Origin: Solirubrum puertoriconensis
GTDB lineage: Bacteria; Bacteroidota; Bacteroidia; Cytophagales; Hymenobacteraceae
Assembly: GCF_001483135.1 (NCBI RefSeq)
Contig: NZ_LNAL01000006.1
Location: 1,178,003-1,242,002, forward strand
Length of the DNA: 64,000 nt
Direction: 5' to 3'
Position numbers and translations under genes: made by a program. Within the stretch, counting starts at the first letter, position 1, and each line of letters begins with the position of its first letter. This document shows positions 1 through 64,000 of the stretch, piece by piece. The notes beneath the pieces are model-generated. The model made no database searches. It was not told the origin of the DNA and saw only the letters and a list, made by a program, of their open reading frames with translations.

Positions 1-963
1 CCATTCGCGGTCGTAGGTGCGATTCATCAGCTTCAGCACGCGCGAGTTACCGCTCTGGGCCGGCAGGTGAATGTAATTGCACACGTTGTCGTACTTGGCC
101 ATGGTGTGCAGCACCTCGTCGGTAATGTCTTTGGGGTGCGAGGTAGAGAAGCGCACGCGCAACTCGGGGCTTACCAAGGCTACGCGCTCGAGCAGGCCAG
201 CGAAGTTCACGAACTCCGTGCCGTCCTCTGATTGCCACTTATAACTGTCTACATTCTGGCCCAGTAGCGTTACTTCTTTGAAGCCTTTGTTGAATAAGTC
301 TTGGGCTTCCTGTACTATACTGTGCGCATCGCGACTCCGCTCGCGGCCGCGGGTAAACGGCACCACGCAGAACGAGCACATGTTGTCGCAACCGCGCATG
401 ATGCTGATAAAGGCCGACACGCCGTTGGAGTTCAGGCGCACGGGCGTAATGTCGGCGTAGGTCTCCTCGCGCGAGAGCAGCACGTTCACGGCGCGTTGGC
501 CGGCATCAACCTCCTTAATCAGACGGGGCAGGTCGCGGTAAGCATCGGGGCCTACAACCAGGTCCACAATCTGCTCTTCCTCCAAAAACTTGCTTTTGAG
601 GCGCTCGGCCATGCAGCCTAATACGCCCACTAGCAAGCCCGGGCGCTTACGCTTGTGGGCGTTGATCTGCTGCAGGCGCTGGCGCACCGTGATTTCGGCC
701 TTTTCGCGGATGGAGCAAGTGTTGAGCAGTACCAAATCGGCCTCGGCCAGCTCCGAAGTAGTATCAAAGCCCTCGTCGTAGAGGATGCTCGATACGATTT
801 CAGAGTCAGAGTAATTCATCTGGCAGCCGTAGCTCTCGATGTAGAGCCGGCGCTGACGACCCGTGTGCGTCGGCTCGCTCACGCGTACGTCGGCGGGTAA
901 CTGCTCAGCGGCTGGGGCAGCAGCCTTGTCCAGAAAATCAAGCGTAAGGATGGGTTGAGACAT
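1..963 (-). CDS. miaB: tRNA ms2i6A methylthiotransferase MiaB (partial, C-terminus beyond left edge)
   Basis: Radical-SAM enzyme that adds a methylthio group to i6A at position 37 of tRNAs reading UNN codons. I translated it by hand; 321 residues are present and the frame is open to the window edge, so the C-terminal TRAM domain is missing only because of the cut. The N-terminal UPF0004 cluster cysteines are visible at about C47 (YGCQMN), C83 (NTCSIR) and C117 (GCMAER). The radical-SAM CxxxCxxC is at about 192-199 (GCDNMCSFC), followed by [10 protein letters not shown], typical of MiaB rather than MtaB or RimO. The start is the ATG at 961-963, about 28 nt from a TACCTTTG box. MiaE, which hydroxylates the product of this pathway, is encoded 9 kb away. 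Confidence 0.95.
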
Positions 964-990
964 GGCCTCGAAAAATCAGCTGAAGGAGGG

Positions 991-998
991 CAAAGGTA
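991..998 (-). promoter_or_regulatory. Bacteroidota -7 promoter box (TACCTTTG) for miaB
   Basis: Minus-strand TACCTTTG matches the Bacteroidota sigma-factor -7 consensus TAnnTTTG exactly and lies about 28 nt before the miaB ATG. No convincing -33 TTG is seen at the usual distance. Confidence 0.5.
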
Positions 999-1109
999 CG
1001 GCTTACCCAGCAGAAATGACAGTTTGGCAGAACAATGAATAACTGAATTGCTAAGCTTCTGAGCCGGTGCTGGTTCTTGCTCATGGCACAAACCAGTGCG
1101 CGGTTAGCT

Positions 1110-2381
1110 CTAAGCTAAATCAATGATTGTAGTGCCCAGTACTTCTAACAGAGCTCGGGCTTTCAACAGGCACTCCTGGTATTCGCGTTCCGGCTGCGAA
1201 TCGTAGGTGATGGCCGAACCCACCTGAAAGCTGAGGTAGCCGGTATCGGTGCGGTACTGCAACGAGCGAATTACCACGTTGAAATCGAAGTCGCCATTGG
1301 GCCACACGTAGCCAATGCTCCCGCTGTATAGTCCTCGGCGAGCCTTTTCGTATTGCTCGATCAGCTGCATGGCGCGCACTTTAGGTGCGCCCGTCATGGA
1401 GCCCATCGGAAAGGTGGCGCGAAGTATCTCGCTCAAGGTGGTACTCGGCTGCAGCTGACTTTTCACGGTTGATATCATTTGCCACACGTGCCGGAAGGGA
1501 TATAGCCCGAATAGCTCAGGCACTTGCACACTGCCGGGCTTACTAATGCGGGCCAAGTCGTTGCGCACCAAGTCAACGATCATCAGGTTTTCGGCCCGTT
1601 CCTTCTCGTCGTTAAGTAGTTGCTGCCGCTGTGCTTCGTCTTCGGGGGGCGTAATGCCACGCCGGATGGTGCCTTTAATGGGTTGCGAAAGCAACGAGTC
1701 AGCATCACGGCGAATAAACCGCTCGGGCGAAGCGCAGAGCAAATGCCGATCGTGCCACTTGTAGAAACCGGCAAAAGGCGTTGGCGACGCTTGCTGCAGC
1801 CGCAAAAAGGTATCGACAGGAGAAAGAGTTACCCCTTCGGCGTAGAACTCCTGGCAAAGGTTGAGCTCATAAACTTCGCCGTTCAATATGTCTTCGCGCA
1901 CGGCTTCAACGGCCCCTAGGTAGTCGGCCTTGCTGAGGCGTGGGTGCAGCTGCGGCACGACACCTAGCGGCAAAACGTCCGAGGGCTGGGCAGCTATTTC
2001 CCCTAGGTCGGCGGGGGTTAGGCCATGCAGCTCAACGGTGCCATCGGCCAACCAGCGGAGCCACTTGCTCGGGCGAAAAAAATGCAAGTCGGGCCATTCT
2101 AAGCCATCGGGGTGTTGGCTATGTAGCAGTGGCTCAAACGCGTTCTTTACATCATAGGTCAGCAAACCGCAGCGTGGAGCATTGGCCAGGTTCTGGCTAA
2201 ACCAATCATCCAGGTTTGCCAGCGAAGCAATAGCTGAAGCACCTTCGTCAGCGACAGCCAGCATATGCACGAATGGTCCGCCAGCGCAGGCACTATCGGC
2301 GGCTGGTACAAAGTAGGCGCAATACTGGTGCTGGGCTGCCCAGCGCAGGGCTTGGGCAGGAGAGATGGTAGGAGCAGCCAT
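1110..2381 (-). CDS. pabB: Aminodeoxychorismate synthase component I (PabB)
   Basis: Chorismate-binding enzyme that aminates chorismate to 4-amino-4-deoxychorismate for folate synthesis, with glutaminase PabA as partner (not in this window). The 423 residues contain the C-terminal chorismate-binding domain: PIKGT at about 234-238, DLVRND at 270-275 and FPMGSMTGAPK at 324-334. The Lys in PIKGT is the PabB hallmark; anthranilate synthase TrpE has PIAGT. The N-terminal region is shorter and more divergent, as in many Bacteroidota PabB proteins. It starts at an ATG 14 nt after the stop of the upstream TPR gene, so the two may share a transcript. A class IV aminotransferase at 56 kb could supply the next (PabC) step. 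Confidence 0.9.
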   Translation of the reverse strand: MAAPTISPAQALRWAAQHQYCAYFVPAADSACAGGPFVHMLAVADEGASAIASLANLDDWFSQNLANAPRCGLLTYDVKNAFEPLLHSQHPDGLEWPDLHFFRPSKWLRWLADGTVELHGLTPADLGEIAAQPSDVLPLGVVPQLHPRLSKADYLGAVEAVREDILNGEVYELNLCQEFYAEGVTLSPVDTFLRLQQASPTPFAGFYKWHDRHLLCASPERFIRRDADSLLSQPIKGTIRRGITPPEDEAQRQQLLNDEKERAENLMIVDLVRNDLARISKPGSVQVPELFGLYPFRHVWQMISTVKSQLQPSTTLSEILRATFPMGSMTGAPKVRAMQLIEQYEKARRGLYSGSIGYVWPNGDFDFNVVIRSLQYRTDTGYLSFQVGSAITYDSQPEREYQECLLKARALLEVLGTTIIDLA

Positions 2382-2395
2382 GCAGCAAACGTTGG

Positions 2396-3994
2396 CTATT
2401 TCATGCTAGCTAAGGCTACTTTGGCCTTGGCGTCGGTGCTGGTTTTGTATTCGTGCTTGTTGTAGCTCAGGGCCTTCTGAAAATACGCTTTGGCTTTCGC
2501 AAGTTGGCCAGCCTCCCGGCAGATGTACCCCATTTGCAGGGCGGCTTGCGGGGCAAAGTAATAAGGCGCATTGCCACTAAGCGCAATGGTGTGCGTGTAA
2601 AACAGGCGGGCCGAATCGAGGCGGCCCAAGCCGTGGTAAGCCCGGGCACGGCGGTACGGCTCTTCGAGCTTATCGCGCAGAGGAGTAGAAGAAGCTGCGC
2701 GGAAAGCACCTAGAGTGGCTAGAGCAGGCCGGTAATAGCCGCCATCGAGTTGTAGGCGAGCTTTGGTTAGCAAAGGATTAAGGGGTAAACGGTCATCGAC
2801 AAACCGTTGCGCGTAGCGGTCCTCCTCCACAACGGTTTCGCCGCTTTTACTGATTTGCTGGCGGCATTGCTCGGCTGCTTGGTTGTTGCCGCTGAGCCAG
2901 TGGGCCAAGTACATCTTAAACCAAGCGTCCTTGCGGTAGTGCACGCCTAGGTACTCTTTAGCAAACTGCTGATTGGCACGTAGCGAGGCGGCATACTGAC
3001 CTTGGTAGAGCAGCAAGTCGGCGGCCATGTGATGCAGATAGGGTGCCGGTAAGTAAGCGTTGCCTACTGGTCGGGCTCGGTAAGCAGCCAGAGCTTCGTC
3101 GGCGCGGTGCAGCTTTTTTTGTACCGAAACAGCTAAGTAGCTGAACAGTAAATTGTCGGGCTGGGCGCGCGTTAAGCGAGTGGTTAGGGCGGCCGCTTCC
3201 TCGTCGGCGCCATAGTAAGTCTGCCGGATCAGGGCCAGCAGGATTTCTGCTTCCGTCTGAAAATCGTGTGGGCGTATGGCGGCGTTACGCAGGTGCCGTA
3301 GGCCAGCTGTGGTATTGCCGGGTAGGCCTAAGAGGTTCAAGAACCAACGGTAGCCCTCCGGCACCGACCCGATCAGGAACTGGCACAAGCCCATTGTTTT
3401 TTGGGTGGGCAAGTGATGAGGCCAGCGTTTGGCATTTTGCTGTACCTGCAAGTACGCCTGCCGCAAGCTCCAGGCACCCTGCAGCTCGTGCTCGAACATG
3501 ACCTGAGTAGCCGCTTGGTGCAGGCGCACTTCGGCGCGGGCATAATCGCGCAGGGCAGTGCGTGGCAGCCGATCAAGCGCTTCGAGGCAACGGTTTTGCG
3601 CTTCTATCAAGGCATCGTAGCGGCCGGCATCCTGGCTGACCACTAGTTCGGTGAAGCTGATGCCTTCATCAACGAGCAACGCGCCGGGGCTGTGTGGTTG
3701 TTGGCGCAGCTCTGCTTTTATGATGTTGCGGGCCGCAGTGGTGCGCAGCTTCAACAACTCGGCATAAGCACGGCGACTGGTGGCAGAAAGCTGATCGGGG
3801 CTGCTGGTGATTTCCGCCCGGGCGGCATTTTCGCCGGCAGTATCCTGTTTTGGTACTGAAGGACGTTGTTGCTGCTTGCCGTGGGCGAAGCTACCTGGGG
3901 CTTTCGCGGTGGTGGCAAGGGCACAAAGCAGCAGGCACAGCACGGCAAGAACACGCCTGCGCAAACTTCTGCTTACCTCAGCAACCTTCAGCAT
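2396..3994 (-). CDS. Secreted or membrane-anchored TPR-like protein
   Basis: 532 residues. The N-terminus has a basic stretch (RSLRRR) and a hydrophobic run at about 14-28, a signal peptide or anchor, then a low-complexity polar region. The remainder is alpha-helical with tetratricopeptide-like spacing; the clearest TPR unit is near the C-terminus (AGQLAKAKAYFQKAL). I see no catalytic motif, so a scaffold or envelope role is only a guess. The ATG is genuine. Upstream lies the terminator of the zinc-ribbon gene, so this gene probably has its own promoter; pabB follows 14 nt after its stop. Confidence 0.75.
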   Translation of the reverse strand: MLKVAEVSRSLRRRVLAVLCLLLCALATTAKAPGSFAHGKQQQRPSVPKQDTAGENAARAEITSSPDQLSATSRRAYAELLKLRTTAARNIIKAELRQQPHSPGALLVDEGISFTELVVSQDAGRYDALIEAQNRCLEALDRLPRTALRDYARAEVRLHQAATQVMFEHELQGAWSLRQAYLQVQQNAKRWPHHLPTQKTMGLCQFLIGSVPEGYRWFLNLLGLPGNTTAGLRHLRNAAIRPHDFQTEAEILLALIRQTYYGADEEAAALTTRLTRAQPDNLLFSYLAVSVQKKLHRADEALAAYRARPVGNAYLPAPYLHHMAADLLLYQGQYAASLRANQQFAKEYLGVHYRKDAWFKMYLAHWLSGNNQAAEQCRQQISKSGETVVEEDRYAQRFVDDRLPLNPLLTKARLQLDGGYYRPALATLGAFRAASSTPLRDKLEEPYRRARAYHGLGRLDSARLFYTHTIALSGNAPYYFAPQAALQMGYICREAGQLAKAKAYFQKALSYNKHEYKTSTDAKAKVALASMK

Positions 3995-4005
3995 CAGATC
4001 AACAA

Positions 4006-4035
4006 AAAAGGAACGACACTGTGGCCGTTCCTTTT
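4006..4035 (-). terminator. Intrinsic terminator after the zinc-ribbon gene
   Basis: A 10-bp perfect stem (AAAAGGAACG / CGTTCCTTTT) with a 10-nt loop, followed on the minus strand by a run of T. It lies 22 nt past the stop at 4057, just before the TPR gene start. Confidence 0.8.
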
Positions 4036-4056
4036 CTATAAAAATGCGGAAAAAAC

Positions 4057-4806
4057 CTAGGCGTTGCGGCTTTCAACGTCGGCCAAGATACGGCCGCAGT
4101 GCTCGCACACAATAATTTTCTTGTGGGCAATGATGTCGGCCTGGCGCTGGGGCGGTACCGTGTTGAAGCAGCCACCGCAAGCGTCGCGCTTTACCATTAC
4201 TACAGCCAAGCCGTTGCGGGCGTTGCCGCGGATGCGGCTGTAAGCCGACAGCAATCGGTCCTCTACAGGCTGAGAAGCAGTTTCGCGCTCGGTCATCAGC
4301 TTTTGCTCATCGGCCTCGCTTTCGCCTACAATCACCTGCAGTTCGGCTTGCTTGTTCACCAAGTCCTTGCGGCGCTCTTCGAGGCGCTGCTTGGTGCCAC
4401 CAATTTCGATGTTCTTCTGATCGATCTGGTATTGAGCTTCGCGAACCTTTTTCTCCGAAATCTGGATTTCCAGCTTCTGCAGCTCGATTTCCTTGGCAAT
4501 AGCTTCGTACTCGCGGTTGTTGCGGACGTTCTGCTGCTGGTCTTCGTAGCGGCGGATCAGGGCTTCGGCATCTTTAGCGGCTTGCTTGCGGGCTTTGATC
4601 TGCTCGTTCAGAGCAGCGACTTCTTCGTCGAATTTGGCCACGCGCACCTCATAACCGGCAATCTCATCTTCCAGGTCGCGCACTTCTTCGGGCAGGTCGC
4701 CGCGCACGCGCCGAATCTCATCGAGTTGCGAATCGATGCGCTGCAGGTTAAGAAGGGCTTCCAGTTTGCTGGCTACGGTAATATCCGAAGCGGAGTTAGA
4801 AATCAT
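4057..4806 (-). CDS. Coiled-coil protein with C-terminal C4 zinc ribbon (CT398/DUF164-like)
   Basis: 249 residues. Residues about 15-175 form a long charged coiled coil (heptads rich in E, K, Q, R). The C-terminus has two Cys pairs, CGGCF near residue 211 and CEHC near 235, forming a four-cysteine zinc ribbon. This architecture matches the CT398/DUF164 family, conserved next to nif3-like genes in many bacteria; its biochemical role is not settled. The first 11 nt overlap the end of the nif3-like gene, so the two are almost certainly co-transcribed and translationally coupled. A terminator follows. Confidence 0.85.
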   Translation of the reverse strand: MISNSASDITVASKLEALLNLQRIDSQLDEIRRVRGDLPEEVRDLEDEIAGYEVRVAKFDEEVAALNEQIKARKQAAKDAEALIRRYEDQQQNVRNNREYEAIAKEIELQKLEIQISEKKVREAQYQIDQKNIEIGGTKQRLEERRKDLVNKQAELQVIVGESEADEQKLMTERETASQPVEDRLLSAYSRIRGNARNGLAVVMVKRDACGGCFNTVPPQRQADIIAHKKIIVCEHCGRILADVESRNA

Positions 4807-5899
4807 AGCGAACAGGGTTCGTGGGGGTCTCTGCTAACAAGACCGCAAAAGTACGTGCAAATTTTTCCGTAAGCAATTCCCGGAACAGTTCGTTAGTATA
4901 CTGCTCGCTTTCGTAGTGGCCAACATCGCACAACATGAGCTTGCCTTCGGGAGCAAAAAACTCATGGTATTTTATGTCGCCAGTTACGTAGGCATCGGCT
5001 CCGGCGGCTACGGCTTTCTTGGTTAGGAAGGAGCCCGCACCGCCACACAGGGCCACTTTCCGGATGACGGCGTGGTGCTCGGTGTGCTTAACCACCGGCA
5101 CGTGCAGCCGCTCGCGCAGTAGCCGCAAAAACTCCTTGGCCGAAAGCGCCTCGGGCAACTCGCCAACCATGCCGGAGCCCACGTCTTGATGCACGTTTTC
5201 CAGCTTTACCACCTCGTAGGCCACTTCCTCGTAGGGGTGCGCCTGCCGCAGAGCGCCTAGGGCTTTGTGTTGCAGGTGCAGGGGCAGCAATACCTCTACG
5301 CGCTGCTCAGGAGCAGTTTGCGGTTTGCCAACAGTGCCTTCGTACGGGTTGGTGCCTGGGCCAGGCGTAAAAGTGCCGGTGCCATCGAGGCGGAAGCTGC
5401 AGTCGTGGTAGTCGCCAATTTGGCCAGCGCCGGCTGCGTAGAGGGCCTGCAACACGGCATCGGTGTGAGCAGCAGGCACGTAGGTAATCAGCTTGGCCAA
5501 CAAGCCGGGCTTCGGGTCGAGCACGCGCAGGTTCTGCAAGCCAAGCTTTTCGCCCAGCTTGCGGCTGACGCCGTGACGCACGTTGTCGAGGTTGGTGTGG
5601 GCGGCGTACACGGCCACATCGAGGCGCAACGCACGCATTATGGTGCGCTCTACCTCGGTGCTGCCGGTGAGACGCTTGAGGGGCTGAAAAATTACGGGGT
5701 GGTGTACTACCACCATATTGCAGCCCCGGCGTACCGCCTCGTCGATGATAGCCGGCGTACAATCGAGGGCAATAAGCACGCCTTTAACCAGCATCTGCGG
5801 ATCGCCACACTGCAGGCCGGCGTTGTCGTAGCTTTCCTGAAAAGGCAGCGGGGCCCACGCCTCCAAAGCGCGGGTAAGGTCTTGAACGGTGACGGACAT
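4796..5899 (-). CDS. Nif3-like dinuclear metal centre protein with inserted PII-like domain
   Basis: NIF3/YbgI/DUF34 family protein of 367 residues, about 100 longer than the minimal form because a ferredoxin-like/PII-like domain is inserted at roughly 125-255. Metal ligands are visible: VVVHHP near 66-67, HTNLDNV near 101-105, and a C-terminal H and E in GHYESEQ. Members often assemble as hexamers; a GTP cyclohydrolase name is sometimes used, but the substrate is not established. I chose the ATG at 5899 because residues from there match the family start (QDLTRALEAWAPLPFQESYDN); the upstream extension to 5974 looks non-homologous. A TACTTTCG box ends 5 nt before this ATG, so the mRNA may be leaderless. 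Overlaps the downstream zinc-ribbon gene by 11 nt. Confidence 0.88.
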   Translation of the reverse strand: MSVTVQDLTRALEAWAPLPFQESYDNAGLQCGDPQMLVKGVLIALDCTPAIIDEAVRRGCNMVVVHHPVIFQPLKRLTGSTEVERTIMRALRLDVAVYAAHTNLDNVRHGVSRKLGEKLGLQNLRVLDPKPGLLAKLITYVPAAHTDAVLQALYAAGAGQIGDYHDCSFRLDGTGTFTPGPGTNPYEGTVGKPQTAPEQRVEVLLPLHLQHKALGALRQAHPYEEVAYEVVKLENVHQDVGSGMVGELPEALSAKEFLRLLRERLHVPVVKHTEHHAVIRKVALCGGAGSFLTKKAVAAGADAYVTGDIKYHEFFAPEGKLMLCDVGHYESEQYTNELFRELLTEKFARTFAVLLAETPTNPVRYDF

Positions 5900-5903
5900 G
5901 AGG

Positions 5904-5911
5904 CGAAAGTA
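5904..5911 (-). promoter_or_regulatory. Possible -7 box (TACTTTCG) abutting the nif3-like start
   Basis: Seven of eight positions match TAnnTTTG. The box ends 4 nt before the ATG at 5899, which would place the transcription start at or next to the start codon. Confidence 0.35.
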
Positions 5912-5994
5912 AGAGCTGGTTTTGGTTGCTGGCAGCAGGCAAAATGGGTTTCGCAAGCACGAGTCGTACGCCAAGCAGCCAAACCCACGTTGAG

Positions 5995-6678
5995 TTACAG
6001 CAACTCGGCAAGTATAGCAGTGTATTGCTGCACAAAGTCGGGTACGAGGTGGCGCTTGTATTGCATGAGGTAGCGCGGATGATCGAACACCAGCACCTGT
6101 TCGAAAAGCTGCAGCTCCTGATTAAGCGCCTGAAAGTACTCGCCATTGCGCCGGCCTAAGCTGATGGCTACATCGCGCCGCAGCCCTAGGTCGGCTTGCT
6201 GCCTAATTGACTGCTGCATGTGCGGCCACAAGGCTTTGCTGACGGCGGCTGCATCGTAGTAGTTGTAGTTTTTGCCATTGCGCAGCAACACCAGCGGGTA
6301 AAGCGAGCCTAGGTAAAAATGCTGATAAAAGATTTGAGGACCACCCAGGGCATCAACTAGCTGGTACACAAACTGGCTCGAGAGTTCGGGGCGCTGCGGC
6401 AATTGATTGGGTATGCCGCAATGGCGCTGCAGCGCTGCCGGATCGGTAAAGGCCACGCCGGTGGTGCCGGCCCCAAAACGCCCGGGGTTTATGCCTAGCA
6501 ACGCCACCCTGGGTTGGTTGTCGGCATAAAATTGTTGAGCAAACTGGTGGAGTAGCTCACCAGCGGGCGACGTTTGGTACGGATTGTAGGCCGTAACCTC
6601 GCCTGGCAATGGTGGGGCAGCCGGAAAGCCATTCAGGAAAGTCGTTAGCCGTGTGCCAAAAGTATCAAGGGTAGTCAT
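5995..6678 (-). CDS. Uracil-DNA glycosylase superfamily protein, SMUG2-like (DUF4918)
   Basis: 227 residues. Motif 1 is LGINPGRFG near residue 60, like the GMNPG/GINPG motif of SMUG-type uracil-DNA glycosylases. The late motif FDHPRYLMQY near 200 fits the HP-containing motif 2. The family name on record for such Bacteroidota proteins is DUF4918; the Pedobacter SMUG2 enzyme is the characterised relative I would compare with. Likely role: removal of uracil or related deaminated bases from DNA. The ATG at 6678 is chosen over a TTG one codon upstream. Transcribed away from lpxK across a 104-bp gap. Confidence 0.8.
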   Translation of the reverse strand: MTTLDTFGTRLTTFLNGFPAAPPLPGEVTAYNPYQTSPAGELLHQFAQQFYADNQPRVALLGINPGRFGAGTTGVAFTDPAALQRHCGIPNQLPQRPELSSQFVYQLVDALGGPQIFYQHFYLGSLYPLVLLRNGKNYNYYDAAAVSKALWPHMQQSIRQQADLGLRRDVAISLGRRNGEYFQALNQELQLFEQVLVFDHPRYLMQYKRHLVPDFVQQYTAILAELL

Positions 6679-6733
6679 CAACGAAATCCATACGCAGTTG
6701 CACGTACAACGGACGCCCGGCCTGCATTTCGCG

Positions 6734-6741
6734 TATTTTTG
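6734..6741 (+). promoter_or_regulatory. -7 box (TATTTTTG) for lpxK
   Basis: Exact TAnnTTTG match 41 nt before the lpxK ATG, in the divergent gap shared with the DNA glycosylase gene. Confidence 0.5.
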
Positions 6742-6782
6742 CCGCCCGTGCTAGCCCGCTGCGCTGCACACTAATCTCCCAG

Positions 6783-7853
6783 ATGACCCAACTTCTCACC
6801 TTGTTGTTGCTTCCGTTCAGCTGGTTGTACGCCAGCGTAGCGGCCGTGCGCAACTGGCTCTACGACACCGGCCGTTGGCGTAGTGCCGCCGCTGAGGTGC
6901 CGCTCATCAACGTTGGCAACCTGCGGGTAGGAGGCACTGGCAAAACGCCCCACGTGGCATGGGTAGTTGAGCAGTTGCTGAGTACCGGGCACAAACCAGC
7001 CATTCTGAGCCGGGGCTACGGCCGCCATACCAAAGGATACCGCCTGGCTACGGCGGCCGATACCGCCGCCACCATTGGCGATGAGCCCTGGCAGCACTAC
7101 CATGCCTTCGGGCAACAGGTGCCCGTGGTGGTGGATGAAGACCGGCGCCACGGCCTTGCCAAGATGCGGCGGCAACTGCCCGACCGTACGGTGGTAGTGC
7201 TCGACGATGCCTATCAGCACCGCCGCGTGCAGCCCAGCCTCAACATTCTGCTTACGGAACAAGCACGGCCTTTTTGGGACGACCATGTGCTGCCCGCCGG
7301 CCGGCTGCGCGAAAGCCGCCTAGGTGCCCGCCGTGCCGATGTTATTATTATAACCAAGTGCCCGCCTGAGTGGCCTGAGCACGAGCAGCAAGCCGCACTG
7401 GCGCGCATCAGGCGGTATGCCCAGCCCGGAGTGCCGGTGCTTTTCTCTACCTATAACTATGATGCGCCCATTGCGGTAGTGGCTGAGGATGCCAGCGCAA
7501 CGCTAGAGCCGTTGCAACCGGTGGTGGTGCTCACAGGCATTGCGCAGCCCGAGCCATTGCTGAGCGAGCTGCGACGACGTGGGCACCCGGTATTGGCCCA
7601 TCACCAGTTTCCCGACCACCATGCGTTTAGCGCCGCCGAATTGCAGCGTATTGCTGCCGCGCTGCCGCGTGGGGCAGCCATTATTACCACCGAAAAAGAT
7701 GCCGCGCGCCTGCGCGAGTCGGCCTTACGTACCATCGTAGCATCTTTGCCGTTATTCTACGTTCCTATTCGCGTAGCATTCCTGTCCGACGGCGCCCAGC
7801 GCCTGCAGGCCTTGCTCGCGCCGCCCCAGCTTACGCCCCGTGTCGTTGCCTGA
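6783..7853 (+). CDS. lpxK: Tetraacyldisaccharide 4'-kinase LpxK
   Basis: Membrane-associated kinase that phosphorylates the 4'-position of the tetraacyldisaccharide 1-phosphate to give lipid IVA in lipid A synthesis. 356 residues, normal length. The Walker A motif GGTGKT is at about 50-55, followed by LSRGYGR, a conserved IGDEP, and VLDDAYQHR (family DDGFQH-like motif). An N-terminal hydrophobic helix suits inner-membrane association. This shows the host is a diderm that makes lipid A. The last 14 nt overlap the start of the porin-like gene in another frame, which implies coupled expression. Confidence 0.95.
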   Translation: MTQLLTLLLLPFSWLYASVAAVRNWLYDTGRWRSAAAEVPLINVGNLRVGGTGKTPHVAWVVEQLLSTGHKPAILSRGYGRHTKGYRLATAADTAATIGDEPWQHYHAFGQQVPVVVDEDRRHGLAKMRRQLPDRTVVVLDDAYQHRRVQPSLNILLTEQARPFWDDHVLPAGRLRESRLGARRADVIIITKCPPEWPEHEQQAALARIRRYAQPGVPVLFSTYNYDAPIAVVAEDASATLEPLQPVVVLTGIAQPEPLLSELRRRGHPVLAHHQFPDHHAFSAAELQRIAAALPRGAAIITTEKDAARLRESALRTIVASLPLFYVPIRVAFLSDGAQRLQALLAPPQLTPRVVA

Positions 7854-9816
7854 CGTATTTGCCTTCTGCCAACCTTTGCGGCTCGGCCGCTTGCGTTTGC
7901 CACTGTTGTGGCTACTGCTGCTATTGCCGCTTTTGAGCCGGGCCCAAATCGTCGACGACTCAACGCGGGTGCTGTACGGGCCGCGTACTACATTGGTAGT
8001 ACGCGAGGGCAACGTACTGCGCAACCTGCCCGAGGGTACTGTTCTTGATACAACCCTTTCGGGTATTCAAAACAGCCGCAACTGGTACTACGACAGTACT
8101 TTTCAGCAGGACCTCGGCAATGTGGGCACGGCCTCGCGGCGCCTGCTTTGGGAAACGAACACCAATATTGGCATCCGGTACGGCCGCACGGTATTCGATA
8201 AGTATTTTCGTAACTCGGCCAACATTCCGTACTACGATACTCGCTCGCCCTACACCTACTTCCGTTTTGTGCAAGGCTCGCAGGGCGAACAGGTGTTCGA
8301 AGGCAGCTACAGCCGCAGCATCAAAAAGGCCGTGAACCTAGGCATTGCCTACGAACGGTTCAGTGCCAACAAGCAGCTCGGGGCGGTGAGCACCCGCGAA
8401 GGGCAGGTAACGCACACCGGGGTGCTGGTATTTGCCCGGTACCAAACCAAAAACGACCGTTACCACCTGCTTACTAACTACTACACGGCTAAGCACCGGG
8501 TAGCGGAGCAGGGCGGCATCAGGCCCGGGGTAGCCGCCGGCGTACAAGACTCGCTAGAGCAATTATTTGATTACGAGCGAGAGACTGTGTTGCTGACGCA
8601 GGCCATCAACAAGGACCACCGCGACCGTTTTCACTTGGCGCACACCTACAATTTGGTGGGGCGGGGGCTGACGGCTTTCCACGTATTCGACTGGAGCCGG
8701 CAGTACAACCGCTTCACCGACGACCGTCTTACTTTTGAAGAAGGGCGCCTGTTGTTCTACCCCGAAGCCCTCCGCGACTCGGCCCGCACCGATGACGTGG
8801 GCCTGTATCGGCAGCTCGAAAACACTTTTGGTTTCCTAGGTCGCACTAAGCTGCTGGAGTACCGTGTGTACGGGCGCCAACGCACCGGGCGCTACTCCAT
8901 GGAAAGCCTCACGGCGCGGCCTGCTCCTGAGCGCAAAGTGCCTACTGTGCAGGTCGATACCACGCAGATATTTGTGGGCGGCAGCGCAGCTTTCCGCTGG
9001 AAGATTTTTCAGGTGTTGCTAGATGGCGAGTATAAGTTTATCAACGAGGCTTGGGCGCGTGGCTCGTTGCGCCTAGGTCCGCTTTCGGGCGAGCTGCTGT
9101 ACTCGTCGTTTGCACCCACGCTTACGCAGCAACGCTATTCGGGCAACCACCACCAGTGGTCTACCGACTTCGACAATACCAACGTAACGCAGCTCACCGT
9201 AGCGTTCGATCAGCGAATTGGCAGCAAAACAGCCCGGCTGCAGCAGCGGGTACTGGCCTCGGGCCAAGTAATCAACATCAACAGCTTGGTGTACTATGGC
9301 CTCGATCCGCTCGCCGTCAACCGCCAAGACCTCGCCCCGCAGCAGCTAACCGGTGCCAATGCCAACCAACGCCTGCTTATCGGCACGCTGCGCCACCAGC
9401 TGCGCTACGGCGTGCTGCGCCTCGATAACATGGTGACGTTTACGGAAGGCGGCGACCAAGAAGGCCTGAGTATTCCGCAAGTGGTTGGCAACTCGCGCAT
9501 CCTGGCCGAGGGCTTCCTGTTCCAAAAAGCATTGTTCAGCCAAGTAGGAGTAGAGGCCTATTATCAATCGAGCTACAAACCCTACAACTACTCGCCGGCT
9601 ACGCAACAGTTCTTCGTGCAGAATTACTTTACCTCGCGCAGCTACCCGGTGGTTGATGTGTTTGTAACGGCCGACATCAAAACCGTTTCAGTGTTCCTGA
9701 AAATGGCCTACATCAACCAAGGCCTCGATGGCAATGCGGGCTACTTCCCAACGCCGTACTTCACCGGCACGCCCCGCAGCTTTCAACTTGGCCTGAAGTG
9801 GAACTTCTTTGATTAA
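7840..9816 (+). CDS. Putative outer-membrane porin (Porin_10-like)
   Basis: 658 residues. A leucine-rich signal peptide (about 12-31) ends at SRAQ. The remainder alternates aromatic and polar residues as expected for an outer-membrane beta-barrel and ends with an aromatic C-terminus (LGLKWNFFD). The region around 90-150 (RRLLWETNTNIGIRYGR, RSPYTYFRF) resembles the putative porin family of Bacteroidota. Substrate unknown. The start is a GTG at 7840 inside lpxK, giving a 14-nt overlap. Co-transcription with lpxK links it to outer-membrane biogenesis, although family membership does not prove channel activity. Confidence 0.78.
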   Translation: MSLPDVFAFCQPLRLGRLRLPLLWLLLLLPLLSRAQIVDDSTRVLYGPRTTLVVREGNVLRNLPEGTVLDTTLSGIQNSRNWYYDSTFQQDLGNVGTASRRLLWETNTNIGIRYGRTVFDKYFRNSANIPYYDTRSPYTYFRFVQGSQGEQVFEGSYSRSIKKAVNLGIAYERFSANKQLGAVSTREGQVTHTGVLVFARYQTKNDRYHLLTNYYTAKHRVAEQGGIRPGVAAGVQDSLEQLFDYERETVLLTQAINKDHRDRFHLAHTYNLVGRGLTAFHVFDWSRQYNRFTDDRLTFEEGRLLFYPEALRDSARTDDVGLYRQLENTFGFLGRTKLLEYRVYGRQRTGRYSMESLTARPAPERKVPTVQVDTTQIFVGGSAAFRWKIFQVLLDGEYKFINEAWARGSLRLGPLSGELLYSSFAPTLTQQRYSGNHHQWSTDFDNTNVTQLTVAFDQRIGSKTARLQQRVLASGQVININSLVYYGLDPLAVNRQDLAPQQLTGANANQRLLIGTLRHQLRYGVLRLDNMVTFTEGGDQEGLSIPQVVGNSRILAEGFLFQKALFSQVGVEAYYQSSYKPYNYSPATQQFFVQNYFTSRSYPVVDVFVTADIKTVSVFLKMAYINQGLDGNAGYFPTPYFTGTPRSFQLGLKWNFFD

Positions 9817-9876
9817 GTAACCTGCAATGCAATAGCGGTATTAAGTGATAAGCTTAAACTGCTTCTTTAACAGAAT

Positions 9877-10518
9877 ATGAGCGACCATCCTTTCGCCCAG
9901 CCCTCGGCCGATGAGGCTGAAAAACGCGAAAAAACCATACTTAAGCTGAAGCTGAACACCGACCCGCGGTGGGTTGATATTGCCTCGAAGAATATTGGCG
10001 ACATCCTCGTCGACCACGCTTACTGCGAACAGAAGGCGGCCTCCACGGGCATATCGCTGATCGTGAGCTACCCCGAGAAGACGCGCTTGGTTGATGAGCT
10101 AACCGAGCTGGTGGCCGAGGAGTGGAGCCACTTCGAGCGGGTGCTGCAGGAGTTACGCAAGCGCAATTTGCCCCTGGGTAGGCCGCGGCGCGATGAGTAC
10201 GTGGTAGAGCTGATGAAGCACGTGCGCCGCGGCGGAGCGCGCGAGCGGCAGCTCATGGATCAGCTGCTGGTTTCGGCCCTGATCGAGGCCCGCTCATGCG
10301 AGCGGTTTAAGCTGCTCTGGAAGCACATTCCCGACCCCGAGCTGAGCAAATTCTACTATGAACTTATGGTGTCGGAAGCCGGGCACTTTGTCGCCTACGT
10401 TGATCTGGCTAAAGAGTATTGCAACCCGCAGGAGGTAGATGCCCGCTTGCAAGAGCTCTTGAAGATCGAAGGCGAGATTGTGACCAGCCTGCCGGTGCGC
10501 GACGACCGCATGCACTAA
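9877..10518 (+). CDS. miaE: tRNA-(ms[2]io[6]A)-hydroxylase MiaE
   Basis: Ferritin-like di-iron monooxygenase that hydroxylates ms2i6A-37 to ms2io6A in tRNA. 213 residues, the usual length. Iron-ligand type motifs are visible: DHAYCEQKA near 48-56, EEWSHFERV near 84-92, EARSCERF near 136-143 and a final SEAGHF near 165-170. It depends on MiaA and MiaB products; miaB is at the left end of this window. It follows the porin gene by 60 nt with no terminator seen, so it may sit in the same transcript. Confidence 0.92.
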   Translation: MSDHPFAQPSADEAEKREKTILKLKLNTDPRWVDIASKNIGDILVDHAYCEQKAASTGISLIVSYPEKTRLVDELTELVAEEWSHFERVLQELRKRNLPLGRPRRDEYVVELMKHVRRGGARERQLMDQLLVSALIEARSCERFKLLWKHIPDPELSKFYYELMVSEAGHFVAYVDLAKEYCNPQEVDARLQELLKIEGEIVTSLPVRDDRMH

Positions 10519-10628
10519 GCTGGATTTAACCAGGCTCTGCGTTGGCCATTGGTATTGTTCATTCAGTACAGCATAATGCAAATCGGTGCCGCAGATGCCG
10601 CGCTTAGTGCGCATCTTTGCGGCTCGAA

Positions 10629-11705
10629 ATGCTGATAAAGAGAACATACGCCAACGGCTGCCGCTACGGTTGGCGCTTGCTAATGTGGGGAATATGGCTG
10701 CTGCTAGCGCCTGCGGTTCGGGCCCTAGGTCAGGAGGCAGTAGTTGGCCCGCCGCCTCCCGATACCCTGGTTACTTCCATCACGGCGCGCCACGTGCGGG
10801 TGCCGGGCTCCACGTTTTACGTGCGCAAAACGCCGGATTACGTGGCCGAGGAGTCGCTCAATGGCTTGGTTAAACCAAACGGCGCTTTGTTGGAGGTGCT
10901 CCGCATACCCCAAACGAACTTCCTCAACGTCAAGGATATGCTGGTGCAGCAGTACCTGGCCAAGGCCGGGCGCATTGATGAGCAGCGCCAACTGCTCTTT
11001 AATGGCTACCCAGCGGTGTTTGGCGAGGGCGAAAGCATTGAGCCGGGCAAAAGCCTGATGGTGCTTGGCTTTGGCGATACTACCTCCATCATGTTGGTGT
11101 TTGGCCTCTACGAAAACAACGACAAGCAATCGGAGGCCGAGCTGAAAAAGATGCTCCTTACGGGGTGGTATGATCCCAAGGGCACCATTCCGCCTCTGGA
11201 GCTGGCCCCGTTTGTGGTAGAGCTGGCCGGTACGCCTTTTGGGCTGCAGCAGGTTCGCAACGATGGGAAAGAGTACGTGTTTGGGCTCAATGCACCAACC
11301 AAAGGCAAAACCGACGCGCTGCCTCCACAGTTTACCATTCGGGTGCTGCCACCCACGGGGTTGGACGACCTCCGGTATGATCTGCAACGCCTTGCGCAGC
11401 AACGAAATACGGCTGGGTCAGTCCTCAAAACAGAAGAGCGGCAAATAAGTTCTCAGCCGGTGTTCGTTTATGAAATCAGCGGCACGGGTAATTTCAAAAG
11501 CCGGAAAAGCACATTCCATCAGGTCATAAAAACCGATGGCGAAGCTACGCTCGTATTCGATGGGGCGGTGTTTGCGCCAGCCGTACCAGCGCAGGCTACT
11601 ACCTCCAAAAAATCAAAGACGACTACCTCGGCAAGCAAAACGGCAACGCCTGATTACGCCGCCGCCCTCAAGAAGATAGCCGCGAGCCTGCGTATGAAAC
11701 GCTAG
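10629..11705 (+). CDS. Secreted protein of unknown function
   Basis: 358 residues. N-terminal signal peptide: basic RTYANGCRYGWR, then a hydrophobic run ending near ALGQE. The mature part is mixed alpha/beta without a motif I recognise. The C-terminal 50 residues are rich in Ser, Thr, Lys and Ala (KKSKTTTSASKTATP), likely a flexible linker before a short helix (AAALKKIAASLRMKR). The ATG at 10629 is preferred to a TTG four codons earlier. The gene ends 24 nt before a very strong bidirectional terminator. Confidence 0.7.
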   Translation: MLIKRTYANGCRYGWRLLMWGIWLLLAPAVRALGQEAVVGPPPPDTLVTSITARHVRVPGSTFYVRKTPDYVAEESLNGLVKPNGALLEVLRIPQTNFLNVKDMLVQQYLAKAGRIDEQRQLLFNGYPAVFGEGESIEPGKSLMVLGFGDTTSIMLVFGLYENNDKQSEAELKKMLLTGWYDPKGTIPPLELAPFVVELAGTPFGLQQVRNDGKEYVFGLNAPTKGKTDALPPQFTIRVLPPTGLDDLRYDLQRLAQQRNTAGSVLKTEERQISSQPVFVYEISGTGNFKSRKSTFHQVIKTDGEATLVFDGAVFAPAVPAQATTSKKSKTTTSASKTATPDYAAALKKIAASLRMKR

Positions 11706-11729
11706 CCTACACGCTCCGTTTCAGCCTTC

Positions 11730-11792
11730 GGCCAAGCGAAAGCCCCTAGGTGGTTGCAGTAGTGGCAACCACCTAGGGGCTTTCGCTTGGCC
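11730..11792. terminator. Bidirectional terminator with perfect 28-bp stem containing CCTAGG
   Basis: Perfect inverted repeat, arms 11730-11757 and 11765-11792, 7-nt loop. Each arm carries one CCTAGG (11745-11750 and its mirror). It separates two convergent genes. It lacks a strong U-tract, so a role in 3'-end protection is possible besides termination. Confidence 0.75.
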
Positions 11793-11803
11793 AAGAGCAA
11801 CGG

Positions 11804-13660
11804 CTAAATGCCCGAGCCTTCTTCTTCCTGCTCCCGTTCGAAGCTGTTGGAGTCGAGCAGGCCCGCTGGCACATCAAGCGCGCCGGTATGTGGGTCGATC
11901 AGGCCGTTGCGTTCGTCTTCGATATTGGTGGCCTGGGTGTACACGTCGCCGGCAATGGAGCGCTTGCGCAGCTCGCGTTTGAAGTCGCGGATGCGTGTGG
12001 CACGGTCTTCGGCATCGGCTGGGCCGCCATAGTCGACAAAGCCAAAGCCGCCCCATTCACTTACAATCAGGGGTTTTTGGCGGCGGTAGTAAAACGGGTC
12101 GCCTACTACCAAGGGATTAACGGCTACGCCTTCCATTGCGCCTTGTACCATACGGTCGAGCAGCTCGCGCCACCGTTCTAGCTCGGGCGTGTACAGGTGG
12201 GCCGTGAGCAAATCCGATTTCAGCCGTCCTTCTTGCGAAATGTGGTGCCAACCGTCGTTATCAACCACCAAAAACTGCGGGTGATGAATCTGCATGTAGT
12301 GGTACATCTCGATGATGTACTCGCGTGTGGCCGGGTTGGTGGCAATATCTTGGCAGCCCCAGTCTTCGTTGTACAAGCTCCAGATAACCACCGAGGGGTG
12401 CGACTCTATTAGGGCCAGCATGCGCAGCAGCTCGGCGCGGTGGTTTTCGCGGCTGCGCGGGGTAGAGCTGTGCGGGCTAGGTACCTCCACCCACAGCAGC
12501 AAACCCAGCTCGTCGGCAAGGTTGTAGATGCGCGGATCGACGCCGGCAATGTGCACGCGCACTAGGTTGCAGCCCAGCTCTTTCATGGCGTGCATGTGGC
12601 GCTGCATCTCCTCGTAAGTGGCCGTACCGGGTTGGTACAGAATACCGTCGATGTAAATGGGCTCGTTGTTGAGGTACACGTTGCGGCCGCGCGATTCAAT
12701 TTTACGCAGGCCGAAATGGGTTTCTATTTCGGCCGTGTAGCCATCGGCATCAATTAGCTGCGCCACCAAACGGTACAGGTTGGGCGAGGCGTTCGACCAC
12801 AGTTTGGCGCCGGCCAGCTCCATCACCACACGTTGCTTGCGCTGGCCTGCCTCGAGCTTCATTTCGTACTCGGCCGTGGCCAGCGGCTGCGGCGACTTGG
12901 CAAACCGCTCGAACACTTGCAGGCGCAGGGTATAGGGGCCTGGGTCGTGAATGCGGGTGGACAGGTTAAAGCGCACCAGTTGGTCTTCGATCACGCTATC
13001 GACCCCTACGCGCGAGCGGAGGCGGTTGCGCTCCACCATTTCGAGCCACACCGAGCGCACAGCCCCGGTGTAGGTTTGGTACCAAATGCCGCCGCGCTTG
13101 TACACGTGCGACTCCTGTTTGCCCCTAGGTGTTTCGGCATCCATGGTATCCATGATGCGCACCGTGAGGCGGTTGACGGGCCGGAGATGGGCTTCCTGGA
13201 GCTCAAATGAAAACGAGGTGTACTCGCCGTAGTGCACAGTTTCGCCCTCAATGGTGGTGAGCAAGTGCCCGTTCAGCCACACGCGGGTTTCGTACCCGCA
13301 GGCACCGAACGTGAGCTGAAACATGGAATGCGTACCAGCATCGCCGCGCTCGGGTAAGGTAAAGTCGCGTTCGTACCAAGCTACAATGCGGTCGTGCCAC
13401 GCCGTGGCAGTGTTCTGCGCCATTTTAGCCTCCCGAATATGCGACTCCACTGAGCCGGGCCAATTAGCGGTGTGCTCGTACTTGTGCGATAGGTACCAAC
13501 CGTCGCGCAGGCCACTATCGTCGGGGTCGATAGCGAAGCGCCATTCACCATCAAGGAGCAAAAAGTTGTTGGAGCGAAGCACTGCTCGGGGCAAAGGGTT
13601 TGCCGTGCGCACATCGCCGTTGGCGGTCGAAAAGCCGTAGTTCGTTTGCTCAGAATCCAT
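11804..13660 (-). CDS. Glycoside hydrolase family 2 protein
   Basis: 618 residues from the ATG at 13660 (a TTG nine codons earlier is possible). Order of domains: N-terminal galactose-binding-like sugar-binding domain (LLDGEWRFAIDP, WYERDFTLPERG, TFGACGYETRVWLNG), an Ig-like domain, then a TIM barrel. The catalytic acid/base is the Glu of SLYNEDW and the nucleophile the Glu of IVSEWGG. Family members are beta-galactosidases, beta-glucuronidases or beta-mannosidases; I cannot tell the substrate. There is no signal peptide, so it is probably cytoplasmic and acts on imported oligosaccharides. No transporter or SusCD pair is nearby. Confidence 0.87.
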   Translation of the reverse strand: MDSEQTNYGFSTANGDVRTANPLPRAVLRSNNFLLLDGEWRFAIDPDDSGLRDGWYLSHKYEHTANWPGSVESHIREAKMAQNTATAWHDRIVAWYERDFTLPERGDAGTHSMFQLTFGACGYETRVWLNGHLLTTIEGETVHYGEYTSFSFELQEAHLRPVNRLTVRIMDTMDAETPRGKQESHVYKRGGIWYQTYTGAVRSVWLEMVERNRLRSRVGVDSVIEDQLVRFNLSTRIHDPGPYTLRLQVFERFAKSPQPLATAEYEMKLEAGQRKQRVVMELAGAKLWSNASPNLYRLVAQLIDADGYTAEIETHFGLRKIESRGRNVYLNNEPIYIDGILYQPGTATYEEMQRHMHAMKELGCNLVRVHIAGVDPRIYNLADELGLLLWVEVPSPHSSTPRSRENHRAELLRMLALIESHPSVVIWSLYNEDWGCQDIATNPATREYIIEMYHYMQIHHPQFLVVDNDGWHHISQEGRLKSDLLTAHLYTPELERWRELLDRMVQGAMEGVAVNPLVVGDPFYYRRQKPLIVSEWGGFGFVDYGGPADAEDRATRIRDFKRELRKRSIAGDVYTQATNIEDERNGLIDPHTGALDVPAGLLDSNSFEREQEEEGSGI

Positions 13661-13731
13661 AGGAGCACAGTGGTTGAGCACCTTCAAACGTGTTTTTGAT
13701 TAAACCGGATACTCCTGCCAGACTAAAAACA

Positions 13732-13769
13732 AAATACCCGGCTACTAGCTAAGCAGTAGCCGGGTATTT
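13732..13769 (-). terminator. Intrinsic terminator (15-bp perfect stem)
   Basis: Arms 13732-13746 and 13755-13769, 8-nt loop, followed on the minus strand by a T-rich tract. It ends the gene at 13808-15085. Confidence 0.85.
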
Positions 13770-13807
13770 GTTGAAGCAGTGCTTGAACTGACAGGCAGGG
13801 GCCCGTA

Positions 13808-15085
13808 TCAGGTTTTCTGCTTTTTCTTTTTGGCCGCCGGAAACAAAATGTTGTTGAGAATGAGGCGGTAGCCCGGCGAGTTGGGATGCAACGACATTTC
13901 GGTGGGTTCTTCCTCCACCAAGTGCTGGTAGTCCTCGGGGTCGTGGCCGCCGTAAAACGTCCAGGTGCCTTTGCCCAGTTCGCCGTGCATGTAGCGCACC
14001 TCGCCCGAGGTTTTGTTTTCGCCCATCACAAGCACGTCGGGCTTCACGAGTGTTTTGCGGAAGGCTGTGGTTTGTCCCATAAATCCTTTCACCGTGCGGG
14101 TGTGGTTTTGGGTGAGCATGGTGGGTACCGGGTCGTTTTTGGCCGAAAACGTGAACAGCTGAAAGTAGTCGTTTTCTTCGCCTACGCCGCGCTCGTAGGG
14201 CTGCATGTCGATGTTGGAGTACTCGTACTGGTAGGGGTTGCGTTCGAGAGTGAAATTGCGAAAGGCGAGGGTGCGGTTGAAGTTCAGCTTTTGCTGCGCC
14301 TGCGGGTCGGGAGCGTCGCCGTCGTACATCACATCCACCATGTCTAGCCCGAGGCCGGCCAAAGCAATGTCGTAGGTATCGGTGGCTGAGCACATGGCAA
14401 ACAAAAAGCCCCCGCCGGCCACAAACTCTTGCATTCTGGTTACGACAGCGGCCTTCATCTGCGACACTTTGCCGAAGCCGTGGCGCTTGGCTGCCGCCTC
14501 GGCGTCGCGCTGCTGCTGCTGGTACCACGGGCGGTTGCGGGACGTGGCGTAAAACTTGCCGTACTGGCCCGTAAAGTCCTCGTGGTGCAGGTGCAGCCAG
14601 TCGTATTTGGTAAGCCTGCCGTCGAGCACTTCGTCGTCGTACAACTCGGTGTAAGGAATTTCGGCGTAGTTGAGCACCAAAGTCACGGCGTCATCCCAAG
14701 GCTGCTTGCCTTTGGGCGTGTACACGGCAATTTTCGGCGGCTTCTCCAGCTTCATCAGATCCATGTTGGCGCTCGGATCGGAGAGCTGGCTAAGAATGGC
14801 GCTGTACTGCGCATCCGACACCACTTGGTACGTAACGCCCCGCACGGCAAGCTCCTGCTCGGTGCCTTGCACTGCCGGAAATGCAAAGGAGCCGCCGCGG
14901 TAATTCAGTAGCCAATCAACTTCTATTTCCTTGGTTAGCAGCCAGTAGGCGGCACCGTAGGCTTTCAGGTGTTCGCGCTGCGCCTCATCCATAGGGATGA
15001 GAATTTGGCTGGCGCGCCCAACTGCCGGCCAGAGATAGGCAAGCAGCAGCAGCCCAAAAGCAAGCAAACGACGGATAGGGAGCAT
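13808..15085 (-). CDS. Secreted conserved protein, often labelled asparagine synthetase B in Bacteroidota
   Basis: 425 residues. A signal peptide (LAFGLLLLAYLWPAVGRA) shows export. I recall very similar Bacteroidota proteins carrying the automatic name asparagine synthetase B. The sequence does not support that activity: there is no N-terminal catalytic Cys of a class II glutaminase and no SGGxDS-type pyrophosphatase loop. What is seen is a conserved start (DEAQREHLKAYGAAYW, VDWLLNYRGGSF), a middle part with amidotransferase/ThuA-like features (GGGFLFAMCSATD, HHEDFTGQYGKF) and a basic C-tail KKKKQK. Function unknown. The ATG at 15085 is preferred to a GTG three codons earlier. Confidence 0.75.
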   Translation of the reverse strand: MLPIRRLLAFGLLLLAYLWPAVGRASQILIPMDEAQREHLKAYGAAYWLLTKEIEVDWLLNYRGGSFAFPAVQGTEQELAVRGVTYQVVSDAQYSAILSQLSDPSANMDLMKLEKPPKIAVYTPKGKQPWDDAVTLVLNYAEIPYTELYDDEVLDGRLTKYDWLHLHHEDFTGQYGKFYATSRNRPWYQQQQRDAEAAAKRHGFGKVSQMKAAVVTRMQEFVAGGGFLFAMCSATDTYDIALAGLGLDMVDVMYDGDAPDPQAQQKLNFNRTLAFRNFTLERNPYQYEYSNIDMQPYERGVGEENDYFQLFTFSAKNDPVPTMLTQNHTRTVKGFMGQTTAFRKTLVKPDVLVMGENKTSGEVRYMHGELGKGTWTFYGGHDPEDYQHLVEEEPTEMSLHPNSPGYRLILNNILFPAAKKKKQKT

Positions 15086-15187
15086 GGCAGTCACGATGCA
15101 AAAGAGAGAGAAAAGCGCCGGGGCGTTGCACTACAACGGCGGTAAGCTACCAGGCGTTCCGCTTCAAGCCGAGCTTCGGCTTGCACG

Positions 15188-15391
15188 TTAAGTACCTTCC
15201 AACCACACGCCGGCCAATACCTTGCCCACTACCGAGTCGCCTTTGGCGGCGGCAGCGGCATCAAAACAAATGTAGTAAAAGCCCCTGCAGGTTTGTGGCA
15301 AAGCCTTACCTTTCGGCTGGTTGGTAGCAGCTAAGAAGGAAGTACGAGCAGGTAGAAGAAATTTTAGATTTGATTGTCGTCGGGCATGCAC
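15188..15391 (-). other. Possible small protein or gene remnant, minus strand
   Basis: A 67-codon open frame between the secreted protein and the permease. The last 30 codons (CRGFYYICFDAAAAAKGDSVV and onward) use codons like real genes of this window, while the N-terminal part overlaps the permease start. It could be a small protein, the tail of a lost gene, or chance. No known family recognised. Confidence 0.25.
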
Positions 15392-16633
15392 TTACTTGAA
15401 AATATCCGCGAGGCATTTCGTTCTATCCAAAGCAACCTGCTGCGTACCGTACTCACGGCTCTGATTGTGAGCATTGGCATCATGTCGTTGGTAGGAATCC
15501 TAACGGCCATTGATGCGATGAAGTACTCGCTCAATCAGACTTTTTCGAGCCTAGGTGCCAACTCCTTCGATATCCAGGCCAAGGGATATAGCAACCGCTT
15601 CCGTAGAGGCGGGGTGCGCGGTAAAACGTACCCGCCAGTAACTTACCTGCAAGCCCAGCAATACAAAAGCCAACTCGCCGACGAAGGCCGCGTGGGCATA
15701 TCAGCGTTTATTGCCGGCGCCGCTAAGGTGAAGGCAGGCAGCGAGGAAACAAACCCCAATACACAAGTGGTGGCAGGTGACGAAAACTACCTGCTGAACC
15801 AAAACTATAACCTGGCCTCGGGCCGGGGATTTTCGCAGCAAGAGCTCGAAAACGGCGTAAGCGTCGCCATTGTTGGCGCAGAAGTGCGCGAGAAGTTGTT
15901 TGGCAGCAGCTCTAACACAGCCGCTTTGGGCAAGTACATCTACATGCTCGGGCGGCGGTTTTTGGTGGTAGGTACCCTCGACCGGAGCGGTAGCTCGATG
16001 GGGGGCGGAGGCGCCGATCGGATCGTGCTGATTCCGTTGGAAACCGGCAACCAGATGCCCCGACAGCAGGCGCTTACCTACGACATAAAAACGGCGGTAT
16101 TGCTGCCCGAAAACTTGCCTTTTGCCATGGACCAGGCCCGGGGTATCATGCGCGCCGTGCGCCACGACCGCCTAGGGCAGGAGGATAGCTTTGAGATGGA
16201 AAGCAGCGATTCGCTGGCCAGCAAACTCGATGAGCTTTCGGGTTCCCTCAAGATTGGCGGCTTCTTGGTGGGTTTTATTACGCTTCTCGGCGCCAGCATC
16301 GCCCTCATGAACATCATGATGGTGTCGGTGACGGAGCGCACGCGCGAAATCGGTATTCGAAAAGCCTTGGGTGCTACGGCCCTGCAAATCCGGCAGCAGT
16401 TCCTTATTGAGGCCATTGTAATCTGCGTGATGGGCGGCGCCCTAGGTATTGTGTTGGGCGTAAGCATGGGCAACGCCGTTTCGCTGTTCGTGGGCGAGGG
16501 TGCGTTTTTGGTGCCATGGCTTTGGATGATGTTGGGCCTGCTGATCTGCGTAACTGTGGGGCTAGCGTCGGGGTATTACCCGGCCAGCAAAGCCGCCAAG
16601 CTCGATCCGATTGAGTCGCTGCGATACGAATAA
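15386..16633 (+). CDS. ABC transporter permease, MacB/FtsX type
   Basis: 415 residues. Four transmembrane segments in MacB topology: one N-terminal ([19 protein letters not shown]), a large periplasmic MacB core at about 45-280, then three C-terminal helices. The cytoplasmic loop [20 protein letters not shown] is the coupling motif of FtsX-like permeases, and [21 protein letters not shown] is the family C-terminus. It would work with a separate LolD/MacB-type ATPase, which is not in the neighbourhood. Candidate roles are macrolide/peptide efflux or envelope lipid or lipoprotein handling. The ATG at 15386 is preferred to a TTG four codons upstream. Confidence 0.88.
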
Positions 16634-17416
16634 ACATCCGTGCATTTTGCATTGACCAGCTTGCCTTGCCGTGGCATCCGTACCAGGCAGGTCAGTCCTG
16701 CTGCCCAGAATGCATAGCATTTCTGCGCAGCCATGTCTTGGCTTTGTGGGAGGAGTGAAAGTCCGCAGCGTTTATTGCGAAACACGATTTGCTGTGTCAG
16801 GAGCTCGGCAATAGGGCATAGCTTGATAACGCCTAAGTGGTAAACGCAACTGATGGCTAGGTGCTGCACGGATGCAATTATCCAGCTTTGTACCACCTAG
16901 GGAAATGACGAAGCAGACCGGACCTAGGGCAAGCAAATTCAATTAAATGCGCATAATTGAGCCCTTGTCTCAACGGGCGGGAACCGAGTCAGAGAAGGAG
17001 CAAGGTGATGGGCAACTTGGATAAATGCTGCCGAAGAAAAGCTTTGCGTGTAGCTTGCTTGGCTATTGGCGGTAGGGAAGCGGTTGCAAGATGGTGGGGA
17101 TAAAAGGGAAGACTTCTTTCGGCTTGATCGACAGGCTTGATTTCTTCTCTAAGGCTGTTCCCTCTACATCTTGCTAGGGGAGCAATAAATTGGACGCGGC
17201 TTTGCCAAGGTGAATCGTTAGTTAAACCTCAGTGCATCAATCAACCAAGTATACGCAACGTTGCTGTGATTCAGCTTCGACTCGGGTGTTTTGCGGCGCT
17301 ACATCAGGCGTTACTCGCGCGAGCATTGTTAATCTCACTCATATATCAGCAGTGTTGTTGTTATTACCCAATTGTGTATATTTGTTCAGTTTGGTTAATC
17401 TTACACAAATGAATAT
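16634..17416. other. Long non-coding stretch (783 bp) before the XRE-type regulator
   Basis: No convincing gene on either strand. The right half (about 17160-17410) is visibly more AT-rich than its surroundings. It contains two CCTAGG sites near 16900-16930 and the promoter of the downstream regulator. I found no tRNA or recognisable structured RNA. It may hold regulatory DNA or the decayed remains of a gene. Confidence 0.5.
17355..17384 (+). promoter_or_regulatory. Complete Bacteroidota promoter (TTG-N19-TATATTTG)
   Basis: -33 TTG at 17355-17357, 19-nt spacer, -7 TATATTTG at 17377-17384. This is the best full consensus promoter in the window. It lies 33 nt before the ATG of the XRE-type regulator. 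Confidence 0.75.
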
Positions 17417-18064
17417 ATGGCAAAAGTTGAGACGGTAGGGCAGCGCTTTAGCCAACTAATACAAACCTTAGGAATGTCGAAAAACGCTTTCGCGTTATCG
17501 CTCGACAAAACGGCCACCGTAATTCAACACATTGTAGAAGAGCGAAATAAGCCCGGATTTGATCTTTTGTGCAAGGTTTTCGATGTTTACCCAAATGTAT
17601 CAAAAGACTGGTTGATGCAGGGCTCTGGCCAAATGTTTAATGATGAAACTGACGTCTCTGATCAGCATCTCGATGAGGCATCGGCGACTCAAAGGATAAG
17701 CAGTGCCGAAACCAAACAGTCCAGTGCAGCACCAATCGCTACGCCTATTGCACAGGCGAACATGAATGCCCAAACCCCAACCTCTGCTGCTGGCATTCCG
17801 GGGTCAGTTGCCCAGTCATTACAAACCCAGGTGGTGGCCGAGCCCACTGTGCAAGCAGCCTCAATTGCTGCACCGATAGCGTCGCCTGCTCCTACACCTG
17901 TTGTCGCATCCGCTGCTCAGGTTGTTTCACTGGAGTCGGCACTGTATGCGCAACAACTGCAGCACCAGTTGGCTTTGGCTGAAATGCGAAATCAACACTT
18001 GCAAGAGCAACAAAAGATGTTGCAACAAATGGTTGAGCTGATGAGCAAGCAGCTGAGCCGCTAA
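17417..18064 (+). CDS. XRE/CI-like helix-turn-helix protein with long linker and C-terminal coiled coil
   Basis: 215 residues. Residues 1-70 resemble a phage-repressor-type HTH domain (RFSQLIQTLGMSKNAFALSL, then FDLLCKVFDVYPNVSKDWLM, QGSGQMF). Residues about 75-175 are a low-complexity Ala/Pro/Thr/Gln/Ser linker. Residues 175-215 form a Gln/Leu/Met-rich coiled coil likely to oligomerise. Such stand-alone regulators are common in Cytophagales; no integrase or phage gene is near, so it is probably a chromosomal regulator. It has a consensus promoter and its own terminator, so it is monocistronic. Confidence 0.75.
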   Translation: MAKVETVGQRFSQLIQTLGMSKNAFALSLDKTATVIQHIVEERNKPGFDLLCKVFDVYPNVSKDWLMQGSGQMFNDETDVSDQHLDEASATQRISSAETKQSSAAPIATPIAQANMNAQTPTSAAGIPGSVAQSLQTQVVAEPTVQAASIAAPIASPAPTPVVASAAQVVSLESALYAQQLQHQLALAEMRNQHLQEQQKMLQQMVELMSKQLSR

Positions 18065-18078
18065 TAAGTCGTACGCAC

Positions 18079-18123
18079 TAACGCAAAGCGCCCGCTACCT
18101 CCGGCAGCGGGCGCTTTGCGTTA
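18079..18123. terminator. Bidirectional terminator (18-bp perfect stem)
   Basis: Arms 18079-18096 and 18106-18123 with a 9-nt loop, between the convergent regulator and mtaB genes. Confidence 0.85.
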
Positions 18124-18135
18124 ATTCAGTCAGTG

Positions 18136-19485
18136 TTAATGATGAAACACGGGTAGTTCCGACTCCTCTACTTCCATCAGCCCAGCAGCATTTGCCTCTA
18201 CCAGGCGTAGCTTCTTCAACTCGCCCACCAGCAGTGGGTCGTACTTGGCGGCTACCCGGATGTAGTTGGGCGTGTAGCCCTCAATGCGCCCGTCGGGACC
18301 TAGGTCGTCTTCAAACAGCACCTCGGTTTCGGTACCTACGTGCTGCTCGTAGAAGTAGCGCTTCTTCTTCTCCGATAAACTACGTAGCTGGGTGGTGCGC
18401 TCGTGCCGAATCCGATCCTGCACGCGGCCGGGCAGGGTTGGCGCCAAGGTGTTTTCGCGCTCCGAGTAAGGAAACACGTGCAGGTACGAAACGGGTAGCC
18501 CGTTCAAAAACTGATAGGTCTCGATAAAATCGGCTTCTGTCTCACCCGGGAAACCCACAATCACATCCACACCAATGCTGGCATGTGGCATTAGCTCCTT
18601 GATGAGCGCTACGCGGTCGGAGTACAGTTCGCGGCGGTAGCGGCGGCGCATCAGGCCCAAGATTTTGTTTGAGCCCGACTGCAGCGGGATGTGGAAGTGG
18701 GGCATGAAGCGCTTGGATTGCGCTACGGTGCGGATGATGTCGTCGGTGAGCAGGTTAGGCTCGCAGCTGCTGATGCGGAACCGCTGTATGCCCTCTACTG
18801 CATCGAGTGCATGTACCAGATCGGTAAACGTTTCGAGGCGGAGCCGGTCTTCGCCCTGCAAACCAAAGTCGCCTAGGTTAACGCCGGTCAGCACAATTTC
18901 CTTTACGCCCGTTTCGGCCAGTTTCTGCACGCGCTCAACTACGCTCTGCACCGAGCCCGAACGGCTTTTGCCGCGCGCTAGCGGAATGGTGCAGAACGAA
19001 CAGGAATAGTCGCAGCCGTCTTGCACTTTTAGGAAAGTGCGCGTACGGTCGCCGAAAGAGTGGGCATCGTGAAACTCTACGGCCTCTGAAATGGGCGAGG
19101 CAAATACTTGGCCGGGTTGGCCGGCTGCCGGCTTGTGGTAAGCGGTTTCGTCGAGGATTTCGGCCAGGCGAAATTTTTCGGCAGCACCCAATACAGCGTG
19201 TACGCCCGGTATTTGGGCTATTTCCTGGGGCTTAAGCTGCGCGTAGCAACCCACAATGGTTACGTAGGCCTCGGGGTTGTGCTTAAGCGCCTGCTGTACC
19301 ACCTTCCGGCATTTGCGGTCGGCGTGGTCGGTTACGGAGCAAGTATTGATGACGTAAATATCAGCCCCTTGCTCGAAAGCTACTTTTTGAAAACCCCGCT
19401 CTTCGAATTGACGGCCGAGGGCCGACGTTTCAGAAAAGTTGAGCTTGCAGCCCAGCGTATAAAAGGCAACGGTGCGCGTGTCCAT
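18136..19485 (-). CDS. mtaB: tRNA t6A37 methylthiotransferase MtaB
   Basis: Radical-SAM methylthiotransferase that converts t6A-37 to ms2t6A in ANN-decoding tRNAs. 449 residues. UPF0004 cysteines appear in TLGCKLN, NTCSVT and VGCYAQ; the radical-SAM CxxxCxxC is in DGCDYSCSFCTIPLARGKSRS. KLN/NTCSVTDHADRKCR is typical of MtaB, distinguishing it from MiaB at the left edge. The ATG at 19485 matches the family N-terminus; an extension to 19530 would add 15 unlikely residues. A TATCTTTG box ends 7 nt before this ATG, so the 5' leader must be very short. Confidence 0.93.
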   Translation of the reverse strand: MDTRTVAFYTLGCKLNFSETSALGRQFEERGFQKVAFEQGADIYVINTCSVTDHADRKCRKVVQQALKHNPEAYVTIVGCYAQLKPQEIAQIPGVHAVLGAAEKFRLAEILDETAYHKPAAGQPGQVFASPISEAVEFHDAHSFGDRTRTFLKVQDGCDYSCSFCTIPLARGKSRSGSVQSVVERVQKLAETGVKEIVLTGVNLGDFGLQGEDRLRLETFTDLVHALDAVEGIQRFRISSCEPNLLTDDIIRTVAQSKRFMPHFHIPLQSGSNKILGLMRRRYRRELYSDRVALIKELMPHASIGVDVIVGFPGETEADFIETYQFLNGLPVSYLHVFPYSERENTLAPTLPGRVQDRIRHERTTQLRSLSEKKKRYFYEQHVGTETEVLFEDDLGPDGRIEGYTPNYIRVAAKYDPLLVGELKKLRLVEANAAGLMEVEESELPVFHH

Positions 19486-19492
19486 AAGTGTG

Positions 19493-19500
19493 CAAAGATA
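19493..19500 (-). promoter_or_regulatory. -7 box (TATCTTTG) almost touching mtaB
   Basis: Exact TAnnTTTG match ending 7 nt before the ATG at 19485. The predicted transcription start is within a few nucleotides of the start codon. Confidence 0.55.
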
Positions 19501-19655
19501 CAACACGATGCCCGGCTCAGGTTCCGGCACTTGCCATGCACTTGCTCTCTTTTGCGTAACCTAGGCGCGCAAAGCTGCTACAACCTCGCTACGCAGCCCT
19601 CTGTGGGGTGGTGTACTTCACGTGTTGTTAATTGCCTTAACCCAATGCCAATGCT

Positions 19656-20528
19656 ATGTCGCTTCGTACGGTTCTTCAGCTGATACCCGCTACACCCACC
19701 CGTGCCGAATACCTCACTCTGTATCAGGCATTGCCTGCGGCAGGGGTAGAGCAGCTCGATCCGTTTTTGCTGCTGCACCACATCGGGCCAGTTTCTTTTC
19801 CGCCCCACAACCAAGGGCTGCCATTTGGGCCGCACCCGCATCGCGGCTTTGCAACCGTTACGATTGTGCTTCGAGGCGAAGTGCTGCACCACGATAGCCG
19901 CGGCAACCGGCAAGTTGTTGGGGCTGGCGGTGTTCAGTGGATGACGGCCGCTCGCGGCATCATTCACGCCGAAAACGTGCCGCGCCACTTTCAGGATCAA
20001 GGCGGCGAATTGGAGCTGCTGCAGCTTTGGATAAACCTGCCGGCTCGGCTTAAAATGGAGCAGCCTGTTTACCAAGGCTTAGCTGCCGAGGAACTGCCGC
20101 CGCAGCCAGTGGCGGAAGGTATGGGGCAGCTTACCACTATTGCAGGCAAGTGGCAGGATGTTGCTGGTCCCGCCCGGCCGCTGGTGCCGGTTCGGCTGGC
20201 TACTTTGCGCATGCAACCTAAGGCGAATTTCAGCTGGGAGGTGCCAGCCAGCCACAGCGCGTTGTTGTATGTGGTTGAGGGAGAGGTGCTGGTAAACGGG
20301 CAGGCGGGGGGAAGCCGCACACCAGTACAGGTCGCCTCCGATGGCGACCAAATAGTGTTACAAGCCCAAACCGCTGCATTGCTGCTCCTAGGTGCCGCCG
20401 AGCCCCTCAACGAGCCGGTAGCGCAGCAGGGTCCCTTCGTGATGAACAATGCCACCCAACTAATGGAGGCCATGCGCGACTACCAAATGGGCCGGATGGG
20501 TATGCTGCTCGAAAGCGAAACCCGATAA
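19656..20528 (+). CDS. Pirin family protein
   Basis: Bicupin protein of 290 residues. The metal-binding motif GPHPHRGFATVTIVLRGE with HHDS and the later HAEN carry the usual His/His/His/Glu ligand set in the N-terminal cupin; the C-terminal cupin (SALLYVVEGEVLVNG) is degenerate, as usual. Some pirins have quercetin 2,3-dioxygenase activity and others act as redox-linked cofactors; I cannot tell here. The stop codon is one nucleotide from that of the convergent gene at 20530, with no terminator between. Confidence 0.9.
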   Translation: MSLRTVLQLIPATPTRAEYLTLYQALPAAGVEQLDPFLLLHHIGPVSFPPHNQGLPFGPHPHRGFATVTIVLRGEVLHHDSRGNRQVVGAGGVQWMTAARGIIHAENVPRHFQDQGGELELLQLWINLPARLKMEQPVYQGLAAEELPPQPVAEGMGQLTTIAGKWQDVAGPARPLVPVRLATLRMQPKANFSWEVPASHSALLYVVEGEVLVNGQAGGSRTPVQVASDGDQIVLQAQTAALLLLGAAEPLNEPVAQQGPFVMNNATQLMEAMRDYQMGRMGMLLESETR

Positions 20529-20529
20529 C

Positions 20530-20934
20530 CTACTTAGGCGCCGAGCAAACGGGTGGGGTTAGGAGTGAGGTATGGAGGGTATTTATCAAGCCATTGAGCG
20601 TCAGATTGGCCAATGCTTCTGCTGACACCACCACCTCATATTCGTCGTGTGCCGATAAGCTGAACACGGCCGGTAGCTTGTGCGCAAGCAACTGCGGGTA
20701 GCGTTGGCTCAACTGATTGCGGTACAGAAACTTTACGGGTACAGGCAAGTTTCGCAAAAACTGCTTCCACTCGGGGCGCATGCGGGTAGCACCATACGTA
20801 ACGCTGCACAAAGAGCAGGGGTAGGTGCCAGGTGAAACCAGCTTATGCACCGCATCAAACAACGCGTTGTGCAAGCCGGAGTCGGCGTTGTAAACGAACA
20901 GAAGCTGAAGGGGAGCGATATGATTTGCGTGCAT
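20530..20934 (-). CDS. Conserved hypothetical protein with CSLC motif
   Basis: 134 residues with no signal peptide. Features: LLFVYNADSGLHNALFDAVHKLVSP followed by YPCSLCSVTYG, giving a CxxC pair near residues 40-43, and a C-terminal helix. I recall similar proteins annotated only as hypothetical in several phyla. The CxxC could be redox-active or metal-binding; that is inference. It is followed on the same strand, upstream, by the LTA-synthase-like gene 36 nt away, so they may be co-transcribed. Confidence 0.75.
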   Translation of the reverse strand: MHANHIAPLQLLFVYNADSGLHNALFDAVHKLVSPGTYPCSLCSVTYGATRMRPEWKQFLRNLPVPVKFLYRNQLSQRYPQLLAHKLPAVFSLSAHDEYEVVVSAEALANLTLNGLINTLHTSLLTPPVCSAPK

Positions 20935-20970
20935 TGGAGCTTACATACGGCATTCCCAGCTCAGCAGGAT

Positions 20971-22836
20971 TCAGCGCCGCAAAAAGTCGTCGAATGATTG
21001 TTGCTGATAGGCCTTGCCTAGCTGCAACTGCTGCGGGGTGGCGGTGCTGTCGCGCTCGATGATGCGGCGGGCGTCGTTGTCGATGGTTACGGCGCCGGTG
21101 GCTTGCACCATGCCAAACCCATCGTTGAAGCAGTAGAATGCAAAGCCTGCAGGCGCGGCTGCCGGTGCGGCGGCTAGTAAGTTGCGGCCCCAGCGGTACT
21201 CTTGGGTGGGCAAGCCGAGCTGAGCGAGCAGGGTAGAGGCTACATCGGTTTGGCTGCCGTACGTGGCAATGCTGCGGCCGGCCGCGTTGGCGCGCAAAGC
21301 ACCACCGGTTACTACCAACGGAATGCGAAACTTCTCAGGCTCGTGGCCACCCGAGTTACCAGGCAGATGGTGGCCGTGGTCGGCGGCAATTACCACCACG
21401 GTATTCGCCCACCACGCTTCTTGGCGGGCCGCCCTCAAAAACTGACCTAGGGCGTGGTCGGTGTAGGCAACGGAGTTGCGGAACAGAGCGGTTTCGGAAG
21501 TCCCTCGGAAGCGCGGTTGCATGGGCACCTCAAAGGGCTCGTGGCTGCTCAGGGTAAACGCTGTAGCGAAAAACGGCGCCGGTGGTTGCCGCAAGTCCTG
21601 CAGCAAGCGCGCGAATAACACGTGGTCGTGCGCGCCCCATTTGGAGTTTTGGTCGCGACGCCGGAAATCCTGCCGCTCTATCAAGCGCTTGTACCCGCCC
21701 GCCAACAGGTACGATTTCATGTTCGCAAAGGCCAGTTCGCCGCCGTAGTAAAACGACGACGCGTAACCAACCGCCCCAAGCGAACGGGCTAGGTTGGGCA
21801 GGCCCTCGGTTTTGCGCGGAAACTTGATGATGCTGGTGGTAGGCTGGTTGGGGTAGCCACTCAAGAGCGCCACAATTCCCTTCTGGCTACGGTCGCCGCT
21901 GGCGTAGATGTTGCGGAACGATAACCCCGTGCGCGCAAGGCTGTCGAGCGTGGGCGTAACGCCTTGTTCGCCGCCCAGGTGGCCCACTAGCTTAGCCGTA
22001 AAGCTCTCCAGGATTATGAACAGCACGTTGGGCCGTTGCGTACGCAGCACCCTAGGTGCAGTGGCGCTATCGGGGGCCGGGAGGTAGAGCTGCGTTACTA
22101 GGCGGCGGGCCGTGGTATCGGGTAGGTATTGATAGGGGTTTTGCTTTAGCTCCCCGAGTGGTAGCGACTGTACCACGTTCCAGGGCACGTTTATGGCCGC
22201 ATGGTTGGCAAAGGGCAGCGTGGTCGAAAAGTATACGTCGCTCTGGTTTACCGGAATTTGCTGCACTCCGCCCCGTAGTGGCACTATTAATAATAAGGAG
22301 TATAGGAACGCAATGGCAACTGCCCTTAGCTTGCCAAACAGCGGTGGTTGAGCTTGCAATGGGCTCAGCAGGCGCCGATACAACGCATAGCCAAGCAGCA
22401 GCAAGCCAACGAAAATCAGCGTGAGCAGACTTAGGGGGGAGGAGCCCGCCGAGGCCGCCATTTCGGCCGGTGAGTTGAGGTATTGCAGCGGGGTGTTATC
22501 GAGCCGGAACCCCCAAGCGCGGTACAACTCCAGGTCGGCAACCGTTAGCAGGGTTACTACTGTACCAATAATACCAGTGTATATGCCAATGATGCGCCCA
22601 GCACGTAGGCGCGGAAACCAGCCCGCAGCTATCAGCAACAAAAACGGTGGCAAGCACAAGTAAGCCGCTGCCGAGCCATCGAGGCGCACACCATATATAA
22701 AGGTGCGCACGATGCTGCTGACATCAAGCTCCGCGGTGCGCGACAAATGGTAGAGCAGGAATGTTGCCCGACCTAGGGCAAACACAAGCAGCCAGTACAG
22801 GAAGTACTTCGGCTGAAAATAGAAGCGGTTTCTCAC
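20971..22836 (-). CDS. LTA-synthase-like membrane phosphotransferase/sulfatase
   Basis: 621 residues from the GTG at 22836. About five N-terminal transmembrane helices (residues 1-200) precede an alkaline-phosphatase-superfamily domain. Metal-site motifs are visible: LFIILESF (Glu ligand), VVVIAADHGHHLPG (Asp/His ligands) and a downstream His. Near the nucleophile the sequence reads ASGDRSQKGIVALLSGYP; related proteins have Thr where Ser stands in DRSQKG. In Gram-negative bacteria such enzymes transfer phosphoglycerol or phosphoethanolamine or act as sulfatases, so lipoteichoic acid synthesis is unlikely. The GTG start is supported by a TACCTTTG box at 22855-22862; an ORF extending to 22971 would precede that promoter. 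Confidence 0.83.
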   Translation of the reverse strand: MRNRFYFQPKYFLYWLLVFALGRATFLLYHLSRTAELDVSSIVRTFIYGVRLDGSAAAYLCLPPFLLLIAAGWFPRLRAGRIIGIYTGIIGTVVTLLTVADLELYRAWGFRLDNTPLQYLNSPAEMAASAGSSPLSLLTLIFVGLLLLGYALYRRLLSPLQAQPPLFGKLRAVAIAFLYSLLLIVPLRGGVQQIPVNQSDVYFSTTLPFANHAAINVPWNVVQSLPLGELKQNPYQYLPDTTARRLVTQLYLPAPDSATAPRVLRTQRPNVLFIILESFTAKLVGHLGGEQGVTPTLDSLARTGLSFRNIYASGDRSQKGIVALLSGYPNQPTTSIIKFPRKTEGLPNLARSLGAVGYASSFYYGGELAFANMKSYLLAGGYKRLIERQDFRRRDQNSKWGAHDHVLFARLLQDLRQPPAPFFATAFTLSSHEPFEVPMQPRFRGTSETALFRNSVAYTDHALGQFLRAARQEAWWANTVVVIAADHGHHLPGNSGGHEPEKFRIPLVVTGGALRANAAGRSIATYGSQTDVASTLLAQLGLPTQEYRWGRNLLAAAPAAAPAGFAFYCFNDGFGMVQATGAVTIDNDARRIIERDSTATPQQLQLGKAYQQQSFDDFLRR

Positions 22837-22854
22837 AGGTGAAGTGCGAAGCCG

Positions 22855-22862
22855 CAAAGGTA
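22855..22862 (-). promoter_or_regulatory. -7 box (TACCTTTG) for the LTA-synthase-like gene
   Basis: Exact consensus 18 nt before the GTG at 22836; it helps choose that start over the upstream in-frame ATG. Confidence 0.5.
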
Positions 22863-22988
22863 TGCGTAAGCGTGGGGTATGTGTAGAGCACTTACTACTA
22901 TGGAAGATCGGTGCGATAGATTCTTTTGAAATAGTATCTTTCTTGTGATAGGGGTATGATGAACAAAACATGTAGTTTTGAGAAAATG

Positions 22989-23006
22989 CCCCTAAAAATT
23001 TAGGGG
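22989..23006. promoter_or_regulatory. Perfect inverted repeat before the glnA promoter (candidate operator)
   Basis: CCCCTAAA-AA-TTTAGGGG, 8-bp arms with a 2-nt centre, directly before the -33 element of glnA. Size, symmetry and position suggest a transcription-factor binding site, though a short hairpin cannot be excluded. Confidence 0.5.
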
Positions 23007-23011
23007 GTGCT

Positions 23012-23041
23012 TTGTTGAAATAGTATTCGCTTCTACCTTTG
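23012..23041 (+). promoter_or_regulatory. glnA promoter (TTG, TACCTTTG)
   Basis: -33 TTG at 23012-23014, 19-nt spacer, -7 TACCTTTG at 23034-23041; 44 nt before the GTG start of the glutamine synthetase gene. Confidence 0.7.
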
Positions 23042-23085
23042 GGGTATCAAAAGCAAACCTGCTTATTTCCACTAACCTTTTCTCT

Positions 23086-25272
23086 GTGGCAACGCTTCGC
23101 TTTAGAGCCCTGAACCTTGTTGATCAGCGCAAACCCGTGCCGGTCGCGTCTTCTGAGCGTCGCTCAGAAATCTTTGGTCGCAACGTATTTGGCCTGGAAG
23201 CCATGCGTGCTACCATGTCGGGCGATTATTTCAAAAAACTGCAGTCGGCCATTAAGCAAGGCACTCCGGTGGAGCGCAGCGTGGCCGATGCCGTGGCTGG
23301 TGCCATGAAAACCTGGGCCATGAGCAAGGGTGCTACGCACTACACGCACTGGTTTCAGCCGTTAACGGGCGCCACCGCCGAAAAGCACGACTCGTTTTTC
23401 GATTTGAACTCCGACGGTCGTCCGATCGAAAACTTCAAAGGTTCGGCGCTGGTGCAGCAAGAGCCCGATGCGTCGTCATTCCCCTCGGGCGGTATCCGCA
23501 ATACCTTCGAGGCACGCGGCTACACCGCTTGGGACCCCACTTCGCCGGCCTTCATCATTGAAACTGCAGGTGCCAAAACGCTGTGCATCCCGACCATCTT
23601 CGTTGCTTACACCGGCGAAGCCCTCGACTACAAAGCCCCGCTGCTGAAGTCGTTGGTAGCACTGGAGCGTGCTGCACTGCCCATCTGCCAATACTTTGAT
23701 AAGGACGTACAGCGCGTAACGACTACGCTGGGCATCGAGCAAGAGTACTTCCTGGTTGATAAGGCCCTGTACTCGGCGCGCCCCGACCTAGTAATGACCG
23801 GCCGCACGCTGTTTGGCCACGCGCCGGCCAAGGGCCAGCAGCTCGAAGACCACTACTTCGGCTCGATTCCGCCGCGCGTGCACGCCTTCATGCTCGAGTT
23901 CGAAGAGGAAGCTACCAAGCTGGGTATTCCGCTGCGCACGCGACACAACGAGGTAGCGCCACACCAATTTGAGTGCGCGCCCACGTTCGAAGACGCTAAC
24001 TTGGCCATCGACCACAACCAGCTCCTGATGGACATCATGGACCGCGTGGCCGATAAGCACGACTTTAAAGTGCTGCTGCACGAGAAGCCGTTTGCGGGCG
24101 TAAACGGTTCGGGCAAGCACAACAACTGGGCCCTGAGCACCGATACGGGCGTGAACCTGCTCTCGCCGGGCCGCAAGCCCAAGGAGAACCTGCAGTTCCT
24201 CGCGTTCTTCATCAACACAATGAAGGCCGTGCACCAGCACGCCGATCTGCTACGCGCCTCTATCGCCTCGGCCTCGAACGACCACCGCCTAGGTGCCAAC
24301 GAAGCCCCGCCCGCAATCATGTCGGTGTTCGTGGGTTCGCAGCTGTCACAAGTGCTCGACGAGTTGGAGCGCAACGCCAAACTGCCGCTCGATAAGGGCG
24401 ACAACCTCTACCTGAAGTTGGGCATCGACAAGATTCCGCCCATTCTGCTCGACAACACCGACCGCAACCGTACCTCGCCGTTTGCCTTCACCGGCAATAA
24501 GTTCGAGTTCCGCGCCGTAGGTTCGTCGGCCAACAGCTCGTCGTCGATGACGGTGCTGAACGCCATCGTGGCCGATCAGCTGGAAACTTTCCGCAAGGAA
24601 GTAGATGCCCTAATTGAGGGTGGCCGTAAGAAAGAAATGGCCATCATCGATGTGCTGCGCCAGTACGTTATCGATTCGAAAGCCATTCGCTTTGAGGGCA
24701 ACGGCTACTCGGATGAGTGGAAAGTCGAAGCGGCCGGTCGCGGCCTCTCGAACGTGCCTACCACGCCGCCCGCGCTCGATGCATTCGTGACGGAGCAATC
24801 GTCGCAGCTGTTCAGTCGCCTTGGTATTTACTCGCACGTAGAGCTGCACGCCCGCCACGAAATCCTGCTCGAGGACTACATCAAGCGTGTGCAGATCGAA
24901 AGCCGCGTTATGGGTGATTTGGCTATTAACCACATCATCCCCACGGCCGTAGCTTACCAGAATAAGCTGGTGCAGAACGTAAAAGGCTTGCGCGAACTGG
25001 GCCTCGACGATGAGTTCACTCAGGTTACTGTTGACTCCATCAAGGAGATTTCGCGCCGCGTGGCTACCATTAAGACCACAGTGGCCGAAATGGTAGATTG
25101 CCGCAAGGTGGCTAACAAAAAAGACGACACCCGCGAGCGTGCGCTGATGTACAGCGAAAAGGTGCGTCCGCTGTTCGACGTGATCCGTCGACAGGTCGAT
25201 AAACTAGAATTATTGGTGGCCGATGAAGATTGGCCGCTAGTAAAGTATCGCGAACTGCTTTTCTTGCATTAA
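23086..25272 (+). CDS. glnA: Type III glutamine synthetase (GSIII, GlnN type)
   Basis: ATP-dependent synthesis of glutamine from glutamate and ammonia, the main ammonia-assimilation step. 728 residues, the length of GSIII, compared with about 450 for GSI. Visible GSIII signatures: YTHWFQPLTG and HDSF near 83-105, GIEQEYFLVD near 220, RHNEVAPHQFE near 285-295, VNGSGKHNNWAL near 340-350 and NRTSPFAFTGNKFEFRAVGS near 460-480. A GTG start follows a strong promoter with an inverted repeat upstream, suggesting regulation by nitrogen status; the regulator is unknown. The type III enzyme is typical of Bacteroidota. A double hairpin follows the stop. Confidence 0.95.
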   Translation: MATLRFRALNLVDQRKPVPVASSERRSEIFGRNVFGLEAMRATMSGDYFKKLQSAIKQGTPVERSVADAVAGAMKTWAMSKGATHYTHWFQPLTGATAEKHDSFFDLNSDGRPIENFKGSALVQQEPDASSFPSGGIRNTFEARGYTAWDPTSPAFIIETAGAKTLCIPTIFVAYTGEALDYKAPLLKSLVALERAALPICQYFDKDVQRVTTTLGIEQEYFLVDKALYSARPDLVMTGRTLFGHAPAKGQQLEDHYFGSIPPRVHAFMLEFEEEATKLGIPLRTRHNEVAPHQFECAPTFEDANLAIDHNQLLMDIMDRVADKHDFKVLLHEKPFAGVNGSGKHNNWALSTDTGVNLLSPGRKPKENLQFLAFFINTMKAVHQHADLLRASIASASNDHRLGANEAPPAIMSVFVGSQLSQVLDELERNAKLPLDKGDNLYLKLGIDKIPPILLDNTDRNRTSPFAFTGNKFEFRAVGSSANSSSSMTVLNAIVADQLETFRKEVDALIEGGRKKEMAIIDVLRQYVIDSKAIRFEGNGYSDEWKVEAAGRGLSNVPTTPPALDAFVTEQSSQLFSRLGIYSHVELHARHEILLEDYIKRVQIESRVMGDLAINHIIPTAVAYQNKLVQNVKGLRELGLDDEFTQVTVDSIKEISRRVATIKTTVAEMVDCRKVANKKDDTRERALMYSEKVRPLFDVIRRQVDKLELLVADEDWPLVKYRELLFLH

Positions 25273-25291
25273 ATTAGCAGCTTGCAAGCGA

Positions 25292-25384
25292 GGCCGGTTC
25301 GAATTCGGGTGGGAATGCAGTTCGACCGGCCCGCTCACTAAGCCCGTTGGCCCCGTGTATATGCGGGAGCCGGCGGGTTTTTTC
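25292..25384 (+). terminator. Two-hairpin terminator after glnA
   Basis: First hairpin: arms 25292-25303 and 25321-25331 with one bulge. Second hairpin: about 25341-25377 (GCCCGTTGGC pairing with GCCGGCGGG using G-U pairs), followed by a run of six T. Confidence 0.65.
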
Positions 25385-25504
25385 ATTTTAGCGATTCAAG
25401 ATTAAGGCATTTTTTGCTAGCCTGCAAACGATTGCATAAAAAATTGCGCACGGGGTTGCTTGCTGCCGATGCCGCTCGGGGCAACACCCAAGTACCATTT
25501 TTGG

Positions 25505-26038
25505 CTATAAACCAGTAAGTTGGGTATCTGCAGCAGGGGGTGGGCTGGCAGCAGGCAGCTCAGTAACATATAGGTCCACCTCTTCGGCACCCGAGCCAAA
25601 ATCGGGCGCTACGGCCCGCCGCAAACGATTCTTAAGCTCGTCGAGGGTGCGGCGCACGTTGGTAACGGAAGGGTGCTGTTTCAGCTTAGCGGCCGCTTCA
25701 GTTTTCATCACTAGCTGCACCACTTTCTCGAGTACAAAGGGCAGAATCCAACCGGCCACGTTCGAGGCCAAGGCTCCGCGCAAGCCCAAACGCGCCAGTA
25801 ACCGCACCGTCATGCGCTCCAGCAGCAGTGCTTTCACGGCCGGAGCGGCTTTGTCGACCAGAAAATCGGCTACTATTTTGGCGTTGCCTTTCTGTACCTC
25901 GGCGCGCAACACCTCCTGTACCGACTCCACGGCAGCTAGAAATGCTTTGCGAAACAGCGGTCCGGTTTGCCAAGCGCGCAAGCCAATGGCTCGGGCCGAG
26001 TTAAGCATCGACGGAACAAATGCGGGCGTCTTCATCAT
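25505..26038 (-). CDS. Hypothetical protein with hydrophobic helical middle
   Basis: 177 residues from the ATG at 26038; an in-frame TTG at 26125 would add 29 residues. The middle (about 75-125: RLGLRGALASNVAGWILPFVLEKVVQLVM) is hydrophobic and could be membrane-associated. The C-terminus is a charged helix (VRRTLDELKNRLRRAV) and a Pro/Ala tail. No family recognised. It is divergent from the quinone oxidoreductase gene, whose start at 26134 overlaps nothing if the 26038 start is right. A TACGTTTC box lies at 26045-26052. Confidence 0.6.
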   Translation of the reverse strand: MMKTPAFVPSMLNSARAIGLRAWQTGPLFRKAFLAAVESVQEVLRAEVQKGNAKIVADFLVDKAAPAVKALLLERMTVRLLARLGLRGALASNVAGWILPFVLEKVVQLVMKTEAAAKLKQHPSVTNVRRTLDELKNRLRRAVAPDFGSGAEEVDLYVTELPAASPPPAADTQLTGL

Positions 26039-26133
26039 CGGCAAGAAACGTAAAAGCGTCCGAAAGGTGGCCCACGGGCGTAGCGCCGGGTAAATTTTGC
26101 AGCTCTGCCACCTAGGCTTAAACAACTCTCCGC

Positions 26134-27114
26134 ATGAATGCCATTGTAATAGCGCACCCCGGCGGCACCGAAGTGCTCCAACTACGGCAACAGCTCAAGC
26201 CCGAACCCGCTGCCAATCAAGTGCTTGTGAAGGTGCAAGCAGCCGGCGTAAACCGCCCCGATGTGCTGTTGCGCCAAGGCAAATACGGCGGTGCCGGTGA
26301 TGTAAGCGGATTAGTGCCCGGGCTGGAAATTGCCGGCACCGTGGAGCAGGTAGGAGCGGAGGCCAGTCGGTGGCAACCCGGCGATGCCGTGTGCGCATTG
26401 CTGGCCGAGGGCGGCTATGCCGAGTACGCCGTGGTTGATGCGCGCCATTGCCTGCCCGTGCCCGCGGGCTGGAGTATGGCCGAAGCCGCTACTTTGCCCG
26501 AAACGGTATTTACAGTGTGGCACAACGTGTTTGAGCGCGGCGCATTGCAGCCCGGCGAAACGCTGTTGGTGCACGGTGGTAGCAGCGGAATTGGTATCAC
26601 GGCAATCCAGCTAGGCAAGCTGTTGGGTGCCACGGTGTACGCCACGGCTGGTACGGAGGAGAAATGCCGCGCCTGCGAAGCCCTAGGTGCGACTCGTTGC
26701 TTCAACTACAACACCCAGGACTTCGAGGCTGAGCTAAAGCAAGTTGGCGGCGCCGATGTGGTACTGGACATGGTGGGCGGCGACTACACGGCCAAAAACC
26801 TGAGCCTGCTGAAAGAGGATGGCCGTTTGGTGTTCATCAACGCCATGCGCGGTGCCCGGGCCGAGTTTAACGCGCTGGAGGTGATGCGCCGTCGCCTTAC
26901 CATTACGGGAAGCACCTTGCGCCCTAGGTCGGCTGCGTTTAAAGCCACACTGGCAGCAGCCCTTGAGCAGCAAGTATGGCCGCTGCTGGCCAACAAGCAG
27001 TTTCGGCCGGTTATTTACCGGGAGTTTGCCTTGGCCGAGGCCGAGCAGGCGCACCGTCTGCTTGAGAGCAGCGAGCATATCGGTAAACTGGTGCTGCGGG
27101 TAAACGATTACTAA
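26134..27114 (+). CDS. NAD(P)H-quinone oxidoreductase, PIG3-like (MDR superfamily)
   Basis: 326 residues of the zinc-independent medium-chain dehydrogenase/reductase superfamily. The N-terminal GroES-like domain includes AAGVNRPDVLLRQGKY and PGLEIAGTV. The nucleotide-binding motif is LLVHGGSSGIGITAIQLGK near 145-163 and is typical of quinone oxidoreductases of the p53-inducible gene 3 type. No structural or catalytic zinc cysteines are seen, unlike the zinc alcohol dehydrogenase at 40 kb. Likely NADPH-dependent reduction of quinones or other carbonyls; physiological substrate unknown. Confidence 0.9.
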   Translation: MNAIVIAHPGGTEVLQLRQQLKPEPAANQVLVKVQAAGVNRPDVLLRQGKYGGAGDVSGLVPGLEIAGTVEQVGAEASRWQPGDAVCALLAEGGYAEYAVVDARHCLPVPAGWSMAEAATLPETVFTVWHNVFERGALQPGETLLVHGGSSGIGITAIQLGKLLGATVYATAGTEEKCRACEALGATRCFNYNTQDFEAELKQVGGADVVLDMVGGDYTAKNLSLLKEDGRLVFINAMRGARAEFNALEVMRRRLTITGSTLRPRSAAFKATLAAALEQQVWPLLANKQFRPVIYREFALAEAEQAHRLLESSEHIGKLVLRVNDY

Positions 27115-27115
27115 T

Positions 27116-27532
27116 TTAAGTCGTGGCGGTTTTCTCTAGGCCCGGGAACGGCGGAGAGGACAACGGCGCCTCGGCGGCGAAGAGTTGGCCGGGGTGGCGG
27201 AGGGCGTCGTACACGGCAATGGTGCTGGCGAAGGCCGTCCAGGCGCTGATTGGCGCGTACGCATAGGGCAGAAGATTGGCGTCGCCGCTGTGCGTGGCCA
27301 GGCTCAGGCTGGTTAGGGCTGCGGCAGCGTCGGCTAGCGTCCAGGCGGCACTAAGCCGTGGGCTGCAGCAAGTATCGGCCGGTACACGCCCGTACGTAGG
27401 TCAGGCCATGATTAATGCCTAATGCCGCCTTTAACGATGCACCGGGTTTGCAGGTGCATACGCTCGAAGGGGTTTTCGCGCGGGCCGAACAGGAGTAGGG
27501 TGTTGTAGTGCGTACTGCAGCACGCGCTACAC
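27116..27532 (-). pseudogene. Decayed gene remnant spread over three frames
   Basis: Minus-strand reading gives protein-like sequence that shifts frame twice. About 27415-27532 reads HYNTLLLFGPRENPFERMHLQT, cut here to its recognisable core FGPRENPFER. About 27354-27470, in another frame, reads PGASLKAALGINHGLTYVR. About 27116-27400, in a third frame, reads SPRLSAAWTLADAAAALTSL, then SGDANLLPYAYAPISAWTAF and FASTIAVYDALRHPGQLFA, and ends in a TAA. There is no intact start. Codon choice within each piece resembles that of genes here. I do not recognise the family; the last part could be a membrane protein. It fills the gap between the oxidoreductase gene and ispG. Confidence 0.55.
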
Positions 27533-27552
27533 GCAGCTACAATCGCCCTTCG

Positions 27553-27560
27553 TACCTTTG
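27553..27560 (+). promoter_or_regulatory. -7 box (TACCTTTG) for ispG
   Basis: Exact TAnnTTTG match 59 nt before the ispG ATG. No clear -33 TTG is seen. Confidence 0.5.
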
Positions 27561-27619
27561 CCGCCGAGCAACTTTGCCGCCGCCAGCGCGGTTTTGCTTC
27601 CGACTACGATATCCGCTGC

Positions 27620-29671
27620 ATGAGCACCTCCGCCTTTAAGATTTACTGCCCCAGCCTTACCGAGTACAAGCGCCGCGAAGCGCGCGTCGTGAACATCGGC
27701 GACCTGCCCCTAGGTGGTTCGTACCCCATACGTGTGCAGAGCATGACCACCGTCGATACCATGGATACCATGGGCTCGGTGGAGGAGACGCTGCGCATGG
27801 TAGAGGCCGGCTGCGAGTACGTGCGCATCACGGCGCCGAGCATGAAGGAGGCTCAAAACCTGCTCGAAATCAAGAAGGAGCTGCGCAAGCGCGGTTGCGA
27901 GGTGCCGCTGATTGCCGACATTCACTTCACGCCGAACGCGGCCGAACTCGCCGCGCGCATTGTGGAGAAAGTGCGCGTAAACCCCGGCAACTACGTCGAC
28001 AAAAAGAAATTTCAGGTACTGGAGTACACCGACGCCGAGTACCAGGCCGAGATAGAGCGCATTCGGGAGCGGTTTCGGCCGTTGGTGCAAATCTGCAAGG
28101 AGTACGGCACGGCCATGCGCATCGGCACCAACCACGGGTCGTTGTCCGACCGCATTTTGTCGCGCTACGGCGATACGCCGCTGGGCATGGTAGAGTCGGC
28201 GCTGGAGTTTTTGCGCATCTGCGAAGACGAGAACTACTACAACGTGGTGCTCTCGATGAAGGCCTCCAACACGCAAGTGATGGTGCAAGCCTACCGCTTG
28301 CTGGTGCAGAAGCTCGCAGCCGAAGGCCTGCAGCCATACCCGCTGCACCTGGGCGTAACCGAAGCCGGCGAGGCAGAAGATGGCCGCATCAAGTCGGCCG
28401 TGGGCATTGGCACCCTGCTCGAAGACGGCCTGGGCGATACCGTGCGTGTGTCGCTCACGGAACCACCCGAAGCCGAGGCGCCCGTGGCCCGTATGCTCAT
28501 CGACCGGTACACCAACCGCGCCGCCGAGGCTAAGCCAATTATGCCCTTGGCGGCTGATGCTACCAACCGCGCAAAGCTGTCGGGCATCAGTGAAGCTCAG
28601 GAGCAAAATATTCCCATCGACCCATTTCAATACCACCGCCGCCACTCGCACGAGGTACTGAACCTAGGCGGGCAAAACGTGCCGCGTGTGCTGGCTGATA
28701 TTTCGCGCCTGCCGCAGCTGGAGTACGCCGATCTGCGTTGCGTGGGGCACCTCTACTCGGCATTCCTCGATAAGTTTCAGATGAACGACCTAGGGGCCGA
28801 CTTCATCTATACCGGTCAGCGCCCGGTGCCTTTCATGCTGCCCAACGGCCTGAAGGAGCTGGTTGATTACTCGGCCTGGCTCGACGGCGGCAAACGCGAA
28901 GACCACTACCCGGTGCTCACCCAAAGCGAGTACGCTGTGGCCGCAGCCAAGCACCCCGAGGCCAACTTTGTGTTCCATAATCTGGAGTCGCTCACCACGG
29001 CAGCCCTCGAGCAGCTGCGCCTCGACCGCACGGCCGTTGTCATTCTCTACACCGACAACGCCCACGCCATGCCCGAAATCCGCCGGGCGTTCTTCCGGCT
29101 GATGAACTTCGGCATTACCAATCCGGTCATCATCAACCGCCAGTACCCCGAGCAGGCGCCCGAGCAAACGCAGCTCTACGCCGCTACCGATGTGGGCGGT
29201 CTGCTGCTCGATGGCCTCGGCGACGGCGTGGTGCTGAGTACCGAAAAGCTACCCGATGCCGACCAGGCTACTTGGCTGCAGCGCCTCGATTCTCTAAACC
29301 AGCTGAGCTTCGGTATTTTGCAGGCGGCTCGTACGCGCATGAGCAAAACGGAGTACATCAGCTGCCCGAGCTGCGGCCGTACCCTGTTCGACTTGCCCGA
29401 AACCACGGCCATGATTCGCCGCCGCACCGACCACCTCAAGGGTGTCAAAATCGGCATTATGGGCTGCATTGTGAACGGCCCCGGCGAAATGGCCGATGCC
29501 GACTACGGCTACGTAGGCGTGGGCCGAGGCAAGATTGCGCTGTACCGCGGTCAGGAGGTTATCAAGAAATCGGTGCCCGAAGAAGCCGCCGTGGATGAGC
29601 TTATCAACCTGATCCGTGAGGATGGCCGCTGGGTTGAGCCTGTGAAGCTGGAGGAGCAAGTAGGGGCGTAG
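27620..29671 (+). CDS. ispG: 4-hydroxy-3-methylbut-2-enyl diphosphate synthase IspG, long form
   Basis: Iron-sulfur enzyme of the MEP isoprenoid pathway converting MEcPP to HMBPP. 683 residues, the long plant/Bacteroidota-type form with an extra central domain (roughly 290-560) between the TIM barrel and the cluster domain. The barrel is seen in IRVQSMTTVDT, LIADIHF and VRVNPGNY. 4Fe-4S cysteines lie in CPSCGRTLFD near 577-580 and in MGCIVNGPGEMADADYGYVG near 615. Isoprenoid output would feed quinones and the carotenoids suggested by the CrtA-like gene at 38 kb. A terminator follows. Confidence 0.95.
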   Translation: MSTSAFKIYCPSLTEYKRREARVVNIGDLPLGGSYPIRVQSMTTVDTMDTMGSVEETLRMVEAGCEYVRITAPSMKEAQNLLEIKKELRKRGCEVPLIADIHFTPNAAELAARIVEKVRVNPGNYVDKKKFQVLEYTDAEYQAEIERIRERFRPLVQICKEYGTAMRIGTNHGSLSDRILSRYGDTPLGMVESALEFLRICEDENYYNVVLSMKASNTQVMVQAYRLLVQKLAAEGLQPYPLHLGVTEAGEAEDGRIKSAVGIGTLLEDGLGDTVRVSLTEPPEAEAPVARMLIDRYTNRAAEAKPIMPLAADATNRAKLSGISEAQEQNIPIDPFQYHRRHSHEVLNLGGQNVPRVLADISRLPQLEYADLRCVGHLYSAFLDKFQMNDLGADFIYTGQRPVPFMLPNGLKELVDYSAWLDGGKREDHYPVLTQSEYAVAAAKHPEANFVFHNLESLTTAALEQLRLDRTAVVILYTDNAHAMPEIRRAFFRLMNFGITNPVIINRQYPEQAPEQTQLYAATDVGGLLLDGLGDGVVLSTEKLPDADQATWLQRLDSLNQLSFGILQAARTRMSKTEYISCPSCGRTLFDLPETTAMIRRRTDHLKGVKIGIMGCIVNGPGEMADADYGYVGVGRGKIALYRGQEVIKKSVPEEAAVDELINLIREDGRWVEPVKLEEQVGA

Positions 29672-29695
29672 TAGCAGCTATCAGAGCATTAACAG

Positions 29696-29729
29696 AACGT
29701 CATGCCAAGCGTAGCCGAGGCATGACGTT
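29696..29729 (+). terminator. Intrinsic terminator after ispG
   Basis: 11-bp perfect stem (arms 29696-29706 and 29719-29729), 12-nt loop, followed by a T-rich tract. Confidence 0.8.
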
Positions 29730-29750
29730 TTTCTTTTGGGTTTACCCGCT

Positions 29751-30050
29751 ATGCTGGACTTTTTTCTAATTGATGATAGCCAATCCACATCCAACCGGAA
29801 ATTGGTTTTGCAGCGTGTAGGGGGCATCGAGGATGAGTTGTTTTACCGCCTGCAAGCGGAAGGGATTATTGAAGCTTGGCTTGATTACTACGGTACCTTT
29901 CGCTGGGGAAGTGAAAATGTAATGCGTATCCTGCACCAGCTGTTGCAGAAGCGTGGGGCGGCTACACTGCGACCAGACGAGGCCGTTTTTGTGGCTATTC
30001 TGCAACGCGCAGTGGATGCACAATGCGGCTTGCTGGCTCGTGGCGATTAG
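29751..30050 (+). CDS. Small hypothetical protein
   Basis: 99 residues from the ATG at 29751. Acidic start (MLDFFLIDDSQS), then a mixed helical region (RLQAEGIIEAWLDYYGTFRW, RPDEAVFVAILQRAVDAQ). No motif or family recognised; no signal peptide. Codon use resembles that of neighbours, which supports a real gene. It sits between the ispG terminator and a HAD phosphatase on the same strand. Confidence 0.6.
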   Translation: MLDFFLIDDSQSTSNRKLVLQRVGGIEDELFYRLQAEGIIEAWLDYYGTFRWGSENVMRILHQLLQKRGAATLRPDEAVFVAILQRAVDAQCGLLARGD

Positions 30051-30153
30051 TAGCTTGCCTTACGGCTGAAACGCAATCGTATCAGCGCTATTCTCTGGGT
30101 CAGCGCTAGCAGCCGAGACGCTACCTTTACCGCGCCAATACCCAATCTCCACT

Positions 30154-30807
30154 ATGATCCGCACCGTCATCTTCGACATGGACGGCGTACTCGTTGATAC
30201 CGAGCCGCTGCACCACGAGGCCTTTTTCCGTCATTATGCCGAGCTCGGCATTCAGGTCTCGGATGAGGAATACGCCACCTTCCTAGGTCTCTCCACGCGC
30301 AACGTGTACCAGCGGCTGAAGCAGGAGTTCGGATTGGATGGCGACATTGACGAGCTGATGAAGCGTAAGCGCGAGCTATTTGCCGTGGCTTTCGACGAAT
30401 CCGAGGAGCTGGATTTGCTGCCCGGTGCGCGCGAGCTGATCTTGGACTTACGCCAGGCGGGCGTGCCGTTGCAGCTGGCCTCGTCGGCGGGCAAAGACAC
30501 CATCAACCGCGTGTTCCGGCGTTTCGGGTTGTATCCGCTGTTCGACAACCTGGTAAGCGGCGAAGATTTTCCGCGTTCCAAGCCCGATCCGGCCATTTTC
30601 TTGCGTGCCGCCGAGTTGGCCGGAGTGCCACCGCAGGAGTGCTTGGTAATCGAGGACTCCCACAACGGCGTAACCGCCGCCAAAGCAGCAGGCATGTACT
30701 GCATCGGCTACCGCAGCGAGCATTCGGAAGGGCAGGACCTGCACCACGCCGATCAGGTGGTTTCGCACCTAGGGCAGCTTAGCGCAGCCGCCATTCTGGC
30801 ATTGTAA
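30154..30807 (+). CDS. HAD-IA family phosphatase, beta-phosphoglucomutase-like
   Basis: 217 residues. Motif I is FDMDGVLVDTEP, with nucleophile D8 and acid/base D10. Motif II is SSAGK near 109; motif III is SKPDP then VIEDSHNGVTAAKAAGM near 165-181. The helical cap (about 15-85) is the C1 type of HAD subfamily IA. Such enzymes are sugar-phosphate phosphatases or phosphomutases; the exact substrate cannot be read. A TACCTTTA box at 30122-30129 may be its promoter. Confidence 0.9.
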   Translation: MIRTVIFDMDGVLVDTEPLHHEAFFRHYAELGIQVSDEEYATFLGLSTRNVYQRLKQEFGLDGDIDELMKRKRELFAVAFDESEELDLLPGARELILDLRQAGVPLQLASSAGKDTINRVFRRFGLYPLFDNLVSGEDFPRSKPDPAIFLRAAELAGVPPQECLVIEDSHNGVTAAKAAGMYCIGYRSEHSEGQDLHHADQVVSHLGQLSAAAILAL

Positions 30808-30927
30808 GCACCTAGGGCAAGGCCCGGTGCGCTCAGATTGAGTTTAAGGCCATAACGCCATTGCCAACAATAACTCCGATTGGGCGCGGTTGCGTACTAA
30901 GGGTAAACGCTTGCCCCCACCACCCGC

Positions 30928-31248
30928 ATGATCGTCCGCCCGCTGAACCTGCCGGAACTAGGTTTGCTTATTTACCTGCTCCGCAGCGCGCCTCAATCAG
31001 CGCGTTTGCTCGGCGAGCTGCATACCGCCGAGGTGGTCGAGCTTAACACCAGCGGCATAGGCACGTTGCGCTTTCTAAACCACATGCCCAACCGCCACCT
31101 AGGCGAGCGAATTGCCAGCACGCAGTTTCTAGACGAAGACGGTGTGCAGGTTTTTGCGGCACTGTACCTCGATCAGCACGGCGAGCTATATGAGCTCGAC
31201 TGTTGGAAGGCCGACGATACCCCGGTGGTGCGTATTCCGGCATTTTAG
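30928..31248 (+). CDS. Small conserved protein, DUF6984-like
   Basis: 106 residues. The pattern is RPLNLPELGLLIYLL at the start, GIGTLRF in the middle, and DEDGVQVFAALYLDQHGELYELDCWKAD at the end. From memory this matches a short conserved domain listed as DUF6984, whose role is unknown; the assignment needs a profile search. It is soluble, with no signal peptide. It lies about 120 nt after the HAD gene on the same strand. Confidence 0.65.
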   Translation: MIVRPLNLPELGLLIYLLRSAPQSARLLGELHTAEVVELNTSGIGTLRFLNHMPNRHLGERIASTQFLDEDGVQVFAALYLDQHGELYELDCWKADDTPVVRIPAF

Positions 31249-31312
31249 CCGCTGCTGCTAGGCAAAAGTCCGGCTCCTGGGTGCGTATGCTGCTTTAGAA
31301 GTAGGGCAGCTG

Positions 31313-31771
31313 CTACTGCTTGCACTTGTCTTTGCGGCGGGTGTCAATTACGTAAGCAATTTTCCAGCCCTGGGCCATGCGTACCAGTTGAAACGAGTTG
31401 TAGCCGCAGTGGCTGAACTTGTTGCCTGCATAGAACTGATAGGGCGTCCAGACGCTGGCCAGATCAGCATCAATCAGCAGGCGCTCGTAGATGATGCGCT
31501 CATCCCATACCTCGGGGTGCGGCGTGCCAACAGCCTTCAGAAAATCGGTAGGGTTTTCGGTGCGCACCTGGGGGCTGCCGCCGCGGGTGCTGATGGTTTG
31601 CATAACCACTGCAGGAGCTAGCGTGCTGCGCACCATTGCACTGTCGCCCTTGCGCATGCCCTCGAAAAATGTGTCGATGGTCTTCTTCACGGCGTTGGCT
31701 TCGGAGGCCGATTGAGCCGAGGCTAACGGAGCAATGGCGAACAGGCAGCAGGAGAGTAGCAGGTGTTTCAT
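31313..31771 (-). CDS. Secreted NTF2/SnoaL-like protein
   Basis: 152 residues from the ATG at 31771. A clear signal peptide (LLLSCCLFAIAPLASAQ) is followed by an NTF2-like cone fold: an N-terminal helix (AVKKTIDTFFEGMRKGDSAMV), strands, and a C-terminal RMAQGWKIAYVIDTRRK. Members bind small ligands or act as accessory domains; no catalytic set is evident, so function is unknown. The chosen ATG gives a normal signal peptide; the frame opens 11 codons earlier. Confidence 0.8.
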   Translation of the reverse strand: MKHLLLSCCLFAIAPLASAQSASEANAVKKTIDTFFEGMRKGDSAMVRSTLAPAVVMQTISTRGGSPQVRTENPTDFLKAVGTPHPEVWDERIIYERLLIDADLASVWTPYQFYAGNKFSHCGYNSFQLVRMAQGWKIAYVIDTRRKDKCKQ

Positions 31772-32113
31772 AAGAGAAGAAATGCGGCAAAAGCCGGTGC
31801 GCACAACGACGTACCGTCGAGCTAAGGAGTTGCAGCTTGGACGGTAGAAGGGCGTTATTACACCGCTGCAAACTCGAAAATATGTTCGAAAAGCGGCAAC
31901 TATGCCCCGGTGCCCACTGTTTCATATATAGTCAGCAACTTACGATTTGCCACAAGGAGGGAAGCCCTAGGTTGCCGATTGATGAGCCGGTGTGTGGTGG
32001 GCGACGGAGCGCCAATTGCAAGTAGCCGGCGAGGTATGGCGCCACCGAGGCGTCGTTTCATGGTAAGTTTACTTTTCCATCCGCTTCTTTGCCGAAGCCG
32101 CAACCCCAACGAT
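31772..32113. other. Divergent intergenic region (342 bp)
   Basis: Lies between the minus-strand NTF2-like gene and the plus-strand 59-residue protein. It should hold promoters in both directions; a weak TATTTTCG-type box is seen on the minus strand near 31875 and a weak TACTTTTC near 32069 on the plus strand. It contains one CCTAGG. No coding signal is convincing. Confidence 0.4.
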
Positions 32114-32293
32114 ATGCGTACGAAAGGTCTGTTTGATTTTGGTCCCGTATTTGGCTATTTCTTCCGCAAGAAAGATCCGAACCGCCACACCAACTTTAAC
32201 CTGCGCACGATGCACATCATCAATAAAATATCGATGCTGATGTTTCTGGCAGGCCTGATTTTCATGCTCTTCAAATTTGTCATTCTGCGCTAA
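32114..32293 (+). CDS. Short conserved Cytophagales membrane protein (DUF6728-like)
   Basis: 59 residues starting at the internal ATG at 32114. The soluble part GPVFGYFFRKKDPNRHTNFN leads into MHIINKISMLMFLAGLIFML, a single transmembrane helix near the C-terminus. From memory it resembles the short family DUF6728; function unknown. An in-frame extension back to 31910 is possible on paper but has an Arg-rich, non-conserved look, so I reject it. Confidence 0.72.
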   Translation: MRTKGLFDFGPVFGYFFRKKDPNRHTNFNLRTMHIINKISMLMFLAGLIFMLFKFVILR

Positions 32294-32438
32294 CGCGCTT
32301 TAGTCTTTTGGCCTATACCGCAAGCCCGCTGGTATTTCCGGCGGGCTTGTTTTCTTTGGTAAGTGGCTTGCCCACGAGCTCATCCACTGGCAATATGGGC
32401 GGCAGCCGCTACCTTGCTGCCAAGCATTGCCCTTTGGT

Positions 32439-32795
32439 ATGAACATCGAAGAACTCCGCGAGTACTGCTTAAGCAAGCCCGGCACCACCGAAGAAACCCC
32501 GTTTGGCGAAGACACGCTGGTGTTTAAAGTAGGCGGCAAAATCTACGCCCTCACCAGCATTGGCAGCTACGAAAGCGTAAACCTGAAATGTGACCCGGAG
32601 CGCGCCGTGCAGCTGCGCGACGAGCACGACTTTGTGCGGCCTGGCTACCACATGAACAAAAAGCACTGGAACACGGTGCTGGTAGGCACGGGCATCAGCG
32701 TGCGCATGCTGCAGGAGCTCATCGACCACTCGTATGACTTGGTGCGCGCCTCGCTGCCCAAGGGCGTGCAAGCCGAATTAGCCGCGGCCGAGTAG
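32439..32795 (+). CDS. MmcQ/YjbR family DNA-binding-like protein
   Basis: 118 residues. Typical YjbR pattern: MNIEELREYCLSKPGTTEETPFGEDTLVFKVGGKI, with NLKCDPERA and PGYHMNKKHWNTV (residues shown in parts). The fold has a CyaY-like, DNA-binding-type architecture, but the family's biological role is unclear. The ATG at 32439 is chosen over a TTG four codons upstream because it matches the family start. Its stop abuts the stop of the convergent acyltransferase gene with no spacer. Confidence 0.88.
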   Translation: MNIEELREYCLSKPGTTEETPFGEDTLVFKVGGKIYALTSIGSYESVNLKCDPERAVQLRDEHDFVRPGYHMNKKHWNTVLVGTGISVRMLQELIDHSYDLVRASLPKGVQAELAAAE

Positions 32796-33866
32796 TTAGG
32801 CTTTGGGGTAAGCAAAGCGTTGCCCCAAGCGGCGCAATGGCCGCTCCAGCCAAGCCCACGATACGGACGCCACTACCAGCAGCCCCGCGGCCATCAGCAG
32901 CAACGCAAGCGGCGACTGCTCCCACTCGGCCGTGGCATAGGCAGGTGCTACGCGGTGCAACACGCGGTGCAGCAGCACGGGCATAAACAAGTGGTACAGA
33001 TACAATCCGTAGCTGCGTTGGCCTATCCACACCAAAACCGGGTTGATAAGTGCGCTACGCACCGAAGCCGAGGGCGTAAGCAAAATCATGCCCAGCACGC
33101 AAGCGGCCAGCAGTGCCAGCAGACTAGGAGCCAGCAGGAGCTCCGGGCGGCCCCCTAGGTGCTTCAGCAGCACATATGCGGGCAGCAACACCGCAAAGGC
33201 CATAACCCAGTGCCGATAGCTAATCCGCTGAGGTTGGGCTACGGCTAGCCCTAGCAACCCACCTAGAGCAAATACATCGAGGTGCGCGGGCAACAGCACC
33301 AAGGCAAACGAGGTGCCGGTAGCCGCCAGTAAGTACCAACGCAGCACCGGGCCGAGCACTACCAACAGGCCCAGTAACCAAGGCAAGCGGCGGGCACCGA
33401 CTAGCAATACCAGCGCGGGCCAAATCAGGTAAAACTGTTCTTCCACGGCCAACGACCACCAGTGGCCCACGCCTTCGCCCCAGGCTTGCTTGCTGAAGAA
33501 CAAGAAGTTTGCGCCTTGCAGCGCAAACCAGCCTAAGGACGCGCGCACGAAGCTGAGGTTCAGCAGCCAAGCCGCTGCCAGCGCAACATAAAAGGCTGGC
33601 AAAATGCGCAGGCTCCGGCGCAGGTAGAACGGCTTCAGCACCCGCCACGGCTGCTCGCTGCGTTGCGCCCGGCGCAAAATGTTGGTTACAAAGTAGCCGC
33701 TCAGCACAAAAAAGGCCGTTACGCCCACCGAGCTGGTTGCAGTGCGCACCCATGCCACCGGCAACCAGTGCTGCGCAATCACCATCAGCACCGGCAGCAC
33801 CCGAAACGCATCGAGCTCGGGGCGGTAAGAGGCGCTGGTGGTTTGGCGAACCGACAAAGCTAACAT
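32796..33866 (-). CDS. Acyltransferase 3 family membrane protein
   Basis: 356 residues from the ATG at 33866. About ten transmembrane helices. The family signatures RPELDAFRVLPVLMVIAQHW, TAFFVLSGYFVTNIL and YLRRSLRILPAFY are at the N-terminus, and GVGHWWSLAVEEQFYLIWP is near 140. Such enzymes transfer acetyl or other acyl groups to surface polysaccharides or lipids (OafA/NodX type). Substrate unknown; no polysaccharide cluster is nearby. The stop codon touches that of the convergent YjbR gene. Confidence 0.9.
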   Translation of the reverse strand: MLALSVRQTTSASYRPELDAFRVLPVLMVIAQHWLPVAWVRTATSSVGVTAFFVLSGYFVTNILRRAQRSEQPWRVLKPFYLRRSLRILPAFYVALAAAWLLNLSFVRASLGWFALQGANFLFFSKQAWGEGVGHWWSLAVEEQFYLIWPALVLLVGARRLPWLLGLLVVLGPVLRWYLLAATGTSFALVLLPAHLDVFALGGLLGLAVAQPQRISYRHWVMAFAVLLPAYVLLKHLGGRPELLLAPSLLALLAACVLGMILLTPSASVRSALINPVLVWIGQRSYGLYLYHLFMPVLLHRVLHRVAPAYATAEWEQSPLALLLMAAGLLVVASVSWAWLERPLRRLGQRFAYPKA

Positions 33867-33950
33867 CGGGGTAAGTGCAAGAGTATGTGCAGCCGACAAA
33901 CCTAGGTTAAATCAACCAGAACAATGCAGTTGGTTGGGCGCCAACGCAAA

Positions 33951-33982
33951 CGGCCCACAGCTCCGTTGAGAGCCGTGGGCCG
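33951..33982 (-). terminator. Probable terminator after leuS
   Basis: GC-rich stem of about 13 bp with one mismatch (CGGCCCACAGCTC / GAGCCGTGGGCCG), 28 nt past the leuS stop. The U-tract is weak. Confidence 0.5.
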
Positions 33983-34009
33983 TGCAATAGTTCTGGTAAC
34001 CCTAGGTGC

Positions 34010-36793
34010 TTACACCACCACGTTTACCATGCGGCCGGGCACTACAATCACCTTTTTGGCAGGCTTGCCTTCGGCGTAGCGGGCCAGGATGTCGGTGCCG
34101 AGTACGGTTTGCTCGATTTCGGCGGCCGTAGCATTGGCCGGGAACTGCAGCTGCTCGCGCACTTTGCCGTTGATGGCCACCGGGTAGTTCACCGTGTCTT
34201 CAACCAAGTAAGCCTCGTTGAACTCGGGGAACGGCGCCGTGCTCAGCGAACCGGCTTCGTGGCCGAGTTGCTCCCACAGCTCCTCCGCAAGGTGCGGAGC
34301 GTAGGGCGAAATCAGCACCACCAGCGGCTCCAAAATGGCGCGCTTGCGGGTGTTCAGGGCCGACAGCTCGTTTACGCAGATCATAAACGTGCTCACCGAG
34401 GTGTTGAACGAGAACCGCTCGATGTCCTCCTGCGCCTTCTTGATGGCCTTATGCAAAGCCTTCAGCTCGGCCGGTGTGGGCTCCTCGTCGGTAACGGCCC
34501 AGTCGCGGTCTTCCGGGAAGAACAATCGCCAGAACTTCTTCAGGAAGCCCGATACCCCCGTCATGCCTTGGGTGTTCCAGGGCTTGAATTGCTCCAACGG
34601 ACCTAGGAACATCTCGTGCAGGCGCAGCGCGTCGGCCCCGTAGCGCTCAATCAGCGTGTCGGGGTTCACTACGTTGTATTTCGACTTCGACATCTTCTCG
34701 ATTTCGACGCCGCACACGTAGGTGCCGTTGTCTTCGAGAATGAACTCGGCCGAGGCAAAGTCTTCGCGCCAGTTGCGGAAGGCTTCGATGTCGAGCACGT
34801 CGTCTTCGGTGATGTTCACATCCACGTGCAGGGGCGTGGTTTCGTATTCGCCCTTCTTCGAGTTCGTCACGAACTTGTTGGTGCCGTTGATGCGGTACAC
34901 AAAGTTCGAGCGACCCAGGATCATGCCTTGGTTAATGAGCTTCTGGAAAGGCTCGTTACCGCTTACCAGCCCTAGGTCTTTCAGGAACAAGTACCAGAAG
35001 CGGGCGTAGAGCAAGTGGCCCGTAGCGTGCTCAGCACCACCCATGTATAGGTCTACGGTTTGCCAATACTGCTCGGCTTCTTCGCTCACAAAACGCTCGT
35101 CGTTCTGCGGGTCCATGTAGCGCAGGTAATACCACGACGAACCCGCCCAGCCAGGCATGGTGCTCAGCTCGAAATCGAACTGCCCGCGGTACTTCCAGTC
35201 CTTGGCCCGACCTAGGGGCGGCTCACCGGTTTCGGTAGGCTTGTACTCATCGATTTCGGGCAGTACCAGCGGCAGGTCTTGCTCGGCCACGCCGAAGGCC
35301 ATACCGTCGCGGTAGTACACCGGAATAGGCTCGCCCCAGTAACGCTGCCGGCCGAAGATGGCATCGCGCAGGCGGTAGTTCACCTTGCCCTTGCCGATAC
35401 CCATTTCCTCAAGGCGCTCAATTACAGCCTTGAGAGCCGGCTTTACTTCGAGGCCGTTGAGAAAATCGGAGTTGATGATGCGGCCTTCTTTGGCGGCGTA
35501 CGCCTCGTTGGCTTCTTCATCGAAGCCTTCCACCACCGGTACGATGGGCAGCGAGAAGTGCTTGGCAAACGCGAAGTCGCGGGTGTCGTGGGCCGGTACA
35601 GCCATCACCACGCCGGTGCCGTAGCCCGCCAGCACGTAATCAGCCACCCAAATGGGCAGCTTCTCGCCGCTGAAGGGGTGCAGCGCGTACGAACCCGTGA
35701 AGGCACCGGTAATGGTCTTCACATCGGCCATACGGTCGCGCTCTGAGCGGTTTTTGGCCCACTCAACGTACTTTTCTACTTCGGCGCGCTGCTCGTTGGT
35801 GATGAGTGTTTCGAGCAACTCCGACTCGGGCGCCACGGCCATGTACGTAACGCCGAACAGGGTGTCGGGGCGGGTGGTGAACACCGTAAGCGGCAGCTCG
35901 GGGTGGTTTTCTACCTCGAAGCGCACTTCGGCACCCACGGAGCGGCCTATCCAGTTGCGCTGCATTTCCTTCACGGCTTCGGGCCAGTCGATGGTGTCGA
36001 GGCCGTCGAGCAGGCGCTGGGCGTAGGCGGTGATGCGCAGGTTCCACTGCGGCATCAGGCGGCGCTCAACGGGGTAGCCGCCGCGCTCCGATACGCCGTC
36101 TTTTACTTCGTCGTTGGAGAGCACCGTGCCGAGCTGGGGGCACCAGTTCACGTAGGTTTCGCTTTGGTAGGCCAGGCGGTAGGGGTGAACGGCGGCCACG
36201 CGTTGGGCCTCGCTCATCATCTGCCACTGGCCCGCCGAAAAGTCGTGGCGCTCGTCTTCGTCGCACACGGCCCGCACACCGGCCGAGCCCTCGGCGGCAA
36301 ACTTATCCTGCAGCGTGCGAATGCTTTCGGCCTTGTTGGTGTCGAGGTTGTACCACGAGTTGAACAGCTTCAGGAAGATCCACTGCGTCCACTTGTAATA
36401 GCTGGCGTCGGAGGTGCGCACTTCGCGGCTCCAGTCGTAGCTGAAACCCAAGGAAGAAAGCTGCTCAATATAGCGGGCGATGTTCTCGCGGGTGGTTTTC
36501 TCGGGGTGCTGGCCCGTTTGGATAGCGTACTGCTCGGCGGGCAAGCCAAACGAGTCGAAACCCATGGGGTGCAGCACGTTGAAGCCGCGGTGACGCTTGT
36601 AGCGCGTCACGATATCGGAGGCGATGTAGCCTAGCGGGTGACCCACGTGCAAGCCCGCTCCCGAGGGGTAGGGGAACATGTCGAGCACGTAGTACTTGGG
36701 CTTATCAGAGTGGTTTTCGGCGCGGAACGTCTGGTTTTGTTGCCAGAAATCCTGCCACTTCTTCTCTATCTCCTGCGGACGGTAGCCGGGCAT
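34010..36793 (-). CDS. leuS: Leucyl-tRNA synthetase
   Basis: Class I synthetase charging tRNA-Leu. 927 residues. The HIGH-type motif is [16 protein letters not shown] near 40-58. The CP1 editing domain spans about 220-420 ([37 protein letters not shown]). The KMSKS loop is [12 protein letters not shown], followed by the anticodon-binding helical bundle and a C-terminal domain. It carries an insertion before KMSKS (about 630-690), common in Bacteroidota LeuS. A TATTTTCG box at 36819-36826 may be the promoter. Confidence 0.97.
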
Positions 36794-36818
36794 AACGGAT
36801 GCGAATTCGTTGAGCCGG

Positions 36819-36826
36819 CGAAAATA
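36819..36826 (-). promoter_or_regulatory. Possible -7 box (TATTTTCG) for leuS
   Basis: Seven of eight positions match TAnnTTTG, 25 nt before the ATG. Confidence 0.35.
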
Positions 36827-36974
36827 CGGGGAAATGGCGGCAAGCCCGCTTTTTTACCGAAGAAGGCCGTACCACAGCTTGCTTTGGAACCGAAAAAATG
36901 GGGCAATAAGCAACCCTGATGCTGCTTGCCGCAGCAAGGCAGCAAAACCGAAATTGCCGCCAGCCCCCGGCGCC

Positions 36975-37229
36975 CTAGGCTACCCAGCGGTGGGTTAGGC
37001 GTATCAGTTCGTCGATGTCCTTGATGGGGCCACGGTAGAGAATGTCGGGGTTGTACACGTCGCCCGACGAAAGTTCAATATCACTGCCGTCGGAGCCGTT
37101 GGGCAAGAACACGCGCAAGGAGCCCGTGGGAGTCATGCGCACGTATAGCTCGCCGCGGCGGTAGTTGGTGCCATCGGGCACGTAGTCGGCGTGCAAAAAG
37201 CCAGCTTGTTCCAGTTCGTCGTGCGTCAT
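36975..37229 (-). CDS. Small hypothetical protein
   Basis: 84 residues from the ATG at 37229. Contains HADYVPDGTNYRRGELYVRM and SLRVFLPNGSDGSDIELSSG, a beta-rich small domain, ending in a short helix (DIDELIRLTHRWVA). No family recognised; no signal peptide. The in-frame extension to 37334 looks unlike the rest. Codon use matches neighbours. Confidence 0.62.
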   Translation of the reverse strand: MTHDELEQAGFLHADYVPDGTNYRRGELYVRMTPTGSLRVFLPNGSDGSDIELSSGDVYNPDILYRGPIKDIDELIRLTHRWVA

Positions 37230-37638
37230 CGGGCAAGCAAAGGATTTTGGATGGGCGCGAACAAATATCGCGGCGCAGACCACTTGTAAGGGGTGCATAA
37301 ACAAGCCCAAATGCGGTCTTGAAACGTGACCCAAGGTACAACCTAAACGCGCCGACGAGGCTTTGGCAACTACGGAAACTTGCTTGCGCGAATTACTGAA
37401 TTGCTACTTCGTACTGGCAGCACGCAAACGCGGGAGCGGCCTTGCTGGCTGCGTTTATTGTGAAGTGTAAGGCAAAAAATCAGTACTGGCCGCCGGCCAA
37501 AACCCGTAGAAATGCTGCCACCTAGGCCAAATGCAACGGCCAACTTTGTAGCGGCAGGCTGCTCGTCGAAATGCGGCAACTGGTACGACTTCAGGTGTGG
37601 TGTTGTGCCACGACGGGTGGCCTGCTTTTTTTATGCTC
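37230..37638. other. Intergenic stretch (409 bp)
   Basis: No gene is supported. It holds one CCTAGG near 37520 and, near its right end, a small plus-strand hairpin (GCCAC-GACGG-GTGGC) followed by seven T at about 37608-37635. Nothing obvious is upstream for that hairpin to terminate. Confidence 0.35.
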
Positions 37639-38379
37639 CTAAGTGAGCAGCAGCGGATTTTTCCCATCCCAAGTGCCGCGCGTAGCCAGCACCCGAAAGC
37701 GGGCGAACATCTCCTCGGAGTACCAGCCTTCTTGCCGCGTGCGCTTAATCACTTCCTTGTGACGACCCTCGTGCTGCTGCCCATAAGCATACTGACGCAT
37801 TTCGGCAGCCGAGCGCCACAGGCTAAAAGTTGCTTGCCGGATAACTGGCAGCTCGCCTAAGCCAATAGCCGCCAATAGCCCCGGAGCTTGCTGTACAGCC
37901 CGGCTCACTGGCGGCACCGCCCGCCAGAAGTTCCAAGACCGCAGCAAGCGGATGCTGGCTCGCGTGAGCACCGCTACCGGGGCCTCGGCCGGCGCATCGG
38001 CCCTAGGTGCGTAGTCGAAGGGATTAGTGCCATCCCACAAACCATGGCCTTGCAAGGGAAGCAAATCGGCCGTCCAGAGCTCGTGGCTGCGCTCTTGGAA
38101 AGCTCGCCAATGCTCGTTGCGTTCGAAGAAATGGCTGGCGTCGGCGGCATTGTCCCACACGGCCATTAGCCCGTAGCGAGCAAAATTGGGTTTCAGGCCA
38201 AAATCGAAGCCCGAGCCCAGCATTTTGGCGAAGCGCAAGCCCGGCACTTTGGCCAGATGCCGCGGCATGGTGCCCATTTGGGCCAGCGCCCAGCGCCGGT
38301 TTTCGGGCCGTACGGTAATAATGGAAAGCGTAGTAAGCGGCGAGGTGGGCAAAGTGGCGGATGTAGTGGAAGACAACAT
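37639..38379 (-). CDS. crtA: Spheroidene monooxygenase-like protein (CrtA family)
   Basis: 246 residues. The CrtA pattern is seen in KVPGLRFAKMLGSGFDFGL (residues 50-68), followed by SRYALLAVWD-like NFARYGLMAVWDNAADA, NPFDY, and FSLWRSAAEMRQYAYGQQ. Characterised CrtA enzymes introduce keto groups at C-2/C-2' of acyclic carotenoids such as spheroidene; in pigmented Hymenobacteraceae similar proteins may make 2-keto carotenoids. No other crt gene is adjacent, so the role is inferred. The ATG at 38379 is chosen; a TTG lies two codons upstream. Confidence 0.78.
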   Translation of the reverse strand: MLSSTTSATLPTSPLTTLSIITVRPENRRWALAQMGTMPRHLAKVPGLRFAKMLGSGFDFGLKPNFARYGLMAVWDNAADASHFFERNEHWRAFQERSHELWTADLLPLQGHGLWDGTNPFDYAPRADAPAEAPVAVLTRASIRLLRSWNFWRAVPPVSRAVQQAPGLLAAIGLGELPVIRQATFSLWRSAAEMRQYAYGQQHEGRHKEVIKRTRQEGWYSEEMFARFRVLATRGTWDGKNPLLLT

Positions 38380-38391
38380 TAGCAAACAACA

Positions 38392-38423
38392 AAAAAGGGA
38401 GAGAAGTGACTCTCTCCCTTTTT
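38392..38423 (-). terminator. Intrinsic terminator (13-bp perfect stem)
   Basis: AAAAAGGGAGAGA / TCTCTCCCTTTTT with a 6-nt loop, after the stop of the pyridoxamine oxidase-like gene at 38451. Confidence 0.85.
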
Positions 38424-38450
38424 GCGGATTTCGGATTAGTATGGCCCAAG

Positions 38451-38960
38451 TTACTTGGGCTGCACCTTGGCGTGCTCGTCGCCGGTGGGCTGGTACCGCT
38501 CGCCGGTTGCTACGGCTTTCACGTAGCCAAAGGCATGTACCAGCACGTTGCTGGGCTGATCCCAGTATTCGCCTTTGTCGATATCGATGCGAAGCAGTGC
38601 GATGTTGGGGTCGTCGGAGCCTTTCGGGAACCAGGTGCGCAGGCTTTCAGTCCAGAGCTCTTTGATTTTGGCGCGGTCGGTAACAATGCGGGCACGGCCC
38701 GAGATGCTCACGTAGAGGTTGTCCTGCGGTTTGGAGTAGCCCAGGTTTACGTGGCGGTCTTGCTGCACTTCGTCGATCTTGGGCGAGTCTTGCTCGGTAA
38801 AAAACCACAAGGTGCCATCGGCTTCCGGTTCGTGGGTGTACATGGGGCGCGAGTGCAAAGAGCCATCGGGCTCCAAGGTGGTCATCATGGCAATTTTAAT
38901 GTCCTTGATGCGCTCCACGAGCTTGGTAACGTCGTGGCTTACGGCAACTTTTTCAGCCAT
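38451..38960 (-). CDS. Pyridoxamine 5'-phosphate oxidase-like flavin-binding protein (general stress type)
   Basis: 169 residues with a split-barrel flavin fold. Features: IKDIKIAMMTTLEPDGSLHS and RPMYTHEPEADGTLWFFTEQ near the N-terminus, then VNLGYSKPQDNLYVSISGRA and a C-terminal PNIALLRIDIDKGEYWD. This matches the general-stress-protein-26 branch of the family, whose members bind FMN or FAD; it is not PdxH, because the PLP-site residues of that enzyme are not seen. Monocistronic, with its own terminator. Confidence 0.88.
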   Translation of the reverse strand: MAEKVAVSHDVTKLVERIKDIKIAMMTTLEPDGSLHSRPMYTHEPEADGTLWFFTEQDSPKIDEVQQDRHVNLGYSKPQDNLYVSISGRARIVTDRAKIKELWTESLRTWFPKGSDDPNIALLRIDIDKGEYWDQPSNVLVHAFGYVKAVATGERYQPTGDEHAKVQPK

Positions 38961-39078
38961 GGGGTCGGGTGTTTGGAGTTGGTCAGATTAGAAGGAGTTT
39001 TGGGGATTACGCGCCGAGGCAGCCCTAGGTTAGCCTTTGCCGCAACCTAGCCGGGGCACTTGGCGGTACATTGCGCCT

Positions 39079-39669
39079 GTGAACTTCCTCGCCCACCTGG
39101 TTTTATCCGGCCCCGACCCCGACCTCATCTTCGGCAACTTTGCCGCCGAAGCCGTACGTGGCCGGGCCGCCGTGGCCGCCTACTCGCCCGAGGTGCAGCG
39201 GGGCATTCGTCTGCACCGCCTCATCGATTCGTATACCGATGCGCACCCGGTAGTGCGCCGTAGCACGGCCCGCCTGCGCGGAGCCGGCCTAGGTAAGTGG
39301 GCCGGGGTAGTAGCCGATGTGGGCTACGACCACCTGCTGGCCCGCCGCTTTGCCCAGTACAATTATCGCCCCCAAGAGCCGCTGCCCGCGTTTGCGCAGC
39401 GCATGTACGCTATTTTGCAGGCCCGCAGCACGGAGTTGCCCGAACGGTTGCAGCATATGTTCAGCTACATGCGCCGCGACGATTGGCTTACCGGCTACGC
39501 CCAGCCCGAAGGCCTAGCACGCGCGCTCCTAGGTCTGAGCCGACGGGTGCCGAACGGGGAGGTGCTGGCAACGGGAGCAGCAGCGTTTTTGCGCGAAGTA
39601 GAAGCGTACGAGAATGATTTTGTGGAATTCTGGCCTGAGCTTTCGGCTGCGGCAAAATCCATAGCCTGA
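39079..39669 (+). CDS. Acyl carrier protein phosphodiesterase-like protein (AcpH/DUF479)
   Basis: 196 residues from the GTG at 39079, which gives the family start MNFLAHLVLS. HD-superfamily-like all-alpha fold: GIRLHRLIDSYTDAHP near 45-60 contains the conserved HxxID and TDxHP, and DVGYDHLLARRF near 85. E. coli AcpH removes phosphopantetheine from ACP; members in other phyla may differ. Frame positions upstream of the GTG look non-conserved. A TACATTGC sequence 6 nt before the GTG could be a weak -7 box. Confidence 0.85.
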   Translation: MNFLAHLVLSGPDPDLIFGNFAAEAVRGRAAVAAYSPEVQRGIRLHRLIDSYTDAHPVVRRSTARLRGAGLGKWAGVVADVGYDHLLARRFAQYNYRPQEPLPAFAQRMYAILQARSTELPERLQHMFSYMRRDDWLTGYAQPEGLARALLGLSRRVPNGEVLATGAAAFLREVEAYENDFVEFWPELSAAAKSIA

Positions 39670-39717
39670 TAAAATTTTTGGCCTAGATCATCTGGCCAGA
39701 AGACAGGTAGTAGCTAC

Positions 39718-39748
39718 AAAAAGGAAGGCCATTTGGCCTCCCTTTTCC
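39718..39748. terminator. Bidirectional terminator
   Basis: Stem of about 13 bp with one imperfect pair (AAAAAGGAAGGCC / GGCCTCCCTTTTCC), 4-nt loop, between convergent genes ending at 39669 and 39766. Confidence 0.7.
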
Positions 39749-39765
39749 ATCGGCTAACATAGTTG

Positions 39766-40848
39766 CTACACTTCTTCTTCCTTCAACGACTGCATGTCGA
39801 TAACGTAGCGGAAGCGTACCTCCTTGTCCATCATCTTGTCGAATGCCTTGTTGATGTCTTGCATCCGAATCATTTCCACTTCGGGCAGGATGTTGTGATC
39901 GGCGCAGAAATCCAGCACCTCCTGCGTTTCGGCAATGCCCCCGATGATGGAGCCCGCCACCGAGCGGCGAGACTTGGCCATTTCCATGTTGTCGAGCGGC
40001 TTTTTGTAGGAGCCCAGCAGCCCTACGGTAACAACGGTGCCGTTGAGTTTCAGCAGCGACACGTACTCGTTAACCTCAAACTCATCGGGAATGGTGGCCA
40101 GGATCAAATCGAACATCAGCTCGTTTTGTTTCATGGCTTTGCTATCGGTGGTTATGATAACCTGATGCGCACCTAGGGCTTCGGCGGCTTCTCGCTTGTC
40201 CTGGGAGGTGGTAAGCACTGCTACTTGTGCCCCCATGGCCTTGGCCAACTGCACGGCCATGTGCCCTAGGCCACCCAGACCCGCCACGGCCACACTGTCG
40301 CCGGGCTTTACCTTCCAGTGCCGCAAGGGCGAGTAAGTGGTGATGCCCGCGCACAGAATGGGAGCGGCAGCTTTGATGTCGAGCTTATCGGGGATGCGCA
40401 GTACAAAGCTTTCCTTCACCGTTATGTTGGTGGAGTAGCCGCCGAAGGTGTTGTAGCCGCTGCCGTCGGGTTTCATGTAGCCATTGTAGGTGGCCGTCCA
40501 GCTCACGGGGCCTTGGCAGTAATTTTCTTCGCCGTGCTGGCAGGGTTGGCATTGCCCGCACGAATTAATCATGCAGCCCACGCCCACAATGTCGCCGGCC
40601 TTAAACTTGGTTACGCTGCTGCCCACTTCCGTAACGCGGCCCACAATTTCGTGGCCAGGCACGCACGGATACACCGTGTTGTGCCAGTCGTTTTTTACTT
40701 GGTGCAAATCGGAATGGCACACGCCGCAGTACAGAATATCAATGTGCACTTCGTCGGCTTTGGCCGGGAACCGTTCGATTTCCATCGGGCCCAAGCTGCT
40801 GCGGATAGAGCCTTTGGCTCCGTAGGCTTTGGTTTTGATGCTTTCCAT
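39766..40848 (-). CDS. Zinc-dependent NAD(P)H alcohol/aldehyde reductase (YahK/cinnamyl-alcohol dehydrogenase type)
   Basis: 360 residues from the ATG at 40848. Catalytic zinc ligands: Cys and His in YCGVCHSDLH near 40-47, GHE near 66 and a later Cys. Structural zinc cysteines lie in CGQCQPCQHGEENYC near 99-113. The nucleotide motif is VAGLGGLGHMAVQLAKAMGA near 180-199. This matches the NADPH-dependent aldehyde reductase YahK/AdhC branch. It is likely to reduce a range of aldehydes. The start is set by family alignment; the frame opens 19 codons earlier. Confidence 0.92.
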   Translation of the reverse strand: MESIKTKAYGAKGSIRSSLGPMEIERFPAKADEVHIDILYCGVCHSDLHQVKNDWHNTVYPCVPGHEIVGRVTEVGSSVTKFKAGDIVGVGCMINSCGQCQPCQHGEENYCQGPVSWTATYNGYMKPDGSGYNTFGGYSTNITVKESFVLRIPDKLDIKAAAPILCAGITTYSPLRHWKVKPGDSVAVAGLGGLGHMAVQLAKAMGAQVAVLTTSQDKREAAEALGAHQVIITTDSKAMKQNELMFDLILATIPDEFEVNEYVSLLKLNGTVVTVGLLGSYKKPLDNMEMAKSRRSVAGSIIGGIAETQEVLDFCADHNILPEVEMIRMQDINKAFDKMMDKEVRFRYVIDMQSLKEEEV

Positions 40849-41048
40849 GAAGGGGCGGTTTGGTTGGGTAAAACATGCGTTACCCTTGCGGCAGGAAGGA
40901 GGCAAGGCTACCTAAGCAAACCCAGGTAGCTACAGCAGAAGGTGGAGTTCTGTACGGCAGCCCAAGGGCAGAGTTCATGCCGGTGCGGTTGCCACGTGCA
41001 TCAGCACCGCTCAACGGCTACCCAGCGCGGCTACACCTAGGGCAATAA

Positions 41049-41074
41049 AAAACGGGGCCGCTAAGCCCCGTTTT
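41049..41074 (-). terminator. Intrinsic terminator after the FKBP gene
   Basis: 10-bp perfect stem (AAAACGGGGC / GCCCCGTTTT), 6-nt loop, T-run on the minus strand, 23 nt past the stop at 41097. Confidence 0.85.
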
Positions 41075-41096
41075 CAAGTTCATGCCGTGTAGCGGC

Positions 41097-41609
41097 CTAG
41101 TGGTGGTGCCCACCTTCGCCGTGTACGTGGCCGTGGTCGAGCTCCTCTTTGCTGGCGTCGCGCACGGCCACCACTTTGCCGTCGAAGTGCATCGTCATGC
41201 CGGCCAGCGGGTGGTTGAAGTCCATCTGCACGGTGTCGTTGCCTACGAACACCACCTTGCCTTGCAAGTGGTTGCCGTGGTTGTCCGACATGGGCAGGTA
41301 GTTGCCGGGCTGCAGCATTTCGCTATCTACCTGGCCATCAACTTCAAATACTTGCTTAGGTAGGTCTACCAGGGCGTTCTGGTCGTACTCGCCGTAGCCT
41401 TGTTCGGGCGAGAGGGTAAAGCTAAAGGTGTCGCCGGCTTGTTTGCCTTGCAGCTGTTGCTCGAACTCCTCGGGCAGGCCGCTCATGCCAAACAAAAACA
41501 CCATGGGGCTGTCGGCTTCGGCCTTCTCCACGAGCGTCTTTTCTTGCTCGTCGTTGGTTACGCTTAGGTCGTAGGTGATGGTGACCACCTTTTGATCAGC
41601 AATCTGCAT
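41097..41609 (-). CDS. FKBP-type peptidyl-prolyl isomerase, SlyD-like
   Basis: 170 residues from the ATG at 41609. FKBP fold interrupted by an IF (insert-in-flap) chaperone domain, as in SlyD. Seen: VTITYDLSVTNDEQEKTLVE near the start, FLFGMSGLPEEFEQQLQGKQ, then GYGEYDQNALVDLPKQVF, and DFNHPLAGMTMHFDGKVVAV. The C-terminus is His-rich (HGHVHGEGGHHH), a metal-binding tail. Likely a cytosolic folding helper with possible nickel or other metal handling. Monocistronic, with a terminator. Confidence 0.92.
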   Translation of the reverse strand: MQIADQKVVTITYDLSVTNDEQEKTLVEKAEADSPMVFLFGMSGLPEEFEQQLQGKQAGDTFSFTLSPEQGYGEYDQNALVDLPKQVFEVDGQVDSEMLQPGNYLPMSDNHGNHLQGKVVFVGNDTVQMDFNHPLAGMTMHFDGKVVAVRDASKEELDHGHVHGEGGHHH

Positions 41610-41740
41610 GGGACAGGAGAGAATAATGGAAAACTTAAGGCAATTAAAGGAAAATAACGCCGCTCGGGGCTGCGGGTTGCCGCAACTTGCCACCTGAGGG
41701 CTCCGTTAGGCAGCACTACTACACCTAACTGTTGCCGCAC

Positions 41741-42889
41741 ATGACTGTTCTATTTCCTCGCTCGCTCAGCGCTATGCTGCTGAGCGCAACGCTCTTGGCT
41801 GCCTGCGGCCAGAGCGCCGACAAAACCTCTACGGCCGATTCTTCAGCCCCCGCCGATTCCGGTAAAACCAGTGCGGTTGCTACCGCCGATACTGCCCAAC
41901 GCATCGGCAATCCTAAATTGCTCTTTACCCTCGGTTATACCCACAACACCCCCGATGGTTTGGCGTTGGCGCCCAACGGCAACATAATTTTATCGGTGCC
42001 GAACCTGGCCGATAACAGCCAACCAGCTTCGCTTGTGGAAATAGTGGGCGACTCGATGCGGCCCTACCTCAGCAACTTGCCCGTGGAGCCCAGCACCAAG
42101 AAAGCGGCGCCCATGGACCTGGCATTCGGGCCCGATGGGCACCTGTATTACGCCGAAAACCAGTACGAAAACGACAAGAACTACAAATCGCGCCTGATGC
42201 GCGTGCGGGTGCAGAACGGCAAGCCCGGGGCCGTGGAAACCGTGGCCGATGGCTTTGGCCTGGCTAACGCCGTGCTCTGGAAAGGCAACACCATTTACGT
42301 GACCGACAGCCAGTGGGACCTTCCCGACAACGATAAGGGCAGCGCCGTGATGCGCTTTGCCTTGGCTGAGCTAAACAAAGGCGTGGTGCACCTGAAGCCC
42401 AAAACCATGGACCCGCACGTACTGGCGTTCTTCACCACCAAAGTCAACGAAACCGGCGTTGATAATGGCGCCGACGGCCTCGACTACGACAGCCAGGGCC
42501 GCCTGTACACCGGCTCCTTCGGCGACGGCACCCTATACCGCATGACCCTGAAACCCGACGGTAGCCTCGCTAAGCAAGAGGTAGTTACCACCGCCGGCAA
42601 ACAGATTTCGTGCGTGGATGGCCTTATTATCGACCGCAAAACCGATAAGCTTTACCTCTGCAACTCGCGCCAAAACGCCATTGAGGTAGTAAACCTGAAA
42701 GACAACAGCGTGACCACCCTGGCCCAAAACGGCGACACGGATGGCACGGGTGGCTTGCTCGATCAGCCCGCCGAAGTGCTGATGAAAGGCAACCGACTGT
42801 ACATCTCTAACTTCGACAAGCCGGAGAAGAACTTCGTCAACAGCAAGTCCGATGCGCCGCATACGATGTCGGTGATTGACTTGCAGTGA
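41741..42889 (+). CDS. Lipoprotein with SMP-30/gluconolactonase-like beta-propeller
   Basis: 382 residues from the ATG at 41741. A lipobox LLAAC near residues 18-22 suggests a lipid-anchored protein; a Ser/Thr/Ala/Asp-rich linker follows. The rest has repeated beta-propeller blades: NTPDGLALAPNGNIILSVPN, APMDLAFGPDGHLYYAENQY, NGADGLDYDSQGRLYTGSFG, and VDGLIIDRKTDKLYLCNSRQ. This resembles SMP-30/gluconolactonase/LRE-like proteins; catalytic metal ligands are not assured, so enzyme activity is open. A strong convergent terminator follows. Confidence 0.8.
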   Translation: MTVLFPRSLSAMLLSATLLAACGQSADKTSTADSSAPADSGKTSAVATADTAQRIGNPKLLFTLGYTHNTPDGLALAPNGNIILSVPNLADNSQPASLVEIVGDSMRPYLSNLPVEPSTKKAAPMDLAFGPDGHLYYAENQYENDKNYKSRLMRVRVQNGKPGAVETVADGFGLANAVLWKGNTIYVTDSQWDLPDNDKGSAVMRFALAELNKGVVHLKPKTMDPHVLAFFTTKVNETGVDNGADGLDYDSQGRLYTGSFGDGTLYRMTLKPDGSLAKQEVVTTAGKQISCVDGLIIDRKTDKLYLCNSRQNAIEVVNLKDNSVTTLAQNGDTDGTGGLLDQPAEVLMKGNRLYISNFDKPEKNFVNSKSDAPHTMSVIDLQ

Positions 42890-42901
42890 TTTTCCAGCCA
42901 G

Positions 42902-42954
42902 ACACTCCTGTCATCCTCATCTTGCGTCCGCAAAGCGAAGGATGACAGGAGTGT
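42902..42954. terminator. Bidirectional terminator with long loop
   Basis: 16-bp perfect stem, arms 42902-42917 and 42939-42954; the 21-nt loop can form a further small hairpin. It fills the whole gap between convergent genes. The arm motif GTCATCCT is reminiscent of interspersed repeats in Hymenobacter genomes. Confidence 0.75.
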
Positions 42955-42956
42955 GC

Positions 42957-44957
42957 TTACTGCTGAAACTCCCAAGCGGTGCGGTAGGCCCCTAGGTCTT
43001 CCACGTAGTTCACAAACTCGCGGTAGAAGGGGTGGCTGCTCAGCGTGGCCGAGTCGCCAATCATCAGCAGCTTGCGGCGGGCGCGCGTCATGCCCACGTT
43101 CATGCGGCGGATATCGGCCAGGAAGCCGATGTCGTTGGCGGCGTTGGAACGCGTGAGCGTAATGGCAATGATGTCGCGCTCTTGGCCTTGGAAGGAGTCG
43201 ACGGTGCCGATGCTGAGCTGGCGCTTGGTGAGCAGCTCGTTCAGCTCGGGCATGTCCTCCACGCGGTCTTTCAGGTAATTGATCTGGGCGCGGTAGGGGG
43301 CAATTACGCCGATGCTCAGCGGGTGCTGCTCGTGGTCGGCCTGGTGGTAATCCTGCAGCAGTTCCGAGAGGCGGCGCAGTAGCAAATCAGCTTCCTCGGG
43401 GTTAGCCACGGAAGGCGAATCCTGCAGGCCCATTTCCTCGAACCCACAACCGGCCGTGTCGATGAACTCCACGGCCTGGCCCGGCTCAAAGCGCACGTCG
43501 TAATCGTGCAGGTCGGCGGCGCGCACGCGTTCATCGGCCAGCAGCTTGCCGCCGTAAAACTGATCCGACGAGAACTGCATGATGTGCTGGTGCATGCGGT
43601 ACTGCACCTGCAGCATGCGGGCCGTGTCGGGCTGGCGCGTAATGCACTTTTCAAACAAGGTTTCGCGCAAGCCCTGGGCCGCCGCTTTTTCGCTTTTCAC
43701 GGTGGGCGGCAGCTGGCAATGGTCGCCGGCCAGTACTACACGCTCGGCCTTGGTGATGGGTATCCAGCAGCCCGGCTCCAGCGCCTGCGCCGCTTCGTCG
43801 ATGAACACGGTTTCGTACATCAGGTGCCGAATGGCGCGGTTGGCGGCGCCCACCAGCGTGCAGGTAATTACCTGCACTTTCTCCAAGAGGTCCTCGGTGA
43901 TGTACTTCTCCAGCTGATCCGACTCTTGCAGCAGTTGGTGCGCCTGCTCTTTCAATGCTTGGCGCTGTTGGCGCTCCTCCCAGCCGTAGTTGCGCTTGTA
44001 CTGGCCGGCCATTTGGCGGTACTGCTCGGCCGTTTGTCGCAGGCTGCGCAGCTCGCCATAGTGCTTGTGCGTCATCACCTGCGCATCTAGCGTGTGCTCA
44101 AGTAGCAAATCCGACACGCGCGAGGGGTTGCCCATCCGGATAACGTTTACGCCGCGCTCGGCCAGCTTTTCGGTCAGCAAATCCACGGCCGTATTGCTGG
44201 GGGCACACACCAGCACGCGCCGCTCGCGCCGGATGGTCTCCAATATGGCCTGTACCAGCGTAGTGGTTTTGCCGGTGCCGGGCGGGCCGTGGATGATGGC
44301 TACGTCCTTAGCGGCCAGCACGTGCTGCACGGCGGCGGTTTGGGAAGCGTTCAGCGGGTTGGGGTAGTACAGCTTCTCGGCCTCTTCGGCCGATTTGAAC
44401 TCGGCCGGCCGATGGCCTAGGAGCGTATCGCGCAGCTCGGCAAGGCGGCCAAAGGCACCTTGCACTTTCTGCAGGGCCAGCTCCATCTCGCGGTAGCTTA
44501 CCTCATCAAAAGTCAGATCGAGGCCCAGCTTGCCTTCGTCGATCCAGTCGGGCAGGTCTTCCTTGTTGGTAGCCAGCGTGATTTTGTTGCGGCGTACGCT
44601 CGTAACCACGCCTTGCAGCATGGGCTTATCGGAGCCGGCGCGGCCGGGTATGTTGCCGAACAACGCTGCGTTTTTGCCCACCTGAAACAGGTGCAGCTGC
44701 TGGCTTTGGCCGGCCGGGCGTTCGAGCTCGAGCACCAGCTTGCCGCCGAAGCCAATGTCTTCTTTGGTGATTTTAATTGGGTACCACGTCAGGCCGCGGT
44801 GTTGCCGCTCCGCAATCGTACTCTTCGCGTTACGAATGCGGTATTGCTCGAGGTCCTCTTGTTGCTCTACGCGCAGCAGGCCTTGTACGCGGCGCAGCTC
44901 TTCGTAAACGGACTCGGTAGGGGTGTAGGTAGCTTCAGCCAAGCTTTCGGAATGCAA
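42957..44957 (-). CDS. SF1 DNA/RNA helicase, IGHMBP2/Upf1-like
   Basis: 666 residues. An N-terminal OB-like/1B region (about 1-200) precedes the helicase core. Motif I is HGPPGTGKTTT near 223-233; motif II is VFIDEAAQAL; motif III is LAGDHCQLPPTV; motif IV is QYRMHQHIMQFSS; motif V is IGTVDSFQGQERDII; motif VI is NVGMTRARRKLLMIGD. This is the Upf1-like superfamily 1B, 5'-3' type. Likely a nucleic acid repair or RNA remodelling helicase; substrate unknown. The start is a TTG at 44957 or 44939, because no ATG occurs until deep in the protein. It is a stand-alone gene. Confidence 0.9.
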   Translation of the reverse strand: MHSESLAEATYTPTESVYEELRRVQGLLRVEQQEDLEQYRIRNAKSTIAERQHRGLTWYPIKITKEDIGFGGKLVLELERPAGQSQQLHLFQVGKNAALFGNIPGRAGSDKPMLQGVVTSVRRNKITLATNKEDLPDWIDEGKLGLDLTFDEVSYREMELALQKVQGAFGRLAELRDTLLGHRPAEFKSAEEAEKLYYPNPLNASQTAAVQHVLAAKDVAIIHGPPGTGKTTTLVQAILETIRRERRVLVCAPSNTAVDLLTEKLAERGVNVIRMGNPSRVSDLLLEHTLDAQVMTHKHYGELRSLRQTAEQYRQMAGQYKRNYGWEERQQRQALKEQAHQLLQESDQLEKYITEDLLEKVQVITCTLVGAANRAIRHLMYETVFIDEAAQALEPGCWIPITKAERVVLAGDHCQLPPTVKSEKAAAQGLRETLFEKCITRQPDTARMLQVQYRMHQHIMQFSSDQFYGGKLLADERVRAADLHDYDVRFEPGQAVEFIDTAGCGFEEMGLQDSPSVANPEEADLLLRRLSELLQDYHQADHEQHPLSIGVIAPYRAQINYLKDRVEDMPELNELLTKRQLSIGTVDSFQGQERDIIAITLTRSNAANDIGFLADIRRMNVGMTRARRKLLMIGDSATLSSHPFYREFVNYVEDLGAYRTAWEFQQ

Positions 44958-45085
44958 TAAGTGTAAACCGTATCAACAAACGTTGAACGGCAAACGTGCG
45001 GCCGAAGGTCGGGCAGAAATTTGGAACGTGGAGGCTGTGTCAGGCCGGTGTTAAAATCATGAGGTGCTATTGGCCGATTCTCGTG

Positions 45086-45472
45086 CTAACGGCCAGCACG
45101 CAATTTGCGGTGAATAGAAGCTTCCTCGAAGCACCCTAAATTTAATTTTTTTAAGGGTTTAAGCCCTGACTTGGTGATTCTCCAAGGAGCTGCAAGATCT
45201 GGTATGTGGTAGAGTCTATTGGTTGTTGTGTCTTTTGCCTGAATCAGGTACAAATTGTTTCCCTTGGTTGACCATACGCCGGATATTTCATCTTGACAAC
45301 CCCCTAGTAAGTAAGAGTAAACAAAGGAAGAATCTGCTCTTAAATACAGGTTTGAATGCTTTTCAAATTGATTAGCCCTGGAATAGTAGCTACCTACTAA
45401 GCCGTTGTTAATGGGTTTATGACCTTGTTCTGGTGAATCAGTAAGTAGCAGGAGCAGTATTGGTAATAGCAT
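45086..45472 (-). CDS. Hypothetical exported protein of low GC content
   Basis: 128 residues from the ATG at 45472. A short hydrophobic N-terminus (MLLPILLLLL) could be a signal peptide. The middle reads NGLVGSYYSRANQFEKHSNL and SSFVYSYLLGGCQDEISGVW, a beta-rich pattern like small lipocalin-type or copper-resistance-like folds, but I recognise no family. The region is clearly more AT-rich than its neighbours, which may mean recent acquisition. An isolated gene between the helicase and peptide deformylase. Confidence 0.6.
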   Translation of the reverse strand: MLLPILLLLLTDSPEQGHKPINNGLVGSYYSRANQFEKHSNLYLRADSSFVYSYLLGGCQDEISGVWSTKGNNLYLIQAKDTTTNRLYHIPDLAAPWRITKSGLKPLKKLNLGCFEEASIHRKLRAGR

Positions 45473-45550
45473 ATCAGTCAATATAAATTGAATGGCAAGT
45501 TTAAGGGGGATGTTAAAGAAAGGGGACGCAAGGTTGACGCCTTAACTAGT

Positions 45551-46087
45551 TCACCGCCCGTACGGGCTATCGGCTCGGTAGCGCCGCTCAAACTCCTCGC
45601 GGGTGCAAATACTTTGCACATCCACCACGCGGTCGATGGACAAGATGCCGTCGAGGTGGTCGATTTCGTGTTGCAACAGCTCAGCGAGGTCGTCCTCGGC
45701 CCCGGCGAGGGTTTCGTGCCACTGGCCGCCTAGGTCCTGGTAGCGCACGGTAATCCAGTGGTGGCGAGGCACCTGCATGAAGATGGACAGGAACGATAAG
45801 CAAGCATCCCACACCAACGAGGTTTCGGGGCTGCGGGCCACAATGCTGGGGTTGATGAGAGGCCATACCTCGCGGCCGGGCAGGCGCAGCAAAACCACAC
45901 GCTCAAGTACCCCGATTTGAGGCGCGGCAATGGCGCGGCCGTAGCCGGTGGTTTCGCGCCAGTGGGCTACGGTGTCGGTTAGGTTTTGCACTAATGCCGC
46001 AACTTGGGGCGCGGTGGGGTCGGCAACGGGCTGGGCTACTTGGCGCAACACCGGGTTGCCGAGCTGTAGGATTTCGCGAACGGGCAT
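45551..46087 (-). CDS. def: Peptide deformylase, divergent
   Basis: Metal hydrolase that removes the N-formyl group from nascent proteins. 178 residues. Motif 1 is GYGRAIAAPQIGV near 49-61 (family GxGxAAxQ). Motif 2 is WDACLSF near 94, where classical enzymes have EGCLS, so the Glu-Gly is replaced by Asp-Ala, while the metal-binding Cys stays. Motif 3 is LQHEIDHLDG near 136-145 with the HExxH metal and catalytic residues. This is probably a second, type-3-like deformylase rather than the housekeeping one. It starts 9 nt after the amidohydrolase gene and is likely co-transcribed with it. Confidence 0.85.
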   Translation of the reverse strand: MPVREILQLGNPVLRQVAQPVADPTAPQVAALVQNLTDTVAHWRETTGYGRAIAAPQIGVLERVVLLRLPGREVWPLINPSIVARSPETSLVWDACLSFLSIFMQVPRHHWITVRYQDLGGQWHETLAGAEDDLAELLQHEIDHLDGILSIDRVVDVQSICTREEFERRYRADSPYGR

Positions 46088-46096
46088 GGCTAAGGT

Positions 46097-47533
46097 TTAA
46101 CGATGTTTGACGGCTCGCACCATCTGGCGCAGATCGGCAGCGGTGTATACTTGGCCGCGGGCTACCACCGTGTGAATGCCGCGCAGGTTGCTAATGTTTT
46201 GCAGCGGGTTGGCGTTGAGCAATACCACGTCGGCATCCTTGCCCGCCCGGATGGTGCCGGAGCGCTGATCGGCTTTCAGGAAGCGGGCCCCGTTGACGGT
46301 GGCTGTTTTCAGGGCTTGGGCCGGGGTAAGGCCAGCTTGCACCATCAACACTAGCTCACCAAGGAGCGAGGCACCGGGGTACACGTAGGAGTTGAAGGGG
46401 CCGCTATCGGAGCCGGCCAGCAGCGTAACGCCGGCCGCTTGCATTTGGGGCACCATGCTCATAAAACGGGCGCCGAGCTGCTTGTTGAAGGCTCGCGTAG
46501 CCGCCGACTGCGCCCGGGCACTGGCAATGCGGCGGGCGTAGGTGGCTTGTATTTTCGGGTCGATGTACGCCAGCAGCGTGTCGCGGGCGTGGTCGGTGTC
46601 GGGTAGCTCGGCCAGCACTTTCTGAATGTGCAAGGTAGGCACTACGGCCGTGCGGTGCTTTGCCAGCATGCGGTAGGTACGAGCAGCGGTGGCGGCATCG
46701 TAGGTACGGTAAATGGCCGGCAGCACCGCAAACAGACCTAGGGGCTTGCTGCTGGTTTGGCTGTTGCGTATTGCAGTGGTAATACTGTCTTCTATGGCGG
46801 AGCAGGCCTTGAACACATAATACAGGTGCTCCGAGGCATCAAGGCCGCTCTCAACTGCCTCGCGCAGAGTGGCGGTGTAGGGCATGTGGCCGGTGGTGGT
46901 GAGCCCCCGCTTTTCGGCCGAGGCTATGGCACCTAGGAAGGCCTCGCGCGAAATCGTGCTTTCGTAGAGCTTCACGTAATCAACCTTCAGCCGCTGCAAT
47001 GAGTCGAGGGCCTGCTCGATCTGCGCGGGCGATTCGACTACGAGCGAACCGGCCCAGGTAGCCCTAGGTCCGTCGAGCTTGGGGCCTGAAGTGTAGATGC
47101 GCGGCCCCGCCAGCTTGCCGGCGGCCATTTGCTCGCGCCAGCTAAAAATGGCTGGGGTAAGGTCGCCACCGGCATCGCGCACGGTGGTAATGCCATGGGC
47201 AAGGTACAAGGGCAGCAAGTTGCGGTTGGCAGTGGTAAGTGAGTCGCCGCCCCGGAAGTGTACGTGCATATCCCACAAACCCGGTATCAGGTATTTGCCT
47301 TGGGCATCAATGGTCTGCTTGGCGGCAATGGTGCGGGTGCCCGACTTCTGCACCCGCCTGATTTGCCCTTGCGCAATGCACACGGTTTGGTCGGGCAGCA
47401 CGCGTTCGGCCTCCACATCTACTACGTTGGCGTGGGTAATTACCAGGTCGTAGGGCTGCAGGGGTTGCTGCCCGGCACAGGCACCTAGGACTAAGGCCAT
47501 CGAGCTTAAGAGCAGGGTGGAGGTCGGCTTCAT
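46097..47533 (-). CDS. Lipoprotein amidohydrolase (metal-dependent imidazolonepropionase/prolidase-like)
   Basis: 478 residues from the ATG at 47533. The lipobox LGACAG near residues 16-21 indicates export and lipid anchoring. The metal site of a TIM-barrel amidohydrolase is visible: HVH near 88-90, a Lys in YVKLYE that may be carboxylated, GHMPY and EHLYY histidines, and GSDSG with the late Asp. The C-terminal SGTIRAGKDADVVLLNANPL returns to the beta-sandwich. Substrate not predictable; this branch includes Xaa-Pro dipeptidases and cyclic amide hydrolases. The start is set by the lipobox. Confidence 0.85.
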   Translation of the reverse strand: MKPTSTLLLSSMALVLGACAGQQPLQPYDLVITHANVVDVEAERVLPDQTVCIAQGQIRRVQKSGTRTIAAKQTIDAQGKYLIPGLWDMHVHFRGGDSLTTANRNLLPLYLAHGITTVRDAGGDLTPAIFSWREQMAAGKLAGPRIYTSGPKLDGPRATWAGSLVVESPAQIEQALDSLQRLKVDYVKLYESTISREAFLGAIASAEKRGLTTTGHMPYTATLREAVESGLDASEHLYYVFKACSAIEDSITTAIRNSQTSSKPLGLFAVLPAIYRTYDAATAARTYRMLAKHRTAVVPTLHIQKVLAELPDTDHARDTLLAYIDPKIQATYARRIASARAQSAATRAFNKQLGARFMSMVPQMQAAGVTLLAGSDSGPFNSYVYPGASLLGELVLMVQAGLTPAQALKTATVNGARFLKADQRSGTIRAGKDADVVLLNANPLQNISNLRGIHTVVARGQVYTAADLRQMVRAVKHR

Positions 47534-47607
47534 GAAGTGAGCGTAGTGAGGCTTGCAATTTTGCAACGCCGCGCCGACTTCCAAGCCTTGGCAGTACGCA
47601 CTACGTG

Positions 47608-47967
47608 TTACCCCGAAAACTCCTCTCCGCAATTATGGCAGCGGTACATGGTGGTGCCGGCATAAAACAAGCGTTTGTACCACGGTTGCCGGGCTTCGGG
47701 CTCGGGCCAGGCGTTGTACGAGCCGCACCTGGGGCAGCGGGCCGCGGCGCGCTCGGTGCGTTGCTGCTCAAACTCCTGCACAATCTGGCGGGCTCCCTCT
47801 ACGTCTTCTTCCTCAATCAGCAGCCGGAAATACAGCCCGTCGCCGAAGGGCAAGGTGGCAGGGCCGTAGTTCTTCACCAAGCTCACGATACCGGCCTCGC
47901 TTTGGAGGCGGTGGTACAGGCCCACGGCTTCGGTGTAGGTGAGGTATTCGGCGGCTGCAACTAGCAT
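47608..47967 (-). CDS. Small protein with DUF2007-like fold and zinc ribbon
   Basis: 119 residues. The N-terminal 75 residues (YTEAVGLYHRLQSEAGIVS, YFRLLIEEEDVEGARQIVQE) resemble the signal-transducing-type DUF2007 ferredoxin-like domain. The C-terminal 40 residues form a zinc ribbon with CPRC near 79-82 and CHNC near 109-112. Likely a regulatory or scaffold protein; function unknown. An exact TACCTTTG box ends only 5 nt before the ATG, so the message is likely leaderless. Confidence 0.75.
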   Translation of the reverse strand: MLVAAAEYLTYTEAVGLYHRLQSEAGIVSLVKNYGPATLPFGDGLYFRLLIEEEDVEGARQIVQEFEQQRTERAAARCPRCGSYNAWPEPEARQPWYKRLFYAGTTMYRCHNCGEEFSG

Positions 47968-47972
47968 ATTTT

Positions 47973-47980
47973 CAAAGGTA
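47973..47980 (-). promoter_or_regulatory. -7 box (TACCTTTG) abutting the zinc-ribbon gene start
   Basis: Exact TAnnTTTG match ending 5 nt before the ATG at 47967. The transcription start is expected on or next to the start codon. Confidence 0.55.
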
Positions 47981-48067
47981 AAGCAGGCAACGGGTAACGG
48001 ACTATGAGTATCTTACTTGTAACAGTTGCCCCGTCCTAGGTTAGTCGCACACCATTACGCCCGAGCT

Positions 48068-48895
48068 ATGCGTGTAGAGGAGCTAGAACGCGAACTGGTG
48101 CCGCTGGTGCCGTATTTTCTGCCGATTGTTGTGCTGTCGGTGGCAGCCGAGTGGTACCTGCTGCGCCATGACCCCGACCGCCATTACGATGCCCAAGACC
48201 TGCGTTCTTCCATCGGCATCGGCTTGGGCAACGCCTTGCTGAACGTGCTGCTGAAATCAGGGATTTTTGGCTTTGGGCTTTTCTTTTGCGGGTTGGCGCC
48301 TTGGCAAGTGCCGCCCACCTGGTGGGCATGGGTATTAGCCTACGTGGTGGTTGATTTCTGCAACTACTTGGCGCATTACGTAGCGCACCGGCAGCGGGTG
48401 TGGTGGGCTACCCACGTTACGCACCATTCCTCGGAGCACCTTAACTTCTCAACCTCGTTCCGCAATTCCTGGACGCAGCACTTCAAGATTATCTTCTTTA
48501 TTCCGGCCTGGCTAACGGGAATTCATCCGGTAATCCTGTTCACCTGCTACGAAATCAACCTGCTTTACCAGTTCTGGATTCATACCGAGAGCATCGGGCG
48601 GCTGCCTAGGTGGTTTGAGTTGGTGTTCGTCACGCCCTCGCACCACCGCGTGCACCACGGCCGCAACCCCAAGTACGTCGACAAGAACTTCGGCACCACG
48701 CTCATTCTGTGGGATAGGCTATTCGGTACTTTTCAGCAAGAAGACGAAAAGCCCATTTACGGCATCACCAAGCCCCTAAAAGCGCCACAAAGCTTGCTGT
48801 ACCTCAACTTTCATGAGTGGGCCGATTTGTGGCACGACCTGCGGGCGGCGCGCTCCTGGCGGGCATGCTGGCAAACCTTGTTTGGCCCGCCCTAG
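48068..48895 (+). CDS. Sterol desaturase/fatty acid hydroxylase family protein
   Basis: 275 residues, integral membrane. Four or five helices. The histidine-box di-iron motif is seen: HYVAHR (HxxxH) near 112-117, HVTHHSSEHLN (HxxHH) near 125-135, and HHRVHHGRNPKYVDKNFG near 200 (HxxHH). Family members hydroxylate or desaturate sterols, fatty acids or carotenoids; the actual substrate is unknown here. Given pigmented relatives, a lipid or carotenoid role is plausible but unproven. Its last 4 nt overlap the convergent gene. Confidence 0.87.
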   Translation: MRVEELERELVPLVPYFLPIVVLSVAAEWYLLRHDPDRHYDAQDLRSSIGIGLGNALLNVLLKSGIFGFGLFFCGLAPWQVPPTWWAWVLAYVVVDFCNYLAHYVAHRQRVWWATHVTHHSSEHLNFSTSFRNSWTQHFKIIFFIPAWLTGIHPVILFTCYEINLLYQFWIHTESIGRLPRWFELVFVTPSHHRVHHGRNPKYVDKNFGTTLILWDRLFGTFQQEDEKPIYGITKPLKAPQSLLYLNFHEWADLWHDLRAARSWRACWQTLFGPP

Positions 48896-49488
48896 CGCTT
48901 GGCCTTGCGGCGGGCCGGGGCGCTGCTTAGGCGTTGGCGCAGGCGCAGCACATACACCAGCAAGCCGATGCACAACGCGGCTAAGCCGGCCGCAAGCACC
49001 TCGCGGCTTACGCGGGCATCTTCGGCCTCTTTGGCGGCCGATTGGTACTCGCGCAGCTGCTTTTCGCGTTGTTTCTCGCGTAGCTGCAGGTTCTGAATCT
49101 GGCTTTCGAGGTCGTAGAAGCGCTGGCGCGTGGAGCTTTGGTCGGTTTGGGCTACGGTGGCTTGCTGCTCGGCTTGGCGCTGGCGGGCTACAATATCGGC
49201 GGTGCGGCGCAGCTCGGTGGCTTTCAGGGCTTGCACAATCTCGGTGTCTTTGCGGATGATGCCCTTCAGCGCATCCACAACCTCCTGCAAGTCTTTTTTG
49301 GAGGGCTTGTTGGCAAACAGAGCATTGCGCTGCGCATTGGCTTCTTCGTATTCGCGCACCAGCTGCTCGCGCTCCTGTATGAGGCGCGTTATCTGGTCGT
49401 TGGGCGAAGGAGCAGCAGGCTCGGTTTGGGCGGGGGCGGTGGTTGAGAGCAAAGCCATGCCCAAAACCAGAAGCAAACGGTGTTTCAT
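48892..49488 (-). CDS. Exported coiled-coil protein with C-terminal membrane anchor
   Basis: 198 residues. Signal peptide (LLLVLGMALLSTTAPAQ), then a long coiled coil at about 30-155 rich in Glu, Gln, Arg and Lys, then a single transmembrane segment (VLAAGLAALCIGLLVYVLRL) and a basic tail RRKAKR. The topology suggests a periplasmic coiled coil anchored in the inner membrane, the sort of protein that organises the envelope or a secretion apparatus. No family recognised. An exact TATTTTTG box lies 10 nt before the ATG. Confidence 0.72.
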   Translation of the reverse strand: MKHRLLLVLGMALLSTTAPAQTEPAAPSPNDQITRLIQEREQLVREYEEANAQRNALFANKPSKKDLQEVVDALKGIIRKDTEIVQALKATELRRTADIVARQRQAEQQATVAQTDQSSTRQRFYDLESQIQNLQLREKQREKQLREYQSAAKEAEDARVSREVLAAGLAALCIGLLVYVLRLRQRLSSAPARRKAKR

Positions 49489-49497
49489 AACTCAGCC

Positions 49498-49505
49498 CAA
49501 AAATA
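49498..49505 (-). promoter_or_regulatory. -7 box (TATTTTTG) close to the coiled-coil gene start
   Basis: Exact TAnnTTTG match ending 9 nt before the ATG at 49488, implying a leader of roughly 5 nt. Confidence 0.5.
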
Positions 49506-49743
49506 CGCTATTGCGCTTGGGCGGGGTGTAGAACGAGGAAAGTCGGTTTGTAGCGCACAGCGTGAGAATGTAGCGTGGGCCTTAACCTGCGTTTGCGTGC
49601 ACGATTTGAACTGTACCGTTGCAAACATGTCGTTCTGGCAAACGCGGGCTAAAGCCCCCGCTACAACCACGTGGAGGTCCCTATCCGTGGACGCGGACTA
49701 GTGCTGCGAAGGCGGCCCAGCCAAAGCCTGCGCTGCAGGCTGT

Positions 49744-52056
49744 TTACACCTCAGCTACTTCGGCCCGCAGTTGCTTGGCCTTGCCCACGCGCGGGTTTCG
49801 GTAGAACAGCAGCACCAGAATGGGCAGCAGCGTCAGCTCGGCTATAACGCCGAACAGCAGGGTGAGCCCAATGAGCAGCCCCACGTAAAATGTGCCATCG
49901 AACGAGGAGAACAGCAGCGTGCTGAAGCCGCCCACCAAAATCATCGACGTGACGATAACTGCCTTACCTGCTAGCCGGTAAGTGCGCGAAACGGCACGCT
50001 TTACGGTGGGTTCTTTGCCGAGCATCAGGCGCAACTTGCTGATGAAGTGAATGGTATCGTCGACGGCGATGCCAAAGGCGATGGTGAAAATGATGCTGGT
50101 GCTCACCTTCATGGGCACGCCGCACACGCCCATTACACCCGCCACTACCACAATAGGCAACAGGTTGGGGATGAGCACTACCGGCACCATGCGCAGCGAC
50201 CGGAAAAGCACCAGCACAATGGCCGTCACCATCAGCACATCTACCCCAATGCCCACCAGCATGTCGCGCGTTAGGTTCTGGTTATTTTTATCAATAAGCA
50301 GGGCCGAGCCGGTTTGGCGGGTGCGCAGCACATTGGTGTTGGTGTGCTGAAGCTGGAAGCGACGCAAACCGGCGTTTAGCTTGGCCACGGTTGTGCTGCC
50401 GGGGTCGGGCATGCGCCCGGTAAGGCGGCCTTCGGTAGCTTGGGGGGTAGCTAACGCCCTAAATTCGGGGCGCTTGCCCAGTTTGCGCACCTGGCGGAGC
50501 AAGCGCTTCATTTCGGTTTCCGAACTGGGTAGGCGGTACTCCTCGAGTGCCCCGCCGTTCAGGGCTTTGCGTATCGATTTTACGACCGTGACGGGGGAGG
50601 CCACAAAGTGCAAGCCGTACTCGCGGCCCAGGTAGTTTTCTATCTCCTCGATTTCGCGCAGCACGCCTAGGTCGTAAATGCTGCGGCCGCCCTGGGGCAA
50701 GAGGTGCATCTCGAAGGGGCGCACGCCGGCAAACTTCTGCTCGAAAAACCGAAAGTCGAGCTGCACGGGGTCGTCGTCGGCCAGGTCGTCGAGCAGGCGC
50801 GACTCCAGCCGCACGCGGCTGGCTGCCGTAAGGCTGCCGACCAGCAACAACGCGGCGCCGGCCATAATCCAACGGCGGCGCACCAGCACTACGCGCAACA
50901 GGCGGGTAAGCGGCCCATCCCAGGAGCGCCCCGCCCCGTAGCGTTGCTGCGGCCTAGGTAGCAGCACCAGCAAAGCCGGCAGCAACGTGAAGGTGAGAAC
51001 GTACGCAATCAGCACCGCCAACCCCGTGTAAAGGCCAAAGTTGTGAATGGGCCGAATGTGGCTGGTGGTGAGCGTAAAGAAGCCCAACGAAGTAGTTAGG
51101 GCCGATAACCCCGAGCCGAACATCGATTCGCGCATGCTGATGCGCAAGGCCGGTACGGTGGCCGTGCCTTCGCCGGTTTCGGTTACGTAGCGCGTGAGCA
51201 GGTGCACCGAATCGGCAATGCCCACCACGCACATCATCACGGGCAGCAGCGCCGTCATCAAATCGATGCCGGCGCCGCTCCAGCCCACTAGCGCCAAGCC
51301 GCCGATGGTAGCGCCGGCCACAACGGTAAGCGGCAGCACCACGCCCCACCACGCCCGGAAGGTGAACCACAGCAGGCACATAACGAGCAGCACCGATAAC
51401 GACACGAACACGGCCATTTCTACCCGCAACCGATCCACAAACACCGATTGGGCTACCATTTTGCCGCCTAGGTGCACGCGCTCGTCGGCGAAGCCCAGGC
51501 GCTGCAGCTCGGTGCGCAGGTTGCTCATCAGGGTGTCGCCGGGCGGCTTTTTCAGGTCGGGGGTGGTTTGGAGCACCACCGTTACGGACTGGGCGTCGCG
51601 GGCAAACAAGTTGCCCACCAGCCCGGGCGTACGGAAAATCAGCGCGGAGTCTTGCGCGCGCGACGAAGGGTCGTTCAGCCGATCGAGATGCAGGTAGGGA
51701 ATGTTGAACACGCCCAGGCCCTCCACTACCGGATTGCTGGCCGTGGTGGGCGAAAGCACATGCACCACGTTGTGCTGGCGCTGGGCAAACCGCGTGAATG
51801 TATCAATGCGCTGCGCAAAGCCAGGTTCGAACACGGTGCGGCCCCTAGGTGCTTCAAGGCCGATGAGCACGTAGTCGTTATCGTTGCCGAAGCGGCCCGA
51901 GTAGGTTTCGTAGTACGCGAGGTCGGGGTCGCCGGTGGGGTAGAAGTCGTTGAAGTTGTAGTTGAACCGCAAGCGCAACAGGCCGGTGGCGGCTACGGCG
52001 GCCAGCAGCACCAAGCTTAGCAGGGTAAGTAGACTTAAGGAGCGGGGAGAAAGCAC
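49744..52056 (-). CDS. MMPL/RND family transporter (hydrophobe exporter type)
   Basis: 770 residues from a GTG start. Two tandem halves of six transmembrane helices, each with a large periplasmic loop, the MMPL/HAE2/sterol-sensing-domain-like arrangement. Sequence anchors: VLLAAVAATGLLRLRFNYNF at the N-terminus, GIADSVHLLTRYVTETGEG near 275-293, and IAFGIAVDDTIHFISKLRLM near 670, where DD is the proton-relay-type Asp pair. Such proteins export lipids, hopanoids or hydrophobic drugs, alone or with an adaptor; no adaptor is adjacent. It is divergent from a small Cys/Lys-rich secreted protein across 112 bp. Confidence 0.87.
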   Translation of the reverse strand: MLSPRSLSLLTLLSLVLLAAVAATGLLRLRFNYNFNDFYPTGDPDLAYYETYSGRFGNDNDYVLIGLEAPRGRTVFEPGFAQRIDTFTRFAQRQHNVVHVLSPTTASNPVVEGLGVFNIPYLHLDRLNDPSSRAQDSALIFRTPGLVGNLFARDAQSVTVVLQTTPDLKKPPGDTLMSNLRTELQRLGFADERVHLGGKMVAQSVFVDRLRVEMAVFVSLSVLLVMCLLWFTFRAWWGVVLPLTVVAGATIGGLALVGWSGAGIDLMTALLPVMMCVVGIADSVHLLTRYVTETGEGTATVPALRISMRESMFGSGLSALTTSLGFFTLTTSHIRPIHNFGLYTGLAVLIAYVLTFTLLPALLVLLPRPQQRYGAGRSWDGPLTRLLRVVLVRRRWIMAGAALLLVGSLTAASRVRLESRLLDDLADDDPVQLDFRFFEQKFAGVRPFEMHLLPQGGRSIYDLGVLREIEEIENYLGREYGLHFVASPVTVVKSIRKALNGGALEEYRLPSSETEMKRLLRQVRKLGKRPEFRALATPQATEGRLTGRMPDPGSTTVAKLNAGLRRFQLQHTNTNVLRTRQTGSALLIDKNNQNLTRDMLVGIGVDVLMVTAIVLVLFRSLRMVPVVLIPNLLPIVVVAGVMGVCGVPMKVSTSIIFTIAFGIAVDDTIHFISKLRLMLGKEPTVKRAVSRTYRLAGKAVIVTSMILVGGFSTLLFSSFDGTFYVGLLIGLTLLFGVIAELTLLPILVLLFYRNPRVGKAKQLRAEVAEV

Positions 52057-52168
52057 GCAGATGAGCTAAAGTGAACCGGACAACTATGCCAGAGGTTGAG
52101 TACTTTGGGGCCGGCGCTCAGCCAACCACCCATTTTCCTGTTTTGTTTCTTCCGTTTTGTTTTGCCGC

Positions 52169-52414
52169 ATGAAAAACGCCCTGCTTGCCCTCGCCCTGTT
52201 TGCCTTTGTTGGAACTGCCTCTGCCCACGACGGCGGCAAAGACGCCAAAGGCAAAAAAGCCAAGAAAGAAGCCTGCTCAACCGAAATGAAAGCCAGCTGT
52301 GCCGCTAAAGGCGCTACTGCCAGCACGCCGTCGTGCTGCATGAAGAAGGGCGCCTCGGCTGCTACCCAAGCCTCGGGGGCCAAGCCCGCTACTCCGGCCG
52401 TTAAGTCGCTGTAA
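52169..52414 (+). CDS. Small secreted Cys- and Lys-rich protein
   Basis: 81 residues from the ATG at 52169. A clear signal peptide (MKNALLALALFAFVGTASA) precedes a mature region of about 60 residues rich in Lys, Ala, Thr and Ser. It has four Cys: one near 36, one near 44, and a CC pair near 56-57 (PSCCMKK), spaced by lysines. Cys clusters in a small exported protein suggest metal binding or a disulfide-stabilised peptide. No known family recognised. Divergent from the MMPL transporter; followed by a very strong terminator. Confidence 0.7.
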   Translation: MKNALLALALFAFVGTASAHDGGKDAKGKKAKKEACSTEMKASCAAKGATASTPSCCMKKGASAATQASGAKPATPAVKSL

Positions 52415-52428
52415 GCACCAAGTATATC

Positions 52429-52477
52429 AGCAAGCAAAAGCCCCGGCACCACACTGGTGCCGGGGCTTTTGCTTGCT
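52429..52477. terminator. Bidirectional terminator (23-bp perfect stem)
   Basis: Arms 52429-52451 and 52455-52477 with a 3-nt loop, between the small secreted protein and the convergent amidase gene. Confidence 0.88.
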
Positions 52478-52490
52478 ACCTAGGGGGCTG

Positions 52491-53561
52491 CTACTTGCGG
52501 TTGCGGTAATCGGTAATCAGGCCTTCGCAAATCCAATTGGCCAGGGCTTGGCGGTTGTCGGGTATCACAAAACGGCGCTGGTCTTTATCGTTGCGGATGT
52601 TGCCCAGCTCGATGAATACGGTAGGGGCGTGGCTGTTGCGCACTACGTACAAGCTCGAGCGCGGCGACACCGTGCCCACGTACGGCCGGTTGGGCTGACT
52701 GCGCTTGTAGCGTGCCGTAAATACCTTGTGGATGTTGTTGGCGAGGCGCTTACCCACCGGACTTTTGTCGTGGTGGTAAAAGAAAACGTCGGTGTTTAGG
52801 CCAGCGCTGCGGCTGTCGATGTGCAGCGTTATCATGCGCTGGTAGGCACCCTTGTAGCGCCCGTGCAGCCGGTTGATGGCGTTGGTGTACTGGCGCAGGC
52901 GCGCGACGTGGTTTAGCGGAATGACGAGGTTGGGCGTGGTTATCTCATCGTTATCCATCCTCAGCACTGCCTCGTCGCGGATTCCGTCGTTGGGGTCCTG
53001 CACAATCACGTGCACCTTCGCTCCGTGCTCCATCAGCACCTTGGCAAGGCGGGCGGTAATGTCGTAGGCGTACTCATCCTCGGCAAGCTGGTAGCTGCCG
53101 TATTTGCCAACTGCGCCGGGGTCGGGCCCGCCGTGGCCCGACAGCAGGTAGTACACTGTGCCACTCAACTGTTTGGAGCGTGGCGATACTTGCCCGTACC
53201 TAGGGCCAAAAAGCTGCTTGTTGCTAAGGGGCGTTTTTACCTTGGTGCTGGTGGTGCGGGCTGCGGTAGCAACCGTCTTGGTGGCCGTGGGCTTCTTTTT
53301 AGCAACAGTGGCAGCCTGCTTTGTTGGCAAGCGGTAGTACTTGCCGGCAATCAAGCTATTGCGCGGTCCTAGGCTGGCCCGGTTAAGCGCTACAAACCGG
53401 TTGTAATCGCGCACTGGGTTCAGCCCGTGGCGCTGCAGCAGTATCGTGACACCATCGCCGCGTTTTGCCCGCACTTTGCCAGTGGTTTGCTGGGCCGAGC
53501 TAACATGGGAAAGAGCAAAGGCAAGAAAAGAGGCTATGAGCAGCGGGAGAGGTCGGAGCAA
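52491..53561 (-). CDS. N-acetylmuramoyl-L-alanine amidase (Amidase_3)
   Basis: Zinc amidase that cleaves the stem peptide from muramic acid in peptidoglycan. 356 residues. Signal peptide at the N-terminus (PLPLLIASFLAFALSHVSSAQ). A LysM-like stretch follows (AKRGDGVTILLQRHGLNPVR and LNRASLGPRNSLIAGKYYRL), then a Thr/Lys/Ala linker. The catalytic domain starts near 140: LLSGHGGPDPGAVGKYGSYQ (His ligand), AEDEYAYDI (Glu ligand), LHIDSRSAG (His), and VFIELGNIRNDKDQ (Glu). The only usable start is a TTG at 53561. A TACTTTTG box lies at 53680-53687. Confidence 0.88.
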   Translation of the reverse strand: MLRPLPLLIASFLAFALSHVSSAQQTTGKVRAKRGDGVTILLQRHGLNPVRDYNRFVALNRASLGPRNSLIAGKYYRLPTKQAATVAKKKPTATKTVATAARTTSTKVKTPLSNKQLFGPRYGQVSPRSKQLSGTVYYLLSGHGGPDPGAVGKYGSYQLAEDEYAYDITARLAKVLMEHGAKVHVIVQDPNDGIRDEAVLRMDNDEITTPNLVIPLNHVARLRQYTNAINRLHGRYKGAYQRMITLHIDSRSAGLNTDVFFYHHDKSPVGKRLANNIHKVFTARYKRSQPNRPYVGTVSPRSSLYVVRNSHAPTVFIELGNIRNDKDQRRFVIPDNRQALANWICEGLITDYRNRK

Positions 53562-53679
53562 GGGAGCAGGAGTGTTTGGTTGGGTAGCTTACAGCAGGAT
53601 AGTGGCTAGGAATAAGGCTATTGATATGGGCCGTTGGAGCAATGCGCCCGCAGGCGCACCCGATAGAAGTGAAATCTTG

Positions 53680-53687
53680 CAAAAGTA
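53680..53687 (-). promoter_or_regulatory. -7 box (TACTTTTG) for the amidase gene
   Basis: Exact TAnnTTTG on the minus strand, about 120 nt before the TTG start of the amidase. The -33 element is not clear. Confidence 0.45.
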
Positions 53688-53848
53688 GCATGGAAGCAAC
53701 ACGCACCGTCGGGTTGGTGCATTTTCGTAGCGCAAAAAACCGATCCGGCCTGAGTGCAGGTACTTGTATCCGATGCTTAATTGAGCCCAACCAGTACAGG
53801 GCTGGTGTAGTAGATTGCGCGTTCATGTAAGCCGCTGATACTGTTTTG

Positions 53849-53892
53849 AATATTAAAGCCAGCTAAACATTAGCTGGCTTTAATATTTTTTG
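53849..53892 (+). terminator. Orphan intrinsic terminator (17-bp perfect stem)
   Basis: Arms 53849-53865 and 53871-53887 with loop AACAT, then a T-rich tract on the plus strand only. No annotated plus-strand gene ends here. Confidence 0.75.
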
Positions 53893-53944
53893 CATTTTGA
53901 GGAGCTTATGATATAAATCTGCCCTGCAACCACCACCACCTGCC

Positions 53945-54394
53945 ATGAACTGGATTTCTCGCATCGAAAAGCTTCCTAGGTCAGCGTCCGTTACGTACCG
54001 CTGCAACCCGCCGGTAGTCGACGAGGAACTGGCTTTTTTGGCAGCGGCGCTGGAGGTACGGTTGCCCGAGGAGCTTCGGCAGCTTTACCTGCTCACCGAT
54101 GGGCTGGCCGAGGAGCTGCAGGGTATTGGCACCACCGGCTATTTGGTGCTGCCTGCTCAGGTGCTGCTGCACGAAAACCAGCGTTTGCGCCAAACGGCCT
54201 GCTACTGCGTGCACGACCTGTTGCTGGTTGCCCCAGCCTATACCGGCGACTACTACGGTTACCTCATTGCCGACGACGGCTCGGTTAGCACCGATATTTA
54301 TATCTGGAGCTGCACCGATAACACGCGGGTGCGGGTGGCCGCCTCGTTGGCCGAATTTCTGGTAAGCTGGGTATCAAGCGAGCTTACGGCCTAA
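53945..54394 (+). CDS. SMI1/KNR4 (SUKH) family protein
   Basis: 149 residues. SUKH pattern: an N-terminal helix, then ELAFLAAALEVRLPEELRQL and YLLTDGLAEEL near 30-57, with a C-terminal RVRVAASLAEFLVSWV. SUKH proteins include immunity proteins against polymorphic toxins, as well as regulators. No toxin, Rhs or contact-dependent system is adjacent, so an orphan immunity gene or a housekeeping role are both open. ThyA follows 57 nt later with its own promoter box. Confidence 0.78.
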   Translation: MNWISRIEKLPRSASVTYRCNPPVVDEELAFLAAALEVRLPEELRQLYLLTDGLAEELQGIGTTGYLVLPAQVLLHENQRLRQTACYCVHDLLLVAPAYTGDYYGYLIADDGSVSTDIYIWSCTDNTRVRVAASLAEFLVSWVSSELTA

Positions 54395-54416
54395 GCCGCG
54401 TGGGCTCCGAAGCTTC

Positions 54417-54424
54417 TATATTTG
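54417..54424 (+). promoter_or_regulatory. -7 box (TATATTTG) for thyA
   Basis: Exact TAnnTTTG match 27 nt before the thyA ATG and 22 nt after the SUKH stop. Confidence 0.55.
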
Positions 54425-54451
54425 AGCTTCCGCCTAATACCTGTAGTTGCC

Positions 54452-55246
54452 ATGCAGCAGTACCACACGCTTCTTCGCCATATTCTTGAAAACGGAACCC
54501 AGAAAACCGACCGCACCGGCACCGGTACGTTGTCGGTGTTTGGGTACCAAATGCGGTTCGATCTGCAGCAAGGATTTCCGTTGGTGACCACCAAAAAGGT
54601 GCACCTGAAAAGCATCATCCACGAGCTGCTGTGGTTTTTGCAGGGCGACACCAACACGGCCTACCTCAAGGAGCATGGCGTGAGCATTTGGGACGAGTGG
54701 GCCGATGCGAACGGCGACCTAGGCCCCGTGTACGGCAAGCAATGGCGCTCCTGGCCCGATGGCCGCGGTGGCCACATCGACCAGATGCAGCAGGTGCTCG
54801 ACCAGCTGCACCGCTCGCCCGATTCGCGTCGCATCATGGTCTCGGCCTGGAACGTAGCCGAGCTCGATCAAATGGCCCTGATGCCCTGCCACGCGTTGTT
54901 TCAGTTTTACGTGGCCGATGGCAAGCTTTCGTGCCAGCTCTACCAACGTTCGGCCGATGTCTTCCTGGGTGTTCCGTTCAACATCGCCTCGTATGCACTG
55001 CTCACGCTGATGGTAGCGCAGGTAGTAGGCTTGGAGCCCGGTGAGTTCATCTGGACGGGTGGCGATACGCACCTGTACTCCAACCACCTCGAGCAGGCGC
55101 GTCTGCAGCTCACCCGCGAGCCGCGCCCGTTGCCCCAAATGCGCATCAATCCTGATGTGTCAGACCTTTTTGCCTTCAGCTACGAAGATTTCAAACTCGA
55201 AAATTACGACCCGCACCCGGCCATTAAGGCTCCGGTAGCGGTGTAG
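54452..55246 (+). CDS. thyA: Thymidylate synthase ThyA
   Basis: Methylates dUMP to dTMP using methylene-tetrahydrofolate. 264 residues, the E. coli size. Seen: [20 protein letters not shown] near 10-30, [32 protein letters not shown] near 80-100, [10 protein letters not shown], the catalytic Cys in [11 protein letters not shown] near 146, and GDTHLYSNH near 205. The ATG at 54452 is the family start; an in-frame ATG ten codons upstream is not. It has a promoter box and a terminator, so it is expressed on its own. Folate-cycle partner of the pab genes in this window. Confidence 0.96.
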
Positions 55247-55270
55247 CAACCACTGCGGATCGATTTACTG

Positions 55271-55300
55271 ACCACGGGCACCAGTAGTGGTGCCCGTGGT
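55271..55300 (+). terminator. Intrinsic terminator after thyA
   Basis: 13-bp perfect stem (ACCACGGGCACCA / TGGTGCCCGTGGT) with a 4-nt loop, followed by TGTTTG. Confidence 0.8.
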
Positions 55301-55709
55301 TGTTTGTGCCCTACAGCATCGAGCCACGTGTATTGGCAGCGAAAGTAAGTTTGGTCAAATCGTTAGGTGCTTTCCTGAGCGAGAGCCGATTGCTCCTAAG
55401 TCTGTGAGGGTAGCTTCACCGAAGCAAGTAAGGCATCAATGTGTCAGTTTAGATGCTGGCTAGGTCGCATCATGCTTCAATGCTGGGTCAGTGCTAATGC
55501 GGCTTATGTATTAGCATTTTGTTGTGATAAAATGATGCAAGCAGACAATCCTGGCAGTACATTAAGTATAAGAAATAGTACATTCCATTAAAGTCAAAAA
55601 ACCTTATCTAGCCACGTAACCTTGGCTTCATTTCTGCGTAATCACATTTTCATGTGATTGCTGCAATGAATGCATAGGCAGTAACGTTGTTGGATAAATA
55701 GTTGACCAA
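55301..55709. other. AT-rich non-coding stretch
   Basis: No gene is supported on either strand. It is the most AT-rich part of the right half. It contains a small inverted repeat AATCACA-TTTTCA-TGTGATT at 55640-55659 that could be an operator for the following gene, and no CCTAGG. No tRNA found. Confidence 0.4.
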
Positions 55710-56054
55710 GTGCTTTCGAATACTCTGCCGCTTTTTGCTCTTTTACCACTTAAAACCCCGACCTTTGTTCCGGGAAAAGTAAACCCTTCCTCGAAAATCC
55801 AATCCAGCGGTTCTGTCGTACACAGCGCCGTGTTTTCCTCTACCACACCTCCTTTGTCATCTGCCGTCGCCTCCGCTAGCGGCTGCTCACTGCCGCTTAA
55901 GCACCGCGTGCTTATAGCTATGTACGCGCTGGAAATCGGCCGCCAATCGCGCGACGAAATCCTCAGCGCCAACGACGTGACCGAGGCCGATCTGATGAAA
56001 TTTCAGACCGATTGGCTTCGGATGCGTCGGCGTCGCTACAGTAACGTAGCTTAG
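55710..56054 (+). CDS. Hypothetical protein
   Basis: 114 residues from a GTG start; the true start is uncertain. The N-terminal half (to about residue 60) is a Ser/Thr/Pro/Val-rich, disordered-looking stretch. The C-terminal half looks real and helical: LKHRVLIAMYALEIGRQSRD and EILSANDVTEADLMKFQTDW, then a basic end RMRRRRY. No family recognised. It lies next to an AT-rich region and overlaps the convergent aminotransferase gene by 4 nt. Confidence 0.5.
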   Translation: MLSNTLPLFALLPLKTPTFVPGKVNPSSKIQSSGSVVHSAVFSSTTPPLSSAVASASGCSLPLKHRVLIAMYALEIGRQSRDEILSANDVTEADLMKFQTDWLRMRRRRYSNVA

Positions 56055-56875
56055 TCTTGTTTTTCCCAATGCCGCAGAGCATCCAGCAATGGATGCTCTG
56101 TTTGCTTATAAGTGGCGCTAGCCAATTGCTGAATGTTGCGAATACCGGCTACGTTCGCCGTAAACACAGCATCGGCTGCTAGCACCTCTTCCGGTCTGTA
56201 AAGACCTAGGTGGCATCGTATGCCTTTGGCTTGCGCTACCTGCAACAGGTGCGCCTGCCGTACGCCCGCTACGCAGCCACTTTCGGGGGCTGGAGTAAAT
56301 AACTCCTCGTTGCGGATCCATAACAAGGCTGCCGACACCGCCTCGGCAACGTGGCCCTTGCTATCAAGCAGAAGCAACTCGCCTAGGCCACGGGCCTCAC
56401 GCTCCTGGGCTGCCAACACATAGTGCAGGGCATAAGGACCTTTGCAGAAAGATACCGCTGAATACTGCGTGCTGATGCCTTGCGCAAAGCCAGCACTGCC
56501 GATAGGGGTATCGCTCGCCACGAAAGGGGCCGCTGTGGCCAGCCACTCGGCCTGATTGGTTTTGGGGGCATACAAACCACCACCCGCCCGCCAGAACTGC
56601 AGCCGTATGCGTGCCGCCCCGCCAATGGGGGAGGCCAACGCAGCCAGCGCCTGGCCCAGGCTGGGTGCGTTACCTAGGGTTGTCGGTAGCTGCAAGTGCA
56701 GGGCGGCAGCTGCCCGTTGCATGCGCGCTAGGTGCTGCTTGCTCCAGCGCACCTGCCCATGCTCGAACACCATGGTTTCAAAGAACCCGTCGTTGAACTG
56801 CAAGCCGCGGTTGGGTAGGTGCATGTGCACCTCAGCAGCGGGCAGCAAATGGCCGTTGAGCAGGGCATAACTCAT
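56051..56875 (-). CDS. Class IV PLP-dependent aminotransferase; 4-amino-4-deoxychorismate lyase candidate
   Basis: 274 residues, fold type IV. The family start NGHLLPAAEVHMHLPNRGLQ and FNDGFFETMVFEHGQVRWSK is clear. The PLP lysine is in SFCKGPYALHYVLAAQERE near 143. The C-terminal LLLLDSKGHVAEAVSAALLW matches the (E/D)xxxN/S-type phosphate-binding region. This group includes PabC, IlvE and D-amino-acid transaminases. The size and the presence of pabB in the window favour PabC, which releases pyruvate from ADC to give p-aminobenzoate, but substrate assignment is inferred. It starts directly after dprA (TAGATG), so it is co-transcribed with dprA. Confidence 0.82.
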   Translation of the reverse strand: MSYALLNGHLLPAAEVHMHLPNRGLQFNDGFFETMVFEHGQVRWSKQHLARMQRAAAALHLQLPTTLGNAPSLGQALAALASPIGGAARIRLQFWRAGGGLYAPKTNQAEWLATAAPFVASDTPIGSAGFAQGISTQYSAVSFCKGPYALHYVLAAQEREARGLGELLLLDSKGHVAEAVSAALLWIRNEELFTPAPESGCVAGVRQAHLLQVAQAKGIRCHLGLYRPEEVLAADAVFTANVAGIRNIQQLASATYKQTEHPLLDALRHWEKQD

Positions 56876-57982
56876 CTATACCAGCGCAAATTTTTTGCCC
56901 GGAAGTGCCCGCACCACGCCCCGAAACTCTAGCCCCAGTAGTAAAGTAGAAACCTGGTTGATTGGCAGTTGAGCTTCCCAGCTCAACTCATCAATCTGCC
57001 GTTCCTTGTGCGCTTGCAGGATTTCAACCAGCTTAAACTCCTCGGCAGAGAAGTCGGCAGGGTTGAGGGAAGGCACCACCGGGGTGTGGTGCAGCGCGCC
57101 ATCCCAGTTTAGTACCTGCTCCACATCGAGCGGGCCTGTGTAGATAACGGCCTGCTGGTTGCGAATGAGATGGTTGCAGCCTTCGGAGGCCGCTTGATCG
57201 AGGCGGCCGGGCACGGCCAACACCTCGCGGTTGTATTCCTGCGCCAGCTCGGCCGTGATGAGCGCGCCGCCTTTGCGAGCTGCTTCTACCACCACGGTAG
57301 CTTCTGTGAGGCCGGCAATAATGCGGTTGCGCGCCGGAAAGTTGTACTTATCGGGCTGGGTGCCGAAAGGAAACTCGGTGAGCAAGCCGCCTTGCTCCAC
57401 CATCTTCTCGGCGGTGCGGCGGTGAGCAGCGGGGTAAATGATGTCGAGCCCGGTGGCCATTACCCCAATGGTAGCCAAGCCCTCCTGAATGGCAGCCCGG
57501 TGGGCGATAATGTCAATACCGTAGGCAAGGCCACTTACAATCAACGGTTGGTGCCCAGCAACTCCCCGAATCAGCTTCTCGGTTTGCTCCCGGCCGTAAT
57601 CGGTGGCTTGGCGCGTACCCACCACGGCCAAGGAGCGTGGGTGGTTGAGGTCGGCGGTGCCTAGGTAGTACAACAACACCGGCGCATCGGGTACCGGGCG
57701 CAGGCGTGCGGGGTAGTTGGGCCGCGTGTAGTACAGCAACTGCACGCCGTCCTTCTCGGCCCTACGCAGAATTTGCTCGGCTTTGCCCAGGGCGGAAGAG
57801 TTGTTGCGCAGGGCAGTTACCGTGCTCGGGCCAACGCCGGGTATCTTCAGCAGCTTGCTTTGCGGTGCTTGCAGCACCGCCTCGGCCGAGCCGCAGTAGC
57901 TTACAAGGTTACGGGTAATCAGCGGGCCTATGCCCGGGAGTAGTGTAAGGGCAACTTCGGATAGGAGGGAAGTATCGGGCAC
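56876..57982 (-). CDS. dprA: DNA-processing protein DprA
   Basis: Loads RecA on incoming single-stranded DNA during natural transformation and protects it. 368 residues from a GTG start. An N-terminal HhH/SAM-like part (LTLLPGIGPLITRNLVSYCG; IPGVGPSTVTAL) precedes the Rossmann-like DprA core: VVGTRQATDYGREQTEKLIR, VSGLAYGIDIIAHRAAIQEG, GLLTEFPFGTQPDKYNFPAR, and NRIIAGLT. The C-terminal winged helix DprA_WH ends the protein (EEFKLVEILQAHKERQIDEL). Known in many non-competent bacteria as well. The class IV aminotransferase follows without a gap; the MerR regulator gene lies upstream on the same strand. Confidence 0.94.
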   Translation of the reverse strand: MPDTSLLSEVALTLLPGIGPLITRNLVSYCGSAEAVLQAPQSKLLKIPGVGPSTVTALRNNSSALGKAEQILRRAEKDGVQLLYYTRPNYPARLRPVPDAPVLLYYLGTADLNHPRSLAVVGTRQATDYGREQTEKLIRGVAGHQPLIVSGLAYGIDIIAHRAAIQEGLATIGVMATGLDIIYPAAHRRTAEKMVEQGGLLTEFPFGTQPDKYNFPARNRIIAGLTEATVVVEAARKGGALITAELAQEYNREVLAVPGRLDQAASEGCNHLIRNQQAVIYTGPLDVEQVLNWDGALHHTPVVPSLNPADFSAEEFKLVEILQAHKERQIDELSWEAQLPINQVSTLLLGLEFRGVVRALPGKKFALV

Positions 57983-58128
57983 GCTGACAATTTGAAGTTC
58001 TGAGTGGCTAGAAAGCAGAAGCGGGAAAAGTCACTCACGGCAATGCTGGCTCGTGCATCGGGTTTGCGACCGACACCTTATTACTGCCCGCAAAGCAAAA
58101 AAGATGCTGCGAGCTAGGGAGAGGCCCT

Positions 58129-58491
58129 TTACCCGTTCGGCTGCTTGCCAGCGGAATCCAGCTCCTTGCGCAAGCTTACCAAGAAGCTCCGCACCTTTTC
58201 GAGCGAATGAATCACATCCACACGCTCCTTTAGCTGCGGGCCGCGCTGCTTCATAATCTCACGGGCACCGGGAATGGTGTAGCCGCGCTCCTTTACTAGG
58301 TGGTAAATGGTGCGGAAAATTTCGATATCCTGCGGCGAGTACAGGCGGTTGCCCTTCTTGCTTTTTCGGGGCTTTAAGTCGTCGAACTCAGTTTCCCAGA
58401 AGCGGATCAGCGAAGGGGCCACATCGAACTGCGCCGCTACCTCGCCAATGGTGTAGTACTGTTTTTCTATGTCGCGCTCTTTGTAGGGCAT
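58129..58491 (-). CDS. MerR family transcriptional regulator
   Basis: 120 residues. A winged HTH at the N-terminus: YYTIGEVAAQFDVAPSLIRF (helix-turn-helix), WETEFDDLKPRKSKKGNRLY, and SPQDIEIFRTIYHLVKERGY. The dimerising helix is at the C-terminus (VIHSLEKVRSFLVSLRKELD). It has no Cys effector site, so it is not a metal sensor; it resembles the short MerR proteins found beside a peptidase or dprA genes in Bacteroidota. The dprA start is 146 nt downstream on the same strand. Confidence 0.9.
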   Translation of the reverse strand: MPYKERDIEKQYYTIGEVAAQFDVAPSLIRFWETEFDDLKPRKSKKGNRLYSPQDIEIFRTIYHLVKERGYTIPGAREIMKQRGPQLKERVDVIHSLEKVRSFLVSLRKELDSAGKQPNG

Positions 58492-58602
58492 ATGCGTAGG
58501 AGCGAGGCTGGGCCCGCCCGGTATTTAATCATGAAATGGGTGAGGGCACCCAATGCAAGGCGGGCAAGTGCCCAGGCCCTACGATTTACGAACCTAACTG
58601 GC

Positions 58603-58610
58603 TACTTTTG
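58603..58610 (+). promoter_or_regulatory. -7 box (TACTTTTG) upstream of alaS
   Basis: Exact TAnnTTTG match about 149 nt before the alaS ATG, implying a long 5' leader of about 145 nt. I see no known riboswitch or T-box in it. Confidence 0.45.
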
Positions 58611-58758
58611 CCGGAAGGCCCATCCGTTGATCTGCAAAGACGACGGAAGCCGAAAAGTAGCCAAAAACCCGGCCGTTGCCAATTCTGTGGCCAGCAGTCG
58701 GAGCTCAGCAACGAAACCCCACATCACAACGCGAATCAGCATCGCGCTTTAGCCGCCC

Positions 58759-61407
58759 ATGTCGCTTCCATCAGCCAACCAAGTTCGTCAGCAGTTTCTC
58801 GATTTCTTCGCCTCCAAAGGTCACCACATCGTGCCCTCGGCGCCTATCGTGGTGAAGGACGACCCCACGCTGATGTTCATCAACTCGGGCATGGCCCCGT
58901 TCAAGGATTACTTCCTCGGCAACAAGCCCGCGCCCTTTAAGCGCGTAGCCGATACGCAGAAATGCCTGCGCGTGAGCGGGAAGCACAACGACCTGGAAGA
59001 GGTAGGCTACGACACCTACCACCACACCATGTTCGAGATGCTGGGCAACTGGTCGTTTGGCGACTACTTCAAGAAGGAAGCCATTGCCTGGGCCTGGGAA
59101 CTCCTCACCGAGGTATACAAGCTGCCCAAAGACCGCCTCTACGTAACCTATTTCGAGGGCGACAAGGGCGACAACCTAGGGGCCGACACCGAGACGCAGG
59201 CCCTGTGGCGCCAGTACACCACGGAGGACCGCATCCTGCCCGGCAATAAGAAAGACAACTTCTGGGAGATGGGCGACACCGGCCCTTGTGGCCCCTGCAC
59301 TGAAATCCACATCGACCTGCGCGACGAGGCTGAAGTGGCTCAGCAAGGCGGCGCCGAGCTGGTGAATGCCGACCACCCGCAGGTGGTGGAAATCTGGAAC
59401 AACGTGTTCATGGAGTTCCAGCGCAAAGCCGATGGCTCGCTCGAAAAGCTGCCCGCCCAGCACGTAGATACCGGCATGGGCTTCGAGCGCCTGATGATGG
59501 CCGTGTCGGGCGTGAAGTCGAACTACGACACCGACGTATTCCAGCCGCTGATTCAGTTTATCGCCACGGAAGCCGGCGTGAAGTACACCGGCGCCATGGA
59601 GCCGACGGATATTGCCATTCGGGTAATTGCCGACCACATCCGCACCATCTCGTTTGCCATCAGCGACGGGCAGTTGCCCTCCAATGTAAAGGCCGGATAC
59701 GTAATCCGGCGCATTCTGCGCCGCGCTGTGCGCTACGCATTTACGTTCCTCAACTTCAAGCAGCCCTTCCTGTATAAAGTGGTGCCTATTTTGGCCGACC
59801 ACATGCACGCTATTTTCCCCGAGCTGAAGCAGCAGCAGCAGTTTGTGCAGCGAGTGATTGAGGAAGAGGAAATTGCCTTCTTGAAAACCCTGGAGAACGG
59901 CCTGCGCCGCCTCGATGCGCTGGAAGAATCGTTCAAGCAGCAGGGCAACCTCATCGACGGCAAAACTGCCTTTGAGCTGTACGATACCTTCGGCTTCCCG
60001 CTCGACCTTACGGCTCTTATTGCCCGCGAGAAAGGCCTGAACGTTGATGAGAAAGGCTTTGCTGTAGAAATGGAGCAGCAGAAAAACCGTTCGCGCCGCG
60101 CCGCCGAGCAGGAGCAGAGCGACTGGGTAATTGTGCACTCCTCGGAGGAGCAGCCGCGCTTTGTGGGCTACGATGCCCTTACGGCCGAGGCTCGCATCCT
60201 GCGCTACCGCCAGGTTACGCAGAAAGGCAAAACCGAATACCACGTGGTGCTCGACCAAACGCCGTTCTACGCCGAGTCGGGCGGGCAGGTGGGCGACACC
60301 GGTTATTTGGTTACGCCGCTCTCGAAGGTGCGCGTGATTGATACCCGCAAGGAAAACGACCTCATCGTGCACACCGTGCTCGATTTGCCGCACGACCTGG
60401 AAGCACCCGTAGAGGCTAAGGTTGACGAGGCACGCCGCTTGCTGATCCGCAAAAACCACTCGGCTACTCACCTTATGCACGCGGCTTTGCGCCACGTTCT
60501 AGGTGACCACGTGGCCCAGCGCGGTTCGCTGGTGAACGACAAGCTGCTGCGCTTCGACTTCTCGCACTTCTCTAAAGTAACCGACGATCAGCTGCGCGAG
60601 GTTGAGCACATCGTGAATCAGCGCATTCGCCAGCAAATTCAGCTAGGCGAGGAGCGCAACGTTCCGCTCGACGAAGCCCGTTCGCGTGGCGCCATGGCTT
60701 TGTTTGGTGAGAAGTACGGCGACAGTGTGCGCGTTATTACCTTCGACCCCGAGTACTCCGTGGAGCTTTGCGGCGGCATACACGTGCCGAACACCGGCGA
60801 AATTGGTTTCTTCAAGATTACCTCTGAGTCGGCGGTAGGTGCTGGTGTACGCCGCGTGGAGGCCGTGACGGCCGACTTGGCTGAGCGTTATGTGGAAGAG
60901 CAAATGGACCTGCTGGCCCAAGTGCGCGAAGCCCTAGGTAATCCGCAGCACCTCATCCCAAGCATTCAGAAGTTGTCGGAAGAAGTGGCCACCCTGCGCA
61001 AGCAGCTGGAGCAAGCCGAAACGCAGCAGCTAGGTCAGCTGAAAGACCAGTTGGCCGGCCAGGTGAAGGAATTGAACGGCGTGAACTTCCTGGCTGCTAA
61101 GGTGCCAGCCCGCTCGGCCGATGCCGTGAAGAAGCTCGCCTACGATCTGCGCCAAGTGGTATCCAACCTCGTGCTCGTGCTCGGTGCCGACATCGAGGGC
61201 AAGCCGCAATTAGCCGTTATGATCGACGACGAGTTGGCCAAAGGCGGTAAGCTGAATGCCTCGCAGCTGGTGCGCGAGCTGGCCAAGGATATTCAGGGTG
61301 GCGGCGGCGGTCAGCCATTCTTCGCTACGGCCGGCGGCAAGAACGCCGCTGGGCTTGATGCAGCCATCGGCAAAGCTGAAACCTTAGTTGCTAATACGCT
61401 GGCGTAA
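58759..61407 (+). CDS. alaS: Alanyl-tRNA synthetase
   Basis: Class II synthetase charging and proofreading tRNA-Ala. 882 residues, the normal length. Order: catalytic domain (MFINSGMAPFKDYFLGNKPA, LRVSGKHNDLEEVGYDTYHH, FEMLGNWSFGDYFKKEAI), tRNA-recognition helical domain, editing domain with zinc-type motif HSATHLMHAALR near 575 and CGGIHVPNTGEIG near 670, then a coiled-coil C-Ala domain ending in AKGGKLNASQLVRELAKDIQ and GGGGGQPFFATAGGKN. An ordinary housekeeping gene. Confidence 0.97.
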   Translation: MSLPSANQVRQQFLDFFASKGHHIVPSAPIVVKDDPTLMFINSGMAPFKDYFLGNKPAPFKRVADTQKCLRVSGKHNDLEEVGYDTYHHTMFEMLGNWSFGDYFKKEAIAWAWELLTEVYKLPKDRLYVTYFEGDKGDNLGADTETQALWRQYTTEDRILPGNKKDNFWEMGDTGPCGPCTEIHIDLRDEAEVAQQGGAELVNADHPQVVEIWNNVFMEFQRKADGSLEKLPAQHVDTGMGFERLMMAVSGVKSNYDTDVFQPLIQFIATEAGVKYTGAMEPTDIAIRVIADHIRTISFAISDGQLPSNVKAGYVIRRILRRAVRYAFTFLNFKQPFLYKVVPILADHMHAIFPELKQQQQFVQRVIEEEEIAFLKTLENGLRRLDALEESFKQQGNLIDGKTAFELYDTFGFPLDLTALIAREKGLNVDEKGFAVEMEQQKNRSRRAAEQEQSDWVIVHSSEEQPRFVGYDALTAEARILRYRQVTQKGKTEYHVVLDQTPFYAESGGQVGDTGYLVTPLSKVRVIDTRKENDLIVHTVLDLPHDLEAPVEAKVDEARRLLIRKNHSATHLMHAALRHVLGDHVAQRGSLVNDKLLRFDFSHFSKVTDDQLREVEHIVNQRIRQQIQLGEERNVPLDEARSRGAMALFGEKYGDSVRVITFDPEYSVELCGGIHVPNTGEIGFFKITSESAVGAGVRRVEAVTADLAERYVEEQMDLLAQVREALGNPQHLIPSIQKLSEEVATLRKQLEQAETQQLGQLKDQLAGQVKELNGVNFLAAKVPARSADAVKKLAYDLRQVVSNLVLVLGADIEGKPQLAVMIDDELAKGGKLNASQLVRELAKDIQGGGGGQPFFATAGGKNAAGLDAAIGKAETLVANTLA

Positions 61408-61442
61408 GCAAATGCTTGGGCCCTCGAGGCCGTTTTGAGAAT

Positions 61443-61492
61443 AGTAGCCCCGGTTGAGCTGCCAAGTATTGGTAGTTCAGCCGGGGCTGCTG
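61443..61492 (+). terminator. Terminator after alaS
   Basis: Stem of about 20 bp with several G-U or mismatched pairs (AGCCCCGGTTGAGCTGCCAA facing its partner at 61469-61488), followed by GCTTTTATT. Confidence 0.65.
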
Positions 61493-61614
61493 CTTTTATT
61501 GGGTCGGGCTGCCGAACAGCCTGTGTTTGTAATACATAGTCACGTTGCTACATTCGTAAAGCAAATGCTGCGCGCGGTTCTTGCTCCCCGCGCGGTAGCC
61601 TGTTTTTACCTCTG

Positions 61615-62385
61615 ATGAAGCCGACGTTTTTACGCCTAGGTGCCGCTGCACTGCTTGCCGCATGGCCAGCGTTTGTCTGGGCTCAGCAACCCGTTGCAGC
61701 GGCAAAGCCACGCGTGGAAATTGCCTACTTCGATGCCAAAAGCAACAAGCTACCCACGGCCACGGGAGCCAGTTACCGCTCCGAGGTTCAGTACGAAGAC
61801 AGCGTAACGGCCGTTGAGCGAACCTTTTATGCTAATGGCGGCCGGCGCTCAGTAGCGCCTTACGAGAACTACCGCCTGCGCATTCAGCACGGTGTAAGCC
61901 AGTCGTGGTACGAAAACGGCCAGCTGAAGTGGCACGACACTCGGGTGCATGGCAAGCTGGAGGGCGAGCTGCTGTACTATTACCCCACGGGCAAGCTCAA
62001 GCGTAGCGAGCAATACAGCGCTGGTACTCGCACAGCGGGGACTTGCTTCGGACCCGATGGCAAAGCCGTACCTTATTTTGAATACCTGATAATGCCCGTG
62101 CCGGCTGGCGGGCTGGCCGGCTTGCGTAGCTACCTAGGCGCCAACATTGCTTACCCCGAAGCCGCCCGCGAAGCCGAAGTACAAGGAAAGGTACTGGTAA
62201 GCTTCGTGGTGGATACTACCGGAATGGTGAAGGACGTGCAGGTGAAACAATCGGTGCACCCGTTGCTCGACGCCGAGGCGGTGCGGGTGGTGCAGCAAAC
62301 TCCGCGCTGGACGCCCGGTAGGCGCGACGGGGAACTGGTACCAGTTCAATACGCAGTGCCGGTAGTATTCCGGCTGGAGGAGTAG
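61615..62385 (+). CDS. TonB-like energy-transducing protein with MORN-like repeats
   Basis: 256 residues. Signal peptide (LGAAALLAAWPAFVWAQ). The middle has MORN-type repeats: GVSQSWYENGQLKWHDTRVH and GKLEGELLYYYPTGKLKRSE. The C-terminus is a TonB C-terminal domain: YPEAAREAEVQGKVLVSFVV, VDTTGMVKDVQVKQSVHPLL and DAEAVRVVQQTPRWTPGRRD, ending in VPVVFRLEE. It lacks the N-terminal membrane anchor of true TonB, so it is an exported TonB-domain protein of unknown role. It is paralogous to the partial gene at 63508 and may be part of a duplicated set. Confidence 0.82.
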   Translation: MKPTFLRLGAAALLAAWPAFVWAQQPVAAAKPRVEIAYFDAKSNKLPTATGASYRSEVQYEDSVTAVERTFYANGGRRSVAPYENYRLRIQHGVSQSWYENGQLKWHDTRVHGKLEGELLYYYPTGKLKRSEQYSAGTRTAGTCFGPDGKAVPYFEYLIMPVPAGGLAGLRSYLGANIAYPEAAREAEVQGKVLVSFVVDTTGMVKDVQVKQSVHPLLDAEAVRVVQQTPRWTPGRRDGELVPVQYAVPVVFRLEE

Positions 62386-62450
62386 GCAAACTCCTGCCTG
62401 GCTTTGGGCCATTTGTATGCTTTTTTTATCCACCATTTTTCTATAACCGC

Positions 62451-63425
62451 ATGCGCATTTCTACCCTTGGCTTCGCGGCCGCTTTACTTACTGGCCTCGT
62501 CAACGTGGCGTCGGCATCAGCCCAAACCTTTACTGATCCGGGCTCTTATAACAACTTTATTGTGGCCGAACAGCGCACCATGCTGAAGAAGAACCTGCGC
62601 TACATCAGCAAATCGGCCCACTCCGATAACGAGAAAAAGATTGATGCTCGCCGCGTTGAGTTGGTGAAGCAAACAGAATTGTCGCTGAACAAGCTGGCTA
62701 AAATGCCGGCTTTCAAAGACGATAAGGGCTTTAAGGAACAAACCACGGAAGCTTTTTATCAGCTGCTGAAGGTGTACTCCGAAGATTACAAGGCCGTGGA
62801 CATGCTGGCCGCCACCCGCACGGCCACCGCCGAGAACATGGAGCAGTACTTTAAGCTGCAGGAGGTGGCCGAACGCAAGCTGCAGGCCATCAACGACTCG
62901 GTGGATGCGGCGCAGCAACGCTTCGCCAAGCGTCATGGCATGAGCATCTCAGCCGACCCGGAGGGCGAACGGCTAGCCAAGTTCATGGCCCAGGTTTCGG
63001 AGGTAAATGCCTACCAGCACAAGGTGGTATTGGCGCAGTTCCGCATCGAAAAGTCGAGCGCAAAGCTATCGGATGCCATTTCGGCCCAGGACGCAGTCAG
63101 CTTTGAAGCGGCACGCGTGAAGTTGCTGGAGGATACCAAGGTGGCCTTGACCGAGCTGGCGACTATTCCGGCATTTCGAAACAAAGACACGCAATACCGC
63201 GACGCGGCCAAAAGCTTGGTCAATTTCTACGCTGGCATGTGCCAGAATCAGTTTCCGAAATTTCATGAGCTGATGCTGCGTAAAGACCAACTCACAAAAG
63301 CTGATGTAACGGCCATTAATGGTTATATCAATCAGCTGAACACTGGCAGCCAGAAGTTTACGCAAGCTTATAACCAGGCCGGCAGCAACTTCATGGCGGC
63401 CTACATACCGGTGATGAACGACTAA
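62451..63425 (+). CDS. Secreted protein with an internal duplication (LIC11966-like)
   Basis: 324 residues. Signal peptide (LGFAAALLTGLVNVASASAQ). Two similar helical domains follow. Copy 1 (about 38-118): FIVAEQRTMLKKNLRYISKS through SLNKLAKMPAFKDDKGFKEQ. Copy 2 (about 190-270): KVVLAQFRIEKSSAKLSDAI through ALTELATIPAFRNKDTQYRD. The shared pattern is L-K/T-L-A-x-x-PAFxxxxxF/Y. This may belong to the LIC11966-type surface protein family (from memory). Function unknown. It sits between the two TonB/MORN paralogues. Confidence 0.75.
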   Translation: MRISTLGFAAALLTGLVNVASASAQTFTDPGSYNNFIVAEQRTMLKKNLRYISKSAHSDNEKKIDARRVELVKQTELSLNKLAKMPAFKDDKGFKEQTTEAFYQLLKVYSEDYKAVDMLAATRTATAENMEQYFKLQEVAERKLQAINDSVDAAQQRFAKRHGMSISADPEGERLAKFMAQVSEVNAYQHKVVLAQFRIEKSSAKLSDAISAQDAVSFEAARVKLLEDTKVALTELATIPAFRNKDTQYRDAAKSLVNFYAGMCQNQFPKFHELMLRKDQLTKADVTAINGYINQLNTGSQKFTQAYNQAGSNFMAAYIPVMND

Positions 63426-63507
63426 CCTTCGCCACCTACGACGACATTCGCAGCGGTGCCAACTTTCTGGGGCAGGGGAGTCGGCACCGCTGCTGTATCT
63501 TGGCCGC

Positions 63508-64000
63508 ATGTGTGCATCTCTTTGTATCTCCGCTCAGCACCGCAGTTGGTTGGCCTTGGCACTGCTGTTGGCTGCTCCGGCCGCATCGGCACAGGTAAAA
63601 GTTGTATCTACGCTTGAGCAGCTGGAAGGCCAGAAAGCCGGCATCCGGTACTACGACCGCAACGCCGTACCGCTGCCCGACGCGAAAGGCGCTCATAGCT
63701 ACGACATCATGCGCCGGGCCGATAGCCTAGGTGTAAAATGGCGCGTGCGGCGCTACACCGTGCAGGGGCATCAGCAACTCCTCGATGCAGGTTTCAGCAG
63801 CGATTTGCCCCACGGTACGCTGCAGGCCCGCAGCCGCGAGTGGTACCCCAATGGCCAGCTGCGCGAAGATGTGAGCTACCGCAACGGCAAGCCCGATGGG
63901 CCCATGAAAACCTACTTCCCCGATGGCAAGCTCCGCCGCGACCAGCAGGTGCGGGCTGGTACCGTGGTAAAAGGGGAGTGTTACGGCCCCGGCGGCCAAG
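63508..64000 (+). CDS. TonB/MORN-type exported protein, paralogue (partial, C-terminus beyond right edge)
   Basis: 164 residues seen. Signal peptide (SWLALALLLAAPAASAQ). MORN-type repeats are visible: REWYPNGQLREDVSYRNGKP and DGPMKTYFPDGKLRRDQQVR, close to those of the protein at 61615 (shared core GKLxR...AGT...G-x-C-x-GP-x-G). A TonB C-terminal domain is expected beyond the edge. A TATCTTGG sequence, six nt before the ATG, could be a weak -7 box. No stop appears in the window, so the gene is cut only by the window. Confidence 0.75.
   Translation, partial: MCASLCISAQHRSWLALALLLAAPAASAQVKVVSTLEQLEGQKAGIRYYDRNAVPLPDAKGAHSYDIMRRADSLGVKWRVRRYTVQGHQQLLDAGFSSDLPHGTLQARSREWYPNGQLREDVSYRNGKPDGPMKTYFPDGKLRRDQQVRAGTVVKGECYGPGGQ

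Follow-up and report, generated by a model that had tools for sequence, protein, structure and literature searches.

The window, i.e., the whole 64-kb stretch of DNA that was analysed, holds 81 copies of the hexamer CCTAGG, some of them in close pairs, together with a leucyl-tRNA synthetase gene (Table 1). The latter served as a marker for orthologous regions and for a tree and has no part in the phenomenon itself. Of the hexamers, 67 fall within the 56.7 kb of ORFs and 14 within the remaining 7.3 kb, matching the spread over genes and intergenic DNA described in an earlier note on this sequence.

Table 1. Positions of the iterated word, its pairs, and the marker gene in the window
Feature	Position	Strand	Remarks
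Window	1..64000		81 CCTAGG: 71 oriented ACCTAGGV (28 +, 43 -), 10 not of that form
Leucyl-tRNA synthetase gene	34010..36793	-	Pfam
Inverted word pair	11738..11784		20-bp stem, terminator-like on both strands; between two convergent ORFs
Direct word pair	16895..16928	+	27 bp apart; outside ORFs
Direct word pair	30767..30816	+	43 bp apart; within ORF; similar pair in G005 (L047)
ACCTAGGV	4055-4061, 8336-8342, 11771-11777, 16895-16901, 16922-16928, 19559-19565, 21445-21451	+	
ACCTAGGV	22771-22777, 26110-26116, 28662-28668, 28788-28794, 30767-30773, 30810-30816, 31097-31103	+	
ACCTAGGV	34601-34607, 35210-35216, 37520-37526, 40171-40177, 41035-41041, 46736-46742, 46931-46937	+	
ACCTAGGV	47483-47489, 52478-52484, 53198-53204, 54717-54723, 56672-56678, 59174-59180, 62132-62138	+	
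ACCTAGGV	1915-1921, 2002-2008, 2946-2952, 6185-6191, 6308-6314, 7319-7325, 8835-8841, 9072-9078	-	
ACCTAGGV	10724-10730, 11745-11751, 13124-13130, 15550-15556, 16441-16447, 18872-18878, 20387-20393	-	
ACCTAGGV	22051-22057, 24288-24294, 26682-26688, 26923-26929, 27709-27715, 30282-30288, 31966-31972	-	
ACCTAGGV	33154-33160, 34001-34007, 34971-34977, 38002-38008, 39024-39030, 39288-39294, 39528-39534	-	
ACCTAGGV	42991-42997, 45729-45735, 47063-47069, 48035-48041, 48605-48611, 50666-50672, 50953-50959	-	
ACCTAGGV	51467-51473, 51844-51850, 53975-53981, 57660-57666, 60933-60939, 61635-61641, 63726-63732	-	
CCTAGG only	5256-5261, 16171-16176, 18299-18304, 33901-33906, 36974-36979		
CCTAGG only	40265-40270, 44416-44421, 53368-53373, 56205-56210, 56382-56387		

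Abundance, shape, and conservation of the word

The hand count of about 80 in the earlier note is reproduced, and its expectation of about 20 from independent bases agrees with the 19.9 copies of an order-0 Markov model; its GC content of about 59% has to be lowered to 57.9%. Models of order 1, 2, and 3 predict 13.2, 10.9, and 15.6 copies, respectively, and the order-4 expectation is 60.2 because its 5-mers already hold most of the motif. Over the whole genome, CCTAGG occurs 6212 times in 4,804,721 bases (one per 773 bp), compared to 136 copies of the control GGATCC, which has the same letters reversed. The over-representation of CCTAGG is real and confirmed: the genome-wide count, judged by the reversed-letter control and by samples of 20–324 kb, is far from the near-expected count named in the note as evidence against its claim. 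ACCTAGGV and the other dialect words were counted in samples of this size.

The window's clade iterates an asymmetric word, ACCTAGGV, and avoids the palindrome ACCTAGGT. In three sets from this clade, A flanks the core on one side only at 71/81, 99/108, and 95/101 sites, and on both sides at 3, 0, and 2 sites vs 18, 23, and 24 expected from the marginals. The biased neighbouring bases noticed earlier (CCTAGGTG, CCTAGGTC, and CCTAGGGC) are real: they are the trace of this longer word on either strand. Describing the word as a HIP1-type palindrome is only partly right. The 6-base core CCTAGG is palindromic, and G038 has a symmetric word and uses ACCTAGGT, whereas ACCTAGGV itself is not a palindrome and several relatives have non-palindromic words. 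The broader claim, that an unknown process keeps a short word at high density, was right.

The specificity of the word is sharp. Positions -14 to -3 contain at most 0.06 bits in eight enriched sets, except for 0.07 at one G079 position, and the far flanks of other dialect words contain -0.02 to 0.04 bits. A dispersed repeat (REP-like) is ruled out because almost no information lies more than two bases from the core in the eight sets. The summed observed/expected ratio of one-mismatch forms of ACCTAGG is 1.183 in enriched genomes vs 1.161 in unenriched relatives; mismatched forms are not over-represented in a graded manner, and only a few transition products stand out, e.g., ACTTAGG and ACCTAAG.

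A compositional artefact (of codons, dipeptides, or bases) could draw on the coding sites, 54/67 of which lie in the frame xxC-CTA-GGx. However, between C and GG in the window, CTA makes up 59.8% (n = 87) of the Leu codons vs 7.2–7.8% in other contexts there, and its share between C and GG in the relatives G001–G004 is 0–3.6%, which rules out the codon or dipeptide usage that the earlier note had considered as a full explanation. The word is also denser outside than inside ORFs in 11/11 sets and in 8/8 rows of a second test including non-palindromic words. A compositional artefact has virtually no chance of being the cause.

CTA codons are conserved at 54–83% inside CCTAGG vs 12–31% elsewhere. 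At sites where a sister genome lacks the word, CCCAGG/CCTGGG is the most frequent replacement, a transition usually at a synonymous position. Such a transition is what a functionless, lineage-specific mutation bias might leave, if a mismatch-repair or polymerase variant favoured the word. However, an exact specificity over 6–8 bases with an A-on-one-side rule is hard to produce in this way, CTA codons stay rare outside the word, and one-mismatch precursors are not generally depleted. Mutation bias is very improbable.

Dialects, placement, and paired copies among relatives

More than 5000 CCTAGG occur in 9/204 family genomes, and most genomes have 60–400. The nine enriched genomes carry one copy per 0.68–1.34 kb (rounded sizes); G044 and G130, with one per 1.27–1.34 kb, are slightly sparser than the 400–1100 bp (0.4–1.1 kb) per copy stated for DNA uptake sequences (DUS) in a passage of PMC7371117. 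The CCTAGG label changes at least three times on the leucyl-tRNA synthetase tree (88 rows). Other lineages iterate ACCTAGGT, CCCTAGGG, CTAGGCCA, or CCTACCCC, and Pontibacter has AAGTATAA, AGGTATAG, or AACTATAG; CTAGGCCA, CCTACCCC, and AAGTATAA are non-palindromic. Many Hymenobacter samples contain none of the words looked for. As a dialect, CCTACCCC is weaker than the other words: within ORFs, it lies mostly on the sense strand (71/87), and therefore codon use may contribute, and it is also denser outside ORFs.

CCTAGG is reduced in horizontally acquired DNA. Seven stretches of small contigs from enriched genomes (123.7 kb), 4/7 with TraG or type IV coupling proteins, contain 7 copies, and an island in G006 contains 5 in 40 kb. 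Such scarcity in mobile DNA would be expected under any slow process.

Some inverted word pairs form 16–20-bp stems between convergent ORFs. The one in the window has fold energies of -45.5 (+) and -47.1 (-) kcal/mol (z about -8), and like pairs between convergent ORFs occur in G005 (L046) and G006 (L050). Close intergenic pairs in the window's clade comprise 9 inverted and 6 direct ones, with 6 inverted pairs between convergent ORFs in 45 such gaps sampled. For two Pontibacter words, direct vs inverted close intergenic pairs number 21 vs 17 (AAGTATAA) and 8 vs 2 (AACTATAG).

The sampled stretches, which are not whole replichores, reveal no strong strand polarity, and non-palindromic words are also mixed. 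ACCTAGGV is split (+/-) 28/43 in G000, 43/56 in G005, and 40/55 in G006, a slight one-strand excess in the window's region (111 vs 154, three orthologous regions pooled). Spacing is somewhat more regular than expected by chance (pooled CV 0.913 vs 0.977; 27/2000 simulations as low). Only G000 and G038 show this evenness clearly, and G079 is over-dispersed (CV 1.27); with a modest pooled effect that some genomes lack, it is no proof of selection.

This somewhat even spacing would suit selected sites of an intracellular DNA-binding protein for nucleoid organisation, chromosome segregation, or recombination/repair, with a specificity drifting by lineage. Sharp specificity with little enrichment of one-mismatch forms, a palindromic core in several lineages, and strong maintenance at synonymous sites point the same way. 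However, the evenness is clear in no more than the two genomes named above, and polarity of the KOPS/Chi type is absent. Additionally, we know of no such intracellular proteins with hairpin-borne inverted pairs or species-to-species dialects. We consider this explanation rather unlikely.

Methyltransferases, competence genes, and receptor candidates

Profile searches covered PF03852, PF00145, and PF01555 in 8 genomes, PF02086 in 204, and PF07669 in 25. Among the 8 genomes, PF00145 (m5C methylase) had no match above the cut-off in G000 or G005 and reached it in G006; PF01555 was restricted in G000 to a 12.5-kb contig that also encodes a T4SS coupling protein, and G005 gave no match at E ≤ 0.01; and Vsr (PF03852) was above the cut-off only in G006 and G001, with G000 and G005 below. 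PF02086 matched 0/13 enriched or intermediate genomes (204 searched), and PF07669 was present in 24/25 genomes, bearers and non-bearers, the exception being G000 (no match at E ≤ 0.5). Thus, the enriched genomes examined have none of the four methyltransferase families (PF00145, PF01555, PF02086, and PF07669) in common. The solitary methyltransferase or Vsr-like protein suggested in the earlier note is not shared, as the Vsr and m5C profiles pass in G006 and not in G000 or G005, and we rejected this explanation with none of the five profiles in all enriched genomes examined.

A HIP1-type process as modelled by Elhai 2015, in which a solitary methyltransferase would act with methyl-directed or very-short-patch repair to produce the word, would accord with a palindromic, restriction-site-like hexamer core, sharp specificity, and a density within the HIP range of 500–2500 per Mb given in a passage of PMC4390886; methyltransferase families beyond the four searched (e.g., PF02384) may be involved. 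However, each of the five profiles is missing from some enriched genomes searched, and several dialects are non-palindromic, which makes the process improbable.

ComEC was found in 203/204 genomes, word bearers and non-bearers alike, and is uninformative as a discriminator. In Riemerella columbina, another member of the Bacteroidota, transformation favours its own DNA, which counts for the uptake reading discussed below, and the motif is left unresolved in the relevant part of PMC7965970. Riemerella transformation requires proteins that are not homologous to any known transformation machinery, according to a passage of PMC8459023; from the same source, RA0C_RS04920 of Riemerella anatipestifer was the starting point for a DUF5689 DNA-binding candidate. 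DUF5689 matched 78/204 genomes at E ≤ 0.001, and the follow-up comprised 20 stretches (19 genomes) around matches or expected places. In a prospective test of eight genomes named beforehand (20 kb each), G042, G178, and G206 had a clear word and G094 a weak one (CTACCCC, 27 vs 7.4 expected), and no iterated word was found in G069, G131, G137, and G147. A match was absent from six word-bearing genomes (G006, G079, G051, G144, G136, and G103). The short DUF5689 form adjoins a SusC-type TonB receptor, a metallophosphoesterase, and a lipoprotein that, judged from the protein start, we take to be SusD-like (Pfam on L321 only). DUF5689 as an uptake receptor was rejected, given this SusCD-type nutrient operon context, the four wordless test genomes, and the six bearers without a match. 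No uptake receptor was found by the DUF5689-based search of 204 genomes.

A possible uptake mark and known iterated words

We tentatively favour the reading that the iterated word may be a self mark similar to a DUS, with lineage dialects. A receptor for DNA on the cell surface, part of the natural-transformation machinery, would favour DNA with the lineage's own word, here ACCTAGGV, and uptake of kin DNA followed by recombination would propagate the word and hold it at about one per 0.7–1.3 kb wherever the sequence is unconstrained. If receptor specificity changed, a new dialect would arise around the shared TA centre, and receptor loss would let the word decay. Uptake as the cause and the existence of a receptor are what we infer; the observed basis is density, asymmetry, dialects, synonymous-site maintenance, excess outside ORFs, a strand distribution without strong polarity, few copies in conjugative DNA, and some terminator-like inverted pairs. 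Against uptake stand the hardly enriched one-mismatch forms, the palindromic core, the non-discriminating ComEC, the DUF5689-based search that led to no receptor, the many Hymenobacter samples with none of the words, and the Pontibacter pairs, which are more often direct.

That uptake dialects extend family-wide in Hymenobacteraceae, diverging between sisters around the TA centre, with a receptor other than a type IV pilin, is possible but somewhat doubtful; to our knowledge, they would be the first in Bacteroidota. If true, a genome sequence by itself would reveal the sexual-isolation barrier that each dialect sets up, and the word would tell the DNA-exchange partners of these bacteria and help to transform them. 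How dense short words are maintained in genomes is an open question, and a further phylum now offers repeated turnover, several dialects, and sister clades that differ in whether they carry the word. Comparing sister genomes is a route to the responsible gene.

Among known systems, DUS and USS are described for two proteobacterial families, and we know of no settled explanation for HIP1. Chi and KOPS are also short iterated words, and GGGTAGGG in some Hymenobacter presumably resembles the KOPS consensus; however, the words tested here are without strong strand polarity, which rules out a polar sequence of this type. HIP1 (GCGATCGC) and the alternate HIPs of cyanobacteria are likewise over-represented genome-wide and patchy among relatives (in the passages concerned of PMC4390886), in contrast to the asymmetric word of the window's clade, the non-palindromic words of several lineages, and the four methyltransferase families not common to the enriched genomes examined. 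The DUS of Neisseriaceae and the USS of Pasteurellaceae, as portrayed in parts of PMC3630211, PMC7371117, and PMC1939737, share with the present words thousands of copies at about one per kb (here 6212 in 4.80 Mb), no orientation bias, some terminator-like inverted pairs, and rarity in mobile DNA; DUS dialects share a conserved CTG core as the present dialects share a TA centre. DUS are described in a passage of PMC1939737 as not palindromic and with a footprint of graded enrichment of mismatched forms; the present word is asymmetric with dialects, save for the symmetric word in G038. Unlike the proteobacterial DUS/USS, the words in Bacteroidota have 7–8 bases and a partly palindromic core, their dialects diverge more, and their one-mismatch forms are hardly enriched.

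Abundance and maintenance of CCTAGG

The window contains 81 copies of CCTAGG against the 11–20 predicted by Markov models of order 0–3, bearing out the excess claimed in the earlier note (about 80 in 64 kb). G-numbers denote Hymenobacteraceae genomes (G000 being that of the window), C-numbers contigs within them and L-numbers fetched stretches. The whole of G000 (4.80 Mb, 8 contigs) carries 6212 copies (reversed-letter control, 136). In the same GTDB genus, G005 and G006 carry 5678 and 5325, and G001, G002 (Hymenobacter sp. 15J16-1T3B), G003, G004 and G007 only 123–249. Among the 204 Hymenobacteraceae genomes compared, nine exceed 5000 copies (G000, G005, G006, G038 (H. cavernae), G044 (H. crusticola), G079, G095, G111 (Hymenobacter sp. 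BT559) and G130), four are intermediate with 1200–2400 (G049 (H. fodinae), G051, G136 and G144 (H. wooponensis)), and 191 have at most 888.

The density of CCTAGG was higher outside than inside ORFs in 11 of 11 sets (per Mb, 1907 vs 1183 in G000, 3055 vs 1046 in G005 and 3744 vs 986 in G006), the ORFs being mechanical calls and part of the non-ORF DNA possibly coding. Pooled over nine genomes, the spacing was somewhat more even than random (gap CV 0.913 vs 0.977; 27 of 2000 simulations as low); G000 and G038 show this evenness clearly and G005 at the borderline, G006 and G111 do not show it, and in G079 the trend runs the other way.

Codon use, which the earlier note named as something that would refute its reading if it fully explained the excess, is ruled out as its cause by the context-bound share of CTA. 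Counted over ORFs of 150 aa or longer from the window and orthologous 60–80 kb stretches, CTA makes up 59.8% (n=87), 59.8% (n=92) and 48.7% (n=119) of the leucine codons in C-Leu-GG in G000, G005 and G006, vs 3.7–7.8% in their remaining contexts; the C-Leu-GG share in G001–G004 is 0, 0, 3.6 and 1.6% (n=57, 65, 56 and 62). The sites are maintained between G000, G005 and G006 (alignment identity of G000 84.0% with G005 and 84.7% with G006): in six ordered comparisons, 31/48, 25/46, 30/42, 24/44, 29/35 and 28/35 CTA codons inside CCTAGG were kept, vs 15/121, 15/126, 23/86, 18/93, 20/64 and 18/64 outside it. The contrast is smaller against other palindromes with four G or C bases (44/67 vs 191/375 from G000 to G005; 37/65 vs 186/353 from G000 to G006). 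Sites missing in a sister were most often replaced by CCCAGG/CCTGGG (8/23, 16/28 and 16/26 in three comparisons).

Form of the word, its dialects and their phylogeny

The high density fits the iterated palindrome of the earlier note; the symmetry does not, as the word of G000, G005 and G006, ACCTAGGV, is asymmetric. An A precedes the core on one strand only at 71/81, 99/108 and 95/101 sites, respectively, ACCTAGGT occurs 3, 0 and 2 times vs 18.3, 22.7 and 24.3 from the marginals, and the most frequent form is ACCTAGGG (37/81, 60/108 and 63/101). Beyond two bases on either side of the core, the sequence carries next to no information. With an order-2 model and CCTAGG masked, ACCTAGG is 25.8-fold over expectation in 324 kb of these genomes vs 0.35-fold in 240 kb of G001–G004, and its one-mismatch forms sum to 1.18-fold vs 1.16-fold. 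Of these forms, a few that arise by transition, ACTTAGG and ACCTAAG among them, are 4–6 times more frequent in the enriched clade than in G001–G004. Since near matches are barely raised, the specificity is sharp, contrary to the prediction of a graded uptake bias.

Other lineages iterate words of their own. G038 favours ACCTAGGT, G079 favours CCCTAGGG, G044 uses ACCTAGG and ACCTAGC, and G095 and G111 use CCTAGG, mostly with A or C in front; the CCTAGG of the four intermediate genomes appears to stem from a different, non-palindromic word, CTAGGCCA. CCTACCCC or CCCTACCC is carried by G103, G027, G042, H. sediminis, H. latericoloratus, H. profundi, H. ginkgonis and Hymenobacter sp. HSC-4F20. Of 19 Pontibacter loci, 15 carry AAGTATAA, AGGTATAG or AACTATAG at 20–53 copies per 17.6–22.8 kb (together 1.05–2.7 copies per kb; up to 2400–5200 per Mb in non-ORF DNA) without flanking information, and the other four (L248, L255, L257, L266) lack all three. 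No dialect word was prominent in 40-kb samples of G040, G037, G116, G143, G125 (Hymenobacter sp. YC55) and G141, in 20 kb of G009 and G010, or in 60 kb each of G001–G004. The iterated words AGACGCGA, CGCGTCTC and GTAGAGAC were seen in L218, L208 and L198 (H. perfusus, H. telluris, H. wooponensis); flanks are conserved in L208 and L218 (far-flank information >1 bit), and these words are therefore parts of a longer dispersed repeat.

The named contigs around LeuRS belong to Hymenobacter, Pontibacter, Rufibacter and Adhaeribacter. A quick LeuRS tree was built from 88 rows: the window and five sister genomes, 30 further loci and 52 of the 80 named ones. On it the CCTAGG label needs four changes, three of them forced by starred branches, and all labels combined need 12. 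The latter figure and the count for CCTACCC are inflated, because CCTAGG was the only word scored in 12 of the 18 G-numbered rows with the label "none"; among these are G052 and G094, whose LeuRS is identical to that of CCTACCC-bearing rows. The CCTAGG count is unaffected.

The words have no strong strand polarity. ACCTAGGV counts are 28+/43−, 43+/56− and 40+/55− in G000, G005 and G006, a slight excess on one strand common to all three; the other words give 83/110 (CTAGGCCA), 62/48 (CCTACCCC), 42/43 (CCCTACCC), 52/61 (AGGTATAG), 157/141 (AAGTATAA) and 52/57 (AACTATAG). Single CCTACCC-type stretches are one-sided (L327 4/21, L329 23/1), tracking gene strand; within ORFs, CCTACCCC is on the sense strand in 71/87 cases, so codon use may contribute to it. 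Stretches L321–L335 have size-matched ORFs including a SusC-type TonB receptor, a DUF5689 protein and a metallophosphoesterase (Pfam in L321 only), next to what we take to be sigma/anti-sigma-like ORFs and a SusD-like lipoprotein. A gene for a DUF5689 and fibronectin-like protein is presumably flanked by MurB-like and MutS2-like ORFs, labelled from sequence starts; a paralogue in G040 combines phospholipase-D domains with a T9SS sorting tail.

Over 304 kb sampled from the window's clade, nine close non-ORF pairs were inverted and six direct; six of the nine inverted pairs lie between convergent ORFs (45 such gaps sampled). Some pairs are terminator-like: besides the inverted pair of the window, listed in the table, one in G005 and one in G006 have folding energies of −38.9 and −39.1 kcal/mol. 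Two Pontibacter words have more direct than inverted pairs.

Locations of word pairs, word-bearing loci, side contigs and accompanying genes
Feature	Location	Details
Inverted word pair between convergent ORFs	window 11738-11784	20-bp stem; −45.5 and −47.1 kcal/mol, two strands
Pontibacter word-bearing loci	L230, L233-L235, L237, L238, L240-L246, L252, L253	
CCTAGG in side contigs	G005 C2; C3; C4	1 in 20 kb; 0 in 20 kb; 1 in 11.2 kb
CCTAGG in side contigs	G006 C2; C3	2 in 20 kb; 0 in 20 kb
CCTAGG in side contigs	G000 C4; C5	2 in 12.5 kb; 1 in 20 kb
Chromosomal island, poor in CCTAGG, with Vsr and m5C methylase ~10 kb apart	G006:C1:3000001-3040000 (L285, L286)	CCTAGG 4 and 1 per 20 kb
DUF5689 locus with SusC-type receptor	L321:7801-15789	
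DUF5689 + fibronectin-like protein	G000:C6:1057256-1058290 (= L317:9256-10290)	
DUF5689 + fibronectin-like protein	L336:8299-11721	

Mobile DNA and methyltransferases

Mobile DNA is CCTAGG-poor. Nine stretches were fetched from non-main contigs of G000, G005 and G006; one, L281 (G000:C1, 2498 bases), contains no G or C and is apparently masked, and G000 C2 (89 kb) is CCTAGG-rich (25 in 20 kb). TraG-type ATPases are encoded on G005 C3 and G006 C3, and type IV coupling proteins on G005 C4 and G000 C4; the few proteins scanned from G005 C2, G006 C2 and G000 C5 included no conjugation marker. Vsr may be eroding the word in G006, where CCCAGG is commoner than in G005 and where missing G005 sites outnumber the G006 sites missing in G005.

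The earlier note proposed to look for a solitary methyltransferase or a Vsr-like protein; searches with PF00145, PF01555, PF02086, PF07669 and Vsr profiles yielded no shared METHYLTRANSFERASE among the enriched genomes examined. Among eight genomes, PF00145 was above cut-off in G001, G004 and G006 only, and Vsr in G006 and G001. PF01555 sits on the 12.5-kb coupling-protein contig of G000, was not found in G005 at E <= 0.01, and was above cut-off in the unenriched G001, G002, G004 and G007. PF02086 occurs in 42/204 genomes and in 0/13 enriched or intermediate ones; PF07669 had no match in G000 at E <= 0.5 but matched in all 24 others of the 25 genomes searched. Separately, GATC is nearly missing from samples of G079, G095 and G111 (L156–L158, L162–L167; 2, 1 and 2 per 60 kb vs 94–127 expected), and GGATCC control counts in the 204-genome survey were 0–10 per genome in many Hymenobacter, which suggests strong GATC avoidance.

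Comparison with uptake sequences

Riemerella columbina is reported to favour its own DNA, and a plain k-mer count there yielded A/T-rich words only (PMC7965970); Riemerella transformation and the cyanobacterial HIP are treated in PMC8459023 and PMC4390886. Among the matches listed in the open PMC literature, nothing beyond R. columbina dealt with uptake sequences in Hymenobacter, Pontibacter or other Bacteroidota, and no title or abstract addressed the CCTAGG of Hymenobacter. This literature and the tally of traits against DNA uptake sequences (DUS/USS; traits from PMC3630211, PMC7371117 and PMC1939737) lead us to favour, tentatively, a reading of the iterated words as uptake-sequence-like dialects, its main rival being an intracellular protein that binds the word. 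Inverted pairs, a further trait described for DUS/USS, give a mixed picture, being seen in the window's clade but outnumbered by direct pairs for two Pontibacter words. Unlike DUS/USS, the words show no graded enrichment of near matches; like DUS/USS, they combine high density, no marked polarity, dialects, a non-coding excess and scarcity in mobile DNA.
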